Positions 1 to 64,000 of a DNA stretch of 64,000 nucleotides are shown here, in pieces; positions within the stretch are counted from its first letter, which is position 1; every line of letters starts with the position of its first letter. The notes beneath the pieces were generated by a model. That model was given only the letters and a program-made list of their open reading frames with translations, searched no databases and was not told the origin of the DNA. The stretch is from positions 367,727 through 431,726 of the forward strand of contig CANLUL010000002.1 in NCBI GenBank assembly GCA_947494305.1, read 5' to 3'. This DNA comes from an uncultured Sphingomonadaceae bacterium (GTDB lineage Bacteria > Pseudomonadota > Alphaproteobacteria > Sphingomonadales > Sphingomonadaceae). A program made the position numbers and the translations under genes.

Positions 1-315
1 ACCGGTTTTCACTTTGCCAAAGACAGGTAGCTCAAAATCGTCCGGAAGTGTTTTGTGACGCGGACGCCGCATGACCCAATCGGTCCATTGTCCGTATTTT
101 GGAAAGCGACGCTTGAAGTGTACATAGCGTTTCTTCGCAAAAAGAGAGTTGTGCAGAACCAGCGCCAGACCGATTGGGAATAGGATTATAAAACCTGGCC
201 CAGGAATCGCGCCGATAATCGGCGATATCAGGATCAATATGACACCAAGTACAGACAACGCAAAGCGCGAACCCGAGCTATATCGTCTACGTTTTCGTTC
301 CTGTTTTTCGTCCAT
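1..315 (-). CDS. PGPGW-like small membrane protein (3' end outside window)
   Basis: The reading frame begins at an ATG at 315 and stays open to the left edge, so the C-terminus is missing. The visible 105 residues start with a very basic cytoplasmic stretch (DEKQERKRRRYSS), then two hydrophobic segments at about residues 18-36 and 41-58 that contain PGPGFIILFPIGLALV, and then a basic tail rich in Lys and Arg. The PGPG turn between two membrane helices followed by a basic tail matches the small putative membrane proteins of the PGPGW type. Their function is not known. It is transcribed away from the gene at 423-1160, with about 100 bases between them. Confidence 0.6.
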   Translation of the reverse strand, partial: MDEKQERKRRRYSSGSRFALSVLGVILILISPIIGAIPGPGFIILFPIGLALVLHNSLFAKKRYVHFKRRFPKYGQWTDWVMRRPRHKTLPDDFELPVFGKVKTG

Positions 316-422
316 TACTCTCTAAACATGGTGGGTTTACGCGAATCCCACAAGCCTTTCGGTCGATCCGTTGGTGCAACTGGTCGAATATCAGGCTTTG
401 ATGGATGGAATGTGAACGTCCG

Positions 423-1160
423 CTATTGCAGCAGTGAATATTGTACCAGATCGTTACGGGAAAGCCGCAGTTGATCAGAGAATGGAACGCTGTTGGTTAG
501 GGCATAAAACGCACGTGCTTTGTCAGCTGGAACGCCCATTTCTGTGTAATAGTCCAGATATTCCGCGTGAACCGGATCAGTTGGCGGATAGTCATTCGCC
601 TCCATACCATCTTCGTCCATCCAGCTATGAACGACAAATTCGGCACCCGGATCAGCGGTGTTAGTGACACCGGAAAGGAACAGCTCAACTGCACCGGAAC
701 GAACAGACCCGTTGGCTGGCACATGAGTGCTTATACCGGCGCGGCGAATCATACGGGCGAGAGCGAGATTGGCTTCTTCATCCACTGAGCCATCGCAATC
801 AATCATCTCAATCCGTTTGATACCGGGAAAACGTTGCATCATTTTGCGAAACCGTTCCGGTGTATAGCTATCTACGGTGCCAACCATTTCGGCTTTGTAG
901 GGAGCGACAACGCGAAACGGGCCATATTCGCCCAAAACAGCCGATGGCGGCGCATAGGAAGATGCATTTCCACCGGGCTCGACAATCTCATATTCAATCG
1001 TCTCAACCGTTTCAGTAACGGTATAGCTGCCGGACGCATTGGCGGGATTGGCGGGAGCCAGGATGAGTGCAAGGAGGATGAACGCACCGATGAACAGGCC
1101 GCCAAAGCTGCCTTTTTCATCTTCCTGATTCCCAGCCAAAATTTCGTTTTCCCTCAACAT
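423..1160 (-). CDS. Secreted or membrane-anchored ClpP-like protein
   Basis: This 245-residue protein has a hydrophobic segment at about 21-42 ending in ANPANASG, either a signal peptide or an anchor. The rest resembles the ClpP/crotonase fold: a region with conserved acidic residues (IDCDGSVDEEAN), a likely nucleophile Ser155 in SVRSGAVELFLSG, and His178 in FVVHSW, 23 residues later. The same Ser-to-His spacing is seen in the other ClpP-like protein of this window (31343-32059). ClpP-like secreted proteins without an ATPase partner are common in alphaproteobacteria but their substrates are unknown. The promoter must lie in the 179 bases shared with the divergent comM. Catalytic function is inferred from motifs only. 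Confidence 0.55.
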   Translation of the reverse strand: MLRENEILAGNQEDEKGSFGGLFIGAFILLALILAPANPANASGSYTVTETVETIEYEIVEPGGNASSYAPPSAVLGEYGPFRVVAPYKAEMVGTVDSYTPERFRKMMQRFPGIKRIEMIDCDGSVDEEANLALARMIRRAGISTHVPANGSVRSGAVELFLSGVTNTADPGAEFVVHSWMDEDGMEANDYPPTDPVHAEYLDYYTEMGVPADKARAFYALTNSVPFSDQLRLSRNDLVQYSLLQ

Positions 1161-1339
1161 GCGCTATTTTTGCACCGACAGCAGTTTGAAAATCGTAACT
1201 TTGACTGGTTGGCGCGGCGTTAACCACTGTACGCACATCGTTCTGTCTGGTTTTGACCCTTCCGGCCAGGGGAGCCATGCCGCTCGACTCTATTTCATAC
1301 GCTTGCCACTGTTGGAGGCATGAAATCTGGTGGATCATC

Positions 1340-2848
1340 ATGGTAGCATTGGTCCAGACCGTGGCATATTTGGGGTTGGAAGCGCGCGGCGTCGAGGTGC
1401 AATGTCAGGTAGCACCTGGGTTGCCAGCATTTAACGTGGTTGGCTTGCCGGACAAGGCAGTAGCCGAAAGCCGGGAACGGGTCCGGGCCGCAATAGCGTC
1501 AATGGGATTGTCACTACCACCCAAACGAATCACGATAAATCTTTCTCCAGCAGATCTGCCGAAAGAGGGATCGCACTATGATCTACCCATCGCACTGGCT
1601 CTGTTGGGAGCGATGGGAATTGTCGACGCGGAGACATTGGCCGGCTATTTGGTGGTCGGGGAATTGTCACTAGATGGACGATTGGCAGAAACACCGGGTG
1701 TTTTATTGGCTGCACTCCATGCTTCGGGAGAAGAACTCGGTTTGATTTGTCCCGCCCTGCAAGGTTCGGAAGCGGCATGGGCGGGCGATGTTGAAGTGCT
1801 CGCTGCGAAAGACCTGTTATCCTTACTCAATCATTTTAAGGGGCAGTCGATACTAACGCCGCCGGAAACGGGCGATGCACCAGAGCCGAAATACGGACCA
1901 AATCTGAAAGACGTGAAAGGCCAGGAGACGGCCAAGCGCGCGTTGGAAATTGCAGCAGCTGGCGGCCATAATCTGTTGATGAATGGACCGCCCGGTTCAG
2001 GGAAATCTCTGCTCGCTTCCTGTTTGCCGGGAATATTACCGCCTCTTTCTCCCGCCGAGGCGCTGGAAGTCTCGATGGTCGCCTCGGTTGCAGGAACTTT
2101 GGAAGGCGGTCAGATGAGCCGCGAACGCCCATTCCGCGCACCTCACCACAGCGCATCTATGGCTGCTCTGGTTGGCGGCGGGTTAAAGGTGAAACCGGGT
2201 GAGGTTAGCCTGGCGCATTTGGGGGTGCTGTTTCTGGATGAATTGCCAGAATTTCAGCGATCCGTTCTGGATTCGCTTCGCCAGCCATTGGAGAGCGGAG
2301 AAGTTAGTGTGGCGCGCGCCAATGCGCATGTGACTTTTCCTGCACGAGTGCAGATGATAGCCGCCATGAACCCCTGTCGATGTGGCCATTTGGGAGATGC
2401 CGCTTTGGCTTGTTCCCGTGCGCCGAAATGTGCAGCGGATTATCAGGCGAAGGTATCGGGACCGCTTTTGGATCGCATTGACTTGCATATAGAAGTGGAG
2501 GCGTTATCTGCCAGTGATCTTACAATGCCGCCGTCAGCAGAAGGCTCGGAAATTGTGGCGGCCAGAGTGGCAAGAGCGCGCAATATCCAACGCGATCGTT
2601 ACGTTGATCTGTCAGCCCGAACCAACACCGAGATTGATGGCGACGCACTGGAAAAACATGCAACTCCGGATGACGCCGGGCGCGCACTATTGGCGCAGGC
2701 AGCGGACGTAATGCGGTTAACCGCGCGCGGTTATACACGTGTGCTAAGAGTAGCGCGGACCATTGCTGATTTGGCCAGAATGGAAAATATCAGCCGTATT
2801 CACGTCGCCGAAGCACTCAGCTATCGCAGGCAGGCGCCTAGAAACTAG
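1340..2848 (+). CDS. comM: YifB/ComM family Mg-chelatase-like AAA ATPase
   Basis: The protein has the ComM layout: an N-terminal ChlI-like domain (about 20-140, with ARGVEVQCQVAPGLPAFNVVGL and NLSPADLPKEGSHYDLP), an AAA core with Walker A GPPGSGKS at residues 216-223 and Walker B LFLDELPEF at 297-305, a Cys-rich NPCRCGHLGD segment, and a C-terminal lid. Its 502 residues are normal for the family. The frame is open upstream to 1253, but family alignment begins at MVALVQTVAYLGL, so I chose the ATG at 1340, preceded by a weak GGTGGA site. ComM hexamers drive branch migration during natural transformation in other bacteria. Here it stands alone and converges on the bactofilin gene, with the two stop codons overlapping. 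Confidence 0.9.
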   Translation: MVALVQTVAYLGLEARGVEVQCQVAPGLPAFNVVGLPDKAVAESRERVRAAIASMGLSLPPKRITINLSPADLPKEGSHYDLPIALALLGAMGIVDAETLAGYLVVGELSLDGRLAETPGVLLAALHASGEELGLICPALQGSEAAWAGDVEVLAAKDLLSLLNHFKGQSILTPPETGDAPEPKYGPNLKDVKGQETAKRALEIAAAGGHNLLMNGPPGSGKSLLASCLPGILPPLSPAEALEVSMVASVAGTLEGGQMSRERPFRAPHHSASMAALVGGGLKVKPGEVSLAHLGVLFLDELPEFQRSVLDSLRQPLESGEVSVARANAHVTFPARVQMIAAMNPCRCGHLGDAALACSRAPKCAADYQAKVSGPLLDRIDLHIEVEALSASDLTMPPSAEGSEIVAARVARARNIQRDRYVDLSARTNTEIDGDALEKHATPDDAGRALLAQAADVMRLTARGYTRVLRVARTIADLARMENISRIHVAEALSYRRQAPRN

Positions 2849-3336
2849 GCTGCTTTGTCACCGTTGGTCAGTTCGAGCGGGATAGCCATCTCAGCCTTGT
2901 TCACAGTCGATTTCGCCAAGTTTGGGCTTTTCGAGCTCTTATGCTTGAACTTGCCATCAACATGACCGCCCTGTTCAATCGTGACATTTTCATAGGTCAC
3001 GTCACCGCCAATACGGGCGCTGGAAGAAATCACCAGATCCCCTGCGTCAATTGAACCTTCAACGGCACCTGACAGGCTGGCATTCTGGGCGGTAATCGCG
3101 CCCTGAATTTTGCTCGAAGGGCCCTGGACCAGAGAAAGGCACTTTATATCGCCGATAACTTCGCCATCAATATGCAGATCCACCGTCGAATCGATATTGC
3201 CAGTAATGGTAATACCATCACCGATAATCGAAAAACTGGAGCCGCTGCTACTGTTCGATCTAGCCACGGCTGGTGCCTGACTTTTCTGTGTTGGTTTTGG
3301 CACGCTGTCGTGCGTTGGCTTTGACTTTGAGAACAT
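2845..3336 (-). CDS. Bactofilin (polymer-forming cytoskeletal protein)
   Basis: The 163-residue protein has a disordered basic and serine-rich N-terminus (1-35), a central beta-helical repeat domain (about 36-130) with repeating hydrophobic and glycine residues such as GNIDSTVDLHIDGEVIGDI and SSSARIGGDVTYENVTIEQGGHVDGKF, and a short flexible tail. This is the bactofilin (DUF583) plan. Bactofilins self-assemble into nucleotide-free filaments that recruit envelope enzymes. The start overlaps the end of the upstream M23 peptidase by 77 bases, which implies translational coupling. Pairing of bactofilin with an M23 endopeptidase is an established arrangement for control of cell shape or of local peptidoglycan cutting. 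Confidence 0.9.
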   Translation of the reverse strand: MFSKSKPTHDSVPKPTQKSQAPAVARSNSSSGSSFSIIGDGITITGNIDSTVDLHIDGEVIGDIKCLSLVQGPSSKIQGAITAQNASLSGAVEGSIDAGDLVISSSARIGGDVTYENVTIEQGGHVDGKFKHKSSKSPNLAKSTVNKAEMAIPLELTNGDKAA

Positions 3337-4462
3337 CTGAGTTCGTCTCCAAAAATGGCCGGGGGTTAATTGCTCTTCCGTTCAACCGCACTTCGAAATG
3401 AAGATGCGTACCGGTCGAGCGTCCCGTGCTTCCCATTGCCCCCACTTGTAATCCCTGTTCAACTTCTTGACCAGTGGTCACGCTGATCCGCGATAGATGC
3501 GCGTAACGGGTCATCAAACCGTTACCATGTGTGATTTCCACTGTTTTACCATATCCGGACTGCCATCCAGCATGCGTCACTGTGCCTGTTGCTGCCGCCA
3601 AAATCGGTTCACCATGCGGACCTTTAAAATCTATGCCGTTATGCATTGCGCCACCGCCGGTAAAAGGGTCGCGGCGATAACCATAGTTGCTGGACATGTT
3701 GGCAATATTGGCCGGCATTGCCGACGGAATGGCCAGCAATGTGCGTTCCAAAGCATCCATCCGCTGCAACGCATTGCTGAGGCGCTCCAGGGTTGGATGA
3801 ATGTCATCATTTCCGTCGAAAAGCGGGATTAGCGGGCCACCCATTGCGGTATTGGTGTCTAAATTTGCTGTCAGTTTGTCTGGGTTTAGGCCGAAATTGC
3901 GAATCGCCATTTCGGCTTCCTCGGTGCGCTTTTGAGCGGCCCGGGTCAGTTTCTTTGCAAAGGCCAGTTGGCGCGCTTCAAATTTCGCCAACTCGCTAGC
4001 TGCAGGGAAAGCGGCGCTGATTTTCTTGGTGTTTTCGAGGAGCGCTTTTTCGTCCGTTGTAAGCGCTTCACTTTCTGTAGCAACAGGCTGAACACCCTCT
4101 TCGCCAATAAATTGCTTAGTAATCTGGTCGAGCACATTTTGACGGTCATTCAGGTCAGCAGCAACATCGTCTATCGAATCTTTATACGCTGCAACACGGG
4201 TTTCCGTACTATTCAACTGTGCTTCTTTTTCCGCTAGCGCGATGCGCTCGCTGGATACGGTAAGCTGATTAACCGTCATCGCCAAAGTGATCACAAGCCA
4301 GGTACCCAGCACAGCGACAATCGCGCCGACGATTCGTTTTTGCAATTTGGCAGAAAATTTTAGAAACCGGACCTGACCATGGGATCGCATGAAAAACTCA
4401 CGATCCGTAAACATGTGGTCCAACCGGGCGAAAAGCCCTAGTTTGGTATCGTTATTATGCAT
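3260..4462 (-). CDS. Membrane-anchored M23 family metalloendopeptidase
   Basis: The 400-residue protein has a short cytoplasmic N-terminus, one membrane helix at about 46-66, a periplasmic coiled coil at about 75-200, and a C-terminal LytM/M23 domain from about 255. The zinc ligands are intact: His274 and Asp278 in HNGID, and His353-x-His355 in THLHFEVRLNG. Such enzymes cut peptide crosslinks in peptidoglycan. It is the first gene of a two-gene unit with the bactofilin downstream, and its final 77 bases overlap that gene. The bactofilin probably places this peptidase, as in the known LmdC-bactofilin pairs. It is divergent from proA across about 245 bases. Confidence 0.9.
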   Translation of the reverse strand: MHNNDTKLGLFARLDHMFTDREFFMRSHGQVRFLKFSAKLQKRIVGAIVAVLGTWLVITLAMTVNQLTVSSERIALAEKEAQLNSTETRVAAYKDSIDDVAADLNDRQNVLDQITKQFIGEEGVQPVATESEALTTDEKALLENTKKISAAFPAASELAKFEARQLAFAKKLTRAAQKRTEEAEMAIRNFGLNPDKLTANLDTNTAMGGPLIPLFDGNDDIHPTLERLSNALQRMDALERTLLAIPSAMPANIANMSSNYGYRRDPFTGGGAMHNGIDFKGPHGEPILAAATGTVTHAGWQSGYGKTVEITHGNGLMTRYAHLSRISVTTGQEVEQGLQVGAMGSTGRSTGTHLHFEVRLNGRAINPRPFLETNSDVLKVKANARQRAKTNTEKSGTSRG

Positions 4463-4707
4463 GACCCGCCGTTATTTTTTACTAATCCCGAGTTTCGGCT
4501 AGCAGAAGGGTCATAAGGTTGCGAATCGCAACAGTTTGACTCGTGATGAATCGAACGAGTCATACGATGAGTTGACAAATTCATAGTTAATTAACCGCGT
4601 TTCCGCTGATTTTGCGATTCGTTTGTTACATTTGTTCCTATTCATGTTGCCAGTGATGATGCGGATTGAGGGTTAAGTTAACGCAAGGATCGTGCTAGCA
4701 GCGCCGC

Positions 4708-5961
4708 ATGACTGACCATCAACAACTTATCGCCGACATGGGCCAGAAAGCACGAACGGCTTTTGCGCAAATTGCTGGTGCTAGCGACGCTGAGAAAGCG
4801 GCCGCTTTGCGCGCGTCGGCAAAGTGTTTGCGCGCAGATGCCGCTCAAATATTGACAGCCAACGCAAAAGACATGGAAAATGGTCAAGAGCGTGGATTGA
4901 GCGATGCCATGCTCGATCGGCTGATGATCAATCCGGAGCGCTTGGAGGCTGTAGCCCAGGCGGTCGAGAATGTTGCCGATTTACCAGATCCTGTCGGGTC
5001 CATCATCGACCGTGATGAACAGCCCAATGGCCTGATCATGGAACGGGTCCGCGTACCACTGGGTGTAATCGGTATTATTTATGAAAGCCGCCCCAATGTG
5101 ACCGCCGATGCGGCCGCACTGGGCTTGCGCAGCGGTAACGCTGTTATCCTGCGCGGTGGCTCAGAGGCAATTGAAAGTAATCGCGCCATTCATCAGGCGA
5201 TGATTACCGGCCTAAGGGAAACGGGTGTGTCCGAAGATGCTATTCAATTGGTACAGACCACAGACCGCGAAGCCGTGGGTGCCATGCTAAAGGCCGATGG
5301 CCTGATCGACATGGTTATTCCGCGCGGCGGCAAATCGCTGGTTGAGCGCGTGCAAAAGGAGGCCCGCGTTCCGGTTCTCGCGCACCTTGATGGGGTTTGT
5401 CATACCTATATTGGCAAGGATGCGGATCAGGACAAAGCCATCGCCATAGCGGTGAATGCGAAAATGCGGCGCACGGGTATTTGCGGGGCCATGGAAACGC
5501 TTCTTGTCGATCAAGATTATCCCGCACCTGGACCACTAGTGCGCGCATTGCTCGATGCGGGCTGTGAAATACGCGGCGATGACATGATTATGGAACTTGA
5601 TCCGCGGACCGTGGAGGCAACGGAAGAGGATTGGGGTACAGAGTATCTGGAGCCCATCGTGTCCGTGCGCATGGTGCAGGGATTGGATGAAACACTGGCG
5701 CATATTGCCCACTATGGTTCCAATCATACCGACGTCATTGTGACCGAGGATCAAGCCCAAGCCGACGCCTTTATCCTCCGCGCCGATAGCGCTATCGTTA
5801 TGCACAATACATCCAGTCAATTTGCCGATGGCGGTGAATTTGGGCTGGGCGCGGAGATCGGAATTTCGACGGGTCGCCTGCATGCGCGCGGTCCGGTTGC
5901 GCTCGAAGGATTGACCACTTACAAATGGGTTGTCCGTGGCACTGGACAGGTCCGCCCCTGA
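4708..5961 (+). CDS. proA: Glutamate-5-semialdehyde dehydrogenase (gamma-glutamyl phosphate reductase)
   Basis: ProA reduces gamma-glutamyl phosphate with NADPH to glutamate-5-semialdehyde, the second step of proline synthesis. The 417-residue length is typical. The aldehyde-dehydrogenase-like catalytic Cys259 lies in RRTGICGAMETLLV, and the substrate region VPLGVIGIIYESRPNVTADA is the ProA signature. proB is not adjacent in this window. The gene opens a long forward run of housekeeping genes, and its TGA overlaps the ATG of the next gene (TGATG at 5959-5963). The 245 bases upstream separate it from the divergent M23 peptidase and hold no ORF I can support. Confidence 0.95.
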   Translation: MTDHQQLIADMGQKARTAFAQIAGASDAEKAAALRASAKCLRADAAQILTANAKDMENGQERGLSDAMLDRLMINPERLEAVAQAVENVADLPDPVGSIIDRDEQPNGLIMERVRVPLGVIGIIYESRPNVTADAAALGLRSGNAVILRGGSEAIESNRAIHQAMITGLRETGVSEDAIQLVQTTDREAVGAMLKADGLIDMVIPRGGKSLVERVQKEARVPVLAHLDGVCHTYIGKDADQDKAIAIAVNAKMRRTGICGAMETLLVDQDYPAPGPLVRALLDAGCEIRGDDMIMELDPRTVEATEEDWGTEYLEPIVSVRMVQGLDETLAHIAHYGSNHTDVIVTEDQAQADAFILRADSAIVMHNTSSQFADGGEFGLGAEIGISTGRLHARGPVALEGLTTYKWVVRGTGQVRP

Positions 5962-6404
5962 TGGAAGCGTCAATCGCTTTGGGTCAGAAACTGCTCATCG
6001 TAGGCGGTGTGCTCAGTTTGATCGCCAGCATTCTGCATATCGGTGTGATCATTGGTGGGCCGGACTGGTATCGATTTTTCGGCGCTGGCGAAGACATGGC
6101 AAAAATGGCCGAACAAGGCATGCTGCGTCCCGCGATGATTACGTTGGGTATTGCTTTGATATTGGCAGCATGGGCCTATTTCGCTTTTGCTGGGGCTGGT
6201 TTGGTTTGGAAGCCACCTCTGTTGCGAACTGGCCTGATCGCAATCTGCACAGTATATCTCCTGCGCGGTCTTGTGTTGTTCCCGATGTTGATATTTGTGT
6301 CCGATAAAGTGAACAGCTTTGCGGTCTGGAGTTCGCTAATCGTGCTTGTTTATGGCCTGTTTTATGCAATCGGCACCTGGAAAGCCTGGCCAAGTCTATC
6401 ATGA
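5961..6404 (+). CDS. Small four-helix integral membrane protein
   Basis: The protein is 147 residues from the ATG that overlaps the proA stop codon. The frame is open further upstream into proA, but the TGATG overlap makes 5961 the natural start. It contains four predicted membrane helices at about 8-30, 54-76, 85-107 and 117-138, and a short conserved-looking loop GGPDWYRFFGAGEDMAKMAEQG between the first two. I do not recognise a named family or catalytic motif. Translation is probably coupled to proA, and nadD follows after 13 bases, so it belongs to the same transcription unit. Confidence 0.75.
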   Translation: MEASIALGQKLLIVGGVLSLIASILHIGVIIGGPDWYRFFGAGEDMAKMAEQGMLRPAMITLGIALILAAWAYFAFAGAGLVWKPPLLRTGLIAICTVYLLRGLVLFPMLIFVSDKVNSFAVWSSLIVLVYGLFYAIGTWKAWPSLS

Positions 6405-6417
6405 AAACCGCCTATCT

Positions 6418-7059
6418 ATGATTACCACAGGTCTCCTCGGTGGGTCATTCAATCCAGCGCACGGTGCGCATCGGTCGATCAGTTTGTTCGCTATACAGGA
6501 ACTGGAACTGGATGAATTCTGGTGGCTGGTGTCGCCGGGTAACCCGCTCAAAGAAGGCGCAAAGGACATGGCGCCGCTGCATGCCCGTCTTGCGTCGGCT
6601 CAGAAAATGACACGGCGAAGCACTATCCAACCTACTGTGATTGAACGGAGTCTTGGCACAAGATTTACTTATGATACATTGCTCGCACTGGTTCGGCGCT
6701 ATCCCAAACGGCAATTTGTCTGGATCATGGGAGCGGATAATTTGGCGCAGTTTCATCGCTGGAAAGACTGGCGAAAAATCGCCCGGCTTTTGCCGATTGC
6801 AGTTATTTCCAGACCCGGCTATGATGATGATGCTTTTGCGGCGCCCGCAATGGCCTGGCTCCGGCGATTCGTCCATCCCGCAAGCCAGCGCGGAAACTGG
6901 ACAAATTGGAGTACGCCAGCGCTGACATTTTTGCGCTATCGTTCCGATCCTCGCTCGGCCACCGCTATTCGGATGGCCCGGCCCCATTGGCATCAGCAAT
7001 ATGATAATCGCTGCGTAAGGGATGCAGTGACCCATAAATTGCTTTGCTCAGAAGACTAG
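6418..7059 (+). CDS. nadD: Nicotinate-nucleotide adenylyltransferase
   Basis: NadD transfers AMP from ATP to nicotinate mononucleotide in NAD synthesis. The nucleotidyltransferase signature is at the N-terminus, GLLGGSFNPAHGAHRSIS. Further family segments are WLVSPGNPLK, WIMGADNLAQFHRWKDW, AVISRPGYDD and a C-terminal SATAIR equivalent to the SSTxIR motif. The frame is open back to 6346, but alignment starts at MITTGLLGG, so I chose the ATG at 6418, giving 213 residues. It lies 13 bases after the membrane protein and just before rsfS, the usual nadD-rsfS-rlmH order. Confidence 0.92.
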   Translation: MITTGLLGGSFNPAHGAHRSISLFAIQELELDEFWWLVSPGNPLKEGAKDMAPLHARLASAQKMTRRSTIQPTVIERSLGTRFTYDTLLALVRRYPKRQFVWIMGADNLAQFHRWKDWRKIARLLPIAVISRPGYDDDAFAAPAMAWLRRFVHPASQRGNWTNWSTPALTFLRYRSDPRSATAIRMARPHWHQQYDNRCVRDAVTHKLLCSED

Positions 7060-7067
7060 GACTTGAG

Positions 7068-7481
7068 TTGAAAGAACCGAAAGTAAAAAACCTGAAATCC
7101 GCTTCATCGGAAGCCGGAAAAGCGGAAGCCGAAGCGTTGCATGCTCTTGTCATGAAATCGCTCGATGATGATCAGGCACAGGACATTATTTCCATCCCGC
7201 TGGATGGGAAGAGCAATATAGCTGACCATATGGTGATCGCCGAGGGGCGTTCGACTCGCCAAGTGGCATCTATCGCCCAGAAATTGGCTGAGCGGATCAA
7301 GCAAGCTGGCGGCAGCGCGCGGATCGAAGGCCTGGCCAATGCGGACTGGGTCCTGATTGACGCTGGCGATGTTATCATTCACCTTTTCCGTCCCGAAGTG
7401 CGCAGTTTTTATAACCTGGAACGCATGTGGACTGTCGATGAAGACGATGACGCAGAGCCGACAGAGGCTGCGGAAGCCTAG
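7068..7481 (+). CDS. rsfS: Ribosome silencing factor
   Basis: RsfS binds ribosomal protein L14 and blocks subunit joining when nutrients are limiting. The family core is clear: DDQAQDIISIPLDGKSNIADHMVIAEGRSTRQV, then ANADWVLIDAGDVIIHLFRPEVRSFYNLE. No ATG is available at the right place. The TTG at 7068, with AGGA at 7058-7061 six bases upstream, is the best start and gives 137 residues; a TTG at 7044 overlapping nadD is the alternative. The acidic tail (DEDDDAEPTEAAEA) extends past the fold. The gene sits between nadD and rlmH, as in many bacteria. Confidence 0.9.
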   Translation: MKEPKVKNLKSASSEAGKAEAEALHALVMKSLDDDQAQDIISIPLDGKSNIADHMVIAEGRSTRQVASIAQKLAERIKQAGGSARIEGLANADWVLIDAGDVIIHLFRPEVRSFYNLERMWTVDEDDDAEPTEAAEA

Positions 7482-7504
7482 ATATAGCTTGACGGTAACC
7501 AGCG

Positions 7505-7927
7505 ATGAGATTGCATATTGTCGCACGCGGGAAAATCGGCCGCAGCCCTGAGGCAGAATTGGTCGACCGTTACTTGAAGCGAATTCAATGGGACACCAAA
7601 GTTAGCGAACTGCCTGATCAGGGCGGTAAGACGCCGAAAATTGACGGCGAAACCAAAATCATAGCGATGGATGAAAGCGGTGAAAATTGGTCATCCAAAA
7701 AATTTGCTGATCAGCTTTTGCGATGGCGCGATGATGGTGTGCGGGAAACTCGATTTCTAATTGGCGCAGCCGATGGGCTAAGCGCAGATGAGCGCGCTAG
7801 TGCAGACCTATTTTTCTCCTTTGGTAAAGCGACATGGCCGCATATGATGGCCCGCTCTATGCTGGCTGAACAACTCTTCCGTGCAACGGCAATTATCGCC
7901 GGGCATCCTTATCATAGGGAGGGGTGA
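7505..7927 (+). CDS. rlmH: 23S rRNA (pseudouridine-1915-N3) methyltransferase
   Basis: RlmH is the SPOUT-fold enzyme that methylates pseudouridine 1915 of 23S rRNA in the 70S ribosome, using S-adenosylmethionine. The 140 residues start with MRLHIVARGKIGRSPEAELVDRY, have the cofactor-binding knot segment FLIGAADGLS, and end with the signature LAEQLFRATAIIAGHPYH. This matches the family's usual length of about 150. The gene follows rsfS after 23 bases and ends three bases before the envC-like gene, so the whole nadD-rsfS-rlmH-envC-ctpA run is likely cotranscribed. Confidence 0.95.
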   Translation: MRLHIVARGKIGRSPEAELVDRYLKRIQWDTKVSELPDQGGKTPKIDGETKIIAMDESGENWSSKKFADQLLRWRDDGVRETRFLIGAADGLSADERASADLFFSFGKATWPHMMARSMLAEQLFRATAIIAGHPYHREG

Positions 7928-7930
7928 GAG

Positions 7931-9127
7931 GTGTTGCGGACGGTTATTGGCTCACTAACTCTATTGTCTGCAGGGGCGTTTGTAGCGGCAGCTCTCTCTG
8001 CCCAGACTTCCGGCCCTTCTTTGTCAGAGCAGCAGCGCTCTTTGACTTCTGCTCGTGAGCAATCAGAGCGTTCAAGACAGCGCGGTGATGCATTGCGCCG
8101 ACAGGCAGAAGCAGCGACCAACGAAGCTGACCGGATTTCTAGCCAGGCGGCGGCGCTGGCAGCCCGCATACAAGGCGCGGAAGCGGACATTCAGGCGGCG
8201 CGCGCGCGGATTGCCATTGTCCAGCGTCTGCAACAACAGCAGCGGGCTCGATTGGCGGAGAAGCAGGAACCGGTTTTGCGTCTTACTGCCGCCCTGCAAA
8301 TGATGACGCGTAAGCCCACGGCGCTGGCATTGGTCGAACCGCGTTCGCTGGATGAGATTGTCTATATCCGTTCGCTGATGTCGGCCATTATGCCCGAGAT
8401 TCAGGAACGTACGGCTAGCCTGCGCGAAGAGGTTGAGCAGGGTGAGAAACTAAGGGTTCAGGCCAATCGGGCCATCGCATCACTCAACGAGAGCCAAGAA
8501 CGGCTTAATGATCGCCGCCAGCAATTGGCCAGCCTAGCCGCAAATGAACGAATTTCCGCATCACAGTTAGGCGGCGATGCCGGATTGGAAGAAGAACGCG
8601 CTTTGGCTTTGGGCGAAGAGGCCCGCGATATATTGGATTTGATGGATCAGATACGCGAAAGCGGAGCGGTTCGGGAATCCTTAGCCGAATTGGATGGACC
8701 GCTATTGCGACCTGATCAAGGGAAGGACCCGGTAGCTGCCGACCTGGCCGGCGCTTCTGAAGTCGCAAATGCCTACCGGCTTCCGGTGATCGGGGATATT
8801 GTGACCGGCCTCGGAGAAATATCTGAAAGTGGCTTTCGATCGCGTGGCCTTACAATCGCTGTGCAGCCCAATGCCCAAATAGTTGCTCCCGCTGCCGGTA
8901 GAGTTGCCTATTCCGGTCGCTATCGCGGATATGGCAACATAATCATTATTGAGCATGAGCAGGGTTGGACCAGCCTGATAACCAACATGGCGACGGCAAG
9001 CGTCGATGTTGGCAACAATGTTGTGCAGGGATCGCCGGTGGGGCGTTCGAGGCCCGAAGATCCAACCGTGACAGTCGAATTGCGCCGCAATGGACGGCCA
9101 ATTGATATTGCCGCGCTGATTGGCTGA
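7931..9127 (+). CDS. EnvC-like murein hydrolase activator with degenerate LytM domain
   Basis: The 398-residue protein starts with GTG at 7931, three bases after rlmH, behind the purine-rich end of that gene. It has an N-terminal signal segment, a long coiled coil from about 30 to 235 (QRSLTSAREQSERSRQRGDA and following), and a C-terminal LytM domain from about 290. The zinc ligands are missing: where active M23 enzymes have HxxxD and HxH, this has SGRYRGYGNIIIIEHEQGW and TVTVELRRNG. That is the mark of EnvC-type proteins, which activate amidases at the septum rather than cut peptidoglycan themselves. The next gene is the S41 protease ctpA, a frequent neighbour in alphaproteobacteria. Confidence 0.85.
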   Translation: MLRTVIGSLTLLSAGAFVAAALSAQTSGPSLSEQQRSLTSAREQSERSRQRGDALRRQAEAATNEADRISSQAAALAARIQGAEADIQAARARIAIVQRLQQQQRARLAEKQEPVLRLTAALQMMTRKPTALALVEPRSLDEIVYIRSLMSAIMPEIQERTASLREEVEQGEKLRVQANRAIASLNESQERLNDRRQQLASLAANERISASQLGGDAGLEEERALALGEEARDILDLMDQIRESGAVRESLAELDGPLLRPDQGKDPVAADLAGASEVANAYRLPVIGDIVTGLGEISESGFRSRGLTIAVQPNAQIVAPAAGRVAYSGRYRGYGNIIIIEHEQGWTSLITNMATASVDVGNNVVQGSPVGRSRPEDPTVTVELRRNGRPIDIAALIG

Positions 9128-9243
9128 TATGCGAAAAAAATGCTGTTTGTAGAAGCAGATCGTCATTTTTGGTTAAGGTGCTTGGCTTTAAGCCGCTTTC
9201 CAGCTTATATTTAGTTCATATTAGGATTCACAGGACCGAACCC

Positions 9244-10611
9244 ATGAAAAAGCCCATTTTGCAAGCCGCCGCCGTTGTTTTGACGTTGTCTATGGTGCCC
9301 GCCACCACGTCAGCGCTGTCGGCCGTCGATGCCCAGACCTATCGTGAGATGGAACATTTCATGAGCGTATTTGACCGCGTGCGGAATGACTATGTTGATG
9401 ATGTGAGTGATGCCGACCTGATTAAGGGCGCGATTGACGGGATGCTGGCCAGCCTAGATCCGCATAGCAGTTTCCTCGATGCCCGCGATTTTGATAATCT
9501 TCGGACGCAGACTGACGGTAATTATGGTGGCCTTGGACTTTCGGTGACGATGGAGGACGGCGCGGTGAAAGTCATTGCACCGTTTAAGGATACGCCAGCG
9601 GACAAAGCCGGCGTCAAAGCGGGTGACTATATTACCCATATTGATGGTGAATTGATATACGGCGGCACTTTGGATGAAGCCGTTGAGGAAATGCGCGGTG
9701 CTCCCGGTACTGATATTGGACTGACCATTGTGCGTCCCGGTCGCGATAAACCATTTGATGTGTCGATGAAACGGGCAATTATTGATCTGAAACCGGTCAC
9801 TTGGGAGGTGAAGGACGATATTGGCGTGATCAGCCTGAACAGCTTCTCTGCTGATGTTGGTGCCGATGTAAAAGCTGCTATTGCGGGCATAGATCAGTCT
9901 CTGGGTAAGAAGCCCCTAGGTTACATTTTGGATATGCGTTCCAATCCCGGCGGGCTGCTTGACGAAGCCGTCGCGGTTTCGGATGTATTCCTGACACGCG
10001 GCGAAATCGTTTCGCAGCGGGGCCGAGAAAAATCTGACATTGAGCGTTATTTTGCCAAGAGCGGTGATGCGGCACAGGGTCTTCCGGTTATCGTGTTGAT
10101 TGACGCGGGTTCGGCCTCGGCTTCGGAAATCGTTGCCGGCGCGTTACAGGATCACCATCGCGGTTTGGTCATGGGCGAACGCAGTTTTGGTAAGGGTTCG
10201 GTACAAACCTTGTTGCCACTATCCAATACTTCGGCACTGCGACTTACAACGGCACGCTATTATACGCCGTCGGGCAAGTCCGTCCAGGAAGGTGGCATTG
10301 AACCCGATATCACCGTGCCGCAACTTTCCGACCCAGATTACAAAACGCGCCCACGTTTCCGTGAGGCGGACCTTCGTCGCCACTTGGTTAACGAAGTGAA
10401 ACTCGAAGATGATGTACTCGAAGAGGATACCAAGGATGATCCGCGTTTCACCCAAACAGCCGAAGAGTTGAAAGAACAAGGCGTGGAAGATTTTCAGATG
10501 GACTATGCTTTGAAAACCATAAGCCGGTTGGGACCAGAGGGATTGAAAGTAGCGATGAATGAAGCGGCACAGAAAACCGCTAAGAAGAGAACCAAAATTG
10601 CCAAAAATTAG
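9244..10611 (+). CDS. ctpA: S41 family C-terminal processing peptidase
   Basis: CtpA cleaves C-terminal tails of envelope proteins in the periplasm. From the ATG at 9244 the 455-residue protein has a signal peptide (MKKPILQAAAVVLTLSMVPATTSA), a PDZ domain at about 80-170 (GGLGLSVTMEDGAVKVI, AGDYITHIDGELI) and the S41 core. Aligned with Prc, the nucleophile is Ser292 in GSASASEIVAGAL and the base is Lys317 in ERSFGKGSVQT, 25 residues later as expected. The C-terminus is rich in Lys and Glu. The frame is open back to 9169, but the signal peptide sets the start. It follows the envC-like gene by about 115 bases. Confidence 0.95.
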   Translation: MKKPILQAAAVVLTLSMVPATTSALSAVDAQTYREMEHFMSVFDRVRNDYVDDVSDADLIKGAIDGMLASLDPHSSFLDARDFDNLRTQTDGNYGGLGLSVTMEDGAVKVIAPFKDTPADKAGVKAGDYITHIDGELIYGGTLDEAVEEMRGAPGTDIGLTIVRPGRDKPFDVSMKRAIIDLKPVTWEVKDDIGVISLNSFSADVGADVKAAIAGIDQSLGKKPLGYILDMRSNPGGLLDEAVAVSDVFLTRGEIVSQRGREKSDIERYFAKSGDAAQGLPVIVLIDAGSASASEIVAGALQDHHRGLVMGERSFGKGSVQTLLPLSNTSALRLTTARYYTPSGKSVQEGGIEPDITVPQLSDPDYKTRPRFREADLRRHLVNEVKLEDDVLEEDTKDDPRFTQTAEELKEQGVEDFQMDYALKTISRLGPEGLKVAMNEAAQKTAKKRTKIAKN

Positions 10612-10618
10612 GGCATAG

Positions 10619-11095
10619 ATGATGTCCAGATATCCCGCGCATTGGCTTGCTTTTTTGCTCCCATCGGCATTGCTAGGTGGAGCGTTGATCAGCGAACATT
10701 TCTTTGGGCTATACCCATGTGAAATGTGCATGTGGCAACGTTGGCCACATTTGGTAGCAATCATCATGGCGCTTCCCGCTTTGATTTTGCGTAGCCGTAA
10801 CTGGTCCTCTCTTTTGGTATTGAGCGCCGCTCTGGCGATTATCGTGAGCGGATTTATCGGCGGGTTTCATGCTGGTGTCGAATATGGATGGTGGGAAGGT
10901 ATCACATCCTGCGCCACCGATCTGGGTGACAGTGATGATTTGCTCGGCTCAATCATGAATGCGCCTCTGGTGAGGTGCGATGTTGCGCCGTGGTCTTTGT
11001 TTGGAATTTCTTTGGCAGGTTATAATTTCCTATTGTCTGTTGGCGGCGGAATGCTCATCTTAGGGTTGATCGCGGCTGGCAAAAAAAGGAACTGA
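10619..11095 (+). CDS. dsbB: Disulfide bond formation protein B
   Basis: DsbB reoxidises DsbA and passes the electrons to quinone. The 158-residue protein has four membrane helices. The first active cysteine pair is in the YPCEMCMWQRW motif (Cys34 and Cys37), just as in the family, and the second pair is Cys98 and Cys120 in the long periplasmic loop (GITSCATD and PLVRCDVAPW). Two adjacent ATGs at 10619 and 10622 could serve as the start. It lies seven bases after ctpA and ends one base before coq7, so it is inside the operon. Its quinone dependence fits a location next to a ubiquinone synthesis gene. Confidence 0.92.
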   Translation: MMSRYPAHWLAFLLPSALLGGALISEHFFGLYPCEMCMWQRWPHLVAIIMALPALILRSRNWSSLLVLSAALAIIVSGFIGGFHAGVEYGWWEGITSCATDLGDSDDLLGSIMNAPLVRCDVAPWSLFGISLAGYNFLLSVGGGMLILGLIAAGKKRN

Positions 11096-11096
11096 C

Positions 11097-11636
11097 ATGG
11101 CAGAATCCCCCGTTGGCACTATCCGTCCCGATATTCATTCGATGATTCGGGTCAATCAAGCGGGTGAATATGGCGCAGCACAAATCTATAAGGGACAATT
11201 GGCAGTGATGGGCGATCATGCTCCCGATAGCGGAGCAATCCATCACATGGCCGAGCAAGAACAAGTCCATCTGGATGCCTTTGACAAGATGATAGCCGAG
11301 CGCGGTGTACGCCCGACTGTGTTGCAACCTTTTTGGAAGGTTGCTGGTTATGCTTTGGGTGCAACAACGGCCACCATGGGGCCGCGCGCTGCCATGGCCT
11401 GTACCGCGGCGGTCGAGACCGAGATTGATGCCCATTATCAGGAACAGCTTGAGGCTCTCGAAACCGAAAATGAGCCAGAGCTCTCTAAAATGATCGCAAA
11501 ATTCCGTGAAGAAGAATTGGAGCACAAGGAAACCGCCATCGCTGCGGGTGCCGAAGATGCACCGGGTTATCCGATTTTGAGCGCTGCTATCCGGCTGGGT
11601 TGCCGCGTTGCCATCGGCCTCTCCAAGCGCGTATAG
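11097..11636 (+). CDS. coq7: Demethoxyubiquinone hydroxylase (Coq7)
   Basis: Coq7 is the di-iron monooxygenase that hydroxylates demethoxyubiquinol in ubiquinone synthesis. The 179 residues show all carboxylate and histidine ligand motifs: NQAGEYGAAQIYKGQ, AEQEQVHLDAF, AAVETEIDAHY and REEELEHKETA. The distribution of Coq7 instead of UbiF, with ubiG elsewhere in the window, fits an alphaproteobacterium. It starts one base after the dsbB stop codon. No membrane-spanning helix is evident beyond the amphipathic segments typical of the family. Confidence 0.95.
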   Translation: MAESPVGTIRPDIHSMIRVNQAGEYGAAQIYKGQLAVMGDHAPDSGAIHHMAEQEQVHLDAFDKMIAERGVRPTVLQPFWKVAGYALGATTATMGPRAAMACTAAVETEIDAHYQEQLEALETENEPELSKMIAKFREEELEHKETAIAAGAEDAPGYPILSAAIRLGCRVAIGLSKRV

Positions 11637-11688
11637 AGACAAAATTGCTTCAGCGCGGGTTCAGCAGTCCGCATGCAAAGGAACAGTC

Positions 11689-12318
11689 ATGAAAAAGATC
11701 GCATCCCTTTCGACCGCCGCTTTGATCGCTGCAGGTTTTATGAGTTTTCCCGCTTTTGCACAGGATCAACCGGGAGATAAGGTCAATCAACTCATCATCT
11801 ATGGTGATGACGTATGTCCCGAGAGCAAAGAAGGTGAGATTGTTGTCTGCGCTCGTAAAGATGAGGGCGAGCGTTATCGTATTCCCGAGAATTTGCGTGC
11901 TGGTGAACTGGGTCAGGCGAAAAATGAAGCTTGGGCACAGCGAGTCAAATCCTATGAATATGTCGGGGCATCGGGGACGAACAGTTGTTCGCCTACTGGA
12001 CCAGGCGGTTTTACCGGCTGCACGCAGGAATTGTTGCGTCAAGCTTATGCAGAGCGCGGTATTGATGACACGGTAAACTGGGGCAAGCTGATCGAAGAAG
12101 AACGACAGAAACGGCTATCCCGGATCGATGGAGAAGCTGAGGCTGTCGAAGAACGACTTCTGGAAATTGAAGCCCAGCGTGAAGCACGTTTGCGTGCTGT
12201 AGCGGAAGCAAATGAAAGATTGTCTGAACAGGACGCGGAAGCTAATCGCGCGACGAGTGATTTGGCGACACCGCCTGGTGCGGAGGATACACCGACGGCC
12301 CCTCCACAGGAAAACTAA
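11689..12318 (+). CDS. Secreted protein with C-terminal coiled coil, unknown function
   Basis: The ATG at 11689 begins a clean signal peptide, MKKIASLSTAALIAAGFMSFPAFA, giving a 209-residue protein. The mature part has CPESKEGEIVVCARKDEGERYRIPENLR near the start, with a cysteine pair spaced as in a family of sphingomonad secreted proteins I recognise only as hypothetical, and a second Cys pair in GTNSCSPTGPGGFTGCTQE. The last 80 residues are a highly charged coiled coil rich in Glu, Arg and Ala. It is the last gene of the forward run, 52 bases after coq7 and just before a strong terminator. Confidence 0.75.
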   Translation: MKKIASLSTAALIAAGFMSFPAFAQDQPGDKVNQLIIYGDDVCPESKEGEIVVCARKDEGERYRIPENLRAGELGQAKNEAWAQRVKSYEYVGASGTNSCSPTGPGGFTGCTQELLRQAYAERGIDDTVNWGKLIEEERQKRLSRIDGEAEAVEERLLEIEAQREARLRAVAEANERLSEQDAEANRATSDLATPPGAEDTPTAPPQEN

Positions 12319-12356
12319 AGCTTCCGACAAGCAGATAGATAAACTTCTTTAGAATC

Positions 12357-12390
12357 AAAAAGGCCCGCTGAAATTGTCAGCGGGCCTTTC
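12357..12390. terminator. Bidirectional rho-independent terminator
   Basis: An 11-bp perfect stem (AGGCCCGCTGA at 12361-12371 and TCAGCGGGCCT at 12377-12387) closes a five-base loop. It has a short A run on the left (12357-12361) and a T run on the right (12387-12389). It sits between the forward secreted-protein gene and the reverse TonB receptor gene, so it can end transcription from both sides. Confidence 0.9.
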
Positions 12391-12409
12391 ATGTTATATG
12401 GCAACTTTC

Positions 12410-15355
12410 TTAGAGCCCGATTTTAACTCCCAAGCGAACAAATCGGCCGAGTGGATTGCCCGTGAATGGGTTGTATCCGAGTTGCGTCCTTGCGTCCGGT
12501 GGATCCTCATTGGTGAAGTTCTCGACCGAGAACTGCAATTGTGCATCAAATGACTGGATCGGCAAGTCATAGGCCAAATGAATATCATGCTGTTTGAAGC
12601 TTGAAATATCCCTTCCGAAAAATGTGTCACCAAAGTTCGGAACGACTTCAAAATTGGCTGTTTCATCATAGCGTTCATCGCGAACACCATCGACATATTT
12701 AAAGCCATAACGAATATTGAAGCCGCTGATATTGAAGTTGACAAATGCGTTGGCCCTCCAAGGTGCGATAGTACCAGGGAGACGGTCAAGATTGGCCAAT
12801 CCATCGGCACTGAACCCTGGACGAAGGAGTGTACCGTTTAGAGTGAAATCACCGATATCATATTTCAACACATGGCTTGCATTTCCGCCAATCGTCAAAA
12901 CACCGGTTCCAATATCAGTTGTGTAAGTCGCCGAGAAATCCAGACCCGTGGTCTTGGTTGTCGGACCATTGACCCACTGCGTGAATACACGAGAAATATC
13001 ATCCCCAACAGTCACACCCTGGACACAGGCACCGCCAGCGAAGGTGATCAAATCAACAAATGGGCTTGAACAATCGGCAAGGCCATCAGGTACCGGAACC
13101 ACGTTGCTGGCAATCGCTTGACCATCGGTTGTGGTGATTTCATCTTCGAAATCAAAACTCCAATAATCCACCGAGAAGTTGAATCCACCAAAGTCGACAA
13201 CTGCGCCGATATTGTACGTGAACGCTGTCTCCGGTCCCAAGTCGAGAGGGTTTCCGGCAATATCAACTGCCTTAAAGTCGCCCCCTGCCGCCGCAAGGCC
13301 AGCGAGTGATGTGACAGCATTGGTTGAAACTTGTGCAGCCAAAGGAGCACGGAAAGTTGTGCCGACGGATCCGCGCAATACTAACCAATCAGTTGGTTCC
13401 CAGCGGATTGACCCCCTTGGATTAAAGGTGGAACCAATTGATCCACCATAATCCTCAAAGCGGGCTGCTGCAGAAACCTCTAGCGTTTCTCCAATGGGCA
13501 CTTTTACTTCGGCAAAGATCGCTTTTACATCTTGTGATAGATCCGCGTTTCGCTGACCACCCAGAAAAATAAAGGACCCAGCTCCTTCTAGCGCTCCACC
13601 AACACAGCTTTGATCTCCCAAGATCGGGCATGGGTTTAGATCAAGGTTGCCAAACGCATTCAAAGGTTTGTTGTTGAAACGCGTCTTGCGATATTGCGCA
13701 CCCGCGGCCCAACCAACTGACCCACCACCGAAATCAAGGCCCAGTTCACCAGAGAAAATCAAGTCAGCAACAACTGTATCTTCACTTTGATCATTCCCGT
13801 TTGGCACTGAAATCCAGTTAGCCAGTTCGGCTGTGTTTTCCGCCCCTGGAACATAGAATGGGTTATCCAGACCCAATGTAGGGTTACCGGGACCCGCGTT
13901 GGTAAATGGGTTAAACCACAAACAACCATTGGTACCTGGTGTGTTGCCCGTACAGTTCGGTCCACCAAGGCCATTTAATGCTGCTTGGAGTCTAGAACCA
14001 ATAATGCCGGGCGATCCACCGCGCCGATCATAGTTCATCATTGTCAATGAGAATTGACCACGAAGTGTGTCCGAAAAATCTTTTTCGAATGTTCCGGAAA
14101 AACGATACGCTTTGCTGTTTACAAATTGACGCCCAGATCCCCGTTCGTCAGTTGGATTTCCCAACCAGCCGTAGGGACGCCAGAAGAACGGAAATAGTCG
14201 ACCACCCAAAGGTGAGGCCGCACCAGTTTGCGCCAAGAAAGGAGCTACGCCCGGGTTAGCCACAGGAACACTAAAGCCTCCAAATGCTGGGCCACCACCT
14301 AAACCGGCCCCACCTGGACCCTGCAATGGCGGATATCCCGGCGACGTACCGATCGAATCTAGGTCAGTTTGTGCGTAAGTAAACTCACCACGGAACCGGA
14401 ACGTATCGGACAAATCAACAGTGGCCTGAACGTACCCTTGATAGCGGTCTGTTTCTTCAACCAGGTTATCAAAAGGTACAAAGCTGAACCGGCAAACCGG
14501 GAAAAGTCCGGAAACGACATCTTCAACACCACCCAAGTTTGTACAACCCACATCACGGGTGCTGCCGCCAAAACCTGGATTTCCTGGGACAAAGAAATGG
14601 CCTGGCGTGCCGAGGGAAGACCAGGCAGCTGGGTTCACTTCATAAGGTTGAGATGAGAACTCACGCTCAGTTGTCGGCAATTCGGAACGATGTTGCCAAC
14701 CAAAGCCAGCCAGAATATTGACGTCTCCAAAGGTTTGACCGACTAAAATCGAAGCGGTATAATTGTCATCTGACCCATTGATAAACTCATAATCACTTTT
14801 GATTTCAACGCCTTCAAACCCTGTTTTGGTAATAAAGTTTGCCACACCGGCAATAGCATCAGACCCATAGGTCGCTGCCGCACCGTCTTTCAAAATCTCA
14901 ATTCGTTCCAAAGCAAAAAGCGGGATCGCATTGGTATCACCAAAACCACCGCCGACTGCACCCGGGGCCGTAAATGTTCTGCGACCATTGAACAGCACCA
15001 ATGTACGCTGTGGGCCAAGGCCGCGTAGATTGATCGAACCCAAACCCTGATTGCCCTGTGCAGCAGTAGAAAACTGGTTGGTATCACCAAGAACGCTGCC
15101 GACTTGCGGCAGATCCTTAATAAACTCGAGTGGAGAAGAAACGCCGGCAGCATCCAAATCTGCGGAGCTGAAAGTATCCACGGGTTGCGCTGCATCTTCG
15201 GGTGTGCCGCGAATGAATGAGCCTGTAACAACAATTACTCTATCGTTTTCAGCACTCTCATCTGCGTCTTGTGCATGGGCCAAGCCGGGCGTCATGCCCA
15301 ATGCTAGGGTCAATGCGCCCAAAGCGGTTCTGTTGCGTAAAATGGACTTTTTCAT
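12410..15355 (-). CDS. TonB-dependent outer membrane receptor
   Basis: This 981-residue protein has a signal peptide ending in GLAHAQ, then a TonB-box-like segment (DRVIVVTGSFIRG), a plug domain at about 55-170 (LPQVGSVLGDTN, GLGSINLRGLGPQRTLVLFNGRR, IEILKDGAAATYGSDAIAGV) and a long beta-barrel to the C-terminus. It belongs to the large sphingomonad TonB receptors, whose substrates are often peptides, saccharides or plant compounds rather than iron. Neither sequence nor neighbours name the ligand. A strong GGGAGGAAAT site precedes the ATG. The DUF885 gene upstream on the same strand suggests peptide-type uptake and processing; this is inference. Confidence 0.92.
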   Translation of the reverse strand: MKKSILRNRTALGALTLALGMTPGLAHAQDADESAENDRVIVVTGSFIRGTPEDAAQPVDTFSSADLDAAGVSSPLEFIKDLPQVGSVLGDTNQFSTAAQGNQGLGSINLRGLGPQRTLVLFNGRRTFTAPGAVGGGFGDTNAIPLFALERIEILKDGAAATYGSDAIAGVANFITKTGFEGVEIKSDYEFINGSDDNYTASILVGQTFGDVNILAGFGWQHRSELPTTEREFSSQPYEVNPAAWSSLGTPGHFFVPGNPGFGGSTRDVGCTNLGGVEDVVSGLFPVCRFSFVPFDNLVEETDRYQGYVQATVDLSDTFRFRGEFTYAQTDLDSIGTSPGYPPLQGPGGAGLGGGPAFGGFSVPVANPGVAPFLAQTGAASPLGGRLFPFFWRPYGWLGNPTDERGSGRQFVNSKAYRFSGTFEKDFSDTLRGQFSLTMMNYDRRGGSPGIIGSRLQAALNGLGGPNCTGNTPGTNGCLWFNPFTNAGPGNPTLGLDNPFYVPGAENTAELANWISVPNGNDQSEDTVVADLIFSGELGLDFGGGSVGWAAGAQYRKTRFNNKPLNAFGNLDLNPCPILGDQSCVGGALEGAGSFIFLGGQRNADLSQDVKAIFAEVKVPIGETLEVSAAARFEDYGGSIGSTFNPRGSIRWEPTDWLVLRGSVGTTFRAPLAAQVSTNAVTSLAGLAAAGGDFKAVDIAGNPLDLGPETAFTYNIGAVVDFGGFNFSVDYWSFDFEDEITTTDGQAIASNVVPVPDGLADCSSPFVDLITFAGGACVQGVTVGDDISRVFTQWVNGPTTKTTGLDFSATYTTDIGTGVLTIGGNASHVLKYDIGDFTLNGTLLRPGFSADGLANLDRLPGTIAPWRANAFVNFNISGFNIRYGFKYVDGVRDERYDETANFEVVPNFGDTFFGRDISSFKQHDIHLAYDLPIQSFDAQLQFSVENFTNEDPPDARTQLGYNPFTGNPLGRFVRLGVKIGL

Positions 15356-15502
15356 TAAATTTCCTCCCTCAAAAGCCGCTGCAGTTTATATTGCAATCGT
15401 CTTATAGGGCACGGTGCAACTTATTATGGCTCTACGTCAAGGGTGATTGATAGATTATGTCACCCCAAATTGACTATTTGTACAATTATATTGTTAATGT
15501 TG

Positions 15503-17254
15503 CTATTTTGTCGCAATCCAACGATTAACCTGCGCTTCCAATATGTCGAGCGGAACGGCTCCTTGGCCCAAAACAACATCGTGAAACTCGCGAAGATCAA
15601 ATTTTTCGCCAAGTTCTGACGTCGCCTTGCGACGAAGCTCACGGATTTTAAGTTCGCCAATCTTGTACGCAAGTGCTTGACCGGGCCATGAGATATAGCG
15701 ATTCACCTCCGCTTCGATATTCGCTTCGCTCAGTGCCGTGTTATCGGTCATGAAATCGATGGCTCGTTGCTTGCTCCAACCTTTGCTATGTATACCGGTA
15801 TCGACCACCAACCTGGTGGCGCGCCACATTTCATAGGATAGACGCCCCATATTTTTGGCGGGGGTGTCATATAGTTCCATCTCAATGCCGAGACGTTCGG
15901 AATAGAGACCCCAACCCTCAACAAAGGCGGTGAAAAATGCTCCGTGTTTGCGAAAATCGGGCATGTCGAGTTCCTGCTGCAGAGCAATCTGCATATGATG
16001 ACCGGGAACTGCTTCATGCACACTGAGTGCTGGGATTTCCCAAAACGGGCGCTGATCAAGCTTTGACGTGTTAACGTAATAAAAGCCCGCAATGCCCACA
16101 TCGGGAGAGCCCGGATTATAGTATGCCGTGGTCGTGCCTTCTGCGGTTTCGGCTGGTATCTCTTTGATCCCATAAGGAAGGCGCGCCAATTTGCCGATAA
16201 TCGACGGCATTTTACCGTCTATTATCTTGGTCACTCGGGCGACCTTTTCCATCAATTCTTCGGGTGTCTTTGCGTAATATTGTGGGTCGGTGCGCAAATG
16301 TTCGATAAACGCTTCGCGCGTGTCATAGCCCGCTTCCTTTGAAACCTCGACCATTTCGGCGCGAATGCGAGCGACTTCTGAAAGCCCGATGTTGTGAATC
16401 TCGTCCGCGCTCAACTTGGTTGTCGTCATCTGACGAATGCGGAAATCATAATATTCATCGCCACCCGGTTGCGCAGAAACGCCTGGGTTTTTCTGACAAT
16501 TGGGTGCATATTTGGTGTTGTACCATTCGAGATGCTTTTTTAGCGCCGGATTTATGAGCGCACCAATTGTTGTCATCGCGCTTGCGGCCAAGCCTTCAAA
16601 ATCCTCTGGGTCCATCCCGTCTGGCACTTTGCGGGTAAACGGTTTGTAGAAACGCGATTCTCTGGGATCGTCGGTGATCAGGCCAGATATGGTCTTTTCA
16701 TAGCCAACCATTGATACGCAGGGCTGGACAAAGCCACCGGCAATCGCTTGATCGGCAACTGCGATAGATTGATCATTAACTCTCGCATATTGTTTCAAGC
16801 GATTGATGTAGGTTTGGTAATCCTGCTTGTTCCGGAATGGTAGGTTGTTCTGCATGCTGGCAAAGCCCTGATGCCAGCCGCTGCGATTGGTAAAATTGAT
16901 GGTGCGTTGGCCATAGCTGCTCGCTTCCACTTGCTCGGTCAGGCTGCGGCGCAAGATACCGTAGTTGGTTTTGTCATTTTCTGTAAGGCCGGCCTGATCA
17001 ATGGCATCCAGTTGTTGCAACCAGTTTTTAGCTTTTTCAACACGCTTATCTTCAGCTTCCAGACTGCGATCGCTAACCCGGCCAATCGGGTCGTCGACCC
17101 CGAGAGAAGAGGCAAAGACAGGTGATTGTTCAAGCTGATAGGCCCAGTAATCATCGACAATGGATTTCAGCTGTTCGTTGCTTTGTGCCAGAACTGGCGT
17201 AGCCGCTAGTCCCAATGCCATCCCCAATATCAGACCAGCTCTTCGCATTCCCAA
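15503..17254 (-). CDS. DUF885 family metallopeptidase-like protein
   Basis: The 583-residue protein has a signal peptide (MRRAGLILGMALGLAATPVLAQ) and the DUF885 fold. A likely metal site is HEAVPGHH at residues 413-420 (His413, Glu414, His419, His420), followed by a glutamate-rich FVEGWGLYSERLG segment. DUF885 proteins are usually taken as zinc peptidases by remote similarity, but few have been tested. Export to the periplasm fits work on imported oligopeptides, and the adjacent TonB receptor downstream supports a joint uptake role. Length and motif order are complete and I see no truncation. Confidence 0.85.
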   Translation of the reverse strand: MGMRRAGLILGMALGLAATPVLAQSNEQLKSIVDDYWAYQLEQSPVFASSLGVDDPIGRVSDRSLEAEDKRVEKAKNWLQQLDAIDQAGLTENDKTNYGILRRSLTEQVEASSYGQRTINFTNRSGWHQGFASMQNNLPFRNKQDYQTYINRLKQYARVNDQSIAVADQAIAGGFVQPCVSMVGYEKTISGLITDDPRESRFYKPFTRKVPDGMDPEDFEGLAASAMTTIGALINPALKKHLEWYNTKYAPNCQKNPGVSAQPGGDEYYDFRIRQMTTTKLSADEIHNIGLSEVARIRAEMVEVSKEAGYDTREAFIEHLRTDPQYYAKTPEELMEKVARVTKIIDGKMPSIIGKLARLPYGIKEIPAETAEGTTTAYYNPGSPDVGIAGFYYVNTSKLDQRPFWEIPALSVHEAVPGHHMQIALQQELDMPDFRKHGAFFTAFVEGWGLYSERLGIEMELYDTPAKNMGRLSYEMWRATRLVVDTGIHSKGWSKQRAIDFMTDNTALSEANIEAEVNRYISWPGQALAYKIGELKIRELRRKATSELGEKFDLREFHDVVLGQGAVPLDILEAQVNRWIATK

Positions 17255-17366
17255 CGCTCCCTAATGTTCCTCTTGTGCTTTCATTAAAGAGGAGAACCAA
17301 AAATGGCCAGCCTAGCTTTTCATTTTCATCACAGGAATCATAGGGTCGACGCCCCATGGAAAATAC

Positions 17367-18884
17367 TCAAGCTGGCAACAAGCGGTACCGCAAAGCCTTT
17401 GCTGCATCAGCTTCAATGTCCATTATCTTCAACGGTGAAAGGGCCGAACCCCCTGCAACACCTATGGTCACAGTTGCCAAATCCAGCGGATGATCCAATG
17501 GAGACTGGCTGACATCTACTGTCTGGATCTTGCGAAGTGGCAGAATCGTTAACTTGCGGTTCCACCAGCTGGATCGGACGAAAATCTGTGTGTTCGTCAT
17601 CGCATATTGGTGATGACGCCAGTTCAGGTACGAAAGAACAATTAGTGGAAAAGCCAGCATTATGAGGGCGAAGAATCCTTCGTGGAGGAAAAAGCCCAAA
17701 CTGAGAGCGGCGATTTTCAGAACTAGCCAGATAATCACAGCATCGCGCCACCAAAAAGCCTGATCGACGCGCTGAAATTCAATGTCATCGGGCATTTTGC
17801 TGATCTGTGTTTCGGAGATGATCGGATCAATTTCTTCTGGTCGTGCACAGGGAGCCGCACTGTGATCAGTTTGGCCGCCCTGATCGCCAGCGAGTGATTG
17901 GAATTTTAGATCATACCACCCAAAAAACTCACGAACCGGACCGGTCGAAATGATGGCTGCCTGAACCCGGTGGATGGGCATAACCATATCTGTCAGCGTG
18001 AATAGGCCCCGCCGCCGGCGAAAGCCGGGTTGACCCGTGTCGACTTGATCAAGACGGAACCCATATTCTCGAATGAAAGTGCGAACAATACCGCTCAAGA
18101 CACCGATGGCTATCAGCGATCCGATAGCGACTATTGCGCCGCCTATCCTTGCGGTCATGCTCAGGCCGTTTATTCCATTGACCCCCGAAACTGTCTCAAT
18201 CCAGTTTCTTGGATCAAAAAATTCCGGCGGAATAAGGAAATCTAGATTTTGAGCGATGGTTCCCAAAACCGCCAGGAGGATGAAAGAAAAATTGAAAAAA
18301 CCGGCGATTAAGATGCGCCTGTTGTCCATCGTAAAAAGAGGTGGCTTTTTTTGTAAGTCCGGAGGTTGGAAATTTTCTGCTTCGCTACTTGTGTTTCCTG
18401 ATTTGAAATCGCGGATGGTATCTCGTAGCTTTTCGCCATCCTCCAGTTTCAGGGCATCAAGCTTACCATCCTCTCCGCCACCGGACCCGGTTTCGAATTT
18501 TACCGTGGTCAGGCCGAGCAATCGGCTGACCAGTTTTTGTTCAAGGCTGACATCCTGAATACGCTCGAACGGAATGGAGCGATTATTGCGGTTTAGCAAA
18601 CCGCTCTTGATGCGCACTTCCTTTGTACTAACCTGATAGCTGAAGCGTGACCAGATAAGTGTCGTAATCGCGATGACGAGGGCGACAATTAACAAAGCCG
18701 CCAGGCTGGTATAAAAAATATTTTGATCAAACAGGCTGAAATAGAGCACGCCAATCAGGATGATGTTTCGTCCCAAAACAGACGTTGATTTCAATATGAT
18801 ACTTAGCGGATGCAGATGCCGAAACGGTGTTTCCGAATCCGTGATATCGGGTTGTTGTTCTATGTCCGGTGCGATGTCGTTCAT
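17367..18884 (-). CDS. PH-domain membrane protein, YdbT type
   Basis: The 505-residue protein carries three bacterial PH (bPH2) domains between pairs of membrane helices. The first domain is seen in FSYQVSTKEVRIKSGLLNRN followed by RSIPFERIQDVSLEQKLVSRLLG, the second in GFRLDQVDTGQPGFRRRRGLFT with MVMPIHRVQAAIIS, and the third in QYAMTNTQIFVRSSWWNRKLTILPLRKIQTVDVSQ. The repeated turn 'P-x-x-x-I-Q-x-V' is the family mark. In Bacillus the homologous ydbS-ydbT pair protects against antimicrobial peptides. Here the start overlaps the stop of the YdbS-like gene upstream by four bases, so the two proteins probably form one complex. Confidence 0.88.
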   Translation of the reverse strand: MNDIAPDIEQQPDITDSETPFRHLHPLSIILKSTSVLGRNIILIGVLYFSLFDQNIFYTSLAALLIVALVIAITTLIWSRFSYQVSTKEVRIKSGLLNRNNRSIPFERIQDVSLEQKLVSRLLGLTTVKFETGSGGGEDGKLDALKLEDGEKLRDTIRDFKSGNTSSEAENFQPPDLQKKPPLFTMDNRRILIAGFFNFSFILLAVLGTIAQNLDFLIPPEFFDPRNWIETVSGVNGINGLSMTARIGGAIVAIGSLIAIGVLSGIVRTFIREYGFRLDQVDTGQPGFRRRRGLFTLTDMVMPIHRVQAAIISTGPVREFFGWYDLKFQSLAGDQGGQTDHSAAPCARPEEIDPIISETQISKMPDDIEFQRVDQAFWWRDAVIIWLVLKIAALSLGFFLHEGFFALIMLAFPLIVLSYLNWRHHQYAMTNTQIFVRSSWWNRKLTILPLRKIQTVDVSQSPLDHPLDLATVTIGVAGGSALSPLKIMDIEADAAKALRYRLLPA

Positions 18885-19426
18885 ATCATATCGTGGCGGA
18901 TATGCCCTTTTATCACTTCGCGCATATTCTCGGCATCCGCAGTTGCCAAACCGGGCAGAATGACGATGCTATTGTGGGTGCCAGCCGTGTGAACGATCAA
19001 TGTGGAGAGTCCAAAGGATCGTTGCAACGGCCCTTGGGCAACATCAAGATGCTGGATGCGATTAAAGGGAACGATCGTATCCGTGCGCCAAAGGAAGCCG
19101 CGCAATACCCGCAGTTGTTCGGTGCCCATATCGTAACCCCAGCGGCGATAGATGCGATGCGGGAGGATTAGGACGGATATTAGGGCGAAAAATACTGCCA
19201 CACCGATCAGATATCCACCGGGAAGATGCAGTTCTCTTTGAAGGAAATATTCGCCCACTACAGCCAGTATTAGAACTATTGCAGCACGAATAGCAGCGCG
19301 CAATCGAATGAGAGATTTCTGTGGTGGATGTAGCGGCGTCAGTCCCTGATTAAATGCGCGAGTTTTGTCGACCGTCATCTGTTCCAGAATTTCTTGATCG
19401 GAAGTATTGGTTTTTATATCGGTCAT
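18881..19426 (-). CDS. PH-domain membrane protein, YdbS type
   Basis: The 181-residue protein has a soluble N-terminus, two membrane helices at about 45-90, and one bPH2 domain (YRRWGYDMGTEQLRVLRGFL, then IVPFNRIQHLDVAQGPLQRSFG and STLIVHTAGTHNS). This is the single-domain YdbS partner of the three-domain YdbT-like protein encoded next. Stop and start codons overlap (ATGA type), which points to coupled translation and a stoichiometric complex. Function in Gram-negatives is not established. Confidence 0.88.
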   Translation of the reverse strand: MTDIKTNTSDQEILEQMTVDKTRAFNQGLTPLHPPQKSLIRLRAAIRAAIVLILAVVGEYFLQRELHLPGGYLIGVAVFFALISVLILPHRIYRRWGYDMGTEQLRVLRGFLWRTDTIVPFNRIQHLDVAQGPLQRSFGLSTLIVHTAGTHNSIVILPGLATADAENMREVIKGHIRHDMI

Positions 19427-19478
19427 TGGTGCTGTTATGACGAAGCGATGTTATGCAGGCAAGATGGAGATTTGATGG

Positions 19479-20456
19479 CTATTTCGAGGGAATTAGCCAT
19501 CGCATAAGATTTACGTACAGATTGGCATTGTCATTGTCTGGATTTGAAATCGTAACATAGACTTTTTCCGTTTCATCAAAAGTGAATATAAAGTTGCGGA
19601 ACATCCCTTGGTCAGCACTGATTACAACCCGGCCACTGCCAAAATTGAATCCAATCACGCCCGCATAGTTGTCTGATGTCTCGTACAATCCCCGTCGACC
19701 AGAATCTACCGAGCCTTTCGCATGGTTATGAGACCCATTTGGAAAGCGCAATATGGCATCTTTTTCCGAGCGATAAACTGCTGCTCCACACAGGTAGTCA
19801 ACTCTATTCACCGGCAACCCTTCTGCCAGTGCCGGATGGTTCTGGTTCACAAGACCTTGCTCCGGCGACATGCCGAAAAAATGCGAACAACGACCATTAT
19901 CGGGATCATTAAAACTCGGCGATTTTTCATGCCACACATATCCGTCTGCAAATTTGACGTTGAGCGCGTCAAGCAGCGGTCGCGCACCGCTGCCGTTGGG
20001 AAAATGGCTCAACGTGAGGAACAACGATCCGCCACCATCAATCCATCGCACAATATTTTCAACTTCATCGGCAGAGAGAGGAGACTGCCAAAGTTTTTCG
20101 CCGCTAGGTAGCTCAATCTTATTGTTGGGCAAGCCATGGATGATAAGAATATCAGTTTCAGTCAGTGCATCGGCATATGGCTGATCAGTTCTGGAGACTA
20201 TAAAGCCATCACGTTGCATGATGTCCAGCATCGCCCTGGCACCGGACGCTTCACGACTTTTGGAGTATATGGTGTTGTGATATTGATCGATGAGTACCCG
20301 GCTCTTGTGAGGAGAAGTTAGCGGCGTAAAGTCGTGAATAAACGCGCTGTCTTCAACGGTATCGGTAACCTGTTTTTTTTCGGCAAGCGAGGGCTGGATC
20401 ACAAAAACTGACAGGCACAAAAAAAATGCCAAGCGACCAGTAGTAATCAGATCCAT
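19479..20456 (-). CDS. Secreted DUF4350/ThuA-like protein
   Basis: The 325-residue protein has a signal peptide (RLAFFLCLSVFVIQPSLA) and then a glutamine-amidotransferase-like fold: HKSRVLIDQYHNT, ADALTETDILIIHGLP, VENIVRWIDGGGSLFLTLSHFP, GSGRVVISADQGMF, and a C-terminal NLYVNLMRWLIP. This order matches DUF4350 or ThuA-like proteins, where the domain normally senses or binds a ligand rather than hydrolysing glutamine. I see no class I catalytic cysteine. It is followed within about 50 bases on the same strand by the PH-domain pair, but a functional link is not evident. Confidence 0.65.
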   Translation of the reverse strand: MDLITTGRLAFFLCLSVFVIQPSLAEKKQVTDTVEDSAFIHDFTPLTSPHKSRVLIDQYHNTIYSKSREASGARAMLDIMQRDGFIVSRTDQPYADALTETDILIIHGLPNNKIELPSGEKLWQSPLSADEVENIVRWIDGGGSLFLTLSHFPNGSGARPLLDALNVKFADGYVWHEKSPSFNDPDNGRCSHFFGMSPEQGLVNQNHPALAEGLPVNRVDYLCGAAVYRSEKDAILRFPNGSHNHAKGSVDSGRRGLYETSDNYAGVIGFNFGSGRVVISADQGMFRNFIFTFDETEKVYVTISNPDNDNANLYVNLMRWLIPSK

Positions 20457-20466
20457 TTTCTTCCTC

Positions 20467-21468
20467 CTATGCGAGCGCCTTTTCCGCTTCGTCGGTTAGA
20501 GCTCTGATAATATCTACAACGCTCTCCTCGGCCTTGACCATACCAACCGATTGGCCAGCCATGACGCTGCCATATTCAACATCGCCATCGATCACCGCTT
20601 TACGAAGCGCACCGGCCCAAAAATGTTCAATCTGCAATTGTGCTTCGCCCATTTCGATTTCTCCGGAATCGAGTAGCTTGGCCACTTCAATTTGCTTGGC
20701 TGTAAATTCTTCAGTGCCCTTGTTCTTCAGTGCCCGAACCGGAATGACGGGCAAACGCGGATCAACTTGTACCGAGGTAATGGCATCACGGGCATTGCCG
20801 CGCATGAACGCCTTTTTAAAATCAGGATGCGCAATAGATTCATGCGCGCAGACAAAGCGTGTGCCGAGTTGAACACCGCTGGCGCCCATTTCCAGATAGG
20901 CAGCGATCATCTCGCCTGTGCCAATACCACCTGCAACAAACACCGGAAGTTGTTCAGCAATGTCAGGGAGGATTTCTTGCGCTAGCACAGAGGTGGCAAC
21001 CGGCCCGATATGACCGCCCGCTTCCATGCCTTCGATTACAATCGCATCGACACCCGAGCGGATGAATTTTTTGGCCAGCGCCATGGCCGGGGCAAAACAG
21101 ATCACCTTTGCGCCGGTTTCCTTGATCGCTTCCAGGCTGCCTTTGGGCGGCAGACCACCCGCCAGCACGACATGGCTGACTTGATGTTTCCCGCAGATGG
21201 CAATCAGGTCCATCAAATCGGGATGCATGGTGATCAGGTTGACCCCGAATGGCTTGCCGGTCAGCTTCCTGGTCTCGGCAATTTCTGTGTCGAGCAAATC
21301 CGGCGTCATTGCACCACAAGCAATCACGCCAAAACCACCGGCATTGGATATGGCGCTGACCAAATTACGTTCAGACACCCATGACATGGCGCCGCACATG
21401 ATTGCAGTTTCGCAACCGAGAAATTCCGTGCCGCGCTGCATGAGGTTCGATAGATTCGATTGGGTCAT
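20467..21468 (-). CDS. Nitronate monooxygenase-like flavoprotein (NPD family)
   Basis: This FMN-dependent TIM-barrel protein of the 2-nitropropane dioxygenase family shows TAIMCGAMSWVSERNLVSAISNAGGFGVIA at its N-terminus, then KPFGVNLITMHP, AIVIEGMEAGGHIGP with the usual active-site His, PVFVAGGIGTGEMIAAYLEMGASGVQLGTRF and a typical C-terminal region. The true start is probably the ATG at 21468 (333 residues), nine codons inside the open frame. It is followed directly by the DUF4350-like gene. Substrate is not predictable from sequence: family members oxidise nitronates or act in CoA-ester catabolism. A second, more divergent NPD protein is at 50877-51854. Confidence 0.85.
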   Translation of the reverse strand: MTQSNLSNLMQRGTEFLGCETAIMCGAMSWVSERNLVSAISNAGGFGVIACGAMTPDLLDTEIAETRKLTGKPFGVNLITMHPDLMDLIAICGKHQVSHVVLAGGLPPKGSLEAIKETGAKVICFAPAMALAKKFIRSGVDAIVIEGMEAGGHIGPVATSVLAQEILPDIAEQLPVFVAGGIGTGEMIAAYLEMGASGVQLGTRFVCAHESIAHPDFKKAFMRGNARDAITSVQVDPRLPVIPVRALKNKGTEEFTAKQIEVAKLLDSGEIEMGEAQLQIEHFWAGALRKAVIDGDVEYGSVMAGQSVGMVKAEESVVDIIRALTDEAEKALA

Positions 21469-21489
21469 GTCATTATTCTTTCCACAAAT

Positions 21490-21565
21490 CGTCATCCTGA
21501 ACTTGTTTCAGGATCTCCAGAGAATTCTCCGCCTTGGGAGATGCTGAACCGAGTTCAGCATGACG
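21490..21565. repeat. REP-like double-hairpin palindromic element
   Basis: Two 29-base halves (21490-21518 and 21537-21565) are inverted repeats of each other with 25 of 29 matches. Each half is itself a 6-bp hairpin with a five-base loop: CCTGAA/TTCAGG on the left and GCTGAA/TTCAGC on the right. Two differences form a compensatory pair in the stem and the other two lie in the loop. It fills the gap between lysC and the NPD gene. Elements of this look are common as dispersed intergenic repeats in sphingomonads, but I found only one copy in this window. Confidence 0.8.
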
Positions 21566-21573
21566 AACATAAA

Positions 21574-22842
21574 TTAAGTCGCATCCTCAGAATCCAGACC
21601 GTAAGCGGTATGCAATACACGCAGTGCGAGCTCGGTATAATCTTCCTCGATTAGCACGCTGACCTTGATCTCTGACGTTGTGATTGCCTGAATGTTCACA
21701 CCGCGATCGGCCAGCGCCTTAAACATGGTCGAGGCGATACCAGCATGGCTTTTCATGCCCACGCCAACCACCGATATCTTCGCAACATTGCTGTCGGAGA
21801 TCAGGCGATTATATCCGATATCGGGTTGCGCCGCTTCGAGCACTTGCATCGTTTTGTCCAAATCCACCGTCGGTGCCGTGAAGGTCACATCGGTCTCCCC
21901 CTTGTCGCGGCCGACATTCTGAACAATCATATCGACGTTAATCGCAGCTTCGGCCAGCGGTTCAAAAATATTGGCCACCGCACCCGGTTTATCGGGCACC
22001 CGGGTCAGCGTGATTTTCGATTCATTCTTGTCATGGGCGATGCCGGTAATCAGTTGGCGCTCCATATCATCTGTCTCCATTTCATCTTCGCTGATGATCA
22101 GCGTTCCGGGCAAGTCATCGGCGGTGTAGTTGACGCTTTCATCGGTAAAGGACGAGAGCACCTGAATGCGGACGCCTTCCTTCATCGCCAGCCCGACCGA
22201 GCGGGTTTGCAATACTTTTGCTCCGACACTGGCGAGCTCGAGCATTTCCTCAAAGGTTACCGTTTTGAGCTTGCGTGCCTTGGTCACAATCCGTGGATCG
22301 GTGGTATAAACGCCATCGACATCGGTATAAATGTCGCAGCGGTCCGCTTTTACCGCAGCAGCAATGGCAACGGCACTGGTATCTGATCCACCGCGGCCCA
22401 GGGTTGTGATACGCCCGTCTTTGCTAATACCCTGAAAGCCTGGAATGATGGCAATCTGACCGTCTTGCATGGATTGGATAAGGTCAGCGGCATCGATCGT
22501 TTCAATCCGCGCCTTGCTGTGCGATTCAATTGTCCGGATAGGCATTTGCCAGCCCAACCAACTGCGCGCCTTGGCGCCGAGTGATTGCAATGCGATGGAA
22601 AGCAATCCGGATGTTACCTGCTCTCCGGATGCGACGACCACATCATATTCGGCCGGATCATAGAGAGAGCTTGCCTCGCGGCAGAAATTGACCAGCCGGT
22701 CGGTATCACCGGCCATAGCCGACACAACAACCGCGACTTCATGCCCGGCGTCCGCCTGTTGTTTGACGATCTGCGCCACACGGCGGATGCGTTCAATGCC
22801 TGCCATCGACGTGCCGCCAAATTTCATCACAATACGTGCCAT
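21574..22842 (-). CDS. lysC: Aspartate kinase
   Basis: LysC phosphorylates aspartate, the entry step to lysine, threonine and methionine. From MARIVMKFGGTSMAG the protein is 422 residues. The kinase domain shows KFGGTSMAG, VVSAMAGDTDRLV, TLGRGGSDTSAVAIA and YTDVDGVYTTDPRI. Two ACT domains follow, in ITLTRVPDKPGAVANIFEPL and ISVVGVGMKSHAGIASTMF, so feedback control by lysine and threonine is likely. The frame is open upstream to 23028, but this extension runs into ubiG and carries no family sequence; I chose the ATG at 22842. It is divergent from ubiG with 67 bases between them. Confidence 0.95.
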   Translation of the reverse strand: MARIVMKFGGTSMAGIERIRRVAQIVKQQADAGHEVAVVVSAMAGDTDRLVNFCREASSLYDPAEYDVVVASGEQVTSGLLSIALQSLGAKARSWLGWQMPIRTIESHSKARIETIDAADLIQSMQDGQIAIIPGFQGISKDGRITTLGRGGSDTSAVAIAAAVKADRCDIYTDVDGVYTTDPRIVTKARKLKTVTFEEMLELASVGAKVLQTRSVGLAMKEGVRIQVLSSFTDESVNYTADDLPGTLIISEDEMETDDMERQLITGIAHDKNESKITLTRVPDKPGAVANIFEPLAEAAINVDMIVQNVGRDKGETDVTFTAPTVDLDKTMQVLEAAQPDIGYNRLISDSNVAKISVVGVGMKSHAGIASTMFKALADRGVNIQAITTSEIKVSVLIEEDYTELALRVLHTAYGLDSEDAT

Positions 22843-22909
22843 GAGCTGTGAATGATTCTTTCGTAAAAAAGGGCCTGAATAGGAACGGAAAGCCTGATAA
22901 AGAGGCACT

Positions 22910-23647
22910 ATGACAAAGGCAAGCACTGCAAATAGCACAATCAACCCCGATGAAGCCGCCCATTTTGGCGCATTGGCTGCAGATTGGTGGGATCCAAAGG
23001 GATCGTCGGCCATGCTGCATAAACTCAATCCGGTGCGACTGGGCTATATTCGGGAGCAGATTGACCTGCATTTCGATATTGATTCGTCTGAGCTGAGGCC
23101 GCTGACGGGCAAGCGTGTGCTTGATGTTGGGTGTGGGGCCGGATTGCTTTGCGAACCGCTTGCGCGTTTGGGAGCACAGGTTACCGGTCTGGATGCGGCA
23201 TCGGAAAATATCGCGGCGGCGAAAGCGCATGCAGAAGCGCAAGGGTTGAATATCGATTATCGTAATCAAGCCATCGAGCAACTGCCTGATACAGGCTTTG
23301 ATCTGGTCACATCACTTGAAGTGATTGAACATGTCGACGATCCGGAGGAGTTTGTTGCGGGACTGACGCGCGCCCTGTCCGATGAGGGCCTGATGATATT
23401 GTCGACGCCCAATCGCACCGCCAAGTCAAAGCTTTTGTTGGTCGAGATGGCTGAATTGGTCGGCCAGATTCCACGCGGTACGCATGACCATGACAAGTTT
23501 TTCACGCCTGAGGAGCTCGCCAAACTATTGGCCGCTGAAAGCATGGAGTTGATCGATACCACCGGGATTAACTTCAATCCGTTGCAAGGCTTTGAATTGT
23601 CGGATGACCTGTCGCTCAATTACCTGATGACCTTGCACCGGAAATGA
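22910..23647 (+). CDS. ubiG: Ubiquinone biosynthesis O-methyltransferase
   Basis: UbiG performs both O-methylations in ubiquinone synthesis. The 245 residues begin with the family signature DEAAHFGALAADWWDPKG and LHKLNPVRLGYIREQI, then the SAM-binding motif VLDVGCGAGLLCEPLARLG, the acidic strand-end VTGLDAA, and LVTSLEVIEHVDDPEEFV. The stop overlaps the start of the following acetyltransferase (ATGA). It is divergent from lysC, an arrangement common in alphaproteobacteria. Confidence 0.95.
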   Translation: MTKASTANSTINPDEAAHFGALAADWWDPKGSSAMLHKLNPVRLGYIREQIDLHFDIDSSELRPLTGKRVLDVGCGAGLLCEPLARLGAQVTGLDAASENIAAAKAHAEAQGLNIDYRNQAIEQLPDTGFDLVTSLEVIEHVDDPEEFVAGLTRALSDEGLMILSTPNRTAKSKLLLVEMAELVGQIPRGTHDHDKFFTPEELAKLLAAESMELIDTTGINFNPLQGFELSDDLSLNYLMTLHRK

Positions 23648-24087
23648 CAGACTCAATCCGCGTTTATCAAATAACCGATAAAGCTGCATGTCTCGGAATC
23701 TTCGACAGCAATACTCCCGACTTTTTCGATAGATCCGAACGGGATTTGCTATCCGATTTTCTGGACAGCCCGATAGGAGCCTATTTTGTAGTTGAACGCG
23801 TCGGAGTTGTTATCGGTAGCGGCGGATATGGAAAACAAGATGGCAGGCAGGCCGGGTTTACCTGGGGCATGGTACATCGGAGGCACCACGGTGAAGGATT
23901 GGGTCAACTATTGGCGGAATATCGGTTGTCTTCGATAGAGAAGTCCGGAGAATATTCGGAAATAGAGATTCACACGACGCCCAAAGTCGCTCCGTTTTTC
24001 GAAAAATTTGGTTTCGAATCTCGAAAAGTTAAACCGGATGGATTCGCACCGGGAATGGATCAGGTCCAGATGATCAAGCAGCTATGA
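23644..24087 (+). CDS. GNAT family N-acetyltransferase
   Basis: The 147-residue protein has the GNAT fold: FVVERVGVVIGSGGYG for strands 2-3, TWGMVHRRHHGEGLGQLLAEYRL with an acetyl-CoA-binding loop in place of the Q/RxxGxG/A motif (RRHHGEGLG), and APFFEKFGFESRKV near the end. The substrate cannot be told. It overlaps ubiG by four bases, so it is probably cotranslated, but a role in quinone synthesis is not implied. It converges on the glutathione transferase gene at 24127. Confidence 0.82.
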   Translation: MTDSIRVYQITDKAACLGIFDSNTPDFFDRSERDLLSDFLDSPIGAYFVVERVGVVIGSGGYGKQDGRQAGFTWGMVHRRHHGEGLGQLLAEYRLSSIEKSGEYSEIEIHTTPKVAPFFEKFGFESRKVKPDGFAPGMDQVQMIKQL

Positions 24088-24099
24088 TAGTCGGTTCTT

Positions 24100-24119
24100 C
24101 GAAACGCTATAGCATTTCG
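24100..24119. other. Inverted repeat between convergent genes
   Basis: CGAAACGCTA followed directly by TAGCATTTCG forms a 20-base dyad with one mismatched pair, in the 39-base gap between convergent genes. It has no spacer loop and no T run, so it may be a weak terminator or a protein site. I give it little weight. Confidence 0.35.
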
Positions 24120-24126
24120 GGGAGTA

Positions 24127-24798
24127 TCAAAAGTCGACCTTCTCATAGTGCTCTGGTGGGGTAATCACTTCCATGCGTTCCGACAGCAAGGGACGGAATG
24201 AAGGCCGTGATTTGAACATCTGATACCAGGCTTTGGTCTGCTCATGTCCGGTCCAATCGATCCCGCCCAGATAATCCGCGACTGACAATTGGGCCGCCGC
24301 CGCCAGATCGGCGAGGCTCATTGTCGCGCCGGCGAGCCAGCTGCGATGGTCGATCAGATAGTCTATATAATCCAGATGCACATTGGCCCGCCGCATAGCC
24401 TCGCGCAGAACCTTGGCATCGGGCGGCTGGCGGTGGATCAGACGCTTGTGCATGCGTTCATAAAGCATCGGTGCGGTGACATCACCGTAAAGCTGTTCAT
24501 CAAACCACGCGACCAGACGGCGAATTTCGGCTCGATTGGTTGCGGTGCCGTTGATCATCGGTGCTTTTTCAACCGTCTCTTCGACATATTCGCAGATCGC
24601 CATGCTATCGACCAATGTCGTCCCGCGTTGCGCATGTTTCATTACCGGCGTGCGACCTGCGGGATTCATGTCCAGAAAGTCGTCGCGCTGATCCCAGGGC
24701 GATTCGCGTACCAGTTCATAGGCGACCGACTTTTCGCCCAGAAGTAACCGGACTTTGCGTGAAAAGGGACAGAGGGGAAACTGGTAGAGTTGCCACAT
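24127..24798 (-). CDS. Glutathione S-transferase family protein
   Basis: The 223-residue protein has a thioredoxin-like N-terminal domain starting MWQLYQFPLCPFSRKVRLLLGE, with Cys10 in the active-site CPFS motif, the cis-proline segment NPAGRTPVMKH and the gamma-glutamyl-binding motif VDSMAICEYVEE. An all-helical C-terminal domain follows (ATMSLADLAAAAQLSVADYLGGIDW). A catalytic cysteine at the first turn is seen in omega- and beta-like GSTs that reduce or deglutathionylate. It is one of two GST-family proteins in the window and has no clear operon partner. Confidence 0.85.
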   Translation of the reverse strand: MWQLYQFPLCPFSRKVRLLLGEKSVAYELVRESPWDQRDDFLDMNPAGRTPVMKHAQRGTTLVDSMAICEYVEETVEKAPMINGTATNRAEIRRLVAWFDEQLYGDVTAPMLYERMHKRLIHRQPPDAKVLREAMRRANVHLDYIDYLIDHRSWLAGATMSLADLAAAAQLSVADYLGGIDWTGHEQTKAWYQMFKSRPSFRPLLSERMEVITPPEHYEKVDF

Positions 24799-24840
24799 AG
24801 ACTATGCTGATAGTCAGTTATTTTGCGTTGGGGAAGAGAA

Positions 24841-25278
24841 TTAGTCGAGCCGTTCCATACGCTCTTTCATTCGCTCGCCCAGGGCGCGGAGTTCAGGTAA
24901 AAATGCGCCAAATTCCGAAGCCATAAACCCCATCATCACCGTGCCCTGTCGCATCTTGTTTTCGATATTGCGATCAAAGTCCGGATCATCGCGCCGCGCC
25001 AGATCGCCGACCGTTGCATCCCGATCAATATCGGAAAACTCACGATCGCGGCGCATATTCTCGGGTATGGCTTTCTCAATCGAATGGGCAAACTCGCCGA
25101 TGGGCAATGCCATCATCGCACCCATAAAACCGCTCATCATCGAGGTTAGGCCGTCCTGAAATTCCGGATCATTGAGTTTTTCAATCATCTCTGATTCGGG
25201 ACCCTGTTCCGCGGCCAACGCTGGATTCGCCAACGCCATCGATACTGCAAGAATGGGCAGGGATAATAGTCGGCGCAT
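24841..25278 (-). CDS. Small secreted helical protein, unknown function
   Basis: The 145-residue protein has a signal peptide (MRRLLSLPILAVSMALANPALA). The mature part is helical and rich in Met and charged residues (LTSMMSGFMGAMMALPIGEF, NMRRDREFSDIDRD), with no cysteine and no recognisable catalytic motif. I recognise no named family. It shares the habit of the DUF2059-type secreted protein at 25900-26907 (short signal peptide, Met-rich helices), so a distant relation is possible but not shown. Codon use looks like its neighbours. Confidence 0.65.
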   Translation of the reverse strand: MRRLLSLPILAVSMALANPALAAEQGPESEMIEKLNDPEFQDGLTSMMSGFMGAMMALPIGEFAHSIEKAIPENMRRDREFSDIDRDATVGDLARRDDPDFDRNIENKMRQGTVMMGFMASEFGAFLPELRALGERMKERMERLD

Positions 25279-25400
25279 AGGTTTCCTCCGGTCAAAATTG
25301 CTGGAATAGCCTTAGATAACAAAATATGACTGAGTCAAAGCTGAACCAAAGCCACTCTATGACGCCCAAGCTGTAAACATATGTAACGCGTCAACATCAC

Positions 25401-25832
25401 CTAACCCGGCTGATAAATCGCCAGCCGATTTCCGGAGGGGTCAAGGCATTCAAAACGCTTGCCGCCGGGATATGCAAATATTGCGGCAACAATTTCCGCA
25501 CCCGTCGATTGCACTTGTGCAAAAGCCGCATCCAGATCATCGGTTTCAAATGTCGGCATTGGGGCAGGAGGACTATCTCCTGCTGCCAAACCAATCTCAA
25601 CCGCACCGCCTTCAACGGCTGCATATTCCGGACCATAGTCTGTGAACGCAAAGCCAAAGGCTTTTTCGTAAAAGGCCTTGCTGGCCGGCAAGTCAGCCGC
25701 TTTCATTTCCAGATAATTCGGGGTAATTTTCGGCATGATTGCTTCTCCACTGATGCTGCTTGTTGATGCCGAAACGCAACCAGGCAGACCCAGTAAGCCC
25801 AAACCAGCAACCACGACTCGACGATTTACCAT
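25401..25832 (-). CDS. Glyoxalase/VOC family protein, possibly a lipoprotein
   Basis: The domain from PKITPNYLEMKAADLPASKAFYEKAFGF to CLDPSGNRLAIYQPG is a single vicinal-oxygen-chelate domain of the glyoxalase or bleomycin-resistance type. From the ATG at 25832 the protein is 143 residues and begins with a basic then hydrophobic stretch ending in LLGLPGC, which looks like a lipobox. A second ATG at 25736 would give the bare 111-residue domain. I prefer the longer form because the lipobox is well placed. Enzymatic function cannot be assigned: the usual metal ligands are only partly visible. Confidence 0.75.
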   Translation of the reverse strand: MVNRRVVVAGLGLLGLPGCVSASTSSISGEAIMPKITPNYLEMKAADLPASKAFYEKAFGFAFTDYGPEYAAVEGGAVEIGLAAGDSPPAPMPTFETDDLDAAFAQVQSTGAEIVAAIFAYPGGKRFECLDPSGNRLAIYQPG

Positions 25833-25899
25833 GACGAGAAGGTTACAGTAGATAGGGGATCAAAACAAGAACATACGACTTCGATTATATCGGCTAACA

Positions 25900-26907
25900 C
25901 TATTTCTTGAGCTTTGCCTTTGCCTTTTCCCGGGCTTTTTCGAGCGCATCATAATAGGTGTTGAATGCCGCGTCCGATGCGGCTTCAAGTTTCTCGACCG
26001 CCTCACGATCTGCCGCTGTCCAATTTTCGGGATCGTTCCAGGCGGATTCTTCATCCAAGTCTTCCGCTATCTCTTCTGCTATCTCCGACAATTCCTCAAT
26101 ATCACCGCCGCCCATTGATCCGCGATCAATACCCATAAGTTCACTCATCTTGTCGAGTTCTTCGTCGCTCAAGTCGCTGAATTTCCGCGGTGGTGGTAAG
26201 TCTTCCGATCCTTTGGAGATGGCTTCCATTTCGCCGAAAAAGCGCTCCATGAATTTGGGCATCATTTCCATCGAGGCGGACATGACTTCCGGACTGGCAA
26301 AAATCCCCAGGCTCTCACCGGCGATCTTTGCACCGGATTCGGTTTCATAAAATGCCGCAACCGCTTCCAAATCTTTCGCAGAGAATCGCCGTGCATAGGC
26401 CTTGGCCATGCCGTCCCGAATAGATGGTTCAATATCGTCAGACAAATCAATCATGATATCGGTCAATTTGGTCATCATCGTGCGATTGCGCTGTTTATAA
26501 TAGGGATCCATGATCTCCATCAGATCAGACAATTTTGCGCCCTCTTTCAGTTTGATGTCTTCTTCCCCGACGCCAGCGAAATTGGCGATGACGGAAAGTG
26601 GTATTTGGTCGACCCCCTCCATCATCGGTTCGACCACTTTTTTGAAGGTTTCGGCCATGATCTTACGATAACTGCCTTTGGGAACCACGGCTTTAGCGAT
26701 GCGTTCCCCTTTTGCCAGAAGTGCTGGCTCAATGGGAGTATCGTCTTTTTCAATCACGTTCTGGAACATCTTTGTGAAGGCTTCCAGTTCATTTGCACCT
26801 TGTTCAGCGGGCGTTTCCACAGTTGCTTGTTGCTCGGTCTGTGCCAGAATCGGGCTGGAAAGCACCATGGTCGCTATGGCTGTACCTGCTAGTAAAAATT
26901 TTCTCAC
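25900..26907 (-). CDS. Secreted DUF2059-like protein
   Basis: I chose the GTG at 26907 because GGAG lies seven bases upstream and because it gives a clean signal peptide (VRKFLLAGTAIATMVLSSPILAQ). The product is 335 residues, helical and very acidic near the end (DIEELSEIAEEIAEDLDEE), with a lysine-rich tail KAREKAKAKLKK. The segment YARRFSAKDLEAVAAFYETESGAKIAGE is the DUF2059 core. Members are periplasmic and of unknown function. It is divergent from uppP, with 221 bases between them in which I see no other gene. Confidence 0.7.
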   Translation of the reverse strand: MRKFLLAGTAIATMVLSSPILAQTEQQATVETPAEQGANELEAFTKMFQNVIEKDDTPIEPALLAKGERIAKAVVPKGSYRKIMAETFKKVVEPMMEGVDQIPLSVIANFAGVGEEDIKLKEGAKLSDLMEIMDPYYKQRNRTMMTKLTDIMIDLSDDIEPSIRDGMAKAYARRFSAKDLEAVAAFYETESGAKIAGESLGIFASPEVMSASMEMMPKFMERFFGEMEAISKGSEDLPPPRKFSDLSDEELDKMSELMGIDRGSMGGGDIEELSEIAEEIAEDLDEESAWNDPENWTAADREAVEKLEAASDAAFNTYYDALEKAREKAKAKLKK

Positions 26908-27128
26908 GCTCGTTCTCCAAAACCAAATAGAAATGAGTAATCTTGCAACCTCTTTTTCAGTTATTTTGGTGGTACGCAATTGTTTATGCATATGTTTGGC
27001 AACATCACCGTTGTCACTAAACTGGTGAATACAAGACTGAACTGACGGACAATCTCGCCCACTTTTTCAGGCGACAGCGCGTTTTGAACAAGCTAATGGG
27101 CGACTAATCCATTCCTACAGGGCCCGTT

Positions 27129-27923
27129 ATGACCTTTCTCCAAATGTTACTGCTCGCTGTTGTTCAGGGCGTTACCGAGTTTTTACCGATTTCATCTTCG
27201 GGGCATTTGATTCTGCTGCCGGTTTTCACCGGCTATGCCGATCAAGGGCCGATGATAGACATAGCGGTTCACGTAGGGTCGTTACTCGCGATCATCACCT
27301 ATTTTTTCAAAGATGTGGTGTCATTGGGAAAAGGCGGCTTTGCTAGCATTGGAATCGGTCAGGCTCCGGCTGAACGGCGGCTTTTTTGGTGGATTATCAT
27401 TGGTACCATTCCCGCGGTCATTGTTGGGCTTTTCCTGAAAACTGGGGGATATCTGGATGGCTTCCGCAGCACCACTTTGGTTGCGGTGAATCTGATTATC
27501 TACGGCATCTTGCTGGGATTAGCGGATCATTTCGGAAAGCAGGTCAAATCTTTTGAAGATATGACGTTGAAAGATGGCATCATCGTGGGATTGGCGCAGG
27601 CGCTGGCTTTGATACCGGGGACCAGCCGGTCAGGTGTCACAATGACTGCCGCTCGTTTCCTAGGTTATAGCCGGGTCGAAGCAGCGCGTTTTTCATTCCT
27701 GCTTTCCATTCCGGCCGTTGCAGGTGCCGGGGTCTTGATTATCCCGGATTTAATGGAAGCCAGCGGAGAGCTGCTCAAAGAGGCTTTGATTACCGGCGTG
27801 CTGACATTCATTGCCGCTTTTGCAACCATGACCTTCTTGATGCAATTTCTGAAAAAAGCATCGATGCTGGTGTTTGTGGTCTACCGCGTCGCTATGGGTA
27901 TCGCGCTGCTAGCTTTCTTCTGA
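27129..27923 (+). CDS. uppP: Undecaprenyl-diphosphatase (BacA type)
   Basis: UppP dephosphorylates undecaprenyl pyrophosphate on the periplasmic side so the lipid carrier can be reused in peptidoglycan synthesis. The 264-residue protein is nearly all membrane helix and shows both signature regions: QGVTEFLPISSSGHLIL at residues 13-29, and IPGTSRSGVTMTAARFLG. Both are intact. It is a single-gene unit that converges on the gene at 27937 with only 13 bases between stops. Confidence 0.95.
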   Translation: MTFLQMLLLAVVQGVTEFLPISSSGHLILLPVFTGYADQGPMIDIAVHVGSLLAIITYFFKDVVSLGKGGFASIGIGQAPAERRLFWWIIIGTIPAVIVGLFLKTGGYLDGFRSTTLVAVNLIIYGILLGLADHFGKQVKSFEDMTLKDGIIVGLAQALALIPGTSRSGVTMTAARFLGYSRVEAARFSFLLSIPAVAGAGVLIIPDLMEASGELLKEALITGVLTFIAAFATMTFLMQFLKKASMLVFVVYRVAMGIALLAFF

Positions 27924-27936
27924 CACTTTGGAATGA

Positions 27937-28872
27937 TCAAGCGGCTTTTGCCCGAGCCCCGAAACGACCTTGTTCGGCATATTGTTCCAGCCATCCTGGT
28001 GCGACAGCTGCCAGCGACGTTGGCAAAACGTCAAGATCGTCAAGGCTCAGTGCTTTTTTGGCGACGATATTATCCACTGCCAGCATCTTATACTGATCAG
28101 TTGAAATCGGAGAACCGGGAAGCATTGCCAATATCTTGGCGGCAAAATCCGGGATATCTACAAAGTCACGCTCACGGCTAGCCAATTTGGCTATGCGGCG
28201 ATTCAGATCTCGCATCGTAACAACTTCAGGACCGCCCAGCTCAAACGTCTTGCCAGCATGCTCTGCTGACGATGCCAACACGTTGGATACAGCGTCCGCA
28301 ACATCACCAACAAATACAGGTTGAAATTTGGTGTCGCCGCCAATGATCGGAACTATCGGGAGCATTTGGATCATGCCTGCAAACCGATTGATAAACGCAT
28401 CTTCACGGCCAAAAATGATTGAGGGGCGCAAGATGATTGCGCCGGGAAAAGCCTCTTGTGCTGCCTTTTCTCCGCCGGCTTTGCTCCGCCCATAAAGGGA
28501 TGGAGACTCTGAATCCGCTCCAATTGCGGACATTTGGATCAAAGAGGAACAGCCTAATGAAGCGGCGGCTTCTGCAACGTTGCGTGCACCTTCGACATTG
28601 ACCTTTTCCATGTTGCTGCCAAACACGCCCACCAAATTGATTACGGCATCACAGCCATGAACCGCACGCTCGACGCTTTCCTTCTTGGTCACATCCGCGC
28701 TGGCAAATTGAGTCTGACCCAAATTACCCAATGGCTTGATGTGCATGGCGTTTTTGACGCTGCGCTCTGCGATGCGAACTCTGGCTCCATGAGATAGTAA
28801 TTTCTGGGAAATATAGCGTCCGAGAAATCCACCTCCGCCAAAAATGCAAACCAGTTTTCCGTCGAGTGTCAT
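27937..28872 (-). CDS. NAD(P)-binding NDUFA9-like protein
   Basis: The 311-residue protein begins with a dinucleotide-binding motif CIFGGGGFLGRYISQKLLSHGARVRIAERS, then DAVINLVGVFGS and SSLIQMSAIGADSESPSLYGRSKAGGE. It is an atypical short-chain reductase of the complex I NDUFA9 type, in which the catalytic Tyr-x3-Lys can be seen as YGRSK. In alphaproteobacteria these proteins occur as single genes and may support complex I or quinone metabolism. No nuo gene is nearby, so the role is inferred from family only. Confidence 0.82.
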   Translation of the reverse strand: MTLDGKLVCIFGGGGFLGRYISQKLLSHGARVRIAERSVKNAMHIKPLGNLGQTQFASADVTKKESVERAVHGCDAVINLVGVFGSNMEKVNVEGARNVAEAAASLGCSSLIQMSAIGADSESPSLYGRSKAGGEKAAQEAFPGAIILRPSIIFGREDAFINRFAGMIQMLPIVPIIGGDTKFQPVFVGDVADAVSNVLASSAEHAGKTFELGGPEVVTMRDLNRRIAKLASRERDFVDIPDFAAKILAMLPGSPISTDQYKMLAVDNIVAKKALSLDDLDVLPTSLAAVAPGWLEQYAEQGRFGARAKAA

Positions 28873-28975
28873 GGGTTGTCCGATATGAATATTGTTGCTG
28901 GAATTGCTTTAGACTTGGGACATGTGGTCGCGCAATATCAGATTTTGTGCCACTCCTGTTTTTGGCGCAGTTCGA

Positions 28976-31144
28976 TCAAGCCATTATGGCGTAGCGACCG
29001 CCATTTTTTCCGCGACACATCTGTTTAGAGACGCGTGTTTCTTCTCCATCGATAAAAGCAACATCGGTTATCGTCAGGCATTTTTGACCATTGGGCTGTG
29101 TGTTCAGGGCCGTAACGGTTGATGAGCCAGACACCCCGGATCGTGTCGGGCTTTTCCATGTTGCGGTAGCGCCCACCTTTTCTTGTTGCGTTACCGTTTC
29201 CGTCGCCTTGGCCGCTTGTTTTTGTTCTTTCTCATCGAGCTGGCAGGCGATTTCTCCGACGATCAATGCGCCCAAACCACTGGCAAGCAGTGTTCCAGCC
29301 TTGTTGAGACCCACTGCTTTTCCAGCCAAGCCTCCAAAAATACTGCCGAGCAGAGCACCGCGTCCGCGCGATTTCTTGCATTTCCCGCCGCTCTTTTTCT
29401 TCTTTTTCTTTTTCTTCTTTTTCTTTGTCGAATTTTCCGAATTGACGGCCACTTCAACCGCATCATCGTCAGAATCGGCTTCATAGCCCTTCATCCGGCT
29501 GAAACCAAAATTCTCTGGTATGGTATATCCTTCGCAACCGGTATTGAAACAGAAGCGATCACGCAAATAGTTGCGATCAGATTGGTACAATTCAACCGCC
29601 GCACGATACACCGCCAGATTCGGCCCATCGGGGTTGGAATCGGCATGCTCTTGCATCATTCCTTTGTAAAACCGGTCCCTGTTTGCCGCGGAATATTCCA
29701 TCCGGCCGGCAACCTTTTCAGTGTAGATGGCGGAGATTCGGTCCTGGTGCGCATTCATATCTTCGCGAAACTTGTTGAGGACATTCTCATAATATTGATC
29801 AAGTTTTACGGTGCAGGCATTGATGTCATTCGCTTTGTCGAGAGGGTCCACCAAATGCTGGTGACTCTCTTTGCAATCGGGATAGTCTTTTTGCAGGAGA
29901 ACAGGTGTTGGCGGCAGCGACGGCAGGGGCGGTTCATCTACCGAAGGCGGGACATAGGCAAGATCGGCGCCAGATCGAGCCATCTTGACTTCACCAGCTT
30001 CCGAAGCGGGGATAATAGTTGGAGCTGGTGCTTCGACTGATGGCTTCGGATTTGGTTTTGGATCGGCTGGCTGTTTAGCAGCTGAAACTCGAGGCGTACT
30101 AACGGCCTTTATTGGAACAACTGGGGGAGACGGTGCGGCTTGCAAACTCTGTACTGGCCGTGTTGTCGCCACTCGTGTGGTGCGGCCAGCTAGGACCGGT
30201 TGCCGCAGCTCATTGATTTTGTCCTTAGCCAGATCTGCAAATAGTCCGTCTGGAAACTCGGTCAAATAGGCACTGTAAGCGCTGGAACTATTGGCCGAAA
30301 GCGCTCCTCGCCATGACAGTGCATCCAGTCTGGAGCGATTGCCGGTTGTGGTCGCAGGGGCTGCGGCTGAAACAGCAGTCGCGGCGGGTTTGGGCGGGCT
30401 TTGCACTAGATAGATAGGTGTGCCAGTAATATTGGCACTGACATAGGGACGCTGTTTGCCGCCAGTTGCGCTCAGAACATCATCGCGAATCGATCCGCCA
30501 AGCATTTGGATAGGAAGATCCGGCTGAACCAAACGCTTGGCTAGTGAAGTGGCAAATGGTGAATTAAGACCATTGCCATCGTCTGCGGTTTGGCCGGGAG
30601 CGGCGGCATAGATGACCAAGATATCATCCGCATCGACACCGACCAGACCCCGCTGTACCCCGCGTGATCCAGAGCGCCATGTGTCGCCAAAGGGGTTGTT
30701 GCGACAGGCATCGAGGACCACCATACCGATGGTGGCGCTTTCCAGTGATTCCAATATGCGATCCAGATTGATTGCTTCATAGGGCAGATCCAGGCTGGTC
30801 TGGAGCTTTGCATCAACCGGAATAAGCCAGTTCTTACCCCGGCTCTCTACACCGTGACCGGCATAATATACCATGGCCAGGTCAGCACCGGTTGCTTTTT
30901 CCCGAAATTCCCTGATTTTTGTCTGGAACGCTTGAATGCCTAGATCCCGCGCCACGATAACATCGTCAAACCCGGCTTTCTGGGCCGCTTGCGCAACGGT
31001 CAAAACGTCATTGGATGGATTGGTAAGCGAACCTGTTCTTTCATAGGTGCCATTGCCGACAACTAGCGCAACTCGTTTGGCTTCAGCTCCTGTACCCCAC
31101 AGGAATATGGTGACAAGGCATAGCGCCAGCCAATTTTTAAACAT
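28976..31144 (-). CDS. Caspase-like (C14) secreted protein with poly-lysine tract and glycine zipper
   Basis: From the ATG at 31144, behind GGAGG, the product is 722 residues. A signal peptide (MFKNWLALCLVTIFLWGTGAEA) leads to a C14 caspase-like domain with the catalytic dyad His97 in YYAGHGVE and Cys147 in VLDACRNNPFG. A Pro/Ala-rich linker and a helical region with cysteines follow. Next come 11 lysines encoded at 29393-29425, a cysteine-rich basic patch, a glycine-zipper membrane segment (LLGSIFGGLAGKAVGLNKAG) and a C-terminal surface-antigen-like domain (TWKSPTRSGVSGSSTVTALN). It is divergent from the ClpP-like gene at 31343. Bacterial caspase homologs act in cell death or protein turnover, but the role here is unknown. 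Confidence 0.88.
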   Translation of the reverse strand: MFKNWLALCLVTIFLWGTGAEAKRVALVVGNGTYERTGSLTNPSNDVLTVAQAAQKAGFDDVIVARDLGIQAFQTKIREFREKATGADLAMVYYAGHGVESRGKNWLIPVDAKLQTSLDLPYEAINLDRILESLESATIGMVVLDACRNNPFGDTWRSGSRGVQRGLVGVDADDILVIYAAAPGQTADDGNGLNSPFATSLAKRLVQPDLPIQMLGGSIRDDVLSATGGKQRPYVSANITGTPIYLVQSPPKPAATAVSAAAPATTTGNRSRLDALSWRGALSANSSSAYSAYLTEFPDGLFADLAKDKINELRQPVLAGRTTRVATTRPVQSLQAAPSPPVVPIKAVSTPRVSAAKQPADPKPNPKPSVEAPAPTIIPASEAGEVKMARSGADLAYVPPSVDEPPLPSLPPTPVLLQKDYPDCKESHQHLVDPLDKANDINACTVKLDQYYENVLNKFREDMNAHQDRISAIYTEKVAGRMEYSAANRDRFYKGMMQEHADSNPDGPNLAVYRAAVELYQSDRNYLRDRFCFNTGCEGYTIPENFGFSRMKGYEADSDDDAVEVAVNSENSTKKKKKKKKKKKSGGKCKKSRGRGALLGSIFGGLAGKAVGLNKAGTLLASGLGALIVGEIACQLDEKEQKQAAKATETVTQQEKVGATATWKSPTRSGVSGSSTVTALNTQPNGQKCLTITDVAFIDGEETRVSKQMCRGKNGGRYAIMA

Positions 31145-31342
31145 GTGGGCCCCTCCAGCGAATAATCGCGTCATAAATTTGCTACTCGCAAAGCGGTTTT
31201 TCTGCAAGTCACGTAAAAGCGTGGTTTCATGGACGGTGTAAACGATTCGGCCTCAAGGGGGTGTGAAATAGGGCACAACTTGTTCTGGGCGCTCAACTAT
31301 TCTATAGGTCCAAGGCAATGGGCGGGGTTCAGACAGAAGTAT

Positions 31343-32059
31343 ATGCGTAAAATTATTAGATCATCTCTACTTTTGGCGGCACTGATTGCATCGCCTGCGC
31401 TGCCGCAAGTTGCCATGGATCCGGTCAATCCAACCTGTCCATTGGAGCCGAACTGGACCGCAAATACTGAAATGACAATTACGCCTCTGGAGATTGACGG
31501 CACGAAAGTGCTGCTCGCCGAAGGGGCGGTTGATACCGGATTGCCCGAGCGCATGAAAAAAGCACTGTTGGAAAACCCAGATGCTTCGGAAATCTGGTTG
31601 CGATCACCAGGCGGAGATGCCCGTGCCGGAAACGAGACAGGCCGGATCATTCGAAAGGAAGGGCGGGGTATGATTACCCGCGTACCAAAAGGCTGGACCT
31701 GTTTCAGTGCCTGTAATTTCGTCTTCATGGGCGGTCAAATTCGGATCATCGAACAAGGCGGTAACTTCATGGTGCACATGTTCACCATGACCGGCGACCG
31801 CAACGCAATCGACTATAGTGTGGAAATGGGTACGGACTCGACTGTTGGCTTGATCAGCGAAGTGGAGCAAGAAAGTGCACAGCTCGCCGCTGAAGATAGT
31901 TTCTTCTTGGTGCGTATGGGCGTTTCGATCAAATTGCTGACCGATATTATGTACAAGCAAAAGGCCGTTGCAACACAGGATTCACTAGATAGATCAACGC
32001 GCCGATGCCTGACAATTGATGAAGCGTTATATTATAGCGTGGCCAACACGCCTGGCTAA
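31343..32059 (+). CDS. Secreted ClpP-like protein
   Basis: The ATG at 31343 begins a signal peptide (MRKIIRSSLLLAALIASPALPQ), giving 238 residues. The mature protein has the ClpP fold marks: IWLRSPGGDARAGNETGRIIR for the oxyanion loop, Ser122 in CFSACNFVFMGG as nucleophile, and His145 in FMVHMFT. No ATPase partner is encoded near it. Similar secreted ClpP-like proteins are frequent in alphaproteobacteria without known substrates. The divergent caspase-like gene shares its 198-base promoter region, which suggests a possible joint role in periplasmic proteolysis. The long open frame upstream to 31229 lacks a signal peptide and is rejected. Confidence 0.75.
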   Translation: MRKIIRSSLLLAALIASPALPQVAMDPVNPTCPLEPNWTANTEMTITPLEIDGTKVLLAEGAVDTGLPERMKKALLENPDASEIWLRSPGGDARAGNETGRIIRKEGRGMITRVPKGWTCFSACNFVFMGGQIRIIEQGGNFMVHMFTMTGDRNAIDYSVEMGTDSTVGLISEVEQESAQLAAEDSFFLVRMGVSIKLLTDIMYKQKAVATQDSLDRSTRRCLTIDEALYYSVANTPG

Positions 32060-32180
32060 ATGACTTGGTAGTTTCTGTATTTAACTGCGCATAGTTAATC
32101 GATTCGCTTATTAACCCTATCTCAATTAAGATCGTGCGAGAGCGAGTCTAATTTCGAACCCGCCAGATAGGGGATTGAAC

Positions 32181-33734
32181 ATGCAACAACTCAGCGCGCT
32201 GGATGCCAGTTTTGCTTATATGGAAACGTCATCGACGCCGATGCATATCGGTCAGATGCTGATTTATGATCCGTCAACGGCACCTGGAGGCCATGTCGGG
32301 TTCAAGGATATCTTGCATTATCTGGAAGGGCGACTGGATGGCGCGCGGATATTCCGGCAAAAACTGGCACGCGTTCCGCTAGATCTGGATCACCCCTATT
32401 GGGTTGATGATGCCAATTTCGATCTGGAATATCATGTGCGGCATATTGGTTTGCCGCAACCGGGCGACTGGAGACAGCTATGTATTTTGGCCTCACGCAT
32501 TTATGCGCGACCATTGGATATGAAGCGCCCGCTTTGGGAATTTACCGTTATCGAAGGTCTGAACAATGTCGAGGGCGTGCCCGAGGGTAGTTTTGCGCTT
32601 CTGCACAAGTTCCATCATGCTGCGGTTGATGGCAAGTCCGGGCTGGAAATGACCCTGGCGTTGCATGATATGGATGCCGAAATGAAGCCGCGGAAGTTTG
32701 ATGATATTTATCATCCCGAAGCCGATCCGGCACCGTTATCATTGCTCGCAAAAGCGCAAGTGAACAACGTCGTAAATCCGGTACGGGGTTTGCGCAACCT
32801 GCAAAACCTGCTGCCTGTACCAAAACGTATTTTGGACCTGAACAAACAAATCAAGCAGGACGAGGGTGCGAAAGGCCGTGCGCCGCGGACACGCTTCAAC
32901 AAGAAAATCTCTCCGCATCGCGTTTTCGATGGCTATGAGATTTCGATTGCGGATGTGAAGAAAGTCCGCACCAATTTCCCTGGTGCGACGGTGAACGATG
33001 TGATGATCGCGGTTTATAGCGGATCGCTGCGGGCCTATCTGAAGGCCAAGGGCGATTTGCCAGCAAAGACATTGAAAATCGGCGCGCCGGTTTCGGTGCG
33101 TTCCGACGATGCCAAGAGCGATGCCGGAAACCAGGTGACGATGATGACGGTTGGCGCCGGCACACATTTGGCAACGGCTGCTGAGCGGCTCGAATTTGTG
33201 ATGGCGGAAACCCAACGATCCAAAGCGATGACCGAAGCAGTTGGCGCACGGACATTGATGGAGTTAAGCGGTGCGATGCCTGCTGGATTAACCGCCGCGA
33301 GCACCAAGCTGATGGTACGCATGGGCTTGATCGAAACGATGAATCCTGCGGTCAATACGGTTGTCACAAATGTTCCGGGGCCAATGGTACCTATGTATTT
33401 TACCGGCGCCAAGCTGGTGAAATCCTTCGGCATGGGCATATTGGCTGAAGGACAGGGCATTTTTCATATTGTGACCAGCTATAATGGCAATGTCATTCTG
33501 ACGTTTCTGGCAGACCGCGAGATCATGCCCGATCCGGAATTTTACCGCGAGTGCATCGAGCAAAGTTTTGCCGATTTAATGAAGGCCAAACCGACGGCAG
33601 AGACAAAGGCAAAATCAAAACCGTCACCCAAGAAAAAAGCGGTAAAGAAAAAAACGGTCAAAAAGCCCAAGAAGCGGGTTGCCGCTTCTGCCGCTACGGC
33701 AGGAAGGGCACGCAAAAAGGCGGTCAAGAAATAG
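32181..33734 (+). CDS. Wax ester synthase/acyl-CoA:diacylglycerol acyltransferase with lysine-rich tail
   Basis: WS/DGAT enzymes join acyl-CoA to fatty alcohols or diacylglycerol to make storage lipids. The catalytic HHxxxDG motif is intact at residues 145-151 (HKFHHAAVDGKSG). Other family segments are MHIGQMLIYDPS, NDVMIAVYSGSLRAYL, PVSVRSDD and NTVVTNVPGP. I chose the ATG at 32181 over an in-frame TTG six bases earlier. The last 50 residues (about 468-517) are unusual: 19 Lys and 3 Arg with Ala, Pro and Thr, resembling histone H1 or AlgP tails. The tail could bind DNA, membranes or the surface of lipid bodies. The gene lies beside acyl-CoA catabolic genes. Confidence 0.9.
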   Translation: MQQLSALDASFAYMETSSTPMHIGQMLIYDPSTAPGGHVGFKDILHYLEGRLDGARIFRQKLARVPLDLDHPYWVDDANFDLEYHVRHIGLPQPGDWRQLCILASRIYARPLDMKRPLWEFTVIEGLNNVEGVPEGSFALLHKFHHAAVDGKSGLEMTLALHDMDAEMKPRKFDDIYHPEADPAPLSLLAKAQVNNVVNPVRGLRNLQNLLPVPKRILDLNKQIKQDEGAKGRAPRTRFNKKISPHRVFDGYEISIADVKKVRTNFPGATVNDVMIAVYSGSLRAYLKAKGDLPAKTLKIGAPVSVRSDDAKSDAGNQVTMMTVGAGTHLATAAERLEFVMAETQRSKAMTEAVGARTLMELSGAMPAGLTAASTKLMVRMGLIETMNPAVNTVVTNVPGPMVPMYFTGAKLVKSFGMGILAEGQGIFHIVTSYNGNVILTFLADREIMPDPEFYRECIEQSFADLMKAKPTAETKAKSKPSPKKKAVKKKTVKKPKKRVAASAATAGRARKKAVKK

Positions 33735-33744
33735 GTGCTTATTT

Positions 33745-33766
33745 GGGGTTGCCATAGGGCAATCCC
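33745..33766 (+). terminator. Possible weak terminator hairpin
   Basis: GGGGTTGCC (33745-33753) and GGCAATCCC (33758-33766) form a 9-bp stem with one G-U pair around the loop ATAG, 10 bases after the WS/DGAT stop codon. There is no following T run, so termination would be weak or would depend on Rho. Confidence 0.4.
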
Positions 33767-33803
33767 GTCTTGACTCGCCGCATTGGATTGACCATCGCTT
33801 TTC

Positions 33804-33819
33804 TTAATCACTTGATTAA
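33804..33819. promoter_or_regulatory. Palindromic operator-like site, SDR-MaoC operon
   Basis: TTAATCA-CT-TGATTAA is a palindrome of 7-bp arms with a 2-base centre. The flanks extend the symmetry (CTTTTC and AGAAAAG). It ends 15 bases before the ATG of the SDR at 33835 and abuts its ribosome binding site. It matches, with one changed base per arm, the sites at 41008, 51914 and 61405. A repressor bound here would block initiation. Confidence 0.6.
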
Positions 33820-33834
33820 AGAAAAGGATCTCCC

Positions 33835-34749
33835 ATGAGCACAGTAGAATTTAATGATCGCGTCGCCATCGTCACCGGTGCTGGTGCTGGCTTGGGCCGA
33901 GAGCATGCCAAGGAATTGGCACGGCGCGGTGTTAAAGTTGTCGTCAATGATTTTGGCGGCGCCCGCGACGGCAGCGGCGGTTCCGCCGGTCCGGCCGAAG
34001 AAGTCGTCAATGAGATCAAAGCCGAAGGCGGCGAAGCCATGGCTGCGGTTTGCAGCGTGACCGAGATGGATGCTGTTGAAAAAATGGTTGCCGATGCGAT
34101 CGACGCATGGGGCCATGTAGATATTCTGGTCAATAATGCTGGCGTGCTGCGCGACAAAAGCTTTCACAAAATGTCGATGGAAGATTTCCAGTTTGTCATG
34201 GATGTGCATTTGACCGGTAGTGCCAATTGTACGAAGGCGGTCTGGGATCACATGCGCGAACGGCAATATGGCCGGATCGTTATGACGACCTCCTCGACCG
34301 GTCTTTATGGCAATTTCGGTCAGGTCAATTATGGCGCAGCGAAACTGGCGTTGGTTGGCATGATGAACAGCCTGCATCAGGAAGGTGCCGGAAAAGGTAT
34401 CCATACCAACTGTATTTCTCCGGTTGCTGCTACCCGCATGACCGAAGATATCATGCCCGAAGAGGCGCTAAAAATGCTGGTTCCGGAAGCAGTAACACCG
34501 GCGGTGGTTTATTTGTGCAGCGACGGCGCGCCATCAAAAACAATCCTGACTGCCGGAGCTGGTGGTTTTGCCGCAGCGAAAATTCAGGAAACCGAAGGCA
34601 TTTGGCTTCCTGAAGCAAATCGGAACGCCGAAGCCATCGCCGAGAACTTCGAACAGATTCTCGATGAAACCGGGATGCAGGAATATGCCAATGGTGGCGG
34701 ACAGGGCGGCAAATTTTTCCGCCGGATGCAGGAAGTAATGAAGGGCTAA
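33835..34749 (+). CDS. SDR family (R)-3-hydroxyacyl-CoA dehydrogenase-like protein
   Basis: The 304 residues show GAGAGLGREHAKELARRGVK (cofactor loop), DFGGARDGSGGSAGPAEEVV, DILVNNAGVLRDKSFHKM, and a catalytic Tyr-Lys pair in NYGAAKLAL. This follows the dehydrogenase part of the peroxisomal multifunctional enzyme type 2 (17-beta-HSD4), which oxidises (3R)-hydroxyacyl-CoA. The next gene encodes a MaoC hydratase, so the two together rebuild the split hydratase/dehydrogenase module of that enzyme. The start follows AAGGA at 33824-33828. The palindrome at 33804 controls it, by inference. Confidence 0.88.
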   Translation: MSTVEFNDRVAIVTGAGAGLGREHAKELARRGVKVVVNDFGGARDGSGGSAGPAEEVVNEIKAEGGEAMAAVCSVTEMDAVEKMVADAIDAWGHVDILVNNAGVLRDKSFHKMSMEDFQFVMDVHLTGSANCTKAVWDHMRERQYGRIVMTTSSTGLYGNFGQVNYGAAKLALVGMMNSLHQEGAGKGIHTNCISPVAATRMTEDIMPEEALKMLVPEAVTPAVVYLCSDGAPSKTILTAGAGGFAAAKIQETEGIWLPEANRNAEAIAENFEQILDETGMQEYANGGGQGGKFFRRMQEVMKG

Positions 34750-34771
34750 ACGCCTAAAGAGGAGAAATATT

Positions 34772-35230
34772 ATGCCAATGATTAAAGCAGAAGAACTTGA
34801 AAGCTGGATCGGCAAGGAAGTCGGTGTTTCCGAATGGGTTGATGTCCCGCAGGAACGGATCAACAATTTCGCCGATTGCACCGAAGATCACCAGTTCATT
34901 CACATTGATGAAGAAGCGGCAGCGAAAACACCATTTGGCGGAACTATCGCGCATGGCCTGTTGACGCTCTCTCTCTTACCCAAGCTGTCCTACGGAACAA
35001 CGCTTGGCCTCGAAGGCACAGTGATGGGAATCAACTATGGCTTCGACAAGGTGCGCTTCCTTAACCCGGTTCGCGCTGGCTCTAAAGTCCGTGGGCGTCA
35101 TGTGTTGAAGAATGCACAGGAAAAACAACCTGGCCGCTGGCTACTGACTTATGATGTTACTGTGGAAATCGACGGTATTGAAACACCTGCACTGATTGCC
35201 ACATCGCTAGTGATGATTGTGGTTGGTTAG
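34772..35230 (+). CDS. MaoC-like (R)-specific enoyl-CoA hydratase
   Basis: The 152-residue hot-dog-fold protein has the hydratase-2 signature FADCTEDHQFIHIDEEAAAK followed by TPFGGTIAHGLLTLSLLP, with the catalytic Asp and His in place. It hydrates trans-2-enoyl-CoA to the (3R)-hydroxyacyl-CoA that the SDR just upstream would oxidise. A strong site (AAAGAGGAGAAAT) precedes the ATG, 22 bases after the SDR stop. It is the last gene of this small operon and is followed by a clear terminator. Confidence 0.9.
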   Translation: MPMIKAEELESWIGKEVGVSEWVDVPQERINNFADCTEDHQFIHIDEEAAAKTPFGGTIAHGLLTLSLLPKLSYGTTLGLEGTVMGINYGFDKVRFLNPVRAGSKVRGRHVLKNAQEKQPGRWLLTYDVTVEIDGIETPALIATSLVMIVVG

Positions 35231-35250
35231 ACCGCGAAAAACATAGTCGA

Positions 35251-35287
35251 AAAAGGGCTCCGGATCGTTTTCGGGGCCCTTTTTTTT
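35251..35287 (+). terminator. Rho-independent terminator after SDR-MaoC operon
   Basis: AAAAGGGCTCCG (35251-35262) pairs with CGGGGCCCTTTT (35272-35283) with a single G-U pair, and the T run continues to 35287. It lies 20 bases after the MaoC stop. The remaining bases up to the GGDEF-EAL gene at 35502 hold no ORF I can support. Confidence 0.9.
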
Positions 35288-35501
35288 GGCCCTAAAGTTT
35301 GCCCCTAAACTAAATCAGTGTCGGCGCTGGGTAATATCGATGGACTACCCATTGTCTTTTGGCGGGTAATTCAGATACGTCGAGCACAATTTCATTTCAT
35401 TGTAGTCAGGTCAAATCCATCGCAACTTGTTTGAATAGAACTTTAAGTACTTAATAACCATGGGGTCCATCCGTCCATTACAAGGTCAATTGTGATTTTT
35501 T

Positions 35502-37919
35502 GTGGACGAGGAAAATTTGGGCGAAGCGCTGACCATTCAAAAGTTGATCGAACTGCAACAGAGGATGTGGATGTTCCTCTATCGCAATCCGATTCTTGAG
35601 AGCGAATCCATGTTGCGGGAACAGCTTCGTTCGATGGAACAATTTTCGCGTCTTGGATCGGCAATTGCGGTCCCGATATTGTGTTACCTCCTGTTCAGAT
35701 TGATGACTGAGGCATCAATGGAGTTTGCCCTGTTCGGCCTGGTTTATTTTTCCCTTGCGATGTTTGTCGTTGTTCAAAATCACCTCAGTCCATCTGGGGT
35801 GGATAATAGTATTGAACAAGTGCATCGCTCAATTCGGCATATCAAGATCAAGAGTGTTATCAATGCTCTTGGTTATTCCGGTATGGTTGCTGTGCCGACC
35901 GCTTTTGGTCAATTTGACACCAATGTGGAAATGGTTCTGGTGGCATTGGGAACCATCATTGTCGGTGGTTTCGTCTATGGGAGTGTGCCTCGTGCGCAGA
36001 CGATATTCATGGGACTTTCTGTTGCCGGATTTGCAACAGGATTTCTTTTGGGTGGAGGCGGGTCGGCAATAGAAGCAACCGTGCTTTTATGCTTCTTCGC
36101 AATTTGCACTGACTATATTTACCGCCTGTTCTTTTTCAATTTTGCCCAGAGACATATGCAGAGTGAAAAACTCAAGGAAAATTCGGAAACCGTTCGTTTG
36201 CTCCTGAATGATTATGCGGAACAAAGTTCGGATTGGTTATGGCAGCTGGATACTCAAGGAAAAATCGTCAACGCCTCACGACGCTTTGTTGATGCAGCGG
36301 GGCAAAGTTGTTCGATACTGAACAAGATGCACCTGACCGAGCTGTTTGAAGACTCCGTAGAGCGCAACGCGCTAGCAAAATCCCTGGATTCCAAATCCGC
36401 CTTCAGGGACTTGGTTCTTTCGCTGGAAATCGACGGCGATCGCCATTGGTGGAAATTATCTGGTCGCCCCGTTGATGGCGGAACCGATCCCCGGACTCTG
36501 TTTAGAGGCGTTGCCACAGATATAACCATTTCCAAAAAAGCGGAAGACCGGGTTGCGCACCTGGCTCATTTTGACAGTCTGACCGACCTACCCAATCGTG
36601 CCCTGTTTAATGAATCATTGCAGCGTTCCATCCAGCGGTTACGCGATGGTCAGATTTTGGCAGTCATGTATCTGGATTTGGATAACTTCAAACTGATCAA
36701 CGACACATTGGGACATGGTGCCGGGGATGCCGTCCTGAGGGCGGTAGCAGGCCGCCTGGAAAAAGCTATTGGGATTGAAGATGTCGTGTGCCGGTTGGGC
36801 GGTGACGAATTTGCAATTTCCCTTCGCAGTATTGAATCCGTTGAACAAGCAGAACAGATGGCAAAGTCGATCATCGATTCTATTGGACAACCGATCATGA
36901 TCGAGGGCCAGCCGGTATCCAGCGGCATCAGCATTGGAATGGCCTTGTGTCCCGAACATGGCGACAATGCAGAAACGCTGCTGCGCCATGCAGATATAGC
37001 CCTATATCGTACCAAGAGTGATGGCCGCGGATCATTCACAATATTTTCCCCCGGGATGCGAGAGGAAGTGGAGGGGCGACGCGATATCGAATTGGAATTG
37101 CGCGCCGCGGTTCAGTGCGAGCAGTTGGAACTGCACTATCAACCCCTGATTAACGTCGAATCTCAGGAAACTGTTGGCTACGAAGCGCTATTGCGATGGG
37201 CCCATCCGGAGAGAGGCATGATCCCGCCGGACCAATTTGTCCCAATTGCGGAAGAATGTGGATTGATAGTCCCGCTTGGAGAATGGGTCATTCGAACCGC
37301 TCTTTGGGAATTGAAGAACTGGCCAGAGCATTTGAGCCTATCGGTCAATCTATCACCGGTTCAAATGCGCAGCGAAAACCTTATTCCAACGATCGTCAAT
37401 GCGCTTGCGGCAACAGGTGTTGATCCCGGCCGATTGGAACTGGAGATCACGGAAACCGTTCTCATGAGCGACAGCCAAACGAATGTTGAATTGCTCCACA
37501 AAATTCGGTCCTTGGGTGTTCGCGTAGCGCTGGATGATTTTGGCACGGGATATTCGTCGCTAAACTATTTGCGCAGCTTTCCTTTTGACAAAATCAAGAT
37601 TGACCGCTGTTTTGTCGACGATGTGGAAAGCCGTGAAGATTGTCGTGCCATTATTCGTGCCGTCACGGGACTTGCTTCAAGCCTGGGCATGGTGACGACC
37701 GCTGAAGGCGTAGAGAGTGATGACCAGCTAAAGCGCCTGCGTGCCGAAGGATGCGAGCAGGTGCAGGGATATCTGTTTAGCAAAGCAGTTCCTGCCGAGC
37801 TAATCGAAGGGCGCGTTGCACCCGTTCACAGTCACGAAGCTCCAGTTGAGTCGATAAAGCCCGAAGATCAAATTAGGAATACACCGCCGGTAAATGGGAG
37901 TGATCGGGATGTAGCCTGA
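35502..37919 (+). CDS. Membrane GGDEF-EAL cyclic-di-GMP protein
   Basis: The 805-residue protein has about five or six membrane helices in its first 220 residues, a PAS-like domain at about 235-350 (DWLWQLDTQGKIVNASRRF), a diguanylate cyclase domain with GGDEF at 433-437, and a phosphodiesterase domain with EAL at 561-563, LSVNLSPVQM and DDFGTGYSSL. Both active motifs are intact. The usual inhibitory RxxD site before GGDEF is absent, so the cyclase would not be product-inhibited there. The start is a GTG at 35502, chosen because it opens the longest sensible frame; a later ATG is possible. It is a single-gene unit between lipid operons. Confidence 0.88.
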   Translation: MDEENLGEALTIQKLIELQQRMWMFLYRNPILESESMLREQLRSMEQFSRLGSAIAVPILCYLLFRLMTEASMEFALFGLVYFSLAMFVVVQNHLSPSGVDNSIEQVHRSIRHIKIKSVINALGYSGMVAVPTAFGQFDTNVEMVLVALGTIIVGGFVYGSVPRAQTIFMGLSVAGFATGFLLGGGGSAIEATVLLCFFAICTDYIYRLFFFNFAQRHMQSEKLKENSETVRLLLNDYAEQSSDWLWQLDTQGKIVNASRRFVDAAGQSCSILNKMHLTELFEDSVERNALAKSLDSKSAFRDLVLSLEIDGDRHWWKLSGRPVDGGTDPRTLFRGVATDITISKKAEDRVAHLAHFDSLTDLPNRALFNESLQRSIQRLRDGQILAVMYLDLDNFKLINDTLGHGAGDAVLRAVAGRLEKAIGIEDVVCRLGGDEFAISLRSIESVEQAEQMAKSIIDSIGQPIMIEGQPVSSGISIGMALCPEHGDNAETLLRHADIALYRTKSDGRGSFTIFSPGMREEVEGRRDIELELRAAVQCEQLELHYQPLINVESQETVGYEALLRWAHPERGMIPPDQFVPIAEECGLIVPLGEWVIRTALWELKNWPEHLSLSVNLSPVQMRSENLIPTIVNALAATGVDPGRLELEITETVLMSDSQTNVELLHKIRSLGVRVALDDFGTGYSSLNYLRSFPFDKIKIDRCFVDDVESREDCRAIIRAVTGLASSLGMVTTAEGVESDDQLKRLRAEGCEQVQGYLFSKAVPAELIEGRVAPVHSHEAPVESIKPEDQIRNTPPVNGSDRDVA

Positions 37920-37963
37920 GTCAATTCGGGAGCTTGATCATCAAACAATCGGCGCGGCACCCG

Positions 37964-38728
37964 TTAGGGTGTGCCGCCAATCCGCAGGCACTGTCCGGTC
38001 ACCCATTCGGATGCCGGCGCGGCGAGATAGAGCGTCAGTGCGCCAATATCGGTCGGTGTACCCAATCGACCAGCGGGTAATCCCAACTGATCCTCAAAGC
38101 CGATAAAGTCTTCATCGGTCATGCTGAGCGCTTCCTTCACCGTTTCGGTTGGCACAAAGCCGGGCAGGATCGCATTGACCCGCGTCTTGGGACCCAGTTC
38201 ATGCGCCAGGGTTTTGGTCAGCATTAAAACACCTGCTTTTGCCGCGCTATAGTGGCCACTGCCGGGGAAGGGGTCCTGCCCCGCCATCGACGATGTATTG
38301 ATGATAGAACTGCCTTCACCCAGATGCTTGCAAGCGGCACGCACGCCATAGAAGACCGATGTCAAATTGGTAGCCAGGGTCTTGTCCCACTCGGCTTCGT
38401 CCAGCTCAATGAGCGGCGCCGAGACCAGCGAACCACCGGCATTGTTTACCCAGATATCGAGCTGTCCAAATTCATCAACCGCACGCTGGGCGAGCGCCTC
38501 CATATCTTCTTCTTTGGTCACATCTGTCGCCAGTGCAATGGCCCGGCCGCCCGTGTTGCTAGCATTGATTTCTTCGGCAACGCGGTCGATCTGATCGGTG
38601 CTGCGGGAAGCGCACACGACATTGGCACCAGCGTCTGCGAGCACCTTTGCCATGCCTTCACCAATGCCGCGTCCGGCGCCTGTTACTACGGCGACTTTGC
38701 CGGTTAGATCAAATAAGGGGTTAGTCAT
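37964..38728 (-). CDS. Short-chain dehydrogenase/reductase
   Basis: The 254-residue classical SDR shows VVTGAGRGIGEGMAKVLADAG, DIWVNNAGGS, IINTSSMAGQDPFPGSG and the catalytic HYSAAKAG. It overlaps the end of the molybdopterin oxidoreductase gene by four bases, so the pair is translated together from the divergent promoter at about 40966-41105. Substrate is unknown: an alcohol or 3-hydroxyacyl-CoA fits the acyl-CoA context. A GC-rich inverted repeat near its stop codon (about 37951-37978) lacks a T run. Confidence 0.88.
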   Translation of the reverse strand: MTNPLFDLTGKVAVVTGAGRGIGEGMAKVLADAGANVVCASRSTDQIDRVAEEINASNTGGRAIALATDVTKEEDMEALAQRAVDEFGQLDIWVNNAGGSLVSAPLIELDEAEWDKTLATNLTSVFYGVRAACKHLGEGSSIINTSSMAGQDPFPGSGHYSAAKAGVLMLTKTLAHELGPKTRVNAILPGFVPTETVKEALSMTDEDFIGFEDQLGLPAGRLGTPTDIGALTLYLAAPASEWVTGQCLRIGGTP

Positions 38729-40965
38729 TCTGCTGCCTCCAGTTGGGTTTGTTTTGCGCGGATATTGATCGGTATACTGCTCATTAGCGGGATTCCGGTG
38801 CGCTTGTCATATTGTACTTCATTGTCAGTCAGGCGCCCGGTATTGCCCCCTGCGCCGAGCGGATCTTCTTTCTCGTCGGGATTGGTGCCCCAGCTATGGG
38901 GGATCGACGCACAACCGGGGCGAACCGTTTCGTCGGACCTTGCAACACAGCTGATCATGGCGCGCGCAGATTCGACTTCAATCGGTTGTCCGTCTTCCAG
39001 CCCTAGCTGTTCCATATCTAGCGGATTCATGAAGGCAGGGTGATGCGGCACGCGTTTGCGCTGGACCGGATCCTCATGCCAATTGCTGTTATGCATCTCG
39101 GTCATCCTCCGTCCGATCATGCGGAACGGGAAATCGGTATCTTCTATCGGTTCACCCAATTTCGCAGCATAGCCAGCCAGTTCCTCCATCATCGCTGCAT
39201 TACCAACCGACAGCTTGCCCTCCCAATCTTCGGGTTTCGGCTGGACCAGCAAAGCCTGCGCATCGACAATCTTGCCTTTGACCGCTTCCGGATCGGCATA
39301 TAGCTCTTTGATGTCGGTCGGGCATCCGTTCAGCGTAGCACTCCAAGCATCAAGCACATCGGGTGTTTCCCCGGGTGCAAAAGAAGTGGCCTTTTCCTCG
39401 CGTTCATCGGGATGCGCCAGCAGCGCCCAGGATTTCACATTGAGCGTTTTTCCCAGATCGCTCGCGACCGTGTGGATGAATTGATATTCTTCGCAAAGGT
39501 CAGATCCGTCGGGCACATCCATGATCGGCGGACTGGCCTGCGCATAATTATTCTCAAAGCCCCAGCCAGCACCAAAGCCGCCATAAATTTCCGGCGCGGC
39601 AGTATTGCCGTGCACCTCATAGTGGAGTTTTGGTGCAATCACATAATCGGCCAGTTCCGCAGTCTTTGACATGCGCGGATCAAGACAGACCAGCAGGTCC
39701 AGTTCCTTCATGGCTTCAAAGGTTTTGAGTTGGTCAGGCCATGCCAGCATCGGGTTGCCACCCAATACGATCAGCGCCTTCACTTGTTTGTCCCCGGGCG
39801 TCAGAATTTCATCGGGCAGCGCCGAAGTCGGCATCCCCGAAATGCTTTGCTCCAGATCGCGGCTGTGTAACTTCCGGCCAAATCCCCATGCCGGAATCGG
39901 CCCCGGTGTGGCAGCGATGGGCGGGGCGGGTTTGGTGAACACGCCCGTGCGCCGGTTCAGATCGCCCTCGCGCAGCCAGTGGCCCATGATCGAGGTAAGC
40001 GCCAGATTGAGATATTCGGTGATGTTGCCGCCGCCCGACATATTGGGCCCAGTGCCACCGCTAATACTGGCTTTTTTCCAGCTGCCATACATGCGTGCGG
40101 CCTTCACAATCTCTTCGGCTGTCACGCCAGCGCGTTCTGCGGCAAGGCCCGGATCGAAGGGCTGCACTGCTTTTCTTAACGCCTCCAGCCCATCAACATC
40201 GCCGGCTACAAAATCCTTGTCATACAGCTCTTCGTTGATCACGACTTTAGCAATGGCGCCCAATATAATCGGATCCTGACCCGGACGACACTGGATATGA
40301 ATATCGGCCTGACGCGCACTATCGGTGACGCGGGGATCAATGACGATCAATTCCATCCCGCGCTTCTTGGCATCATGCAGTTTCTTGGCCGGGTTCATTC
40401 CCAGTCCGCCATTCATCGAAACCACCGGATTGGTGCCAACCAGCATCAAACCATCCCAGTCACCTACGCGCGGCGCACCGGCCAGCCAGGGACCAACAAG
40501 CGCGCGGGCAATGCCTTTGCCTGGTTGGTCAATGGTCACACTGTCATAGACCGAAGTCGATCCAATCGATTCCATCAATGCCAGCATGAAGGCATGGGCG
40601 TTGACATTATTATAGCCGAATGTGCCAACATAGCTGGCCACGGCATCGGGCCCATGTTCGGCCACAATGTTTTCCAGTCGCTGGGCAATTTCGCTGGCGG
40701 CATCACGCCAATGCACCGCCTGTTTTTTACCGTTCTTCATGCCCTTGTAGCTCGTTAACAGGCGGGTATCGAGGCTGTGATAGCTGCCCAGCTGGCGGCC
40801 TTTGATGCAGCTATAGCCTTCAAATTCGGGGTTATCCTTGTCGCCATGGGTCTTGACCGGAACGCCGTCTTCAAAATCGACTATCAGCCCGCAATGCGCA
40901 TGACAGGCGCGGCACATGACATGTTTCTGTCCTGTGAATTTAGGGTCTTGAACCGCGGTCGCCAT
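38725..40965 (-). CDS. Molybdopterin-dependent oxidoreductase
   Basis: The 746-residue protein belongs to the DMSO-reductase/formate-dehydrogenase superfamily. The N-terminal [4Fe-4S] ligands are Cys18, Cys21, Cys25 and Cys53 (MCRACHAHCG and YSCIKG). The domains binding the bis-guanine-dinucleotide cofactor are seen in GLMLVGTNPVVSMNGGLG and LIVIDPRVTDSARQADIH. There is no twin-arginine signal, so it is cytoplasmic. Its substrate is not known, but it heads an operon with an SDR and is divergent from acyl-CoA dehydrogenases across one operator, so a role in ring or side-chain oxidation, such as hydroxylation or dehydrogenation, is inferred. Confidence 0.9.
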   Translation of the reverse strand: MATAVQDPKFTGQKHVMCRACHAHCGLIVDFEDGVPVKTHGDKDNPEFEGYSCIKGRQLGSYHSLDTRLLTSYKGMKNGKKQAVHWRDAASEIAQRLENIVAEHGPDAVASYVGTFGYNNVNAHAFMLALMESIGSTSVYDSVTIDQPGKGIARALVGPWLAGAPRVGDWDGLMLVGTNPVVSMNGGLGMNPAKKLHDAKKRGMELIVIDPRVTDSARQADIHIQCRPGQDPIILGAIAKVVINEELYDKDFVAGDVDGLEALRKAVQPFDPGLAAERAGVTAEEIVKAARMYGSWKKASISGGTGPNMSGGGNITEYLNLALTSIMGHWLREGDLNRRTGVFTKPAPPIAATPGPIPAWGFGRKLHSRDLEQSISGMPTSALPDEILTPGDKQVKALIVLGGNPMLAWPDQLKTFEAMKELDLLVCLDPRMSKTAELADYVIAPKLHYEVHGNTAAPEIYGGFGAGWGFENNYAQASPPIMDVPDGSDLCEEYQFIHTVASDLGKTLNVKSWALLAHPDEREEKATSFAPGETPDVLDAWSATLNGCPTDIKELYADPEAVKGKIVDAQALLVQPKPEDWEGKLSVGNAAMMEELAGYAAKLGEPIEDTDFPFRMIGRRMTEMHNSNWHEDPVQRKRVPHHPAFMNPLDMEQLGLEDGQPIEVESARAMISCVARSDETVRPGCASIPHSWGTNPDEKEDPLGAGGNTGRLTDNEVQYDKRTGIPLMSSIPINIRAKQTQLEAAE

Positions 40966-41007
40966 TTCTCTCTCCCAATGTCAATTGCAGCCATTGCATT
41001 TTCAAAT

Positions 41008-41023
41008 TTAATCGTTCAATTAA
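41008..41023. promoter_or_regulatory. Palindromic operator-like site in divergent promoter
   Basis: TTAATCG-TT-CAATTAA is a 7-2-7 palindrome with one imperfect pair. It sits in the 140-base gap between the molybdopterin oxidoreductase (start 40965) and the acyl-CoA dehydrogenase (start 41106), so one bound regulator could control both directions. It matches the perfect copies at 51914 and 61405. Confidence 0.6.
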
Positions 41024-41105
41024 CTGCGTATTGATTCCAAGGAATATCGAAGGGCATGGCACATCGCCACTGGCCCTATTGATAAGAGATTGAAGGAGCA
41101 GGCCC

Positions 41106-42320
41106 ATGGCCGATAAACCGAATGCAGCCGAGCTGAAGGAATATGCCGACGAGGCGGATGCCTGGTTCAAGGAAAATACTGTTCGCGATCCCGGCTTCAT
41201 GTTGCCACTCACCTTTATGGAAGTATCAACCGATCAGCAGTTTGATTTTCTCCGTGATTGGCAGCGCAAAGTTTATGAAGCCGGCTATCTGGGGGCCAGT
41301 TGGCCGAAGGAATATGGCGGCGGCGGAATGCACAGCGATTATCAGCGCGCAGCGACCCGTGCGATGAAGAAATATGATGCGCCGATCATGATAAACGCGA
41401 TTGGTAATGGTTGGGCCGGGCCATTGATTTTGGACCTGGGGACCGAGGAGCAGAAACAAAAATATATCAAACCGATGCTCAGCGCCGAGGAAATTTGGTG
41501 TCAGGGTTTCTCCGAACCGGAAAATGGCAGTGATTTGGGCAATGCGCAACTCAAGGCCGTGAAAGATGACGATGAATATGTGCTCAACGGTTCCAAAATC
41601 TGGACCTCCTTGGGTGATCGCGCCAAATATATGATCCTGCTGGCACGGACTGATTTTGATGCCTCCAATAAATATGCAGGGCTGAGTTTCTTTCTCAATC
41701 CCATGGATGTTGATGGCATCACCACCACCAAGATCAAGAAGCTCACGGGCGAATATGGCTTCGTCCAATGTTTCTTTACCGATGCTCGTGTGCCCTCCGA
41801 TTGCTTGTTTGGCGGCGAAGGCAATGGTTGGCAAATGGCGATGAAGACTTTGGAATATGAGCGCGGAGCCAAGGTGAAGCCGGTTGGCGGCTATTTCGTC
41901 AAGGAACTCGATGTCATGGATATTGTCGAGCTGGCGAAAAACTCCAAGCGCGGCGGTAAGCCTTTGCTCGACGATCCCGTGATGCGCGACAAGATGACGC
42001 AATTCATGATCGATATTCAGGCGCTCAATCTTAACAACACGCGCCGCCGGATGCCGCAACTAATGCAAGATCGACCCATGGGACTGCCGCTGATGAACAA
42101 GCTGGCGCGAACCGATCTGGTCCAGCGGCTGACCGAATTTTCGCTCGAGTTTCAGGGCTCAAAAGCCGGCTATTATGTTGGCGATGAAAATGCGGTGGAC
42201 GATGGCTATTGGCATCGCAGTTATCTGAACAGCTTCTCCGCAACCATTGGTGGTGGAACTTCACAGATTCAGAAAAATATCATTGGCGAGCATGCGCTTG
42301 GCCTGCCCAAAACGCGCTGA
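41106..42320 (+). CDS. Acyl-CoA dehydrogenase, large subunit type
   Basis: The 404-residue flavoprotein follows the FadE plan: LGASWPKEYGGGG, GFSEPENGSDLGN (substrate and flavin contact), GSKIWTSLGDRAKYMILLARTD, and SATIGGGTSQIQKNIIGEHALGLPK at the end. The C-terminal Glu used by medium-chain enzymes is replaced by Gly (GGGT), while a Glu is present in TLEYERG, the position used by the steroid-type heterotetramers. The next gene, 14 bases later, encodes a smaller dehydrogenase that lacks both, so the two probably form an alpha2-beta2 enzyme. It is the first gene of a four-gene operon. Confidence 0.92.
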   Translation: MADKPNAAELKEYADEADAWFKENTVRDPGFMLPLTFMEVSTDQQFDFLRDWQRKVYEAGYLGASWPKEYGGGGMHSDYQRAATRAMKKYDAPIMINAIGNGWAGPLILDLGTEEQKQKYIKPMLSAEEIWCQGFSEPENGSDLGNAQLKAVKDDDEYVLNGSKIWTSLGDRAKYMILLARTDFDASNKYAGLSFFLNPMDVDGITTTKIKKLTGEYGFVQCFFTDARVPSDCLFGGEGNGWQMAMKTLEYERGAKVKPVGGYFVKELDVMDIVELAKNSKRGGKPLLDDPVMRDKMTQFMIDIQALNLNNTRRRMPQLMQDRPMGLPLMNKLARTDLVQRLTEFSLEFQGSKAGYYVGDENAVDDGYWHRSYLNSFSATIGGGTSQIQKNIIGEHALGLPKTR

Positions 42321-42334
42321 TTGGAAAACGGAAC

Positions 42335-43459
42335 ATGGATAATTTAGGTACCATCGGTACAACCGAAGAACAGATCGAGCTGCTCGACGTGGCCACCAAT
42401 TTCTGCCGCGACAAAAGCCCGATAGAAAAAGTCCGTGCGCTGATCGACGACGATCTGGGTTATGATCCCGATGTCTGGCGCGAGATCGGAGAGCTCGGCT
42501 GGCTGGCCATTGCCATTCCCGAAGAGCATGACGGCGTTGGCCTCTCAATGGCAGAGGTTGTTCCCATTGCCGAACAGATGGGGCGCAATCTGTTGAACAC
42601 GCCTTTTGGATCAACGACCTTGGCCGCGCAGGTATTGCTGGCTGGCGGCACCGAGGCACAAAAATCCCAATGGCTTCCGAAAATTGCTGCGGGCACCGCA
42701 GCGACTTTGGCGTTGCAGGAAGATAATGGCGATTGGGATTTGACCAATATCGACGCTCAGGCTGTTGTCAGCGGAGACAGCGTCACTTTGTCAGGCAAGA
42801 AGCAATTTGTGGTCTGGGCCAACAGCGCGGAACTGATTATCGCCTCGGTCAAGATTGACGGAGATGTGCGTTTCGCCTTGATTGACCGCAGTGCAATATC
42901 CGATGCTGCGCTTCGCCGTGAAGCGGTTATTGATGAGACCGTCCGCAGTTATGAACTGACGCTTGATGGCCTGACTGTTTCGACCGATGCCCTGCTGGAC
43001 GGCGCGCGCACGCGCGAGACACTGGAGGCGATTGATCTGGCGGGCAGCCTGATCCACTCGGCGGAAATGACCGGCGGCACACAAGCGGTCATTGATTACA
43101 CCATTGAGTATCTCAACACACGCAAACAGTTCGACAAGATTATCGGCAGCTTCCAGGCGCTGAAACATCCGACAGTTGAAAACTATGTCGAATATGAAAA
43201 ATCACGCACGCATCTTTATAGCGCGGCGCATTGTTTCAGTGATCAGGGTCGCGGAGAAGTGGCGGTTCGCATGGCCGCCTCACAGGCGCATGGTACCTAT
43301 TCACATGCCGCCGACCGGGCGATCCAGTTTCACGGCGCCTTTGGTTTTACCCACGATTGCGATGCGCAACTCTATCGCCGCCAGGCCATTTTCAAAGGCG
43401 CGCTGAACGGCGATGCCGCGTGGCACCGCGCAAAATTATCCGATCTTTTATTTGACTAA
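42335..43459 (+). CDS. Acyl-CoA dehydrogenase, small subunit type
   Basis: The 374-residue protein begins at the ATG at 42335. It has the family fold (ELGWLAIAIPEEHDGVGLSM, FGSTTLAAQVLLAGGT, AIQFHGAFGFTHDCDAQLYRRQA) but is shorter, and the region of the catalytic Glu reads DLAGSLIHSAEMTGG, with no Glu at the usual position. This is typical for the non-catalytic partner in paired acyl-CoA dehydrogenases, whose job is to complete the flavin site. It is flanked by the large subunit and an enoyl-CoA hydratase, and is translated with them. Confidence 0.9.
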   Translation: MDNLGTIGTTEEQIELLDVATNFCRDKSPIEKVRALIDDDLGYDPDVWREIGELGWLAIAIPEEHDGVGLSMAEVVPIAEQMGRNLLNTPFGSTTLAAQVLLAGGTEAQKSQWLPKIAAGTAATLALQEDNGDWDLTNIDAQAVVSGDSVTLSGKKQFVVWANSAELIIASVKIDGDVRFALIDRSAISDAALRREAVIDETVRSYELTLDGLTVSTDALLDGARTRETLEAIDLAGSLIHSAEMTGGTQAVIDYTIEYLNTRKQFDKIIGSFQALKHPTVENYVEYEKSRTHLYSAAHCFSDQGRGEVAVRMAASQAHGTYSHAADRAIQFHGAFGFTHDCDAQLYRRQAIFKGALNGDAAWHRAKLSDLLFD

Positions 43460-43476
43460 TCCCAGGAGAGAGAAAA

Positions 43477-44235
43477 ATGTCCGAAGTACTTACTGATATC
43501 CAGGATGGCGTTATCGTCATCACCATCAACCGTCCGGAAGCCAAAAATGCCGTCAACCGAGCGGTTGCAGAAGGTGTGGCCGCTGCCATGGAACAGCTGG
43601 ATAGCGACAACAGCCTGAACGCCGGTATCATCACCGGTGCCGGTGGCACATTCTGTTCGGGCATGGACCTGAAGGGGTTCCTGAAGGGCGAACTGCCCAT
43701 GGTCGCGGGCAAGGGTTTTTGCGGGTTCATTGAATCGCCACCTGAGAAGCCGTTAATCGCTGCGGTGGAAGGATATGCACTGGCGGGCGGCATGGAAGTG
43801 GCCATCGCCAGTGATCTTTGTGTTGCCAATAGCAAGGCGCAGTTCGGTATTCCCGAAGTGAAGCGTAGCCTTGTCGCTGCGGCTGGCGGTTTGCTGACGC
43901 TGCCTTCGATCGTAGGCAAGCGTATGGCCATGGAATTGGCATTGACCGGCGACTTCATAGATGCCCAACGCGCATATGAAATGGGTTTCGTCAACCGGAT
44001 CACCGATGGTCCCGCTCTGGATGGCGCTTTGGAATTTGCTGCACGCGTGGCTGCCAACGGCCCACTGGCGCTGAAAGCCACCAAGCGGATCATCAACGAG
44101 CGACCCGATTGGTCGAGCGAAGAAATGTGGCAGAAGCAGCAGGAACTTTCTGGCGCCGTATTTGCCTCAGAAGATTCCAAGGAAGGCGCTCGGGCCTTTG
44201 CCGAAAAACGCAAACCAAATTGGCAGGGCAAGTAA
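43477..44235 (+). CDS. Enoyl-CoA hydratase/isomerase (crotonase family)
   Basis: The 252-residue protein shows ITINRPEAKNAVNRAVAEGV, an oxyanion loop GTFCSGMDLKGF, and both active glutamates at their usual places: GGMEVAIASDLCV and FGIPEVKRSLVAAAGG. It should therefore be a true hydratase. It follows the two acyl-CoA dehydrogenases by 17 bases, so it takes their enoyl-CoA product. A strong AGGAGAGAG site precedes the ATG. The hydrolase gene follows ten bases later. Confidence 0.9.
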   Translation: MSEVLTDIQDGVIVITINRPEAKNAVNRAVAEGVAAAMEQLDSDNSLNAGIITGAGGTFCSGMDLKGFLKGELPMVAGKGFCGFIESPPEKPLIAAVEGYALAGGMEVAIASDLCVANSKAQFGIPEVKRSLVAAAGGLLTLPSIVGKRMAMELALTGDFIDAQRAYEMGFVNRITDGPALDGALEFAARVAANGPLALKATKRIINERPDWSSEEMWQKQQELSGAVFASEDSKEGARAFAEKRKPNWQGK

Positions 44236-44244
44236 ACACCCCAT

Positions 44245-45195
44245 ATGGCAAGTTCTGACATAGTCGATATCTGGGCGAAGGGCCTGGACCTTCCCGAATG
44301 GTTCGTGGCCGCGATGGACATTCCCAGAGAGGAAGCGTTTGTTGAGGTCGAGGGTCACAAGGTCCACTATTTCCGATGGGGGAAGCGGGGTAATCCGCCA
44401 CTGCTTCTGACCCACGGATTTCTGGCTCATGCGCGCTGTTTCGCCTTTATCGCTCCGTTTCTGGCCGATCAATATGATGTCATCGCCTATGATCTGGCGG
44501 GCATGGGCGACAGTGAGATGATCCCGGACTGCGATGGTCAGAAGCGGGCGGAAAACATGGTTGGCGTCGCAGAGGCGCTGGATCTGTTTTCTGGCCCGGT
44601 AAAGCCTAAAATCATAGCCCACAGCTTTGGCAGCGGGGTTGCCTTGACCGCCATGGAATTGGCGGGAGAGCGGTTTGGCGGGCTAATCATTTGTGACCTT
44701 ATGATCATGCGTCCGGAAAAGCTGATCGAGCATTTCAAACAGGGTGGTGGACCACCGGGTTCCGGCAAATCGGACAAGCCGAACAATATTTATCCAGACT
44801 ACGAAACAGCGCGCGGGCGTTTTGTTTTGGCACCGCCGCAGGATGCACAAACGCCCTTCCTGGTCGAATATATGGCCTATCACAGTATGCGGAAAGTCGA
44901 GGGCGGCTGGAGCTGGAAATTTGACCCGAAAGTCTTTGCTCGCAGCGAAAATGATCAGGACAAATGGCTGAAGGCCCCGCAACGGATTGCCGATCTACCG
45001 CACCGGTTAGCGATAATCTACGGTGAGAATAGCCGGTTGTTCAATGCCGATAGTGTCGCCTATCTGCGGGAATTGGGCGGAGAGAATATTCCGATGATCG
45101 CGGTTCCCGGAGCAGAGCATCATCTGATGATTGATCAGCCACTCGCATTTGCTGCCGCGCTGCGCTCCACACTGGAGCACTGGCAGCGGCAGTGA
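44245..45195 (+). CDS. Alpha/beta hydrolase
   Basis: The 316-residue protein has the hydrolase fold with PPLLLTHGFLAHARCF for the oxyanion region, the nucleophile elbow IAHSFGSGVA, and a late GAEHHLMIDQP with the catalytic His. It resembles epoxide hydrolases or meta-cleavage and ester hydrolases but I cannot name the substrate. It is the last gene of the operon that starts at 41106 and converges on the small peptide gene at 45200, with only four bases between them. Confidence 0.85.
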   Translation: MASSDIVDIWAKGLDLPEWFVAAMDIPREEAFVEVEGHKVHYFRWGKRGNPPLLLTHGFLAHARCFAFIAPFLADQYDVIAYDLAGMGDSEMIPDCDGQKRAENMVGVAEALDLFSGPVKPKIIAHSFGSGVALTAMELAGERFGGLIICDLMIMRPEKLIEHFKQGGGPPGSGKSDKPNNIYPDYETARGRFVLAPPQDAQTPFLVEYMAYHSMRKVEGGWSWKFDPKVFARSENDQDKWLKAPQRIADLPHRLAIIYGENSRLFNADSVAYLRELGGENIPMIAVPGAEHHLMIDQPLAFAAALRSTLEHWQRQ

Positions 45196-45199
45196 ATTT

Positions 45200-45361
45200 C
45201 TACATCACCATCATGACTGCGGCAGGTGCGAAAATGATCGCTGCCAATACCATGAACGCATAAGCAGCACCGGTTCCGGCAAGCGCGACAACGGCGTCGA
45301 CAGCCTGACCGGAATCGGCCGTGGCGACCGTGATTTCGTTTATTTCTGAACCATAAGACAT
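45200..45361 (-). CDS. Small hydrophobic peptide, 53 residues, unknown function
   Basis: The ATG at 45361 has AAAGGA at a good distance, so the frame is likely translated. The peptide has a polar, acidic leader (about MSYGSEINEITVATADSG) and then a long hydrophobic C-terminal half (AGTGAAYAFMVLAAIIFAP followed by AAVMMVM). I recognise no family. It could be a one-helix membrane peptide or a precursor of a small secreted peptide. No maturation, transport or immunity gene is next to it. It is divergent from the nitrilase gene (95 bases apart) and convergent with the hydrolase gene. Confidence 0.5.
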   Translation of the reverse strand: MSYGSEINEITVATADSGQAVDAVVALAGTGAAYAFMVLAAIIFAPAAVMMVM

Positions 45362-45456
45362 TTTGAATTCCTTTGCATGAATGTTGTAGATCATTCGCTG
45401 ATCGGGCAGTCTTGGTTACAGTTCCAATTTTGGACGGCGGATATTGAGGCTAGATA

Positions 45457-46401
45457 ATGAGCAAGAACATAAAACGCGTTTCGGTGGTACAGGCGGGATC
45501 CGATCCCTTTAACACCACAAAAACATTATCGAAATTTTCTGATTTTCTGTCGGATGCAAAAGCGGCAAAAAGCCAACTGGCCGTCTTTCCCGAAGCCTTT
45601 GTCGGTGGCTATCCCAAAGGCGTTGATTTTGGCGTCAGAGTGGGTTCGCGCAATGATGCTGGTCGTGAACTATTCCGCCTCTATTCCGACAATGCGGTAG
45701 AACTGGGATCTCCTGCATATGAAGCGCTCAGCGAAGCCGTTGCTGCAAACGAAGTGGCAACCGTGGTTGGCGTGATCGAACGCAAAGGCGCAACGCTCTA
45801 TTGCTCCACATTCAGCTTTGAACGCGATGGTTCGCTGCTCGGTGTGCACCGCAAGCTGGTGCCCACCGCAATGGAGCGACTGATCTGGGGACAGGGCGAT
45901 GGGAGCGATTTGCCGGTGATGGACAGCAGCGCCGGGCGACTGGTCAGCGCGATCTGCTGGGAGAATTACATGCCGCTGCTACGCAGTTATTACTATAATT
46001 CCAATCCGGATTTCTATTGTGTGTCTACGGTCGATGACCGCCCGGTCTGGCTCCCCACCATGCAGACCATCGCGCTCGAAAGCCGCGCCTTTGTCCTGTC
46101 TGCCTGTCAATATCTCGAACGCGGCATGATCAGCCTTGACGATGACCAGTTTGATGCGGTGCAGGGCAATGCGTCCGATACCGCGCTGATTAGCGGCGGC
46201 AGCTGCATTATCGCGCCCTCGGGCGAAGTGCTCGCGGGGCCGGAATTTGGCAAGGAGGTGATCCTGACCACCGAAGTCGATCTGAATGACCGCACGAGAG
46301 GCAAGTTCGACCTCGATGTCGCCGGACATTATGCGCGGCCCGATGTGTTTGAATTGAAGGCAAATGTTGGGGTGCAGAGGAATGTGGAGGAGGATCGTTA
46401 A
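45457..46401 (+). CDS. Nitrilase-superfamily carbon-nitrogen hydrolase
   Basis: The 314-residue protein has the full catalytic triad of the superfamily: Glu46 in VFPEAFVGGYP, Lys133 in HRKLVPT and Cys167 in AICWENYMP. The sequences around them (VGGYPKG, ERLIWGQGDGS and SAICWENYMPLLR) match the aliphatic and aryl nitrilase branch more than the amidases. It would turn a nitrile into a carboxylic acid and ammonia. Start choice is clear: MSKNIKRVSVVQAG at 45457. It is a single-gene unit, and its neighbours do not show what it acts on. Confidence 0.88.
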   Translation: MSKNIKRVSVVQAGSDPFNTTKTLSKFSDFLSDAKAAKSQLAVFPEAFVGGYPKGVDFGVRVGSRNDAGRELFRLYSDNAVELGSPAYEALSEAVAANEVATVVGVIERKGATLYCSTFSFERDGSLLGVHRKLVPTAMERLIWGQGDGSDLPVMDSSAGRLVSAICWENYMPLLRSYYYNSNPDFYCVSTVDDRPVWLPTMQTIALESRAFVLSACQYLERGMISLDDDQFDAVQGNASDTALISGGSCIIAPSGEVLAGPEFGKEVILTTEVDLNDRTRGKFDLDVAGHYARPDVFELKANVGVQRNVEEDR

Positions 46402-46472
46402 CCCTCTTGAATAGGGAGAGGATTGAGTTTTGGTTCCAAATCAAAGATTACCCCTTCGTGGCAAGCCCCCAT

Positions 46473-47165
46473 TTATATCCAACTGAGATATCGTTCCAGA
46501 ACGTTCAATCCGCCCGATACGATCAAAGTTGCGGTCAAAATGTTATATACGGCATGGCCTACGATCACGGTCCACAGAGAACGAGACAATAAGTAAAATG
46601 CACCCAATGCGATGCCCATCCAAATTGCATGTGCGGTTCCAAGGATACCCTGATAAAAATGGGCCAAGCCGAAAATAACCGCGACTACCAACATCGCGAT
46701 CCAACGCGCATGTCTGGTATCGCCAAACAGTCTGGCCAACATGTTAAGTGCGTAGCCACGTGCGGAGAGTTCTTCGCCAAATCCCGCTGAAAAGATAGCG
46801 ACGACAACGAATATGGCCCAGATATTCCAAGCCCCGGGGACCAATCCGATATCGGCCGCGCCAACTCCTCCATCAGGAAGAAATGCTGCCAACAGTGGAA
46901 TTAGGGCTAGCCGGTTAAATATTTGCATGAATAGCGCAAAACATATGCCGGAAACTATTATCCAAATCGGTCTTGAAACGCTTGTCAAACCAATCACCGA
47001 AACCTTCTCGCGCGCTATCCAAAGCAAAAGAAACACGAAGGGGATTGCGATTAACGGCTGCAAAGCCATCAACAAAAGGATCAGCAAAGTCGTGCCGATT
47101 AGCCAGAATTTGTTTCTACTTAACTTTTTACGCAGTCCGTGCGGCTGGTCCGATATTTCCGTCAT
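46473..47165 (-). CDS. CPBP family intramembrane metalloprotease
   Basis: From the ATG at 47165 the protein is 230 residues with about seven membrane helices. The CAAX-protease/bacteriocin-processing signature is intact: GFGEELSARGYALN with the EExxxR glutamates, FGLAHFYQG and VIVGHAVYN. In Gram-positives such proteins process peptides or give immunity; in alphaproteobacteria functions are unknown. The gene runs with the AraC-type regulator upstream on the same strand (75 bases away), which may control it. Confidence 0.85.
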   Translation of the reverse strand: MTEISDQPHGLRKKLSRNKFWLIGTTLLILLLMALQPLIAIPFVFLLLWIAREKVSVIGLTSVSRPIWIIVSGICFALFMQIFNRLALIPLLAAFLPDGGVGAADIGLVPGAWNIWAIFVVVAIFSAGFGEELSARGYALNMLARLFGDTRHARWIAMLVVAVIFGLAHFYQGILGTAHAIWMGIALGAFYLLSRSLWTVIVGHAVYNILTATLIVSGGLNVLERYLSWI

Positions 47166-47240
47166 AGCCCAGTTCTCCTTTTCTGAGTCGCGTACAGAAA
47201 ACACTGGAAATTGATCGGAGTCGTCTAAGCCGAACGGGAT

Positions 47241-48389
47241 TTACTTGAAATGCGCCCCTTCTTTTGCACGCCATACGCTTGGCGTCATTCCGCACCGTGC
47301 CTTGAAGGCTTTGTTGAACGTTGCTTTATTTGCAAATCCGGAATTGAGCGCAGCGTCCAATATGGATCCGTTGTCCGCCAGCAACTGGCGCTTCGCTTCT
47401 GCGACACGTTTATCGTTTACAAGATCGTAAAATGTCATTTGCATTCCTTGATTTATTGCCTGTGATGCCTGCTGCAAAGTCAGTCCTGCGGCGCGAGCTA
47501 GCATTGTGAGATTGAGTTCCGGGTCAGTATAGAGCTGTTCATGCGTAAGTGCGCATTCGACTCGCTGTACGAATGTTTGAAGAAGATCGGCGCCAATGCC
47601 AGAGCGGGCATATCGGGGTGCATCTAAATCTTGATCGATTACATCCTCCAAAGGTGGCTGTGACAGACTTTGTGCCGCTATGACAAGAATCAGCATGGCA
47701 AGCCCCAATGTAGCGATATTGTTTAAGCTACGTATGTCGAGATATCCTACTGCGGAAAACGGTTCTGCCAGTATTAACATCATGATTGCCACCAGCAACG
47801 CGCGAACTAGCCGCGTTAGCCAAGCCAGATCACGCACACCCAATGATGAGAAATAGCTTTTGTCAGCGCTGCGCGTCTTCCGGATCAAGCGCAGCGTAAG
47901 AAGGCCATAGAGAGCCAAGTGTGATAGCTTAAACCATGCGATGATAGATACCTGATACTCCATCGAAAGAGAGAGTTCAGCAACAAGAATTTTGTGGGCT
48001 GCATCTTCCAACAAGAAGATAGAACTCAACCATATTGTATAAAGAAAAAACGGCGCAAAATGGACTAAGTTTACGCACCACTTTTGTGGTTTGCCCACAA
48101 GGGCTGAAGCATATCCCCACAGACACGGGCCGACGAGCAGCAAAGCACCGTTGAATATTCCAAGCAGATGAGGGGTGAGCCGATAAAGACCGCTTTCCAA
48201 CAGCCAGCTCTCCCAGATACCAAAAGTGATCGAAGCGATAAGTGCTACCATCCATCTGCAGAGCGAAGCTTGCTCTGTTTGCCTCTTTATGACCACAGCC
48301 ACTAAAACCAGGAGCGCTACGGCAATCGCTCCAGAAAAAACTGCCGCCCATAACGGTGCATCCAACGGCATTTGATCAGGTTTTGTCAT
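47241..48389 (-). CDS. Membrane-bound AraC family transcriptional regulator
   Basis: The 382-residue protein has about seven membrane helices over the first 240 residues and a C-terminal AraC DNA-binding domain with two helix-turn-helix units: LTMLARAAGLTLQQASQAINQ, then ILDAALNSGFANKATFNKAFK and the closing GMTPSVWR. Such membrane-bound AraC proteins sense an outside or membrane signal. It is upstream of the CPBP protease gene on the same strand, so that gene is a likely target. About 260 bases precede it before the next gene at 48653 and hold no ORF I can support. Confidence 0.87.
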   Translation of the reverse strand: MTKPDQMPLDAPLWAAVFSGAIAVALLVLVAVVIKRQTEQASLCRWMVALIASITFGIWESWLLESGLYRLTPHLLGIFNGALLLVGPCLWGYASALVGKPQKWCVNLVHFAPFFLYTIWLSSIFLLEDAAHKILVAELSLSMEYQVSIIAWFKLSHLALYGLLTLRLIRKTRSADKSYFSSLGVRDLAWLTRLVRALLVAIMMLILAEPFSAVGYLDIRSLNNIATLGLAMLILVIAAQSLSQPPLEDVIDQDLDAPRYARSGIGADLLQTFVQRVECALTHEQLYTDPELNLTMLARAAGLTLQQASQAINQGMQMTFYDLVNDKRVAEAKRQLLADNGSILDAALNSGFANKATFNKAFKARCGMTPSVWRAKEGAHFK

Positions 48390-48652
48390 CAGCTACTTTG
48401 ATGCCGAGTTGATCAACCGCTGCCAAGAACAATGTTCGTCTGCAACGGAATAATCCATTATATACACCAGTCACCAGAAGATCTTTTGCGTTTTTGAGTT
48501 CAGAAATTTGCAAGATGCAAACAATGCTCACTTTGGGGACAAAGCGGACGTCAAAGACACGAATGACCGTTGTAGACGATTCGAATTCTCATATTCTCTC
48601 TGCTTTTAAAACTCCTTTCCTACATAGAACCATATCGGTTATATCGAGAAGC

Positions 48653-49345
48653 ATGAGAAACCATAAAAGCCTCGCCCATCATCTCACCAACTCAGCCCAA
48701 CCTCCCGCAAACCCTCAATCCCCCACCATTTCCAACACAAACAACCAACTCGACGCGCATGGCCACGACCCGGACGAGTATATCTGGATCCCCGTCCCGC
48801 GCAAACGGCGGCATGATGGCTGGACACCCGAAAAACAGCGGGAGTTTATCGAGGCACTCGCCGACAGCGGATCGGTTGTGGGTGCGGCGCGGGCGGTGGG
48901 GCTGTCCAAGCAAAGTGCCTATGCGCTACGTCGGTCAAAGGGGGCGGAGGGCTTTGCCGCCGCCTGGGATGCCGCCATTGGACAGGCTTCGCGGTTGCTC
49001 GCCGATGTTGCCTTTGATCGTGCGATCAACGGGGTTGAGCAGCATGTGATCGATAAGGACGGGCATCATATCTATACCCATATGAAGACCAATGACCGGT
49101 TGCTCATGTTCCTGCTCCGCGCGCACCAGCCGCAAATTTACGGATGCGGAACGGAACGAACCATGCCGGTCACCGAGCAGGGCGAACCGTTGGCGGAAGC
49201 GATAGACAAGCTGTTGCCGGTCCAGCCGGAAGATCCGGAGCGCTTTCTTGCGGATGTGGAAGATGCTGAGATGCAGCATCAATCTGCAGCGGGCACGGTG
49301 GCCGATAGTGTCAAATCGGGATCTTATGCTGAAACGAAGGAATAG
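48653..49345 (+). CDS. Helix-turn-helix protein, unknown function
   Basis: I chose the ATG at 48653 with GAGAAG just upstream, giving 230 residues; the open frame extends back to 48494 without family-like sequence. After a disordered N-terminus comes a helix-turn-helix (WTPEKQREFIEALADSGSV, then ARAVGLSKQSAYALRRSKG) similar to small terminase-subunit or resolvase-like DNA-binding modules, and a helical region with QASRLLADVAFDRAINGVEQ. Homologs with this plan are common in sphingomonads as hypothetical proteins. There are no phage genes next to it, so I do not call it a terminase. The C-terminal 60 residues are acidic and disordered. Confidence 0.65.
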   Translation: MRNHKSLAHHLTNSAQPPANPQSPTISNTNNQLDAHGHDPDEYIWIPVPRKRRHDGWTPEKQREFIEALADSGSVVGAARAVGLSKQSAYALRRSKGAEGFAAAWDAAIGQASRLLADVAFDRAINGVEQHVIDKDGHHIYTHMKTNDRLLMFLLRAHQPQIYGCGTERTMPVTEQGEPLAEAIDKLLPVQPEDPERFLADVEDAEMQHQSAAGTVADSVKSGSYAETKE

Positions 49346-49394
49346 CGAAAATCAGCCGTTCCTTGGTGGCAAGTTGGTCAACTTTGGAAGGAAC

Positions 49395-50072
49395 CTAGAA
49401 CGAAAAGACCATCGTCTCGCGGCCATCTTTTTCCATCGCGCTTTGATAGGAAGGGGTGGCCTCCATCTGATCGATCCAGCGCAGACAGCCGGGGCGGCTA
49501 TCATCGATAAAGCCCTTTTGTTTTGCCGAAGCCATGCAGTAGCTCATGGTGATGTCGGCTGCGGTCAATTCTTCACCCGCCAGCCATTTATGTTCTGCCA
49601 GATCATGTTCGAGCCGGTCCAATATCGTTTTCATGCGCGGCTGGACGAGCAGCGAGTTGGCTTGTCCCAGTGCAGCACCGATGATCGGCCGTATAAAAAA
49701 GGGAGACCGTTTCTGTAGCACGGTAAAGATACCGTCCATAAACTGCATCGGCATCATCGAACCGGTCCCGGCATGGAACCAGAACAGATAGTCGGCGCGT
49801 GTCGCGCTGTCCGGCTTGGGCCGCAGCGGACTATCGGGATAGAGATCCAGGATATAATCGATCACCGCATTGCTTTCTGCGAGGACAAGGCCTTTTTCGT
49901 CGGTAATCACCGGCGCAGTGCCCAAGGGTGACAGGGCCTTATATTCCGCTGGCGCCAGATTGGATTCAGGATCGCGATTGTATAGCTTCAACTCATAAGG
50001 CTGACCAATTTCTTCGAGCAGCCAGAGAATACGGAAGCTCTGCGAATATTCCAGATGGTGTAGCGTAATCAT
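49395..50072 (-). CDS. Glutathione S-transferase family protein
   Basis: The 225-residue protein starts MITLHHLEYSQSFRILWLLEE, which has a serine (Ser10) in the active-site turn where this subgroup uses Ser or Tyr. The cis-proline segment GTAPVITDEKG and ESNAVIDYILDLYP follow, then the all-helical C-terminal domain (TAADITMSYCMASAK). It is the last gene of an operon with an NPD-family protein and an SDR, 15 bases after the SDR. In catabolic clusters such proteins often remove reactive or aromatic intermediates by glutathione conjugation; here that is inference. Confidence 0.87.
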   Translation of the reverse strand: MITLHHLEYSQSFRILWLLEEIGQPYELKLYNRDPESNLAPAEYKALSPLGTAPVITDEKGLVLAESNAVIDYILDLYPDSPLRPKPDSATRADYLFWFHAGTGSMMPMQFMDGIFTVLQKRSPFFIRPIIGAALGQANSLLVQPRMKTILDRLEHDLAEHKWLAGEELTAADITMSYCMASAKQKGFIDDSRPGCLRWIDQMEATPSYQSAMEKDGRETMVFSF

Positions 50073-50087
50073 AAGCGAATACTCCTG

Positions 50088-50873
50088 TCAGGCGTTTTTG
50101 ATGGTTAGACCGCCATCTACCGGAATCACGGCGCCAGTCAAAAAACTGGCCGATGGCAACACACAGGACAAAGTCATATGCGCGACTTCTTCGGGAATGC
50201 CATAGCGACGTAGCGGCACCCGGCGTTTGGCGTAAATTGTCTTATGCTCTTCGGAAATCGCATCGGTAATGCCGGTGCGGATCGGGCCGGGACATATGCA
50301 GTTTACGGTGATGCCTTCACGGCCCAGGTCTACGGAAAGTCCCCGTGTCAGGCCGATCACGCCATGTTTAGCGGCCACATAAGGGCTATTGCCCGGTGTC
50401 GCGCCCAAGCCCTCGGTCGATGCCACATTGACGATGCGCGGATGCTCGGCGTCTCTAAGGTGCGGCAATGCGGCACGGATCATCCGGTGGTGTGCTGCCA
50501 GCATGACTTCGAGTGTCGGTGTCCAGCTATCCTCATAGCTTTCTTCTGCAACATCGGCGGGAATGGCGAAGCCGGCATTATTGACCAATATGTCAATCCC
50601 GCCAAAGGCCTCCGCGATGGCAGCAACAACCGATTTAATCGCGTCCTGATCGCTGACATCCAAAGCCCATGCCTTGGCTGATCCGCTATAGCCCGCCGCT
50701 TCTATCTCCTGCACCACGGCATCGCATTTTCCCTGATCCAGGTCGGTCACAGCGACATGCGCGCCTTCGGAGGCAAACAGATGCGCGGTGGCACGGCCCA
50801 TTCCGCTGGCCGCGCCGGTGACAATGGCGACCTTGCCAGCAATGGAACGACTGAGCGGTTGATAGGGTTCCAT
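50088..50873 (-). CDS. Short-chain dehydrogenase/reductase
   Basis: The 261-residue classical SDR shows KVAIVTGAASGMGRATAHLFASEG, VTDLDQ (an Asp that selects NAD), DILVNNAGFAI, RIVNVASTEGLG, and the catalytic SPYVAAKHGV, then NCICPGPIRTG and PVDGGLTIK. Cofactor preference for NAD is inferred from the acidic residue after the second strand. It is three bases downstream of the NPD gene and is translated with it. The likely substrate is a hydroxyacyl-CoA or an alicyclic alcohol. Confidence 0.88.
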   Translation of the reverse strand: MEPYQPLSRSIAGKVAIVTGAASGMGRATAHLFASEGAHVAVTDLDQGKCDAVVQEIEAAGYSGSAKAWALDVSDQDAIKSVVAAIAEAFGGIDILVNNAGFAIPADVAEESYEDSWTPTLEVMLAAHHRMIRAALPHLRDAEHPRIVNVASTEGLGATPGNSPYVAAKHGVIGLTRGLSVDLGREGITVNCICPGPIRTGITDAISEEHKTIYAKRRVPLRRYGIPEEVAHMTLSCVLPSASFLTGAVIPVDGGLTIKNA

Positions 50874-50876
50874 GGT

Positions 50877-51854
50877 TTAAGCTGCCTGCAACCCGGCCAG
50901 ACGTTCGTTGATCAACGCATCGGCATCGGCCATGATTCCATCAATCAGTTCCTTACAAGTCGGAATATCATTGATCAGACCGGCAACCATGCCGCAGCTC
51001 CATGCCCCGGCATCCATCGTGCCTTCGAGCATGATTTTCGGATAGACGCCCGCAACCTGTTCGATCACATCGGTAAATTGCAGGTCGGCGCCTTTCTCTT
51101 TTTCGATCTCAAGCAGTTTTTCGACCGCTGAATTGGTCAGCACGCGTTCGGTGTTGCGCAAGGGACGCATGACTAGGCGGGTATCAAGTTCGCTCGCCGC
51201 AACAATCGCGTCTTTCACATTTTGATGTACAGGCGCTTCTTTCGTGGCGATAAAGCGCGTGCCCATGTTCATGCCTTCTGCGCCCATAGCGAGCGAGGCA
51301 ACCAGCGAACGGGCATCGGCTTGTCCGCCGGAAGATACGAATGGAATATCCAGCTCATCTGCAGCACGTGGTAGCAAGATCATGTTTGGAATATCATCTT
51401 CGCCGGGGTGCCCGCCGCATTCGAAACCGTCGACTGAAACCGCATCACAGCCGATTCGCTGCGCTTTCAACGCATGGCGGACCGCTGTGCATTTATGGAT
51501 CACCTTGATCCCGGCGCCCTGCAGTGCCGGGAGAACTTGCTGCGGGTTGTTACCAGCAGTCTCAACCACCTTTACACCGCCATCGATAATGGCTTTGACC
51601 ATGCCTTCATAGTCGGGCGCGTTGACGACGGGCAGAAAGGTCAGGTTCACGCCAAATGGCTTGTCGGTCATGTCGTTGCACTTGGCGATTTCGTCGGCCA
51701 GTGCTTCGGCAGATGGCTGGGTCAGTGCGGTGATGATACCGAGGCCACCGGCATTCGAAACTGCTGCTGCCAGTTCCGCAAAGCCCACATAGTGCATGCC
51801 GCCCTGAATGATGGGATGTTCAATGCCGAATAGCTCAGTGATGCGTGTTTTCAT
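50877..51854 (-). CDS. Nitronate monooxygenase-like (NPD family) flavoprotein in acyl-CoA operon
   Basis: The 325-residue flavin protein starts MKTRITELFGIEHPIIQGG and has NAGGLGIITALTQPS, KPFGVNLTFLP, DAVSVDGFECGGHPGEDD with the active-site His, PFVSSGGQADARSLVASLAMG and MGTRFIATKEA. In actinobacterial steroid degradation an NPD-like flavoprotein (IpdC) hydroxylates a ring-opened CoA ester, so a similar role is possible here. It is the first gene of the NPD-SDR-GST operon and carries an operator palindrome 59 bases upstream. It differs in length and sequence from the NPD protein at 20467-21468. Confidence 0.86.
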   Translation of the reverse strand: MKTRITELFGIEHPIIQGGMHYVGFAELAAAVSNAGGLGIITALTQPSAEALADEIAKCNDMTDKPFGVNLTFLPVVNAPDYEGMVKAIIDGGVKVVETAGNNPQQVLPALQGAGIKVIHKCTAVRHALKAQRIGCDAVSVDGFECGGHPGEDDIPNMILLPRAADELDIPFVSSGGQADARSLVASLAMGAEGMNMGTRFIATKEAPVHQNVKDAIVAASELDTRLVMRPLRNTERVLTNSAVEKLLEIEKEKGADLQFTDVIEQVAGVYPKIMLEGTMDAGAWSCGMVAGLINDIPTCKELIDGIMADADALINERLAGLQAA

Positions 51855-51913
51855 GGAATTAGCTCCTGCTTGTGGAAGTTATCGAAGCCTGTAAGGCAGT
51901 TTCGGGAATCAGT

Positions 51914-51929
51914 TTAATCGGGCGATTAA
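51914..51929. promoter_or_regulatory. Palindromic operator-like site before NPD-SDR-GST genes
   Basis: TTAATCG-GG-CGATTAA is a perfect 7-2-7 palindrome. It overlaps the stop codon of the upstream dehydrogenase gene (51926-51928) and lies 59 bases before the NPD start at 51854. It would give these three genes their own regulated promoter inside a longer run of reverse-strand genes. Confidence 0.65.
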
Positions 51930-52969
51930 CTAGCGGTCCGTTCGCCGCCCGTCCAGTCCCCAGTCGTCACGCCTTTCCAGATTTGGTCGGGTGCCGTGGC
52001 GGCAAGCTCTTCGCCAAGCAGTTTGGACCAGTGATGCTCATTGCCCAGCGCATCTCGCCATGCCCAAAGCCGGCGTGTGTAATGATGGAGATCATATTCC
52101 TGGGTATAACCCATCGCGCCGTGGACCTGGTGGAACGGTACCGTCACGGCCTCCACGCTATGGCCGATTTGCACTTTCGCAATAGCCGCCTCGTGCCAGG
52201 CTTTTTCGGGATCGTCTTTGTGCTTAATCAGCGCGCTGGCAGCCTGTGTTGCGGCCATCGTGGCGGCTGCCGTTTCGGATGCGGCTACCGAAAGCTGATG
52301 CTGGATGGCCTGAAATTTTGACAGAGGCCGACCAAATTGTTCGCGCTCCGACACATAGCCGATTGAGAGATCCAAAGCGGCTTCCATCGACGCGGCCATT
52401 TGTACTGCGCGAACTGTCAGCACAAGCGCCTCAATGGCGCGCCTAGACAGATTGGTCTTGGCCGTTTGTTCAGCGACATGACCGGAGAAAATGAACTGCG
52501 TCATGCCATCAGGCGACAAGGCTTCTTCGGGAGACCGTACCGCTTCGCGATTGTCGAAAAGCGATATCTCCTGATGCGCTTCATCAAACAACACAATCTT
52601 GTCAGCATGCATCCCAAAGGGAATATCCGCACTGGGCGTATGACCGCTGAGAGCAAAGCTGGCGCTGCCATCAGCCGGTGCCAATCCGGCTTGATCAAGC
52701 ATCCAGTTGGCGATGAGTGTCTCGGCGAACGGGATTGGAGACGCGGCCTGCGCCGATGCCCATATCGCGCCAAACACTTCATCATATTCTGCACCAAATC
52801 CGCCAGTATCTTCGCTGGTCCAGGCGAGCGTCAGGCCGTTTTCCTGCAGCGCGTCCCAGAGCGCCAGCGGATATTCGCCCGCTTCTGCTGCATGCGGAAC
52901 TTCTCTGGGACAGAGGTCGGTAAATATCTTTGTGGCCGTTTCGGCGACCATGCCTTCGGTATTGATCAT
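51926..52969 (-). CDS. Acyl-CoA dehydrogenase, small subunit type
   Basis: The 347-residue protein has the family fold (LTLAWTSEDTGGFGAEYDEVFG, IGYVSEREQFGRPLSKFQAIQHQL, QVHGAMGYTQEYDLHHYTRR) but lacks the catalytic Glu: the equivalent segment reads LTVRAVQMAASMEAAL. It is the small partner of the dehydrogenase encoded just upstream, and the two genes overlap at their stop and start codons. This resembles the FadE heterotetramers of sterol degradation. Its stop codon lies within the operator palindrome at 51914-51929. Confidence 0.9.
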   Translation of the reverse strand: MINTEGMVAETATKIFTDLCPREVPHAAEAGEYPLALWDALQENGLTLAWTSEDTGGFGAEYDEVFGAIWASAQAASPIPFAETLIANWMLDQAGLAPADGSASFALSGHTPSADIPFGMHADKIVLFDEAHQEISLFDNREAVRSPEEALSPDGMTQFIFSGHVAEQTAKTNLSRRAIEALVLTVRAVQMAASMEAALDLSIGYVSEREQFGRPLSKFQAIQHQLSVAASETAAATMAATQAASALIKHKDDPEKAWHEAAIAKVQIGHSVEAVTVPFHQVHGAMGYTQEYDLHHYTRRLWAWRDALGNEHHWSKLLGEELAATAPDQIWKGVTTGDWTGGERTAS

Positions 52970-54123
52970 CAGCGTAGCCCCAACTGTCGTGCGGTGATGC
53001 CGCGCATCACTTCTGTTGTGCCGCCGCGCAGCGTATTGGGCGGCGAACGAAGCACGCCTATGTTAAGAATGCGCCGCATTTCCGGACTCCACTCTTCGGC
53101 GGGTAGATCGGTTAACATGGCGCGGACTTGCTGGGTCAGATCATTTTCCAATCGATTGCCTAGATCTTTCACCAAGGCGGCTTCCGTTTCCGGTGACACA
53201 CCTTGGTTCAACAGATTTGCAATGCCCCATGACATGCCTTTCAGGGTGCGCAAATTGGCGATCAACTTGCCCAGCCGTGCCTTGCTGTCCGAACCCATTT
53301 TCCCGCTCAGTTGCCAAAGCGCGGTTTCCAATGTGACATAGCTCGACAGGAAGCGTTCCGGACCGGATCGTTCCATCGCCAGTTCGCCGGTCACCTGCTT
53401 CCAGCCACCGCCTTCGTCTCCGAGCAAACAATCATCAGGTACAATCACATCTTCAAAATAGACCTCGTTGAAATGCGCATCACCGGAGAGATCAACAATC
53501 GGTTTGATCGTGACACCAGGCAAGTTGAGATCAACCATGATCTGCGATAGACCAACATGGCGATTGCGGCCATCGGCGGGAGAGGTCCGCAGCAATGCAA
53601 CCATATAGTGACAGATATGCGCGCCGGAGGACCAGATTTTCTGGCCATTAATCTTCCAGCCGCCATCTACTTTTTCCGCTTTGGTTTTCACATTCGCAAG
53701 GTCGGAACCGGCGCCCGGTTCGCTGAGGCCAATGGCGAAATAACACTCGCCAGCAGCAATGCGAGGCAGGATATCGAGCTTCTGCTCCTCGGTGCCATGT
53801 TCAAGCAGCATCGGGGCGTGTTGGCGATCGGCAATCCAGTGGGCCCCCACCGGAGCACCGGCATGGAGCGTTTCCTCGGTCACAATGTATCGTTCGAGCG
53901 CAGACTTGTCGTGGCCGCCATATTGGCTGGACCAGGTTAGCCCAATCCAACCGCGCTTGCCCATTTTTTGGGAAAACTCAGGATCAGCCGAAGACATCCA
54001 GCATTCCGGCTCGCGGCGATAATTACCGGCTTCCAGTTCTTCTTTTAGAAAAGCCTGCAATTCTGCGCGCAGTTCTTCGAGCGCCGGATCGGGTTCAACA
54101 ACGGGGAAATTAAATCGCTGCAT
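52969..54123 (-). CDS. Acyl-CoA dehydrogenase, large subunit type
   Basis: The 384-residue flavoprotein has GLSEPGAGSDLANVKTKAEK, GQKIWSSGAHICHYMVALLRT, FNEVYFEDVIVPDDCLLGDEGGG and, at the end, TLRGGTTEVMRGITARQLGL. The usual C-terminal Glu is Gly (RGGT), while a Glu is present in LAMERSG, the position used by heterotetrameric sterol-type enzymes. The smaller dehydrogenase gene overlaps its stop codon. Upstream on the same strand lies the alkylsulfatase-like gene, 12 bases away, so the operon continues from 56893 down. Confidence 0.92.
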   Translation of the reverse strand: MQRFNFPVVEPDPALEELRAELQAFLKEELEAGNYRREPECWMSSADPEFSQKMGKRGWIGLTWSSQYGGHDKSALERYIVTEETLHAGAPVGAHWIADRQHAPMLLEHGTEEQKLDILPRIAAGECYFAIGLSEPGAGSDLANVKTKAEKVDGGWKINGQKIWSSGAHICHYMVALLRTSPADGRNRHVGLSQIMVDLNLPGVTIKPIVDLSGDAHFNEVYFEDVIVPDDCLLGDEGGGWKQVTGELAMERSGPERFLSSYVTLETALWQLSGKMGSDSKARLGKLIANLRTLKGMSWGIANLLNQGVSPETEAALVKDLGNRLENDLTQQVRAMLTDLPAEEWSPEMRRILNIGVLRSPPNTLRGGTTEVMRGITARQLGLR

Positions 54124-54135
54124 GAGAAAATCCTC

Positions 54136-56082
54136 TTAAGGGGTGACGATATCAAATTGTGGATTAACTTCATCAAGCGCGCCAAACATAGCTGCCATAA
54201 GGGCGGTATCGCCTGACAGCTTTAATGCACCCGACTGGATCAATTCCAATGGATTGGCTTGACGCATCAGCAATTTGGTAAAGTCGCTGCGGCTGATGGA
54301 TACTTGTGCCGCAGAAGTTTCCGATTTGCCGGCACGCGGGAACAAATAGCTTTTGTTCAGATCGACCATGACTTCTTCATTGCGATCGGGGAAACTGAAC
54401 TGGATGACGCCGCCACTGCCCTGCATTTTCTTTGGGTTGAAGCGCGTGGCCAGAGCGTCAAATAAATCAACCGCAGGAATTCCATTGAGAACCTTAGCAT
54501 TGGCCGTCGAAATGCTGTCTTTGGTGTTGTTACCCTCGCGCAATTCTTTTGCACCCACCAAATAGATGTTGCGCCAGGTTCCAGCCTCAGCCTGAAAACC
54601 GAGCTGTTCATATGTCGCGGCAAGCCATTTTTTGGCGCCTTCATTGTCCGGGTTGGCAAAAACAACATGATTGAAGACGGTAGCGGCCCAGCGATAGTCA
54701 CCCGCTTCAAAAGCCTGTTCACCAATGGCTAGCGCATTATCTGTGCCTCCCATCGATGCGACATATTTTGTAGAAGCCTCGGTGGTTGGCAATTGGTGAT
54801 AGTGGGCGGGCACGGCATCCCACCAACCGAAATAGCGTTGATAGACCGCCTTGCTGTTGTGGTTCAGCGTTCCATAATAATCGCGCACGCCAAAGTCGGT
54901 TTTGGCAAAATCGGGTTCACCGATATTTTCGGCAATCTCATGCATAGTCGCGCCCTGATTGGCCTGACGCATGGTCTGATCATGGACATAGCGATAGAGT
55001 CCGCGTTGATTTTTTAGAGCGACCTGCACATTGTCGATGCCCCATGTTGGCCAGTGATGTGATGCGACTAACACGTCTGATTTGGCTCCATATTTTGCGA
55101 GCATCGCATCGATCACCTTGCTCCATTTCAACGTGTCACGCACCAGCGCACCACGCGGTGTGAGCACATTGTGAAAGGTTCGGGTCACGACCTCTGCGGT
55201 GTGCAGAGCCTTGAACTGAGGCAGGTAGAAGACGAATTCAGCGGGTGCTTCGGTTTCACCGGCATCCATAAATTCAAAAGTGATACCATCGACGGTCAAC
55301 GTCTCGCCGTCTTTGCTGATCGATTTGGTTGGCGGCAACAGTGCCACATCTCCGCTGGAGAGTTTCTGCCCCAGACCGCCGCCGACATGACCGGATTTCC
55401 CAACTGGCAAGGCGGTGCCGAACTGGAACTGGACGCGCCTGTTCATCGCGGTTCCGGCAATGACACTCTCGCCAATCGACTCAGCCAGAAAGCCATGCGG
55501 TGCAATAATCTGGACCTTGCCAGACTGGACGTCTGCCTGAGAGGCCACACCCGCTACACCGCCAAAATGATCGCCATGGCTATGAGTGAATAGCACGGCA
55601 GCAACGGGTCGCTCGCCGAGGGTCTTATTGGCCAATTCCAGCCCTGCCTTCGCCGGAGCAGGTGTAGTCAACGGATCAATGATAATCCAACCGGTCTTGC
55701 CAGCGATCAAGGTCATCTGCGCCAGATCATATCCGCGAATCTGATAGATGCCGGGAACGACCTCAAACAATCCGTGAATGCTGTTGAGTTTGCCCTGTCG
55801 CCATAGAGAGGGGTTGACGGTATCGGGCGCATCACCGGTCATAAATTGAAACTGGTTGGGATCCCAGGACACCGAACCATCGGCATTGAGAATGGGCTTT
55901 TCGATTTTTGCCAGAAAGCCGCGATTTGCATTTTCAAAGTCGGTCTGGTCAGCAATGGGAAGGCGCTTGGCAACTTCTGCATTGGCATTTTTTGTAGCTT
56001 CGGTTGCAACCCCTTCTGGGGGCGATGCCAAAGCGGTGGAAGCTAGAGCTAGAACCCCTATTGAAAAAGCAATTTTCTTCAT
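54136..56082 (-). CDS. Alkylsulfatase-like metallo-beta-lactamase fold protein
   Basis: The 648-residue protein has a signal peptide (MKKIAFSIGVLALASTALA), a metallo-beta-lactamase domain with the two-metal motif FTHSHGDHFGGVAG, a dimerisation region (ADNALAIGEQAFEAGDYRWAATVFNHVVFA) and a C-terminal SCP2-like domain. This three-part plan and the length match SdsA1-type alkylsulfatases, which release sulfate from primary alkyl sulfates. It is the second gene of the reverse operon, before two acyl-CoA dehydrogenases. A secreted sulfatase could free a side-chain alcohol from a sulfated lipid before further catabolism; this is inference. Confidence 0.88.
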   Translation of the reverse strand: MKKIAFSIGVLALASTALASPPEGVATEATKNANAEVAKRLPIADQTDFENANRGFLAKIEKPILNADGSVSWDPNQFQFMTGDAPDTVNPSLWRQGKLNSIHGLFEVVPGIYQIRGYDLAQMTLIAGKTGWIIIDPLTTPAPAKAGLELANKTLGERPVAAVLFTHSHGDHFGGVAGVASQADVQSGKVQIIAPHGFLAESIGESVIAGTAMNRRVQFQFGTALPVGKSGHVGGGLGQKLSSGDVALLPPTKSISKDGETLTVDGITFEFMDAGETEAPAEFVFYLPQFKALHTAEVVTRTFHNVLTPRGALVRDTLKWSKVIDAMLAKYGAKSDVLVASHHWPTWGIDNVQVALKNQRGLYRYVHDQTMRQANQGATMHEIAENIGEPDFAKTDFGVRDYYGTLNHNSKAVYQRYFGWWDAVPAHYHQLPTTEASTKYVASMGGTDNALAIGEQAFEAGDYRWAATVFNHVVFANPDNEGAKKWLAATYEQLGFQAEAGTWRNIYLVGAKELREGNNTKDSISTANAKVLNGIPAVDLFDALATRFNPKKMQGSGGVIQFSFPDRNEEVMVDLNKSYLFPRAGKSETSAAQVSISRSDFTKLLMRQANPLELIQSGALKLSGDTALMAAMFGALDEVNPQFDIVTP

Positions 56083-56083
56083 C

Positions 56084-56893
56084 TTACGCTCCTTTGAATT
56101 CCGGTTTGCGTTTTTCTAGAATGGCATCAATCGCCTCGCGGTGATCATCCATTTGCTGCAACACACCCTGAAACAAGGCGGCCTGATCCAGATTTTCTTT
56201 CAGGGTCACATTTTGTGCGGTGCGGACCAATTGCTTGGTCTTGCGGATGGCCAGTGGCGGGAAGCCAACAACCATCTCGGCCAGTTCCATGGCACGCTCG
56301 AGCAGTTTTTCGTTGCTGACAATCTCTGATACCAGTCCATAGTCTAGGGCTTTTTCTGCGTTGATAAACTCGCCGGTAAACAGCATCTGGTTGGCGCGAG
56401 CCTGTCCGATGATCCGGGGTAACAACCAAGCGCCGCCGTCACCGGGGATGATACCAACCCGCAAAAAGCTTTCGGCAAAGATTGCATCTTCGCCCGCTAT
56501 TCGAATATCGCACATGGTGGTCAGGTCATTGCCCGCCCCGATAGCATGGCCATTTACTGCGGCGATGACAGGCACCGAAATTTCTGAAAAAGCGAGCGGG
56601 ATGCGCTGAATGCCGGTCTTGTACCAATTCTCGATTTCCAGCGGCGACATACCCTGTTCCTCGGTCATCGCCTTGATTTCGTGCAAATTGCCACCGGCGG
56701 AGAAGCTCTTGCCATTGGCGGCCAGAACAACACAGCTGACATCGTCATCGGCATCTGCCTTTTTTATCGCATTGACCAATCCCTCGCAAAGATCCTTGGA
56801 CAAGGCATTGCGCGTTTCCGGCTTGTTCAGCGTGATTGTCACGATCCGGTCATTTTTTTCGTAGAGTACGACAGCTGTATCTTCGGCGGTCAT
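56084..56893 (-). CDS. Crotonase family protein (enoyl-CoA hydratase/isomerase-like)
   Basis: I chose the ATG at 56893 (MTAEDTAVVLYEKNDRI), giving 269 residues; the frame extends to 56968 without homology. The oxyanion loop GKSFSAGGNLHEIKAM is normal. Both active-site positions differ from true hydratases: GAGNDLTTMCDIR has Asp where hydratases have Glu, and in FAESFLRVGIIPGDGG the position of the second Glu is Phe. It may isomerise or cleave rather than hydrate. It is the first gene of the reverse operon with the sulfatase and the dehydrogenases, and is divergent from gspH. Confidence 0.86.
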   Translation of the reverse strand: MTAEDTAVVLYEKNDRIVTITLNKPETRNALSKDLCEGLVNAIKKADADDDVSCVVLAANGKSFSAGGNLHEIKAMTEEQGMSPLEIENWYKTGIQRIPLAFSEISVPVIAAVNGHAIGAGNDLTTMCDIRIAGEDAIFAESFLRVGIIPGDGGAWLLPRIIGQARANQMLFTGEFINAEKALDYGLVSEIVSNEKLLERAMELAEMVVGFPPLAIRKTKQLVRTAQNVTLKENLDQAALFQGVLQQMDDHREAIDAILEKRKPEFKGA

Positions 56894-56995
56894 ATTGGTT
56901 CCTTTGCCCTGTTCTTCTATTTTGTTTATGGTGACGTCATTGCAGGGGCACCGGGATTCTGCAAGCATTGCAAAGGTGAAATTATCAATTCTGTC

Positions 56996-57478
56996 ATGAG
57001 GACATCGCTAATTCTTATCCAACCCAAAAAGGATCAAACCGGTTTCACATTGGTTGAACTGCTGATCGTTATTGGCCTGTTGGGTCTGTTGACGTCGGTG
57101 GTTGTTCTCTCCCTTCCCGGAGCGAGTTCTGCGCTGGAACAGGACGCTCAGCGTTTCGCCGCTAAGACCGCTGCTCTGCGTGACAATGCAATCCTTCAAT
57201 CTCGCCCGATGGCGGTTCAGGTAACCGCTTCCGGATACAGCTTCCTCCAGCGCCGTGATGGTAGTTGGAATGTGTTGGAAGACAGGCCCTTTTCCTCCAC
57301 CAACTGGTCGTCCGGCATAACCGTTGCCACAGCAGCGGAAGGGTCGATGCTGATCAGCTTTGAATCCACCGGTTTGCCTAGCGAATCAGCCCATGTTGAT
57401 TTGCAGTCCGAGGATCAGTTTCGCCGCATAACCATTGCGCCCATGGGCGATGTCAAACTGGCGGAAGCAGAACCATGA
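56996..57478 (+). CDS. gspH: Type II secretion minor pseudopilin GspH
   Basis: The 160-residue protein has a prepilin leader cut before Phe17 (QTG followed by FTLVELLIVIGLLGLLTSVVVL), which is the type IV pilin-like N-terminus. It then has a small globular domain with the GspH/FimT pattern (RFAAKTAALRDNAILQSRPMAVQV). It overlaps gspI by four bases. The frame is open upstream into the crotonase gene, but the leader sets the start. gspG, gspJ and gspK are not in the window, so the rest of the system must be elsewhere. Confidence 0.85.
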   Translation: MRTSLILIQPKKDQTGFTLVELLIVIGLLGLLTSVVVLSLPGASSALEQDAQRFAAKTAALRDNAILQSRPMAVQVTASGYSFLQRRDGSWNVLEDRPFSSTNWSSGITVATAAEGSMLISFESTGLPSESAHVDLQSEDQFRRITIAPMGDVKLAEAEP

Positions 57479-57879
57479 TCCGGAAAGGGGAAACCGGGTT
57501 TACGCTTATCGAGATGCTGGTTGCACTGGCGGTGTTCAGCCTTGCCGCCCTCGCGCTAATCCGTTTGCAAGCCTATACGACACGCAATGCGGCCGAACTG
57601 GAAACCCGCGTGGTGGCACAATCAGTTGTACGCAATAGAGCAGTGGAAATCCTGACCGATCCACGCCCTCCGGCCGTTGGCCAGTCCAGAGGTCAGGTTG
57701 AAAATGGCGGATTGATCTGGAACTGGACGCAGGATGCAAAACTGACGGAAGATCAACGATTTGTTCAGGTGGACATTATGGCAAATGAAAGCATATCGGG
57801 TGCACCCGCTTCGTTGACTATATTGCGGCCTGCCGGGTTGTTGCTCGACCAAGGCGCTGCAAATGCGCCAGGCAACTAG
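57475..57879 (+). CDS. gspI: Type II secretion minor pseudopilin GspI
   Basis: The 134-residue protein has a prepilin leader (MIRKGETG followed by FTLIEMLVALAVFSLAALAL) and the GspI-type C-terminal domain (RNRAVEILTDPRPPAVGQSRGQVENGG). The gene start overlaps the gspH stop (ATGA). Its stop overlaps by four bases that of the convergent purU. With only gspH and gspI here, the pair looks like a split-off part of a type II secretion locus or a relic of one. Confidence 0.85.
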   Translation: MIRKGETGFTLIEMLVALAVFSLAALALIRLQAYTTRNAAELETRVVAQSVVRNRAVEILTDPRPPAVGQSRGQVENGGLIWNWTQDAKLTEDQRFVQVDIMANESISGAPASLTILRPAGLLLDQGAANAPGN

Positions 57880-58736
57880 CGAAATACGATAGTCTTGTTG
57901 CCGTTGAGCAATATGCGATGTTCACCGGCCCATTTGACCGCCCTGGCCAGGACTTGCGCCTCAATATCCCGTCCAATGCGGATGAATTCCTCGACGCTAA
58001 CCCGGTGATCGACGCGCTCGACTGCTTGTTCGATAATCGGACCTTCATCCAAATCGGCATTTACAAAATGGGCCGTCGCACCAATAATTTTTACGCCGCG
58101 TTCGTGGGCTCGGTGATAGGGCTTGGCACCCTTGAAACCCGGCAAAAAGCTGTGGTGGATATTGATGCATCGTCCCGAAAGGGCGGCGCTCATATCGGTA
58201 GACAGGATTTGCATGTAACGTGCCAGAATCAGATAATCTGCGCTCTGTTCCTCTATCAAATCCAGGATAGCCTGTTCCTGATCCCGCCGATTGTCGCCAC
58301 TAACAGGCAAATGGTGAAACGGCACACCGTGCCATTCCGTCAAGTCCTGCAATTTATCATGATTGCTTACCACCGCAGCAATATTCACCGGTAGCCCGCC
58401 CGTTTTCCAGCGGTGCAACAGGTCGTTCAGGCAGTGACTGCCTTTCGAGACGGCGATAACGATATTCGGTTTTTCGACGCAGCTTACCAGCTTCCATGTC
58501 ATGGAAAAGCGATCCGCAACATCGCCAAAGGCTTGCTTGAGTTCCTCAATATTTTGAGGGAACCTATTCCCCGATTCCTTGAACTCCACGCGCATAAAAA
58601 AGCGACCTTGGTCGAGATCGGCATATTGCTGGCTATCCAGGATGAAACCGTCACGATCGGCTAGGAACCCGGTTACCGCGCCAACCAGACCAACGCGATC
58701 TTGCGCCGTCAGCGTCAGAATGAAGTTATTGGACAT
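57876..58736 (-). CDS. purU: Formyltetrahydrofolate deformylase
   Basis: PurU hydrolyses 10-formyl-THF to formate and THF and so balances one-carbon units. The 286 residues start with an ACT domain (FILTLTAQDRVGLVGAVTGFLADRDGFIL) and continue with the formyltransferase-like domain: IVIAVSKGSHCLNDLL, INIHHSFLPGFKGAKPY with the catalytic His and the invariant IHHSFLP, and GATAHFVNADLDEGPII. I chose the ATG at 58736; the frame runs further up to 58850. The ACT domain is likely the glycine or methionine regulatory site. Confidence 0.93.
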   Translation of the reverse strand: MSNNFILTLTAQDRVGLVGAVTGFLADRDGFILDSQQYADLDQGRFFMRVEFKESGNRFPQNIEELKQAFGDVADRFSMTWKLVSCVEKPNIVIAVSKGSHCLNDLLHRWKTGGLPVNIAAVVSNHDKLQDLTEWHGVPFHHLPVSGDNRRDQEQAILDLIEEQSADYLILARYMQILSTDMSAALSGRCINIHHSFLPGFKGAKPYHRAHERGVKIIGATAHFVNADLDEGPIIEQAVERVDHRVSVEEFIRIGRDIEAQVLARAVKWAGEHRILLNGNKTIVFR

Positions 58737-58862
58737 ATCATCTCCAGCGACTTTTCTTGCGCTAATGGCGGAGTGCGGCCCAATTGGAAAGATGCATTTT
58801 CCCTTGTGTGGAAACGCGCATCGACTAGATACTAGGGTCAAGACAACCAACCAGGTAATATC

Positions 58863-59612
58863 ATGGACAAATTAGAAGAAGCGCTCGAAAACTTTGATGA
58901 TGATGAGTTTGGAGCAGATGACGAATCGACGCTTGAATGGTGGGATTTTGATGATCCAACGGAAATGGTCGACGCAGTGGCTGGCGATATTCAATTCATC
59001 ATTGAAAGCGCACTAGATGCACGCGGCGATGCGTTGCTCGCGCTTCCGGCAAGCGATGAAGCCATGCCGGTGCTCGAGGCACTGGCTGCCAAGCAGATTA
59101 AATGGAAACATGTTTCCATCATTCCGACCCATGATTATCTGGTCCCGCTCGATGACCCTCGCAGCGCGGCAAAAAAACTTGCGACGCTTTTCCTGACGCG
59201 CGGCGCACGTGTTTTGCCATTGGCTCCGGACCATGAGGATTATCAGATGGCCGGGTCAGCCGCTGATGCGAGATTGCAAGACCAGAAATGGCCACCTGAT
59301 TTGGTTTGGCTGGGCATGGGTGCTGATGGCAGTACGGCTGGCATCATGGAAAGTGCCGATATGGAAGAGGCGCTCGATGGCCCGGCGGAAAAGCGCGCGG
59401 TCGGTATCATGCCGGACAATGAGGATACACCGTTGGTGACAATTACCAAGGCTGCGATCTGCGAAGCGCGGACTGTGATCGTTCTGCTGAAAGGCACAGC
59501 GGGTCAGTCGATGCTGGAAATGGAAATTGAACAAGGGGCCACGAGCATGGCGCCTATTGGCCGGGTGTTTGCCGACCTGTCGGTACCTGTGGATATTTAC
59601 GTGGAAAAATAA
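58863..59612 (+). CDS. 6-phosphogluconolactonase-like protein lacking the catalytic His
   Basis: The 249-residue protein has the NagB/6-phosphogluconolactonase fold: a leading acidic segment, DPTEMVDAVAGDIQFIIE, WKHVSIIPTHDYLVPLDDPRS in place of the family's DER motif, and PDLVWLGMGADGSTAGI in place of the GMGxDGHTAS motif. Ser157 stands where the catalytic His is found. So it probably binds a sugar phosphate or related molecule but is unlikely to be an ordinary lactonase. It is a single-gene unit between purU and the serine hydrolase gene. Related genes without the His occur in alphaproteobacteria and are usually annotated as pgl. Confidence 0.75.
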   Translation: MDKLEEALENFDDDEFGADDESTLEWWDFDDPTEMVDAVAGDIQFIIESALDARGDALLALPASDEAMPVLEALAAKQIKWKHVSIIPTHDYLVPLDDPRSAAKKLATLFLTRGARVLPLAPDHEDYQMAGSAADARLQDQKWPPDLVWLGMGADGSTAGIMESADMEEALDGPAEKRAVGIMPDNEDTPLVTITKAAICEARTVIVLLKGTAGQSMLEMEIEQGATSMAPIGRVFADLSVPVDIYVEK

Positions 59613-59650
59613 GGGATAGAAACTATCCACATATAATCTGGGAGAAGACA

Positions 59651-60979
59651 ATGAAGCATCTGAGAAAATTATACGGCACTTGCCTGGGTACCGCTGTCTT
59701 CATTTTGGCTTCCCCCCTGGCCGCACAAGCAACCGCGCCGGCTTCGACCAGCTTTCCAGTATATTCCTCCGAAGCGGCAGGATCGGATTTTAGTCCAGCG
59801 AAGATCGCAGCGCTGGAAGCCCGGATGCAGAAATTTGTCGAGGATGGCGATGCCAAGGGCATAGCGACGCTTCTCGTCAAAGACGGAAAAGTCATTAGCC
59901 ATATGCAGGCGGGCCTGCGCCGTGTGTCGGATAACGCACCGATCACTGAAGACACGATTTACCGCATCTATTCGATGACCAAACCGGTGACTGGCGTCGC
60001 CCTGATGACTCTGTTTGAGCAGGGTAAATTTTCACTCGATGACCCCATCTCCAAATTTGTTCCGGAGTTTGAAAATCTAACTGTGGTCAAAAGCGTCAAC
60101 GCAGATGGTAGTTTTGAAGTCGAGCCGCTGAAACGGCAGCCGACCATGCGCGAGTTGATGAGCCATACGGCTGGATTTGCCTATGGCCTTTATGGCGAGG
60201 ATCCGTCGAACAAGATGTTCAAGGAGAAACAGATTCTGGCTTCAGCGGATATGAAATCATTCATCGATGCCGTTGCCAAAGTGCCGCTTATGTCGCAACC
60301 GGGAGAGCGCTGGTTCTATTCTGCAGCGGTTGATATTCAGGGTGCAATTGTTGAGCGCCTCTCAGGTATGGCGTTCGGAGAATATCTGAAAGCCACGGTG
60401 TTCGATCCTTTGGATATGGACGATACCGGCTTTTATGTTCCCGAAGCCGACTATGATCGTTTTTCCGACGTCTATGGATATCATCCGGTGACAAAAGAAT
60501 TTGGCCGTGTCCCGTTTCCCCAAGTGGCTTTTAGAAAGTCGACGGTAAAAATGGAATCTGGCGGCGGCGGACTGGTTGCCACACTGGATGACTATGCCCG
60601 TTTTTGTCAGATGTTAGCCAATGGTGGAGAGCTTAATGGCAACCGGATCATTAAACCTGAAACGCTAAAATTGATGCGGACCAATGTCCTAAAAGATAAC
60701 CAGAAAGTGAATATCGCCGGGACGCTGACACCTGCAGCGATGGAATATCTGGGCTTTGGTCTGGACTTTGGGACCATTAAAAATGACGGGTCTGGCAAAG
60801 TTCCCCACGGTGATGGAACCTATTTTTGGGGCGGTGCTGCTGGAACCTGGTTCTGGGTAGACCCGGTTAATAACCTGTACTTTATCGGTATGATCCAGCG
60901 TTTTCCGCAAAACGGCCCACCTACCGATTTTCGCGGTATTTCCGGAAAAATGGTTTATGATGCCCTAACCGACAAATAG
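59651..60979 (+). CDS. Secreted serine hydrolase (class C beta-lactamase fold)
   Basis: The 442-residue protein has a signal peptide (KLYGTCLGTAVFILASPLAAQA) and a class C beta-lactamase/esterase fold. The nucleophile is Ser108 in IYSMTKPVTG, with Lys111 three residues on. Tyr223 in WFYSAAVDIQG is in the YxN position but the Asn is Ala. Late family segments are HGDGTYFWGGAAGTWFW and FIGMIQRFPQ. Such proteins are usually esterases or D-aminopeptidases rather than drug-inactivating enzymes. A short hairpin follows the stop codon. Confidence 0.87.
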   Translation: MKHLRKLYGTCLGTAVFILASPLAAQATAPASTSFPVYSSEAAGSDFSPAKIAALEARMQKFVEDGDAKGIATLLVKDGKVISHMQAGLRRVSDNAPITEDTIYRIYSMTKPVTGVALMTLFEQGKFSLDDPISKFVPEFENLTVVKSVNADGSFEVEPLKRQPTMRELMSHTAGFAYGLYGEDPSNKMFKEKQILASADMKSFIDAVAKVPLMSQPGERWFYSAAVDIQGAIVERLSGMAFGEYLKATVFDPLDMDDTGFYVPEADYDRFSDVYGYHPVTKEFGRVPFPQVAFRKSTVKMESGGGGLVATLDDYARFCQMLANGGELNGNRIIKPETLKLMRTNVLKDNQKVNIAGTLTPAAMEYLGFGLDFGTIKNDGSGKVPHGDGTYFWGGAAGTWFWVDPVNNLYFIGMIQRFPQNGPPTDFRGISGKMVYDALTDK

Positions 60980-61004
60980 CAAAGTAAGCCCCTCCTTACT
61001 TTGC
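60979..61004 (+). terminator. Hairpin after serine hydrolase gene
   Basis: GCAAAGTAAG (60979-60988) and CTTACTTTGC (60995-61004) form a perfect 10-bp stem with a six-base C-rich loop, overlapping the last base of the TAG stop. No T run follows, so it may stabilise the 3' end or act with Rho. Confidence 0.5.
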
Positions 61005-61128
61005 AGAACTTTGCCTAAGCCTAACCAGTTGGTCGCAAATTTTGCACGGGAAGTGGGGGTATCTCGTATATTTTAAAGCTGCTGAGGTCTTTTGATCTTG
61101 GAAAATACGGCACAATGCCCAGATACGC

Positions 61129-61149
61129 TGTGGATAAAACTGTTGATAA
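61129..61149. promoter_or_regulatory. Two DnaA-box-like sequences in tandem
   Basis: TGTGGATAA at 61129-61137 is the reverse complement of the consensus DnaA box TTATCCACA. TGTTGATAA at 61141-61149 differs at one base. They sit 20 to 40 bases upstream of the small gene at 61170. Chance matches to nine-base boxes are not rare, so the two close copies are suggestive rather than proof of DnaA control. Confidence 0.35.
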
Positions 61150-61169
61150 TCACCCCCCGGAGAATCAAT

Positions 61170-61358
61170 ATGACTGCTTTAGAAAAATTTATTTTGCGAA
61201 GAAGACAAGACCGCATCGGTCCGGACGCCCTGATGGGCCCTGTTCCCCAATATGGCCGGACGCAGTTTCGCATGCGCAAGAGCGATGGTCGGCCGGTTTT
61301 TCGCGACCACATTTCGGGAAGCCGCGGCAAGACAACGGAAAGAACCGTCGCTGCGTAA
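61170..61358 (+). CDS. Small basic protein, 62 residues, unknown function
   Basis: GGAGA lies six bases before the ATG at 61170, so translation is plausible. The 62 residues are rich in Arg and Gly (LEKFILRRRQDRIGPDAL, QFRMRKSDGRPVFRDH) with no recognised family. The frame does not overlap a known gene. The stretch 60980-61480 otherwise has no gene. Composition looks native, but this could be a chance frame. Confidence 0.4.
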   Translation: MTALEKFILRRRQDRIGPDALMGPVPQYGRTQFRMRKSDGRPVFRDHISGSRGKTTERTVAA

Positions 61359-61404
61359 TCGCTGAAAATACTTGTTGGAAATTTCTATCGGGTAACTGAT
61401 TGAT

Positions 61405-61420
61405 TTAATCGAACGATTAA
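61405..61420. promoter_or_regulatory. Palindromic operator-like site before acyl-CoA synthetase
   Basis: TTAATCG-AA-CGATTAA is a perfect 7-2-7 palindrome, and flanking T and A extend it to 18 bases. It lies 61 bases upstream of the acyl-CoA synthetase start at 61482. It is the same motif as at 51914 and close to those at 33804 and 41008. Confidence 0.65.
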
Positions 61421-61481
61421 ACCATTGTACCTCCAAATCGAATCGCCGCCAGGCGCGATCATTATTGGAGAGTGAAACCCC

Positions 61482-63014
61482 ATGCATCCCTATCTGCATG
61501 CACAGAAAAACCCTGACAAACCTGCCGTCATTATGGCCAGTACCGGCCAGACCATCACTTATGGCGAAATGGACAAGCGATCCAATCAGATTGCTCAGCT
61601 TTATCGATCTCGCGGTCTCCAGATTGATGAGACTGTTGCGATCTGCATGGAAAACCATCCCGAATATTTCAATGTCGTCTGGGGATCGCAAAGATCAGGT
61701 ATGGTCCAGGTGGCGATATCCAGCCGGCTGACCACCGATGAAATATCCTATATCCTGAGCGATAGCGGGACCAAGTTGCTGATCAGCTCGGAAAAAATGC
61801 TGCCGCTGATGGACGAGTTGCGAAAAACCAATCCGGAAGTTGAGCAATTGATCTTTGGTTCTGGCGACGAGCGGGATCTGGATGCTGCGCTCGCAGACAT
61901 GCCGACCACCCCCATTGCCGATCAAAGACCCGGCTGCGACATGCTTTATTCGTCGGGAACCACCGGCCGTCCAAAAGGAATCAGGATGGCGCTTCCGGAA
62001 TCGGAAACACTGGATATCCCCAACGGCCTAGGTGTCTTGGCACAGATGATTTTCAGCTTTCACGAAGATTGCGTCTATCTATCGCCCGCACCGCTGTATC
62101 ACGCCGCACCTCTGCGATGGAATATGGGCGTGCATAGTCTGGGTGGGACCAGCGTCATCATGGACAAGTTCGATCCGGAACATGCGTTGCAATTGATCGA
62201 GAAATATAAATGCGACGTGGGCCAATGGGTGCCAACCCATTTTGTCCGGATGCTGAAACTGCCCGAAGAAGTGCGTGCCAAATATGATGTCTCTTCGATT
62301 AAGAGCGCGGTACATGCTGCGGCTCCGGTTCCAATCCCGATCAAAGAAGCAATGATCGACTGGTGGGGCCCCGTACTAAATGAATATTATGCCGGGACCG
62401 AAGGCAATGGATTTGTCTTTTGCAACAGTGAAAACTGGATGACCCACAAGGGCACTGTTGGGCAGCCGGTCAATTGCCAGGTCCGGATCTGTGACGAGCA
62501 GGGGGAGGAAGTTCCCGTTGGCGAAGAAGGGCAGATTTTCTTCGAAAATGGCAATAAGTTTGAATATCATAACGACCCGGAGAAAACCAAAGAAGCGACC
62601 CATCCCAAGGGTTGGACATCGCTAGGCGATGTTGGGAAGGTGGATGAAGACGGATTTCTCTATCTGACCGATCGCAAGAGCTTCATGATCATCTCCGGCG
62701 GTGTGAATATCTATCCGCAGGAAATCGAAAACGCGCTGATCACGCATGATAAGGTTACCGATGCCGCCGTGATTGGGGCACCTGATCCCGATATGGGGGA
62801 GAAGGTTGTGGCTGTCGTGCAGCCAGCCAATATGGACGAGGCCGGAGACGATCTGGCACAGGAGCTGGAAGCGTTTTTAAGGGAGTCCCTTTCCGGCGTT
62901 AAAATTCCGCGCCAGATTGATTTTCGAGATGAGCTTCCACGGCACCCCACCGGCAAATTGTACAAACGCCTGCTTCGGGATGAATATTGGAACAAGGCAG
63001 GCCAAAACGCCTGA
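61482..63014 (+). CDS. Acyl-CoA synthetase (AMP-forming)
   Basis: The 510-residue protein has the adenylate-forming plan: the ATP-binding loop MLYSSGTTGRPKGIRM, LSPAPLYHAAPLRWNM, NEYYAGTEGNGFVF (A5 motif), GWTSLGDVGKVDEDGFLYLTDRKSFMII (A7-A8) and the final PRHPTGKLYKRLLRDEY with the catalytic Lys. The Leu- and Pro-rich pocket sequence (LSPAPLYHAAPLRW) resembles FadD-type synthetases of sterol and isoprenoid degradation more than long-chain FadD. It activates the acid substrate to a CoA thioester. Its stop overlaps the start of the GNAT gene, and the operator lies 61 bases upstream. Confidence 0.9.
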   Translation: MHPYLHAQKNPDKPAVIMASTGQTITYGEMDKRSNQIAQLYRSRGLQIDETVAICMENHPEYFNVVWGSQRSGMVQVAISSRLTTDEISYILSDSGTKLLISSEKMLPLMDELRKTNPEVEQLIFGSGDERDLDAALADMPTTPIADQRPGCDMLYSSGTTGRPKGIRMALPESETLDIPNGLGVLAQMIFSFHEDCVYLSPAPLYHAAPLRWNMGVHSLGGTSVIMDKFDPEHALQLIEKYKCDVGQWVPTHFVRMLKLPEEVRAKYDVSSIKSAVHAAAPVPIPIKEAMIDWWGPVLNEYYAGTEGNGFVFCNSENWMTHKGTVGQPVNCQVRICDEQGEEVPVGEEGQIFFENGNKFEYHNDPEKTKEATHPKGWTSLGDVGKVDEDGFLYLTDRKSFMIISGGVNIYPQEIENALITHDKVTDAAVIGAPDPDMGEKVVAVVQPANMDEAGDDLAQELEAFLRESLSGVKIPRQIDFRDELPRHPTGKLYKRLLRDEYWNKAGQNA

Positions 63015-63541
63015 TGCCCGAAGCGCTTGCAACATCTGTGGAAATTGGTCCTGAGAAAGCGGAAGACAAAAAGGCCATTTATGACCTGACCGAAAGGGCC
63101 TTTGCGCCGAAGCCTTTTTCGGAGGGTGATGAGCAGGATTTGATAAACGCATTGCGCGATCATGATGCACTGACCATTTCTCTAGTGGCAAAGCATGACA
63201 ACAAACTCGTCGGTCATATCGCATTCTCACCGGCATTTCCGGATGACGGGTCTGACGGGTGGTATGCGCTTGGTCCAGTATCGGTCGAACCGGAATCGCA
63301 GAAATTCGGAGTGGGTAGTCAGTTGATCCACAAAGGACTCAACATGTTGCAAGATCGGAATGCCCATGGCTGCATCCTGATTGGCAATCCTGATTACTAC
63401 AAACGTTTTGGCTTTGAAGCGGCGCCGGACTCCTGCCCCGACGGCGAGCCATCAGAATATTTTCAGATGATCGCGTTCCAGGGCAAGAAGCCTGAACAAA
63501 TCATCTATTTTCACGAACTATTTCACGCCGAAGCAAATTAG
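63014..63541 (+). CDS. GNAT family N-acetyltransferase
   Basis: The 175-residue protein has VGHIAFSPAF for strand 4, LGPVSVEPESQKFGVGSQLIHKGLNML with the acetyl-CoA pyrophosphate loop, and HGCILIGNPDYYKRFGFEAAPD. The pattern is that of the YhbS-type acetyltransferases. The start at 63014 overlaps the acyl-CoA synthetase stop (TGATG). The substrate is unknown. Its place between synthetase and P450 suggests cotranscription only. Confidence 0.85.
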   Translation: MPEALATSVEIGPEKAEDKKAIYDLTERAFAPKPFSEGDEQDLINALRDHDALTISLVAKHDNKLVGHIAFSPAFPDDGSDGWYALGPVSVEPESQKFGVGSQLIHKGLNMLQDRNAHGCILIGNPDYYKRFGFEAAPDSCPDGEPSEYFQMIAFQGKKPEQIIYFHELFHAEAN

Positions 63542-63552
63542 GAGCGCGAACA

Positions 63553-64000
63553 ATGGCCTCAAATATACCCACTTTATCTCCCGAAATGGGAACGGCAGTG
63601 ATCGATCCTGATAGTTATGCCGAGTGGAATGGTCTGCTTGATACTTTTGACTGGCTCCGAGACAATATGCCGGTGGCAAAAGTGGTTGCGGAAGATGACA
63701 GTTTTGATCCGTTCTGGCTGATCACGCGTTATGAAGACGTGATGCGGATATCGAAGGATAACAAGACGTTCCTCAACAATCCCCGCCCGGTCGTGCTGTC
63801 GACCAAAGACATGATCGAATTTTCAAAGAGTATCACCGGAAGCAAGATGTTGGTGGATTCGCTGGTTGTTTTTGATGCGCCGGTTCATCCCAAATATCGC
63901 CGTCTGACTCAAGATTGGTTCATGCCCAAAAACCTGCGCTTGCTGGAAGCGGAGATAGAGGCGCTCGCAAAGAAAACAGTCGACCGGTTGGTTGATGCTG
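63553..64000 (+). CDS. Cytochrome P450 (3' end outside window)
   Basis: The gene starts 12 bases after the GNAT stop and runs off the right edge, so only the N-terminal 149 residues are seen, before the heme-binding Cys. They show the usual bacterial P450 pattern: DPDSYAEWNGLLDTFDWLRD, FWLITRYEDVMRISKDNKTF and VFDAPVHPKYRRLTQDWFMPKNLR, the last being the C-helix segment with the heme-contact His. Residue spacing is typical of CYP124/CYP125-like enzymes. It may hydroxylate a lipid or steroid side chain, and the operon starts from the operator at 61405. Confidence 0.85.
   Translation, partial: MASNIPTLSPEMGTAVIDPDSYAEWNGLLDTFDWLRDNMPVAKVVAEDDSFDPFWLITRYEDVMRISKDNKTFLNNPRPVVLSTKDMIEFSKSITGSKMLVDSLVVFDAPVHPKYRRLTQDWFMPKNLRLLEAEIEALAKKTVDRLVDA

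Follow-up and report, generated by a model that had tools for sequence, protein, structure and literature searches.

A 16-base palindrome recurs in front of catabolic genes in the stretch of DNA analysed here (64,000 nt, the window), which raises the question of which protein reads it and how far its control extends. Judging by its named relatives, the genome is of the Parasphingorhabdus type. Our analyses point with good confidence to one regulon of about 26 promoters sharing the operator TTAAYYRNNYRRTTAA, whose probable regulator is a 210-aa TetR-type protein (C2:437244-437876) repressing acyl-CoA and hydrophobic-substrate catabolism until released by a ligand. As predicted, a TetR-type repressor of lipid-like breakdown genes very likely docks on this palindrome.

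Operators and neighbouring genes in the window

The initial annotation described four palindromes related to TTAATCG-NN-CGATTAA, lying 15-82 bases before start codons. All four are real and situated in promoters: TTAATCGNNCGATTAA occurs perfectly at 51914 and 61405, with one mismatch at 41008 and as a variant at 33804. The sites (no strand assigned) and the genes beside them are as follows.

33804-33819: operator TTAATCACTTGATTAA, a perfect inverted repeat that fits TTAAYYRNNYRRTTAA, with 2 mismatches to the pattern first annotated
33835-34749, plus strand: SDR gene (Pfam adh_short, 5.1e-49)
34772-35230, plus strand: MaoC-like hydratase gene closely behind the SDR gene (weak, incomplete match to the C-terminal region of PaaZ, TIGR02278; MaoC label from the initial annotation)
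37964-38728, minus strand: SDR-like gene following the molybdopterin gene (ORF; label from its N-terminal sequence)
38725-40965, minus strand: molybdopterin oxidoreductase gene (Pfam Molybdopterin, 6.5e-23)
41008-41023: operator TTAATCGTTCAATTAA, one mismatch, between divergent genes
41106-42320, plus strand: acyl-CoA dehydrogenase gene (Pfam Acyl-CoA_dh_M/N/1)
42209-43459, plus strand: second acyl-CoA dehydrogenase gene (Pfam Acyl-CoA_dh_N, 1.5e-21; true start probably further in than the listed ORF)
43477-44235, plus strand: enoyl-CoA-hydratase-like gene, closely spaced to the next gene (label by sequence inspection alone)
44245-45195, plus strand: alpha/beta hydrolase gene (Abhydrolase_6, 1.7e-17)
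47241-48389: AraC-type HTH regulator gene
49395-50072, minus strand: GST-like gene downstream of the NPD gene (ORF; label by inspection and from the initial annotation)
50088-50873, minus strand: SDR-like gene downstream of the NPD gene (ORF; label by inspection and from the initial annotation)
50877-51854, minus strand: NPD/nitronate-monooxygenase-like gene after the 51914 operator (257.6 bits with the FabK model TIGR03151, whose cut-off is 453)
51914-51929: operator TTAATCGGGCGATTAA, perfect match to the pattern first annotated
61405-61420: operator TTAATCGAACGATTAA, perfect match to the pattern first annotated
61482-63014, plus strand: acyl-CoA ligase gene (Pfam AMP-binding, 4.6e-63; FadD4 is the top NCBIfam model, with a score under the cut-off)
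63553-64000, plus strand: cytochrome P450 gene continuing beyond the window end (Pfam p450, 5e-27)

The measured distances were 15 bases from the 33804 site to the SDR start at 33835, 82 from the 41008 site to the acyl-CoA dehydrogenase start at 41106 (on the other side, 42 bases separate it from the start of the divergent molybdopterin gene), 59 from the 51914 site to the NPD start at 51854 on the minus strand, and 61 from the 61405 site to the ligase start at 61482. The congener G022 has TTAATCATTCAGTTAA at the same position in the ortholog promoter of the 33804 SDR gene, and the 41008 site is also present upstream of the molybdopterin-gene ortholog in the congener G009. Among the retrieved loci, a same-place site was found in 8 distinct NPD promoters (51914 included) and in 11 distinct ligase promoters (61405 included).

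With up to three mismatches allowed, the window gave nine matches, against a mean of 2.73 and a maximum of 8 in 100 dinucleotide shuffles. One of them had been missed at first: TTGATCGTGCGATCAA at 49014 (2 mismatches) lies inside an ORF without Pfam match, outside promoter zones, and does not fit TTAAYYRNNYRRTTAA. The remaining four matches have 3 mismatches each.

Copy number, placement and targets of the operator

Genome-wide refinement gave TTAAYYRNNYRRTTAA, a 16-base palindrome of 7-2-7 layout. Its best copies read TTAATCG-NN-CGATTAA, as first annotated and indeed enriched, but half-site positions 5-7 proved more degenerate (C or T, C or T, A or G). The 3.35-Mb genome contains 26 perfect copies vs. 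2 of the control, the motif pattern read backwards in the same genome; as the degenerate pattern was derived from this genome's own sites, its count is partly circular, while those of other genomes are not (perfect operators vs. reversed control: 30 and 0 in G009, 26 and 1 in G022, 21 and 4 in G006). The strict motif at up to one mismatch gave 5-13 copies in all 24 genus genomes, with 0-2 for the control.

At up to two mismatches, the pattern first annotated yielded 39 sites in the whole genome vs. 6 backwards. Sixteen of the 39 fall inside predicted ORFs, indicating that two-mismatch copies are a mix of genuine and chance sites; one of the sixteen (C3:370071) directly precedes an enoyl-CoA hydratase gene. 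One-mismatch degenerate copies were not enriched in the own genome (24 vs. 40 in the control with perfect copies subtracted; the count with perfect copies included, 50 vs. 42, is uninformative), so the borders of the regulon are soft.

All 26 perfect operators lie in promoter zones, compared with 18.5% of random positions (17-20% across the genomes compared). The corresponding shares were 24/29 in G009, 22/26 in G022 and 11/11 of the sites retrieved from the 21 in G006; the sites outside such zones, by predicted genes, numbered 5 of 29 (G009) and 4 of 26 (G022). For 21 of the 26 own sites, at least one of the three congeners has an orthologous target with a site. The initial annotation had set its reading against equal abundance of the motif in coding DNA and against lack of conservation upstream of orthologs, and neither was found.

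The genome scan that it had proposed also revealed enrichment before catabolic genes. At least 17 of the 26 perfect operators precede, by Pfam, genes for acyl-CoA dehydrogenases, thiolases, hydratases, SDRs, P450s, flavin monooxygenases, CoA-transferases, ligases or molybdopterin proteins. The acyl-CoA targets claimed at first stand, but the regulon is not exclusively devoted to acyl-CoA, as it takes in the P450s and flavin monooxygenases as well as an amidohydrolase, an MBL-fold hydrolase and an AAA ATPase. A perfect operator stands no more than 3 kb upstream of ten of the 30 acyl-CoA dehydrogenase genes (mean 0.72 and maximum 5 in 2000 random draws) and within 500 bases of 3 of 11 thiolase genes (random mean 0.06); 18 of the 30 acyl-CoA dehydrogenases have no site (up to one mismatch) within 3 kb upstream. 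A divergent site precedes a malonyl-CoA transacylase-type gene, and in congeners sites lie upstream of carboxylase-like genes (labels by inspection). NCBIfam matches that could name substrates of the targets were nearly all below curated cut-offs, the exceptions seen being general thiolase subfamilies, and we therefore claim no single substrate. A TonB receptor gene adjoins a one-mismatch site.

A candidate TetR-type regulator and its operon

A TetR-type regulator had been predicted to be encoded outside the window. Such a gene was found 5.5 kb past its end, in an operon of the order thiolase-SDR-enoyl-CoA hydratase-TetR, whose promoter carries the operator:

66441 (window numbering): start of the operator of the regulator operon
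69518-70150 (window numbering; G000:C2:437244-437876), plus strand: TetR-type regulator gene, 210 aa

Its C-terminal domain is PF14514 (TetR_C_9, 6e-50). The match to TetR_N (PF00440) amounts to 17.1 bits (E 0.0047) against a Pfam cut-off of 24, and the protein is absent from the genome's list of TetR_N genes, which holds 27 others. PF14514, the AlphaFold model (mean pLDDT 90, nine helices) and matches to 2QTQ and many other TetR structures all indicate the all-helical TetR fold with an HTH and a C-terminal ligand/dimer domain.

The gene and the motif occur together. In a survey of 199 family genomes, a close ortholog (at least 52% identity) was present in 28, and at least 4 operators were found in 25 of these (4-26 copies) and in none of the 171 without it; clades share ancestry, and such counts are not independent events. 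The other three genomes form genus g87, where the TetR protein is 52-54% identical with an unchanged recognition segment, yet each genome has 1 perfect operator. Genomes G060-G063 were left out as independent support, two Blastomonas ones being apparently identical to G209 and G255 by size, operator count and TetR identity.

In all 30 loci with sufficient flank, the 4 kb upstream of the TetR gene contain a single perfect operator, at 2.9-3.1 kb, in the thiolase promoter. All 27 distinct TetR-operon promoters carry TTGAC 21-22 bases upstream of the operator, so that the operator overlaps the expected -10 position. We claim this spacing for the TetR operon only; as a general promoter rule it was rejected, with 7 of 104 oriented promoters, a set that includes several orthologs, vs. 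an expectation of about 1.1. A sigma-70 scan of window positions 51700-52100 found no promoter.

From this arrangement, we propose that a dimer of the regulator would bind the palindrome, over the -10 box in its own operon promoter, and block transcription of the catabolic genes. It would likewise repress its own thiolase-SDR-hydratase-TetR operon, giving negative feedback, and might be released by a pathway-derived ligand, in all likelihood a CoA thioester; an acyl-CoA as inducer is our guess. We consider it unlikely that the same protein uses the same operator chiefly to activate, or both to activate and to repress: most known TetR proteins repress, and the operator over the -10 position of the best-conserved promoter is typical of repression. 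Such activity would suit the sites elsewhere, which lie 0-183 bases before starts and not always at the -10 position; in the 33804 SDR promoter, TTGAC boxes precede the operator by about 34 and 16 bases instead of 21-22.

Another DNA-binding protein, co-inherited with the thiolase operon, could own the operator, with the TetR gene a mere target sensing something else. Co-occurrence alone cannot separate regulator from target when operon genes are inherited together, the genome has 27 other TetR genes, and the genome-wide search covered, among HTH families, TetR. We nevertheless regard this as improbable. In Povalibacter uvarum, the sole perfect operator of 6.3 Mb lies at the TetR promoter, between divergent thiolase and TetR genes, the TetR homolog being 42% identical. 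The recognition segment GLNSALVKYYFGNK is invariant in 15 aligned TetR proteins and changed in four aligned homologs (L245, L246, L292, L293) from genomes counted as lacking the motif; in the homologs aligned it tracks the motif, except in g87. The 500 bases upstream of the HTH match contain no operator, at up to one mismatch, in any of the 27 other TetR genes; their best promoter score is 12.5 bits (L065, 82 bases ahead of the start), whereas the motif sites score 18.0 or more. The TetR gene at C6:35406 was dropped, its one-mismatch degenerate copy lying about 175 bases past the gene end, on the downstream side.

Regulators of other families were considered as well. The inference that the regulator is not in the window is supported, but at least one HTH regulator gene, of AraC type, is present there; it was dropped, with no site directly upstream and no evidence tying it to the motif. 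An HxlR-like gene (L105, label by inspection) was also dropped, having no site directly upstream in predicted gene maps. The same applies to an Lrp-type gene (L113:4607-5077, label by inspection), yet it stands behind a gene with a one-mismatch near-operator, and a similar near-operator occurs around the TetR loci of relatives, which favours such a second protein.

TTAA-rich palindromes are plausible in AT-rich promoters and CtrA sites also contain TTAA boxes, but a chance or structural element without a single regulator is close to refuted by operator counts exceeding the reversed control, by the lack of 4 copies in any of the 171 family genomes without a close TetR, and by the enriched spacing TTAA-N8-TTAA, which differs from the full CtrA site, TTAA-N7-TTAA.

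Related systems and wider reading

The TetR-type protein assigned here to the operator has a close counterpart of known structure, Saro_1072 of Novosphingobium aromaticivorans (PDB 2QTQ, 2RHA). The two are 62-63% identical in structural alignment (TM 0.84-0.90 by query length), match at E 1.3e-80 over residues 13-208 and share GLNSALVKYYFGNK, so that high full-length identity and the same DNA-reading helix place the regulator in the ortholog group of Saro_1072. That structure was solved in 2007, and its entry title says predicted DNA-binding regulator, nothing more. In the literature searched, no function, operator or ligand of Saro_1072 was described, one crystallography methods paper naming 2QTQ/2RHA in a list; PF14514 appeared in one software paper.

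The next fold neighbour is RutR, followed by EthR2 and TetR-type FadR (e.g., 3WHC). RutR has a 7-2-7 operator, TTGACCA-NN-TGGTCAA, yet identity is 17-20% and its regulon is pyrimidine catabolism. The Bacillus FadR (3WHB, 3WHC, 5GP9) shares the TetR fold and is titled a fatty acid degradation regulator, 3WHC being a stearoyl-CoA complex, but it is about 18% identical and from another phylum. KstR, an actinobacterial TetR repressor, controls the large cholesterol regulon, which likewise comprises acyl-CoA dehydrogenase, thiolase, SDR and P450 genes; its operator, TNNAACNNGTTNNA, is unlike ours. No description of this regulon or operator was found in the literature searched (outside subscription papers, supplements and RegPrecise), in agreement with the first impression that the motif matched no described regulon.

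As PMC8700777 describes it, EdcR of Caenibius tardaugens, from the same order as our host, is an oestradiol TetR repressor of one gene cluster with a palindromic operator over the -10 box. That operator is TnnCnnTACnAnTnGTAnnGnnA and the C-terminal domain TetR_C_11, whereas our regulator has TetR_C_9 and another operator, and was not placed in the class of EdcR-type steroid repressors. According to PMC5343134, the proteobacterial TetR regulons PsrA and FadP of fatty acid degradation average 11.1 and 17.9 genes per genome, and FadP is unique to betaproteobacteria. Compared by description, the regulon found here resembles those of PsrA, FadP and FadR in targeting acyl-CoA catabolism genes, and it also includes P450s and flavin monooxygenases.

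On a wider reading, offered tentatively, the PF14514 protein may act as master repressor of hydrophobic-substrate catabolism throughout a lineage of sphingomonad genera, namely Parasphingorhabdus, Sphingorhabdus, Blastomonas and, in the form of Saro_1072, Novosphingobium. Sensing a common CoA thioester, it might tie breakdown to fatty acid synthesis, as the site before the malonyl-CoA transacylase-type gene suggests, and, in view of the carboxylase-like genes with an upstream site in congeners, to acyl-CoA carboxylases. The regulon would have begun as a local thiolase switch of the kind still present in Povalibacter, expanded to 4-30 operators and contracted again in g87.

The orphan structure Saro_1072 gains a predicted function, operator and target list. 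The sphingomonad order is known for degradation of persistent compounds, and our results predict the control logic for a good part of the catabolic genes in one of its groups. The system is also a clear example of how a regulon may expand and contract, since Povalibacter and every g87 genome have one perfect site apiece and the others 4-30.

The palindromic operator in the window and genome

A search of the window sequence recovered the four palindromes of the initial annotation (33804, 41008, 51914 and 61405), each followed, as claimed, by a start codon after 15–82 bases. With up to three mismatches allowed, the window held 9 matches vs. a mean of 2.73 in shuffled windows. In the whole genome (3.35 Mb, 11 contigs; the window is C2:367727-431726), copies with up to two mismatches numbered 39 vs. 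6 for the control, the same pattern read backwards; 16 of the 39 lay inside ORF calls, so the two-mismatch tail is partly noise.

From promoter copies the operator was refined to TTAAYYRNNYRRTTAA, with TTAA ends and a half-site interior of C/T, C/T and A/G. A genome scan of the kind proposed by the initial annotation yielded 26 perfect copies vs. 2 for the control, a count that is partly circular since the pattern derives from those same sites. All 26 lay in promoter zones, defined by an operator centre no more than 200 bases ahead of the start of an ORF encoding 100 aa or more; of positions drawn at random from those loci, 18.5% did so. One-mismatch copies of degenerate TTAAYYRNNYRRTTAA were not enriched in this genome. 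Perfect operators vs. control in three congeners were 30:0, 26:1 and 21:4, and promoter zones held 24 of 29 operators in G009 (genome total 30), 22 of 26 in G022 and 11 of 11 fetched in G006 (genome total 21).

Genes adjoining the operator

Seventeen of the 26 sites adjoin catabolic genes assigned by Pfam: acyl-CoA dehydrogenase, thiolase, enoyl-CoA hydratase, SDR, P450, FMO-type monooxygenase, CoA-transferase III, acyl-CoA ligase and molybdopterin oxidoreductase. Further candidate targets were amidohydrolase, MBL-fold hydrolase, fatty-acid-desaturase-type and AAA ATPase genes, and an APH-DUF6285 gene with an acyltransferase-domain (FabD-type) gene in divergent orientation; the remaining NPD, hydrolase and hydratase genes carry labels from inspection or weak matches only. 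A one-mismatch site adjoins a TonB receptor. An NCBIfam search of the targets did not name the substrate. A perfect operator lay within 3 kb upstream of 10 of 30 acyl-CoA dehydrogenases (random mean 0.72), and 18 of the 30 had no site there even with one mismatch allowed; this is therefore one large putative regulon, not the whole of beta-oxidation.

Conservation upstream of orthologs, on which the initial annotation had made its proposal depend, was found: for 21 of the 26 sites, at least one of three congeners has an orthologous target (at least 60% identity) with a perfect operator. From other genera 16 sites were fetched, 11 with a gene-call target; by inspection at least four of these resemble acyl-CoA dehydrogenases, single ones resemble a CoA-transferase, an NPD and a nitroreductase, and some are of a different kind.

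Several further genes were observed in the window and at fetched loci:
window 32175-33734, wax ester synthase/DGAT gene immediately before the 33804 operator, a lipid storage gene beside lipid breakdown genes
window 47241-48389, AraC-type regulator gene amid the catabolic region, no operator link seen
window 54136-56082, gene of alkyl-sulfatase type, SCP2-like at its C-terminus, adjoining acyl-CoA dehydrogenase genes, without its own operator
L019:4083-4928 (C1:1153299 onward), AAA ATPase gene that looks MoxR-like on inspection, unexpected in an acyl-CoA regulon; operator kept in four genomes compared (L019; L127, L148, L178)
L105:3091-5670, 859-aa fusion of flavin monooxygenase and alpha/beta hydrolase adjoining an operator, i.e., monooxygenase plus esterase in a single chain

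A candidate TetR-type regulator

None of the 27 TetR_N-matching genes of the genome has a convincing operator. Downstream of the operator at C2:434167, an operon-like row thiolase-SDR-enoyl-CoA hydratase-TetR ends in the following gene:
C2:437244-437876 (+), candidate TetR-type repressor, 210 aa
Its product matches TetR_C_9 (PF14514) at 6e-50 and is absent from the TetR_N list because it scores just 17.1 bits there. The initial suggestion of a regulator, perhaps TetR type, outside the window agrees with this candidate, which starts 5.5 kb beyond the window end and has the operator in its operon promoter.

In 30 of 30 named loci (ortholog of at least 50% identity, 3.5 kb of upstream DNA; five loci with shorter flank or lower identity were left out), one perfect operator lies within 4 kb upstream of TetR, at the thiolase promoter, 2.94–3.14 kb before the TetR start. 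In Povalibacter uvarum (homolog 42% identity), the thiolase and TetR genes are divergent, and the DNA between them holds the sole perfect operator in 6.3 Mb. A TTGAC box stands 21–22 bases before the operator in 27 of 27 distinct TetR operon promoters, which places the -10 position inside the operator; putative TetR binding there would block transcription sterically and make the regulator repress its own operon. Other promoters carry the operator at different positions close to the start (0–183 bases), and few of them (7 of 104) show the TTGAC spacing. A near-operator with one mismatch, ending GATGAA where the operator has GATTAA, is found repeatedly in relatives, 3.9–6.7 kb from the TetR gene (L212, L216, L219, L226, L243); in the source genome (L113:3001-5077) it stands before a thiolase-like gene, behind which lies an Lrp-type regulator gene.

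Co-occurrence, structure and known systems

Of 32 genus genomes, 31 have the TetR gene at an identity of ~79% or above (split across two contigs in G021); the exception, G004, is 67% complete, yet has 5 motif copies. Named relatives with an ortholog are Parasphingorhabdus marina, P. flavimaris and Sphingorhabdus strains, from which we infer the window's genus name; S. contaminans and Blastomonas orthologs share 58–62% identity. Among 199 family genomes (completeness at least 90%), 28 have an ortholog of at least 52% identity, and 25 of these carry 4–26 perfect operators; the other 171 all stay below 4 (at most 3, control there 2). Fisher tests gave p ~8e-29 with genomes as units and p ~1e-11 by genus (9/10 vs. 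0/81), both too small owing to shared ancestry. Five genomes with homologs of only 35–40% identity had zero operators. Operator:control counts were 0:0, 0:1 and 0:0 in three family members that lack the gene, vs. 12–15 operators and control 0 in named relatives with it, these genomes partly overlapping the family draw.

The recognition segment GLNSALVKYYFGNK is invariant across 15 aligned proteins, Povalibacter included, and altered in four aligned homologs from genomes counted without the motif. The three genomes of genus g87 keep GLNSALVKYYFGNK with a changed neighbouring helix and have 1 perfect operator each; two of them carry a one-mismatch copy, TTAGCCGAGCGGTTAA, ~0.87 kb before the TetR match. 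We read g87 as a shrunken regulon and the main exception to the protein-operator match.

EdcR, a TetR repressor described from the same order, differs from our regulator in operator and domain (PMC8700777), and FadP and PsrA are known TetR regulons of fatty acid degradation (PMC5343134). For the operator here, or the function of Novosphingobium aromaticivorans Saro_1072, no description was found in the openly searchable article literature. The predicted structure of the regulator (mean pLDDT 90) matches Saro_1072 (2QTQ, 2RHA; 62–63% identity), followed by RutR, EthR2 and TetR-type FadR. Because these matches include one FadR with stearoyl-CoA, an inducer of acyl-CoA type is our guess by analogy, held at about even chances. 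At L248:1201-1395, on a 3.2-kb contig binned as Alcaligenaceae that is probably misbinned sphingomonad DNA, a further DNA-binding domain shares 71% identity with the regulator.
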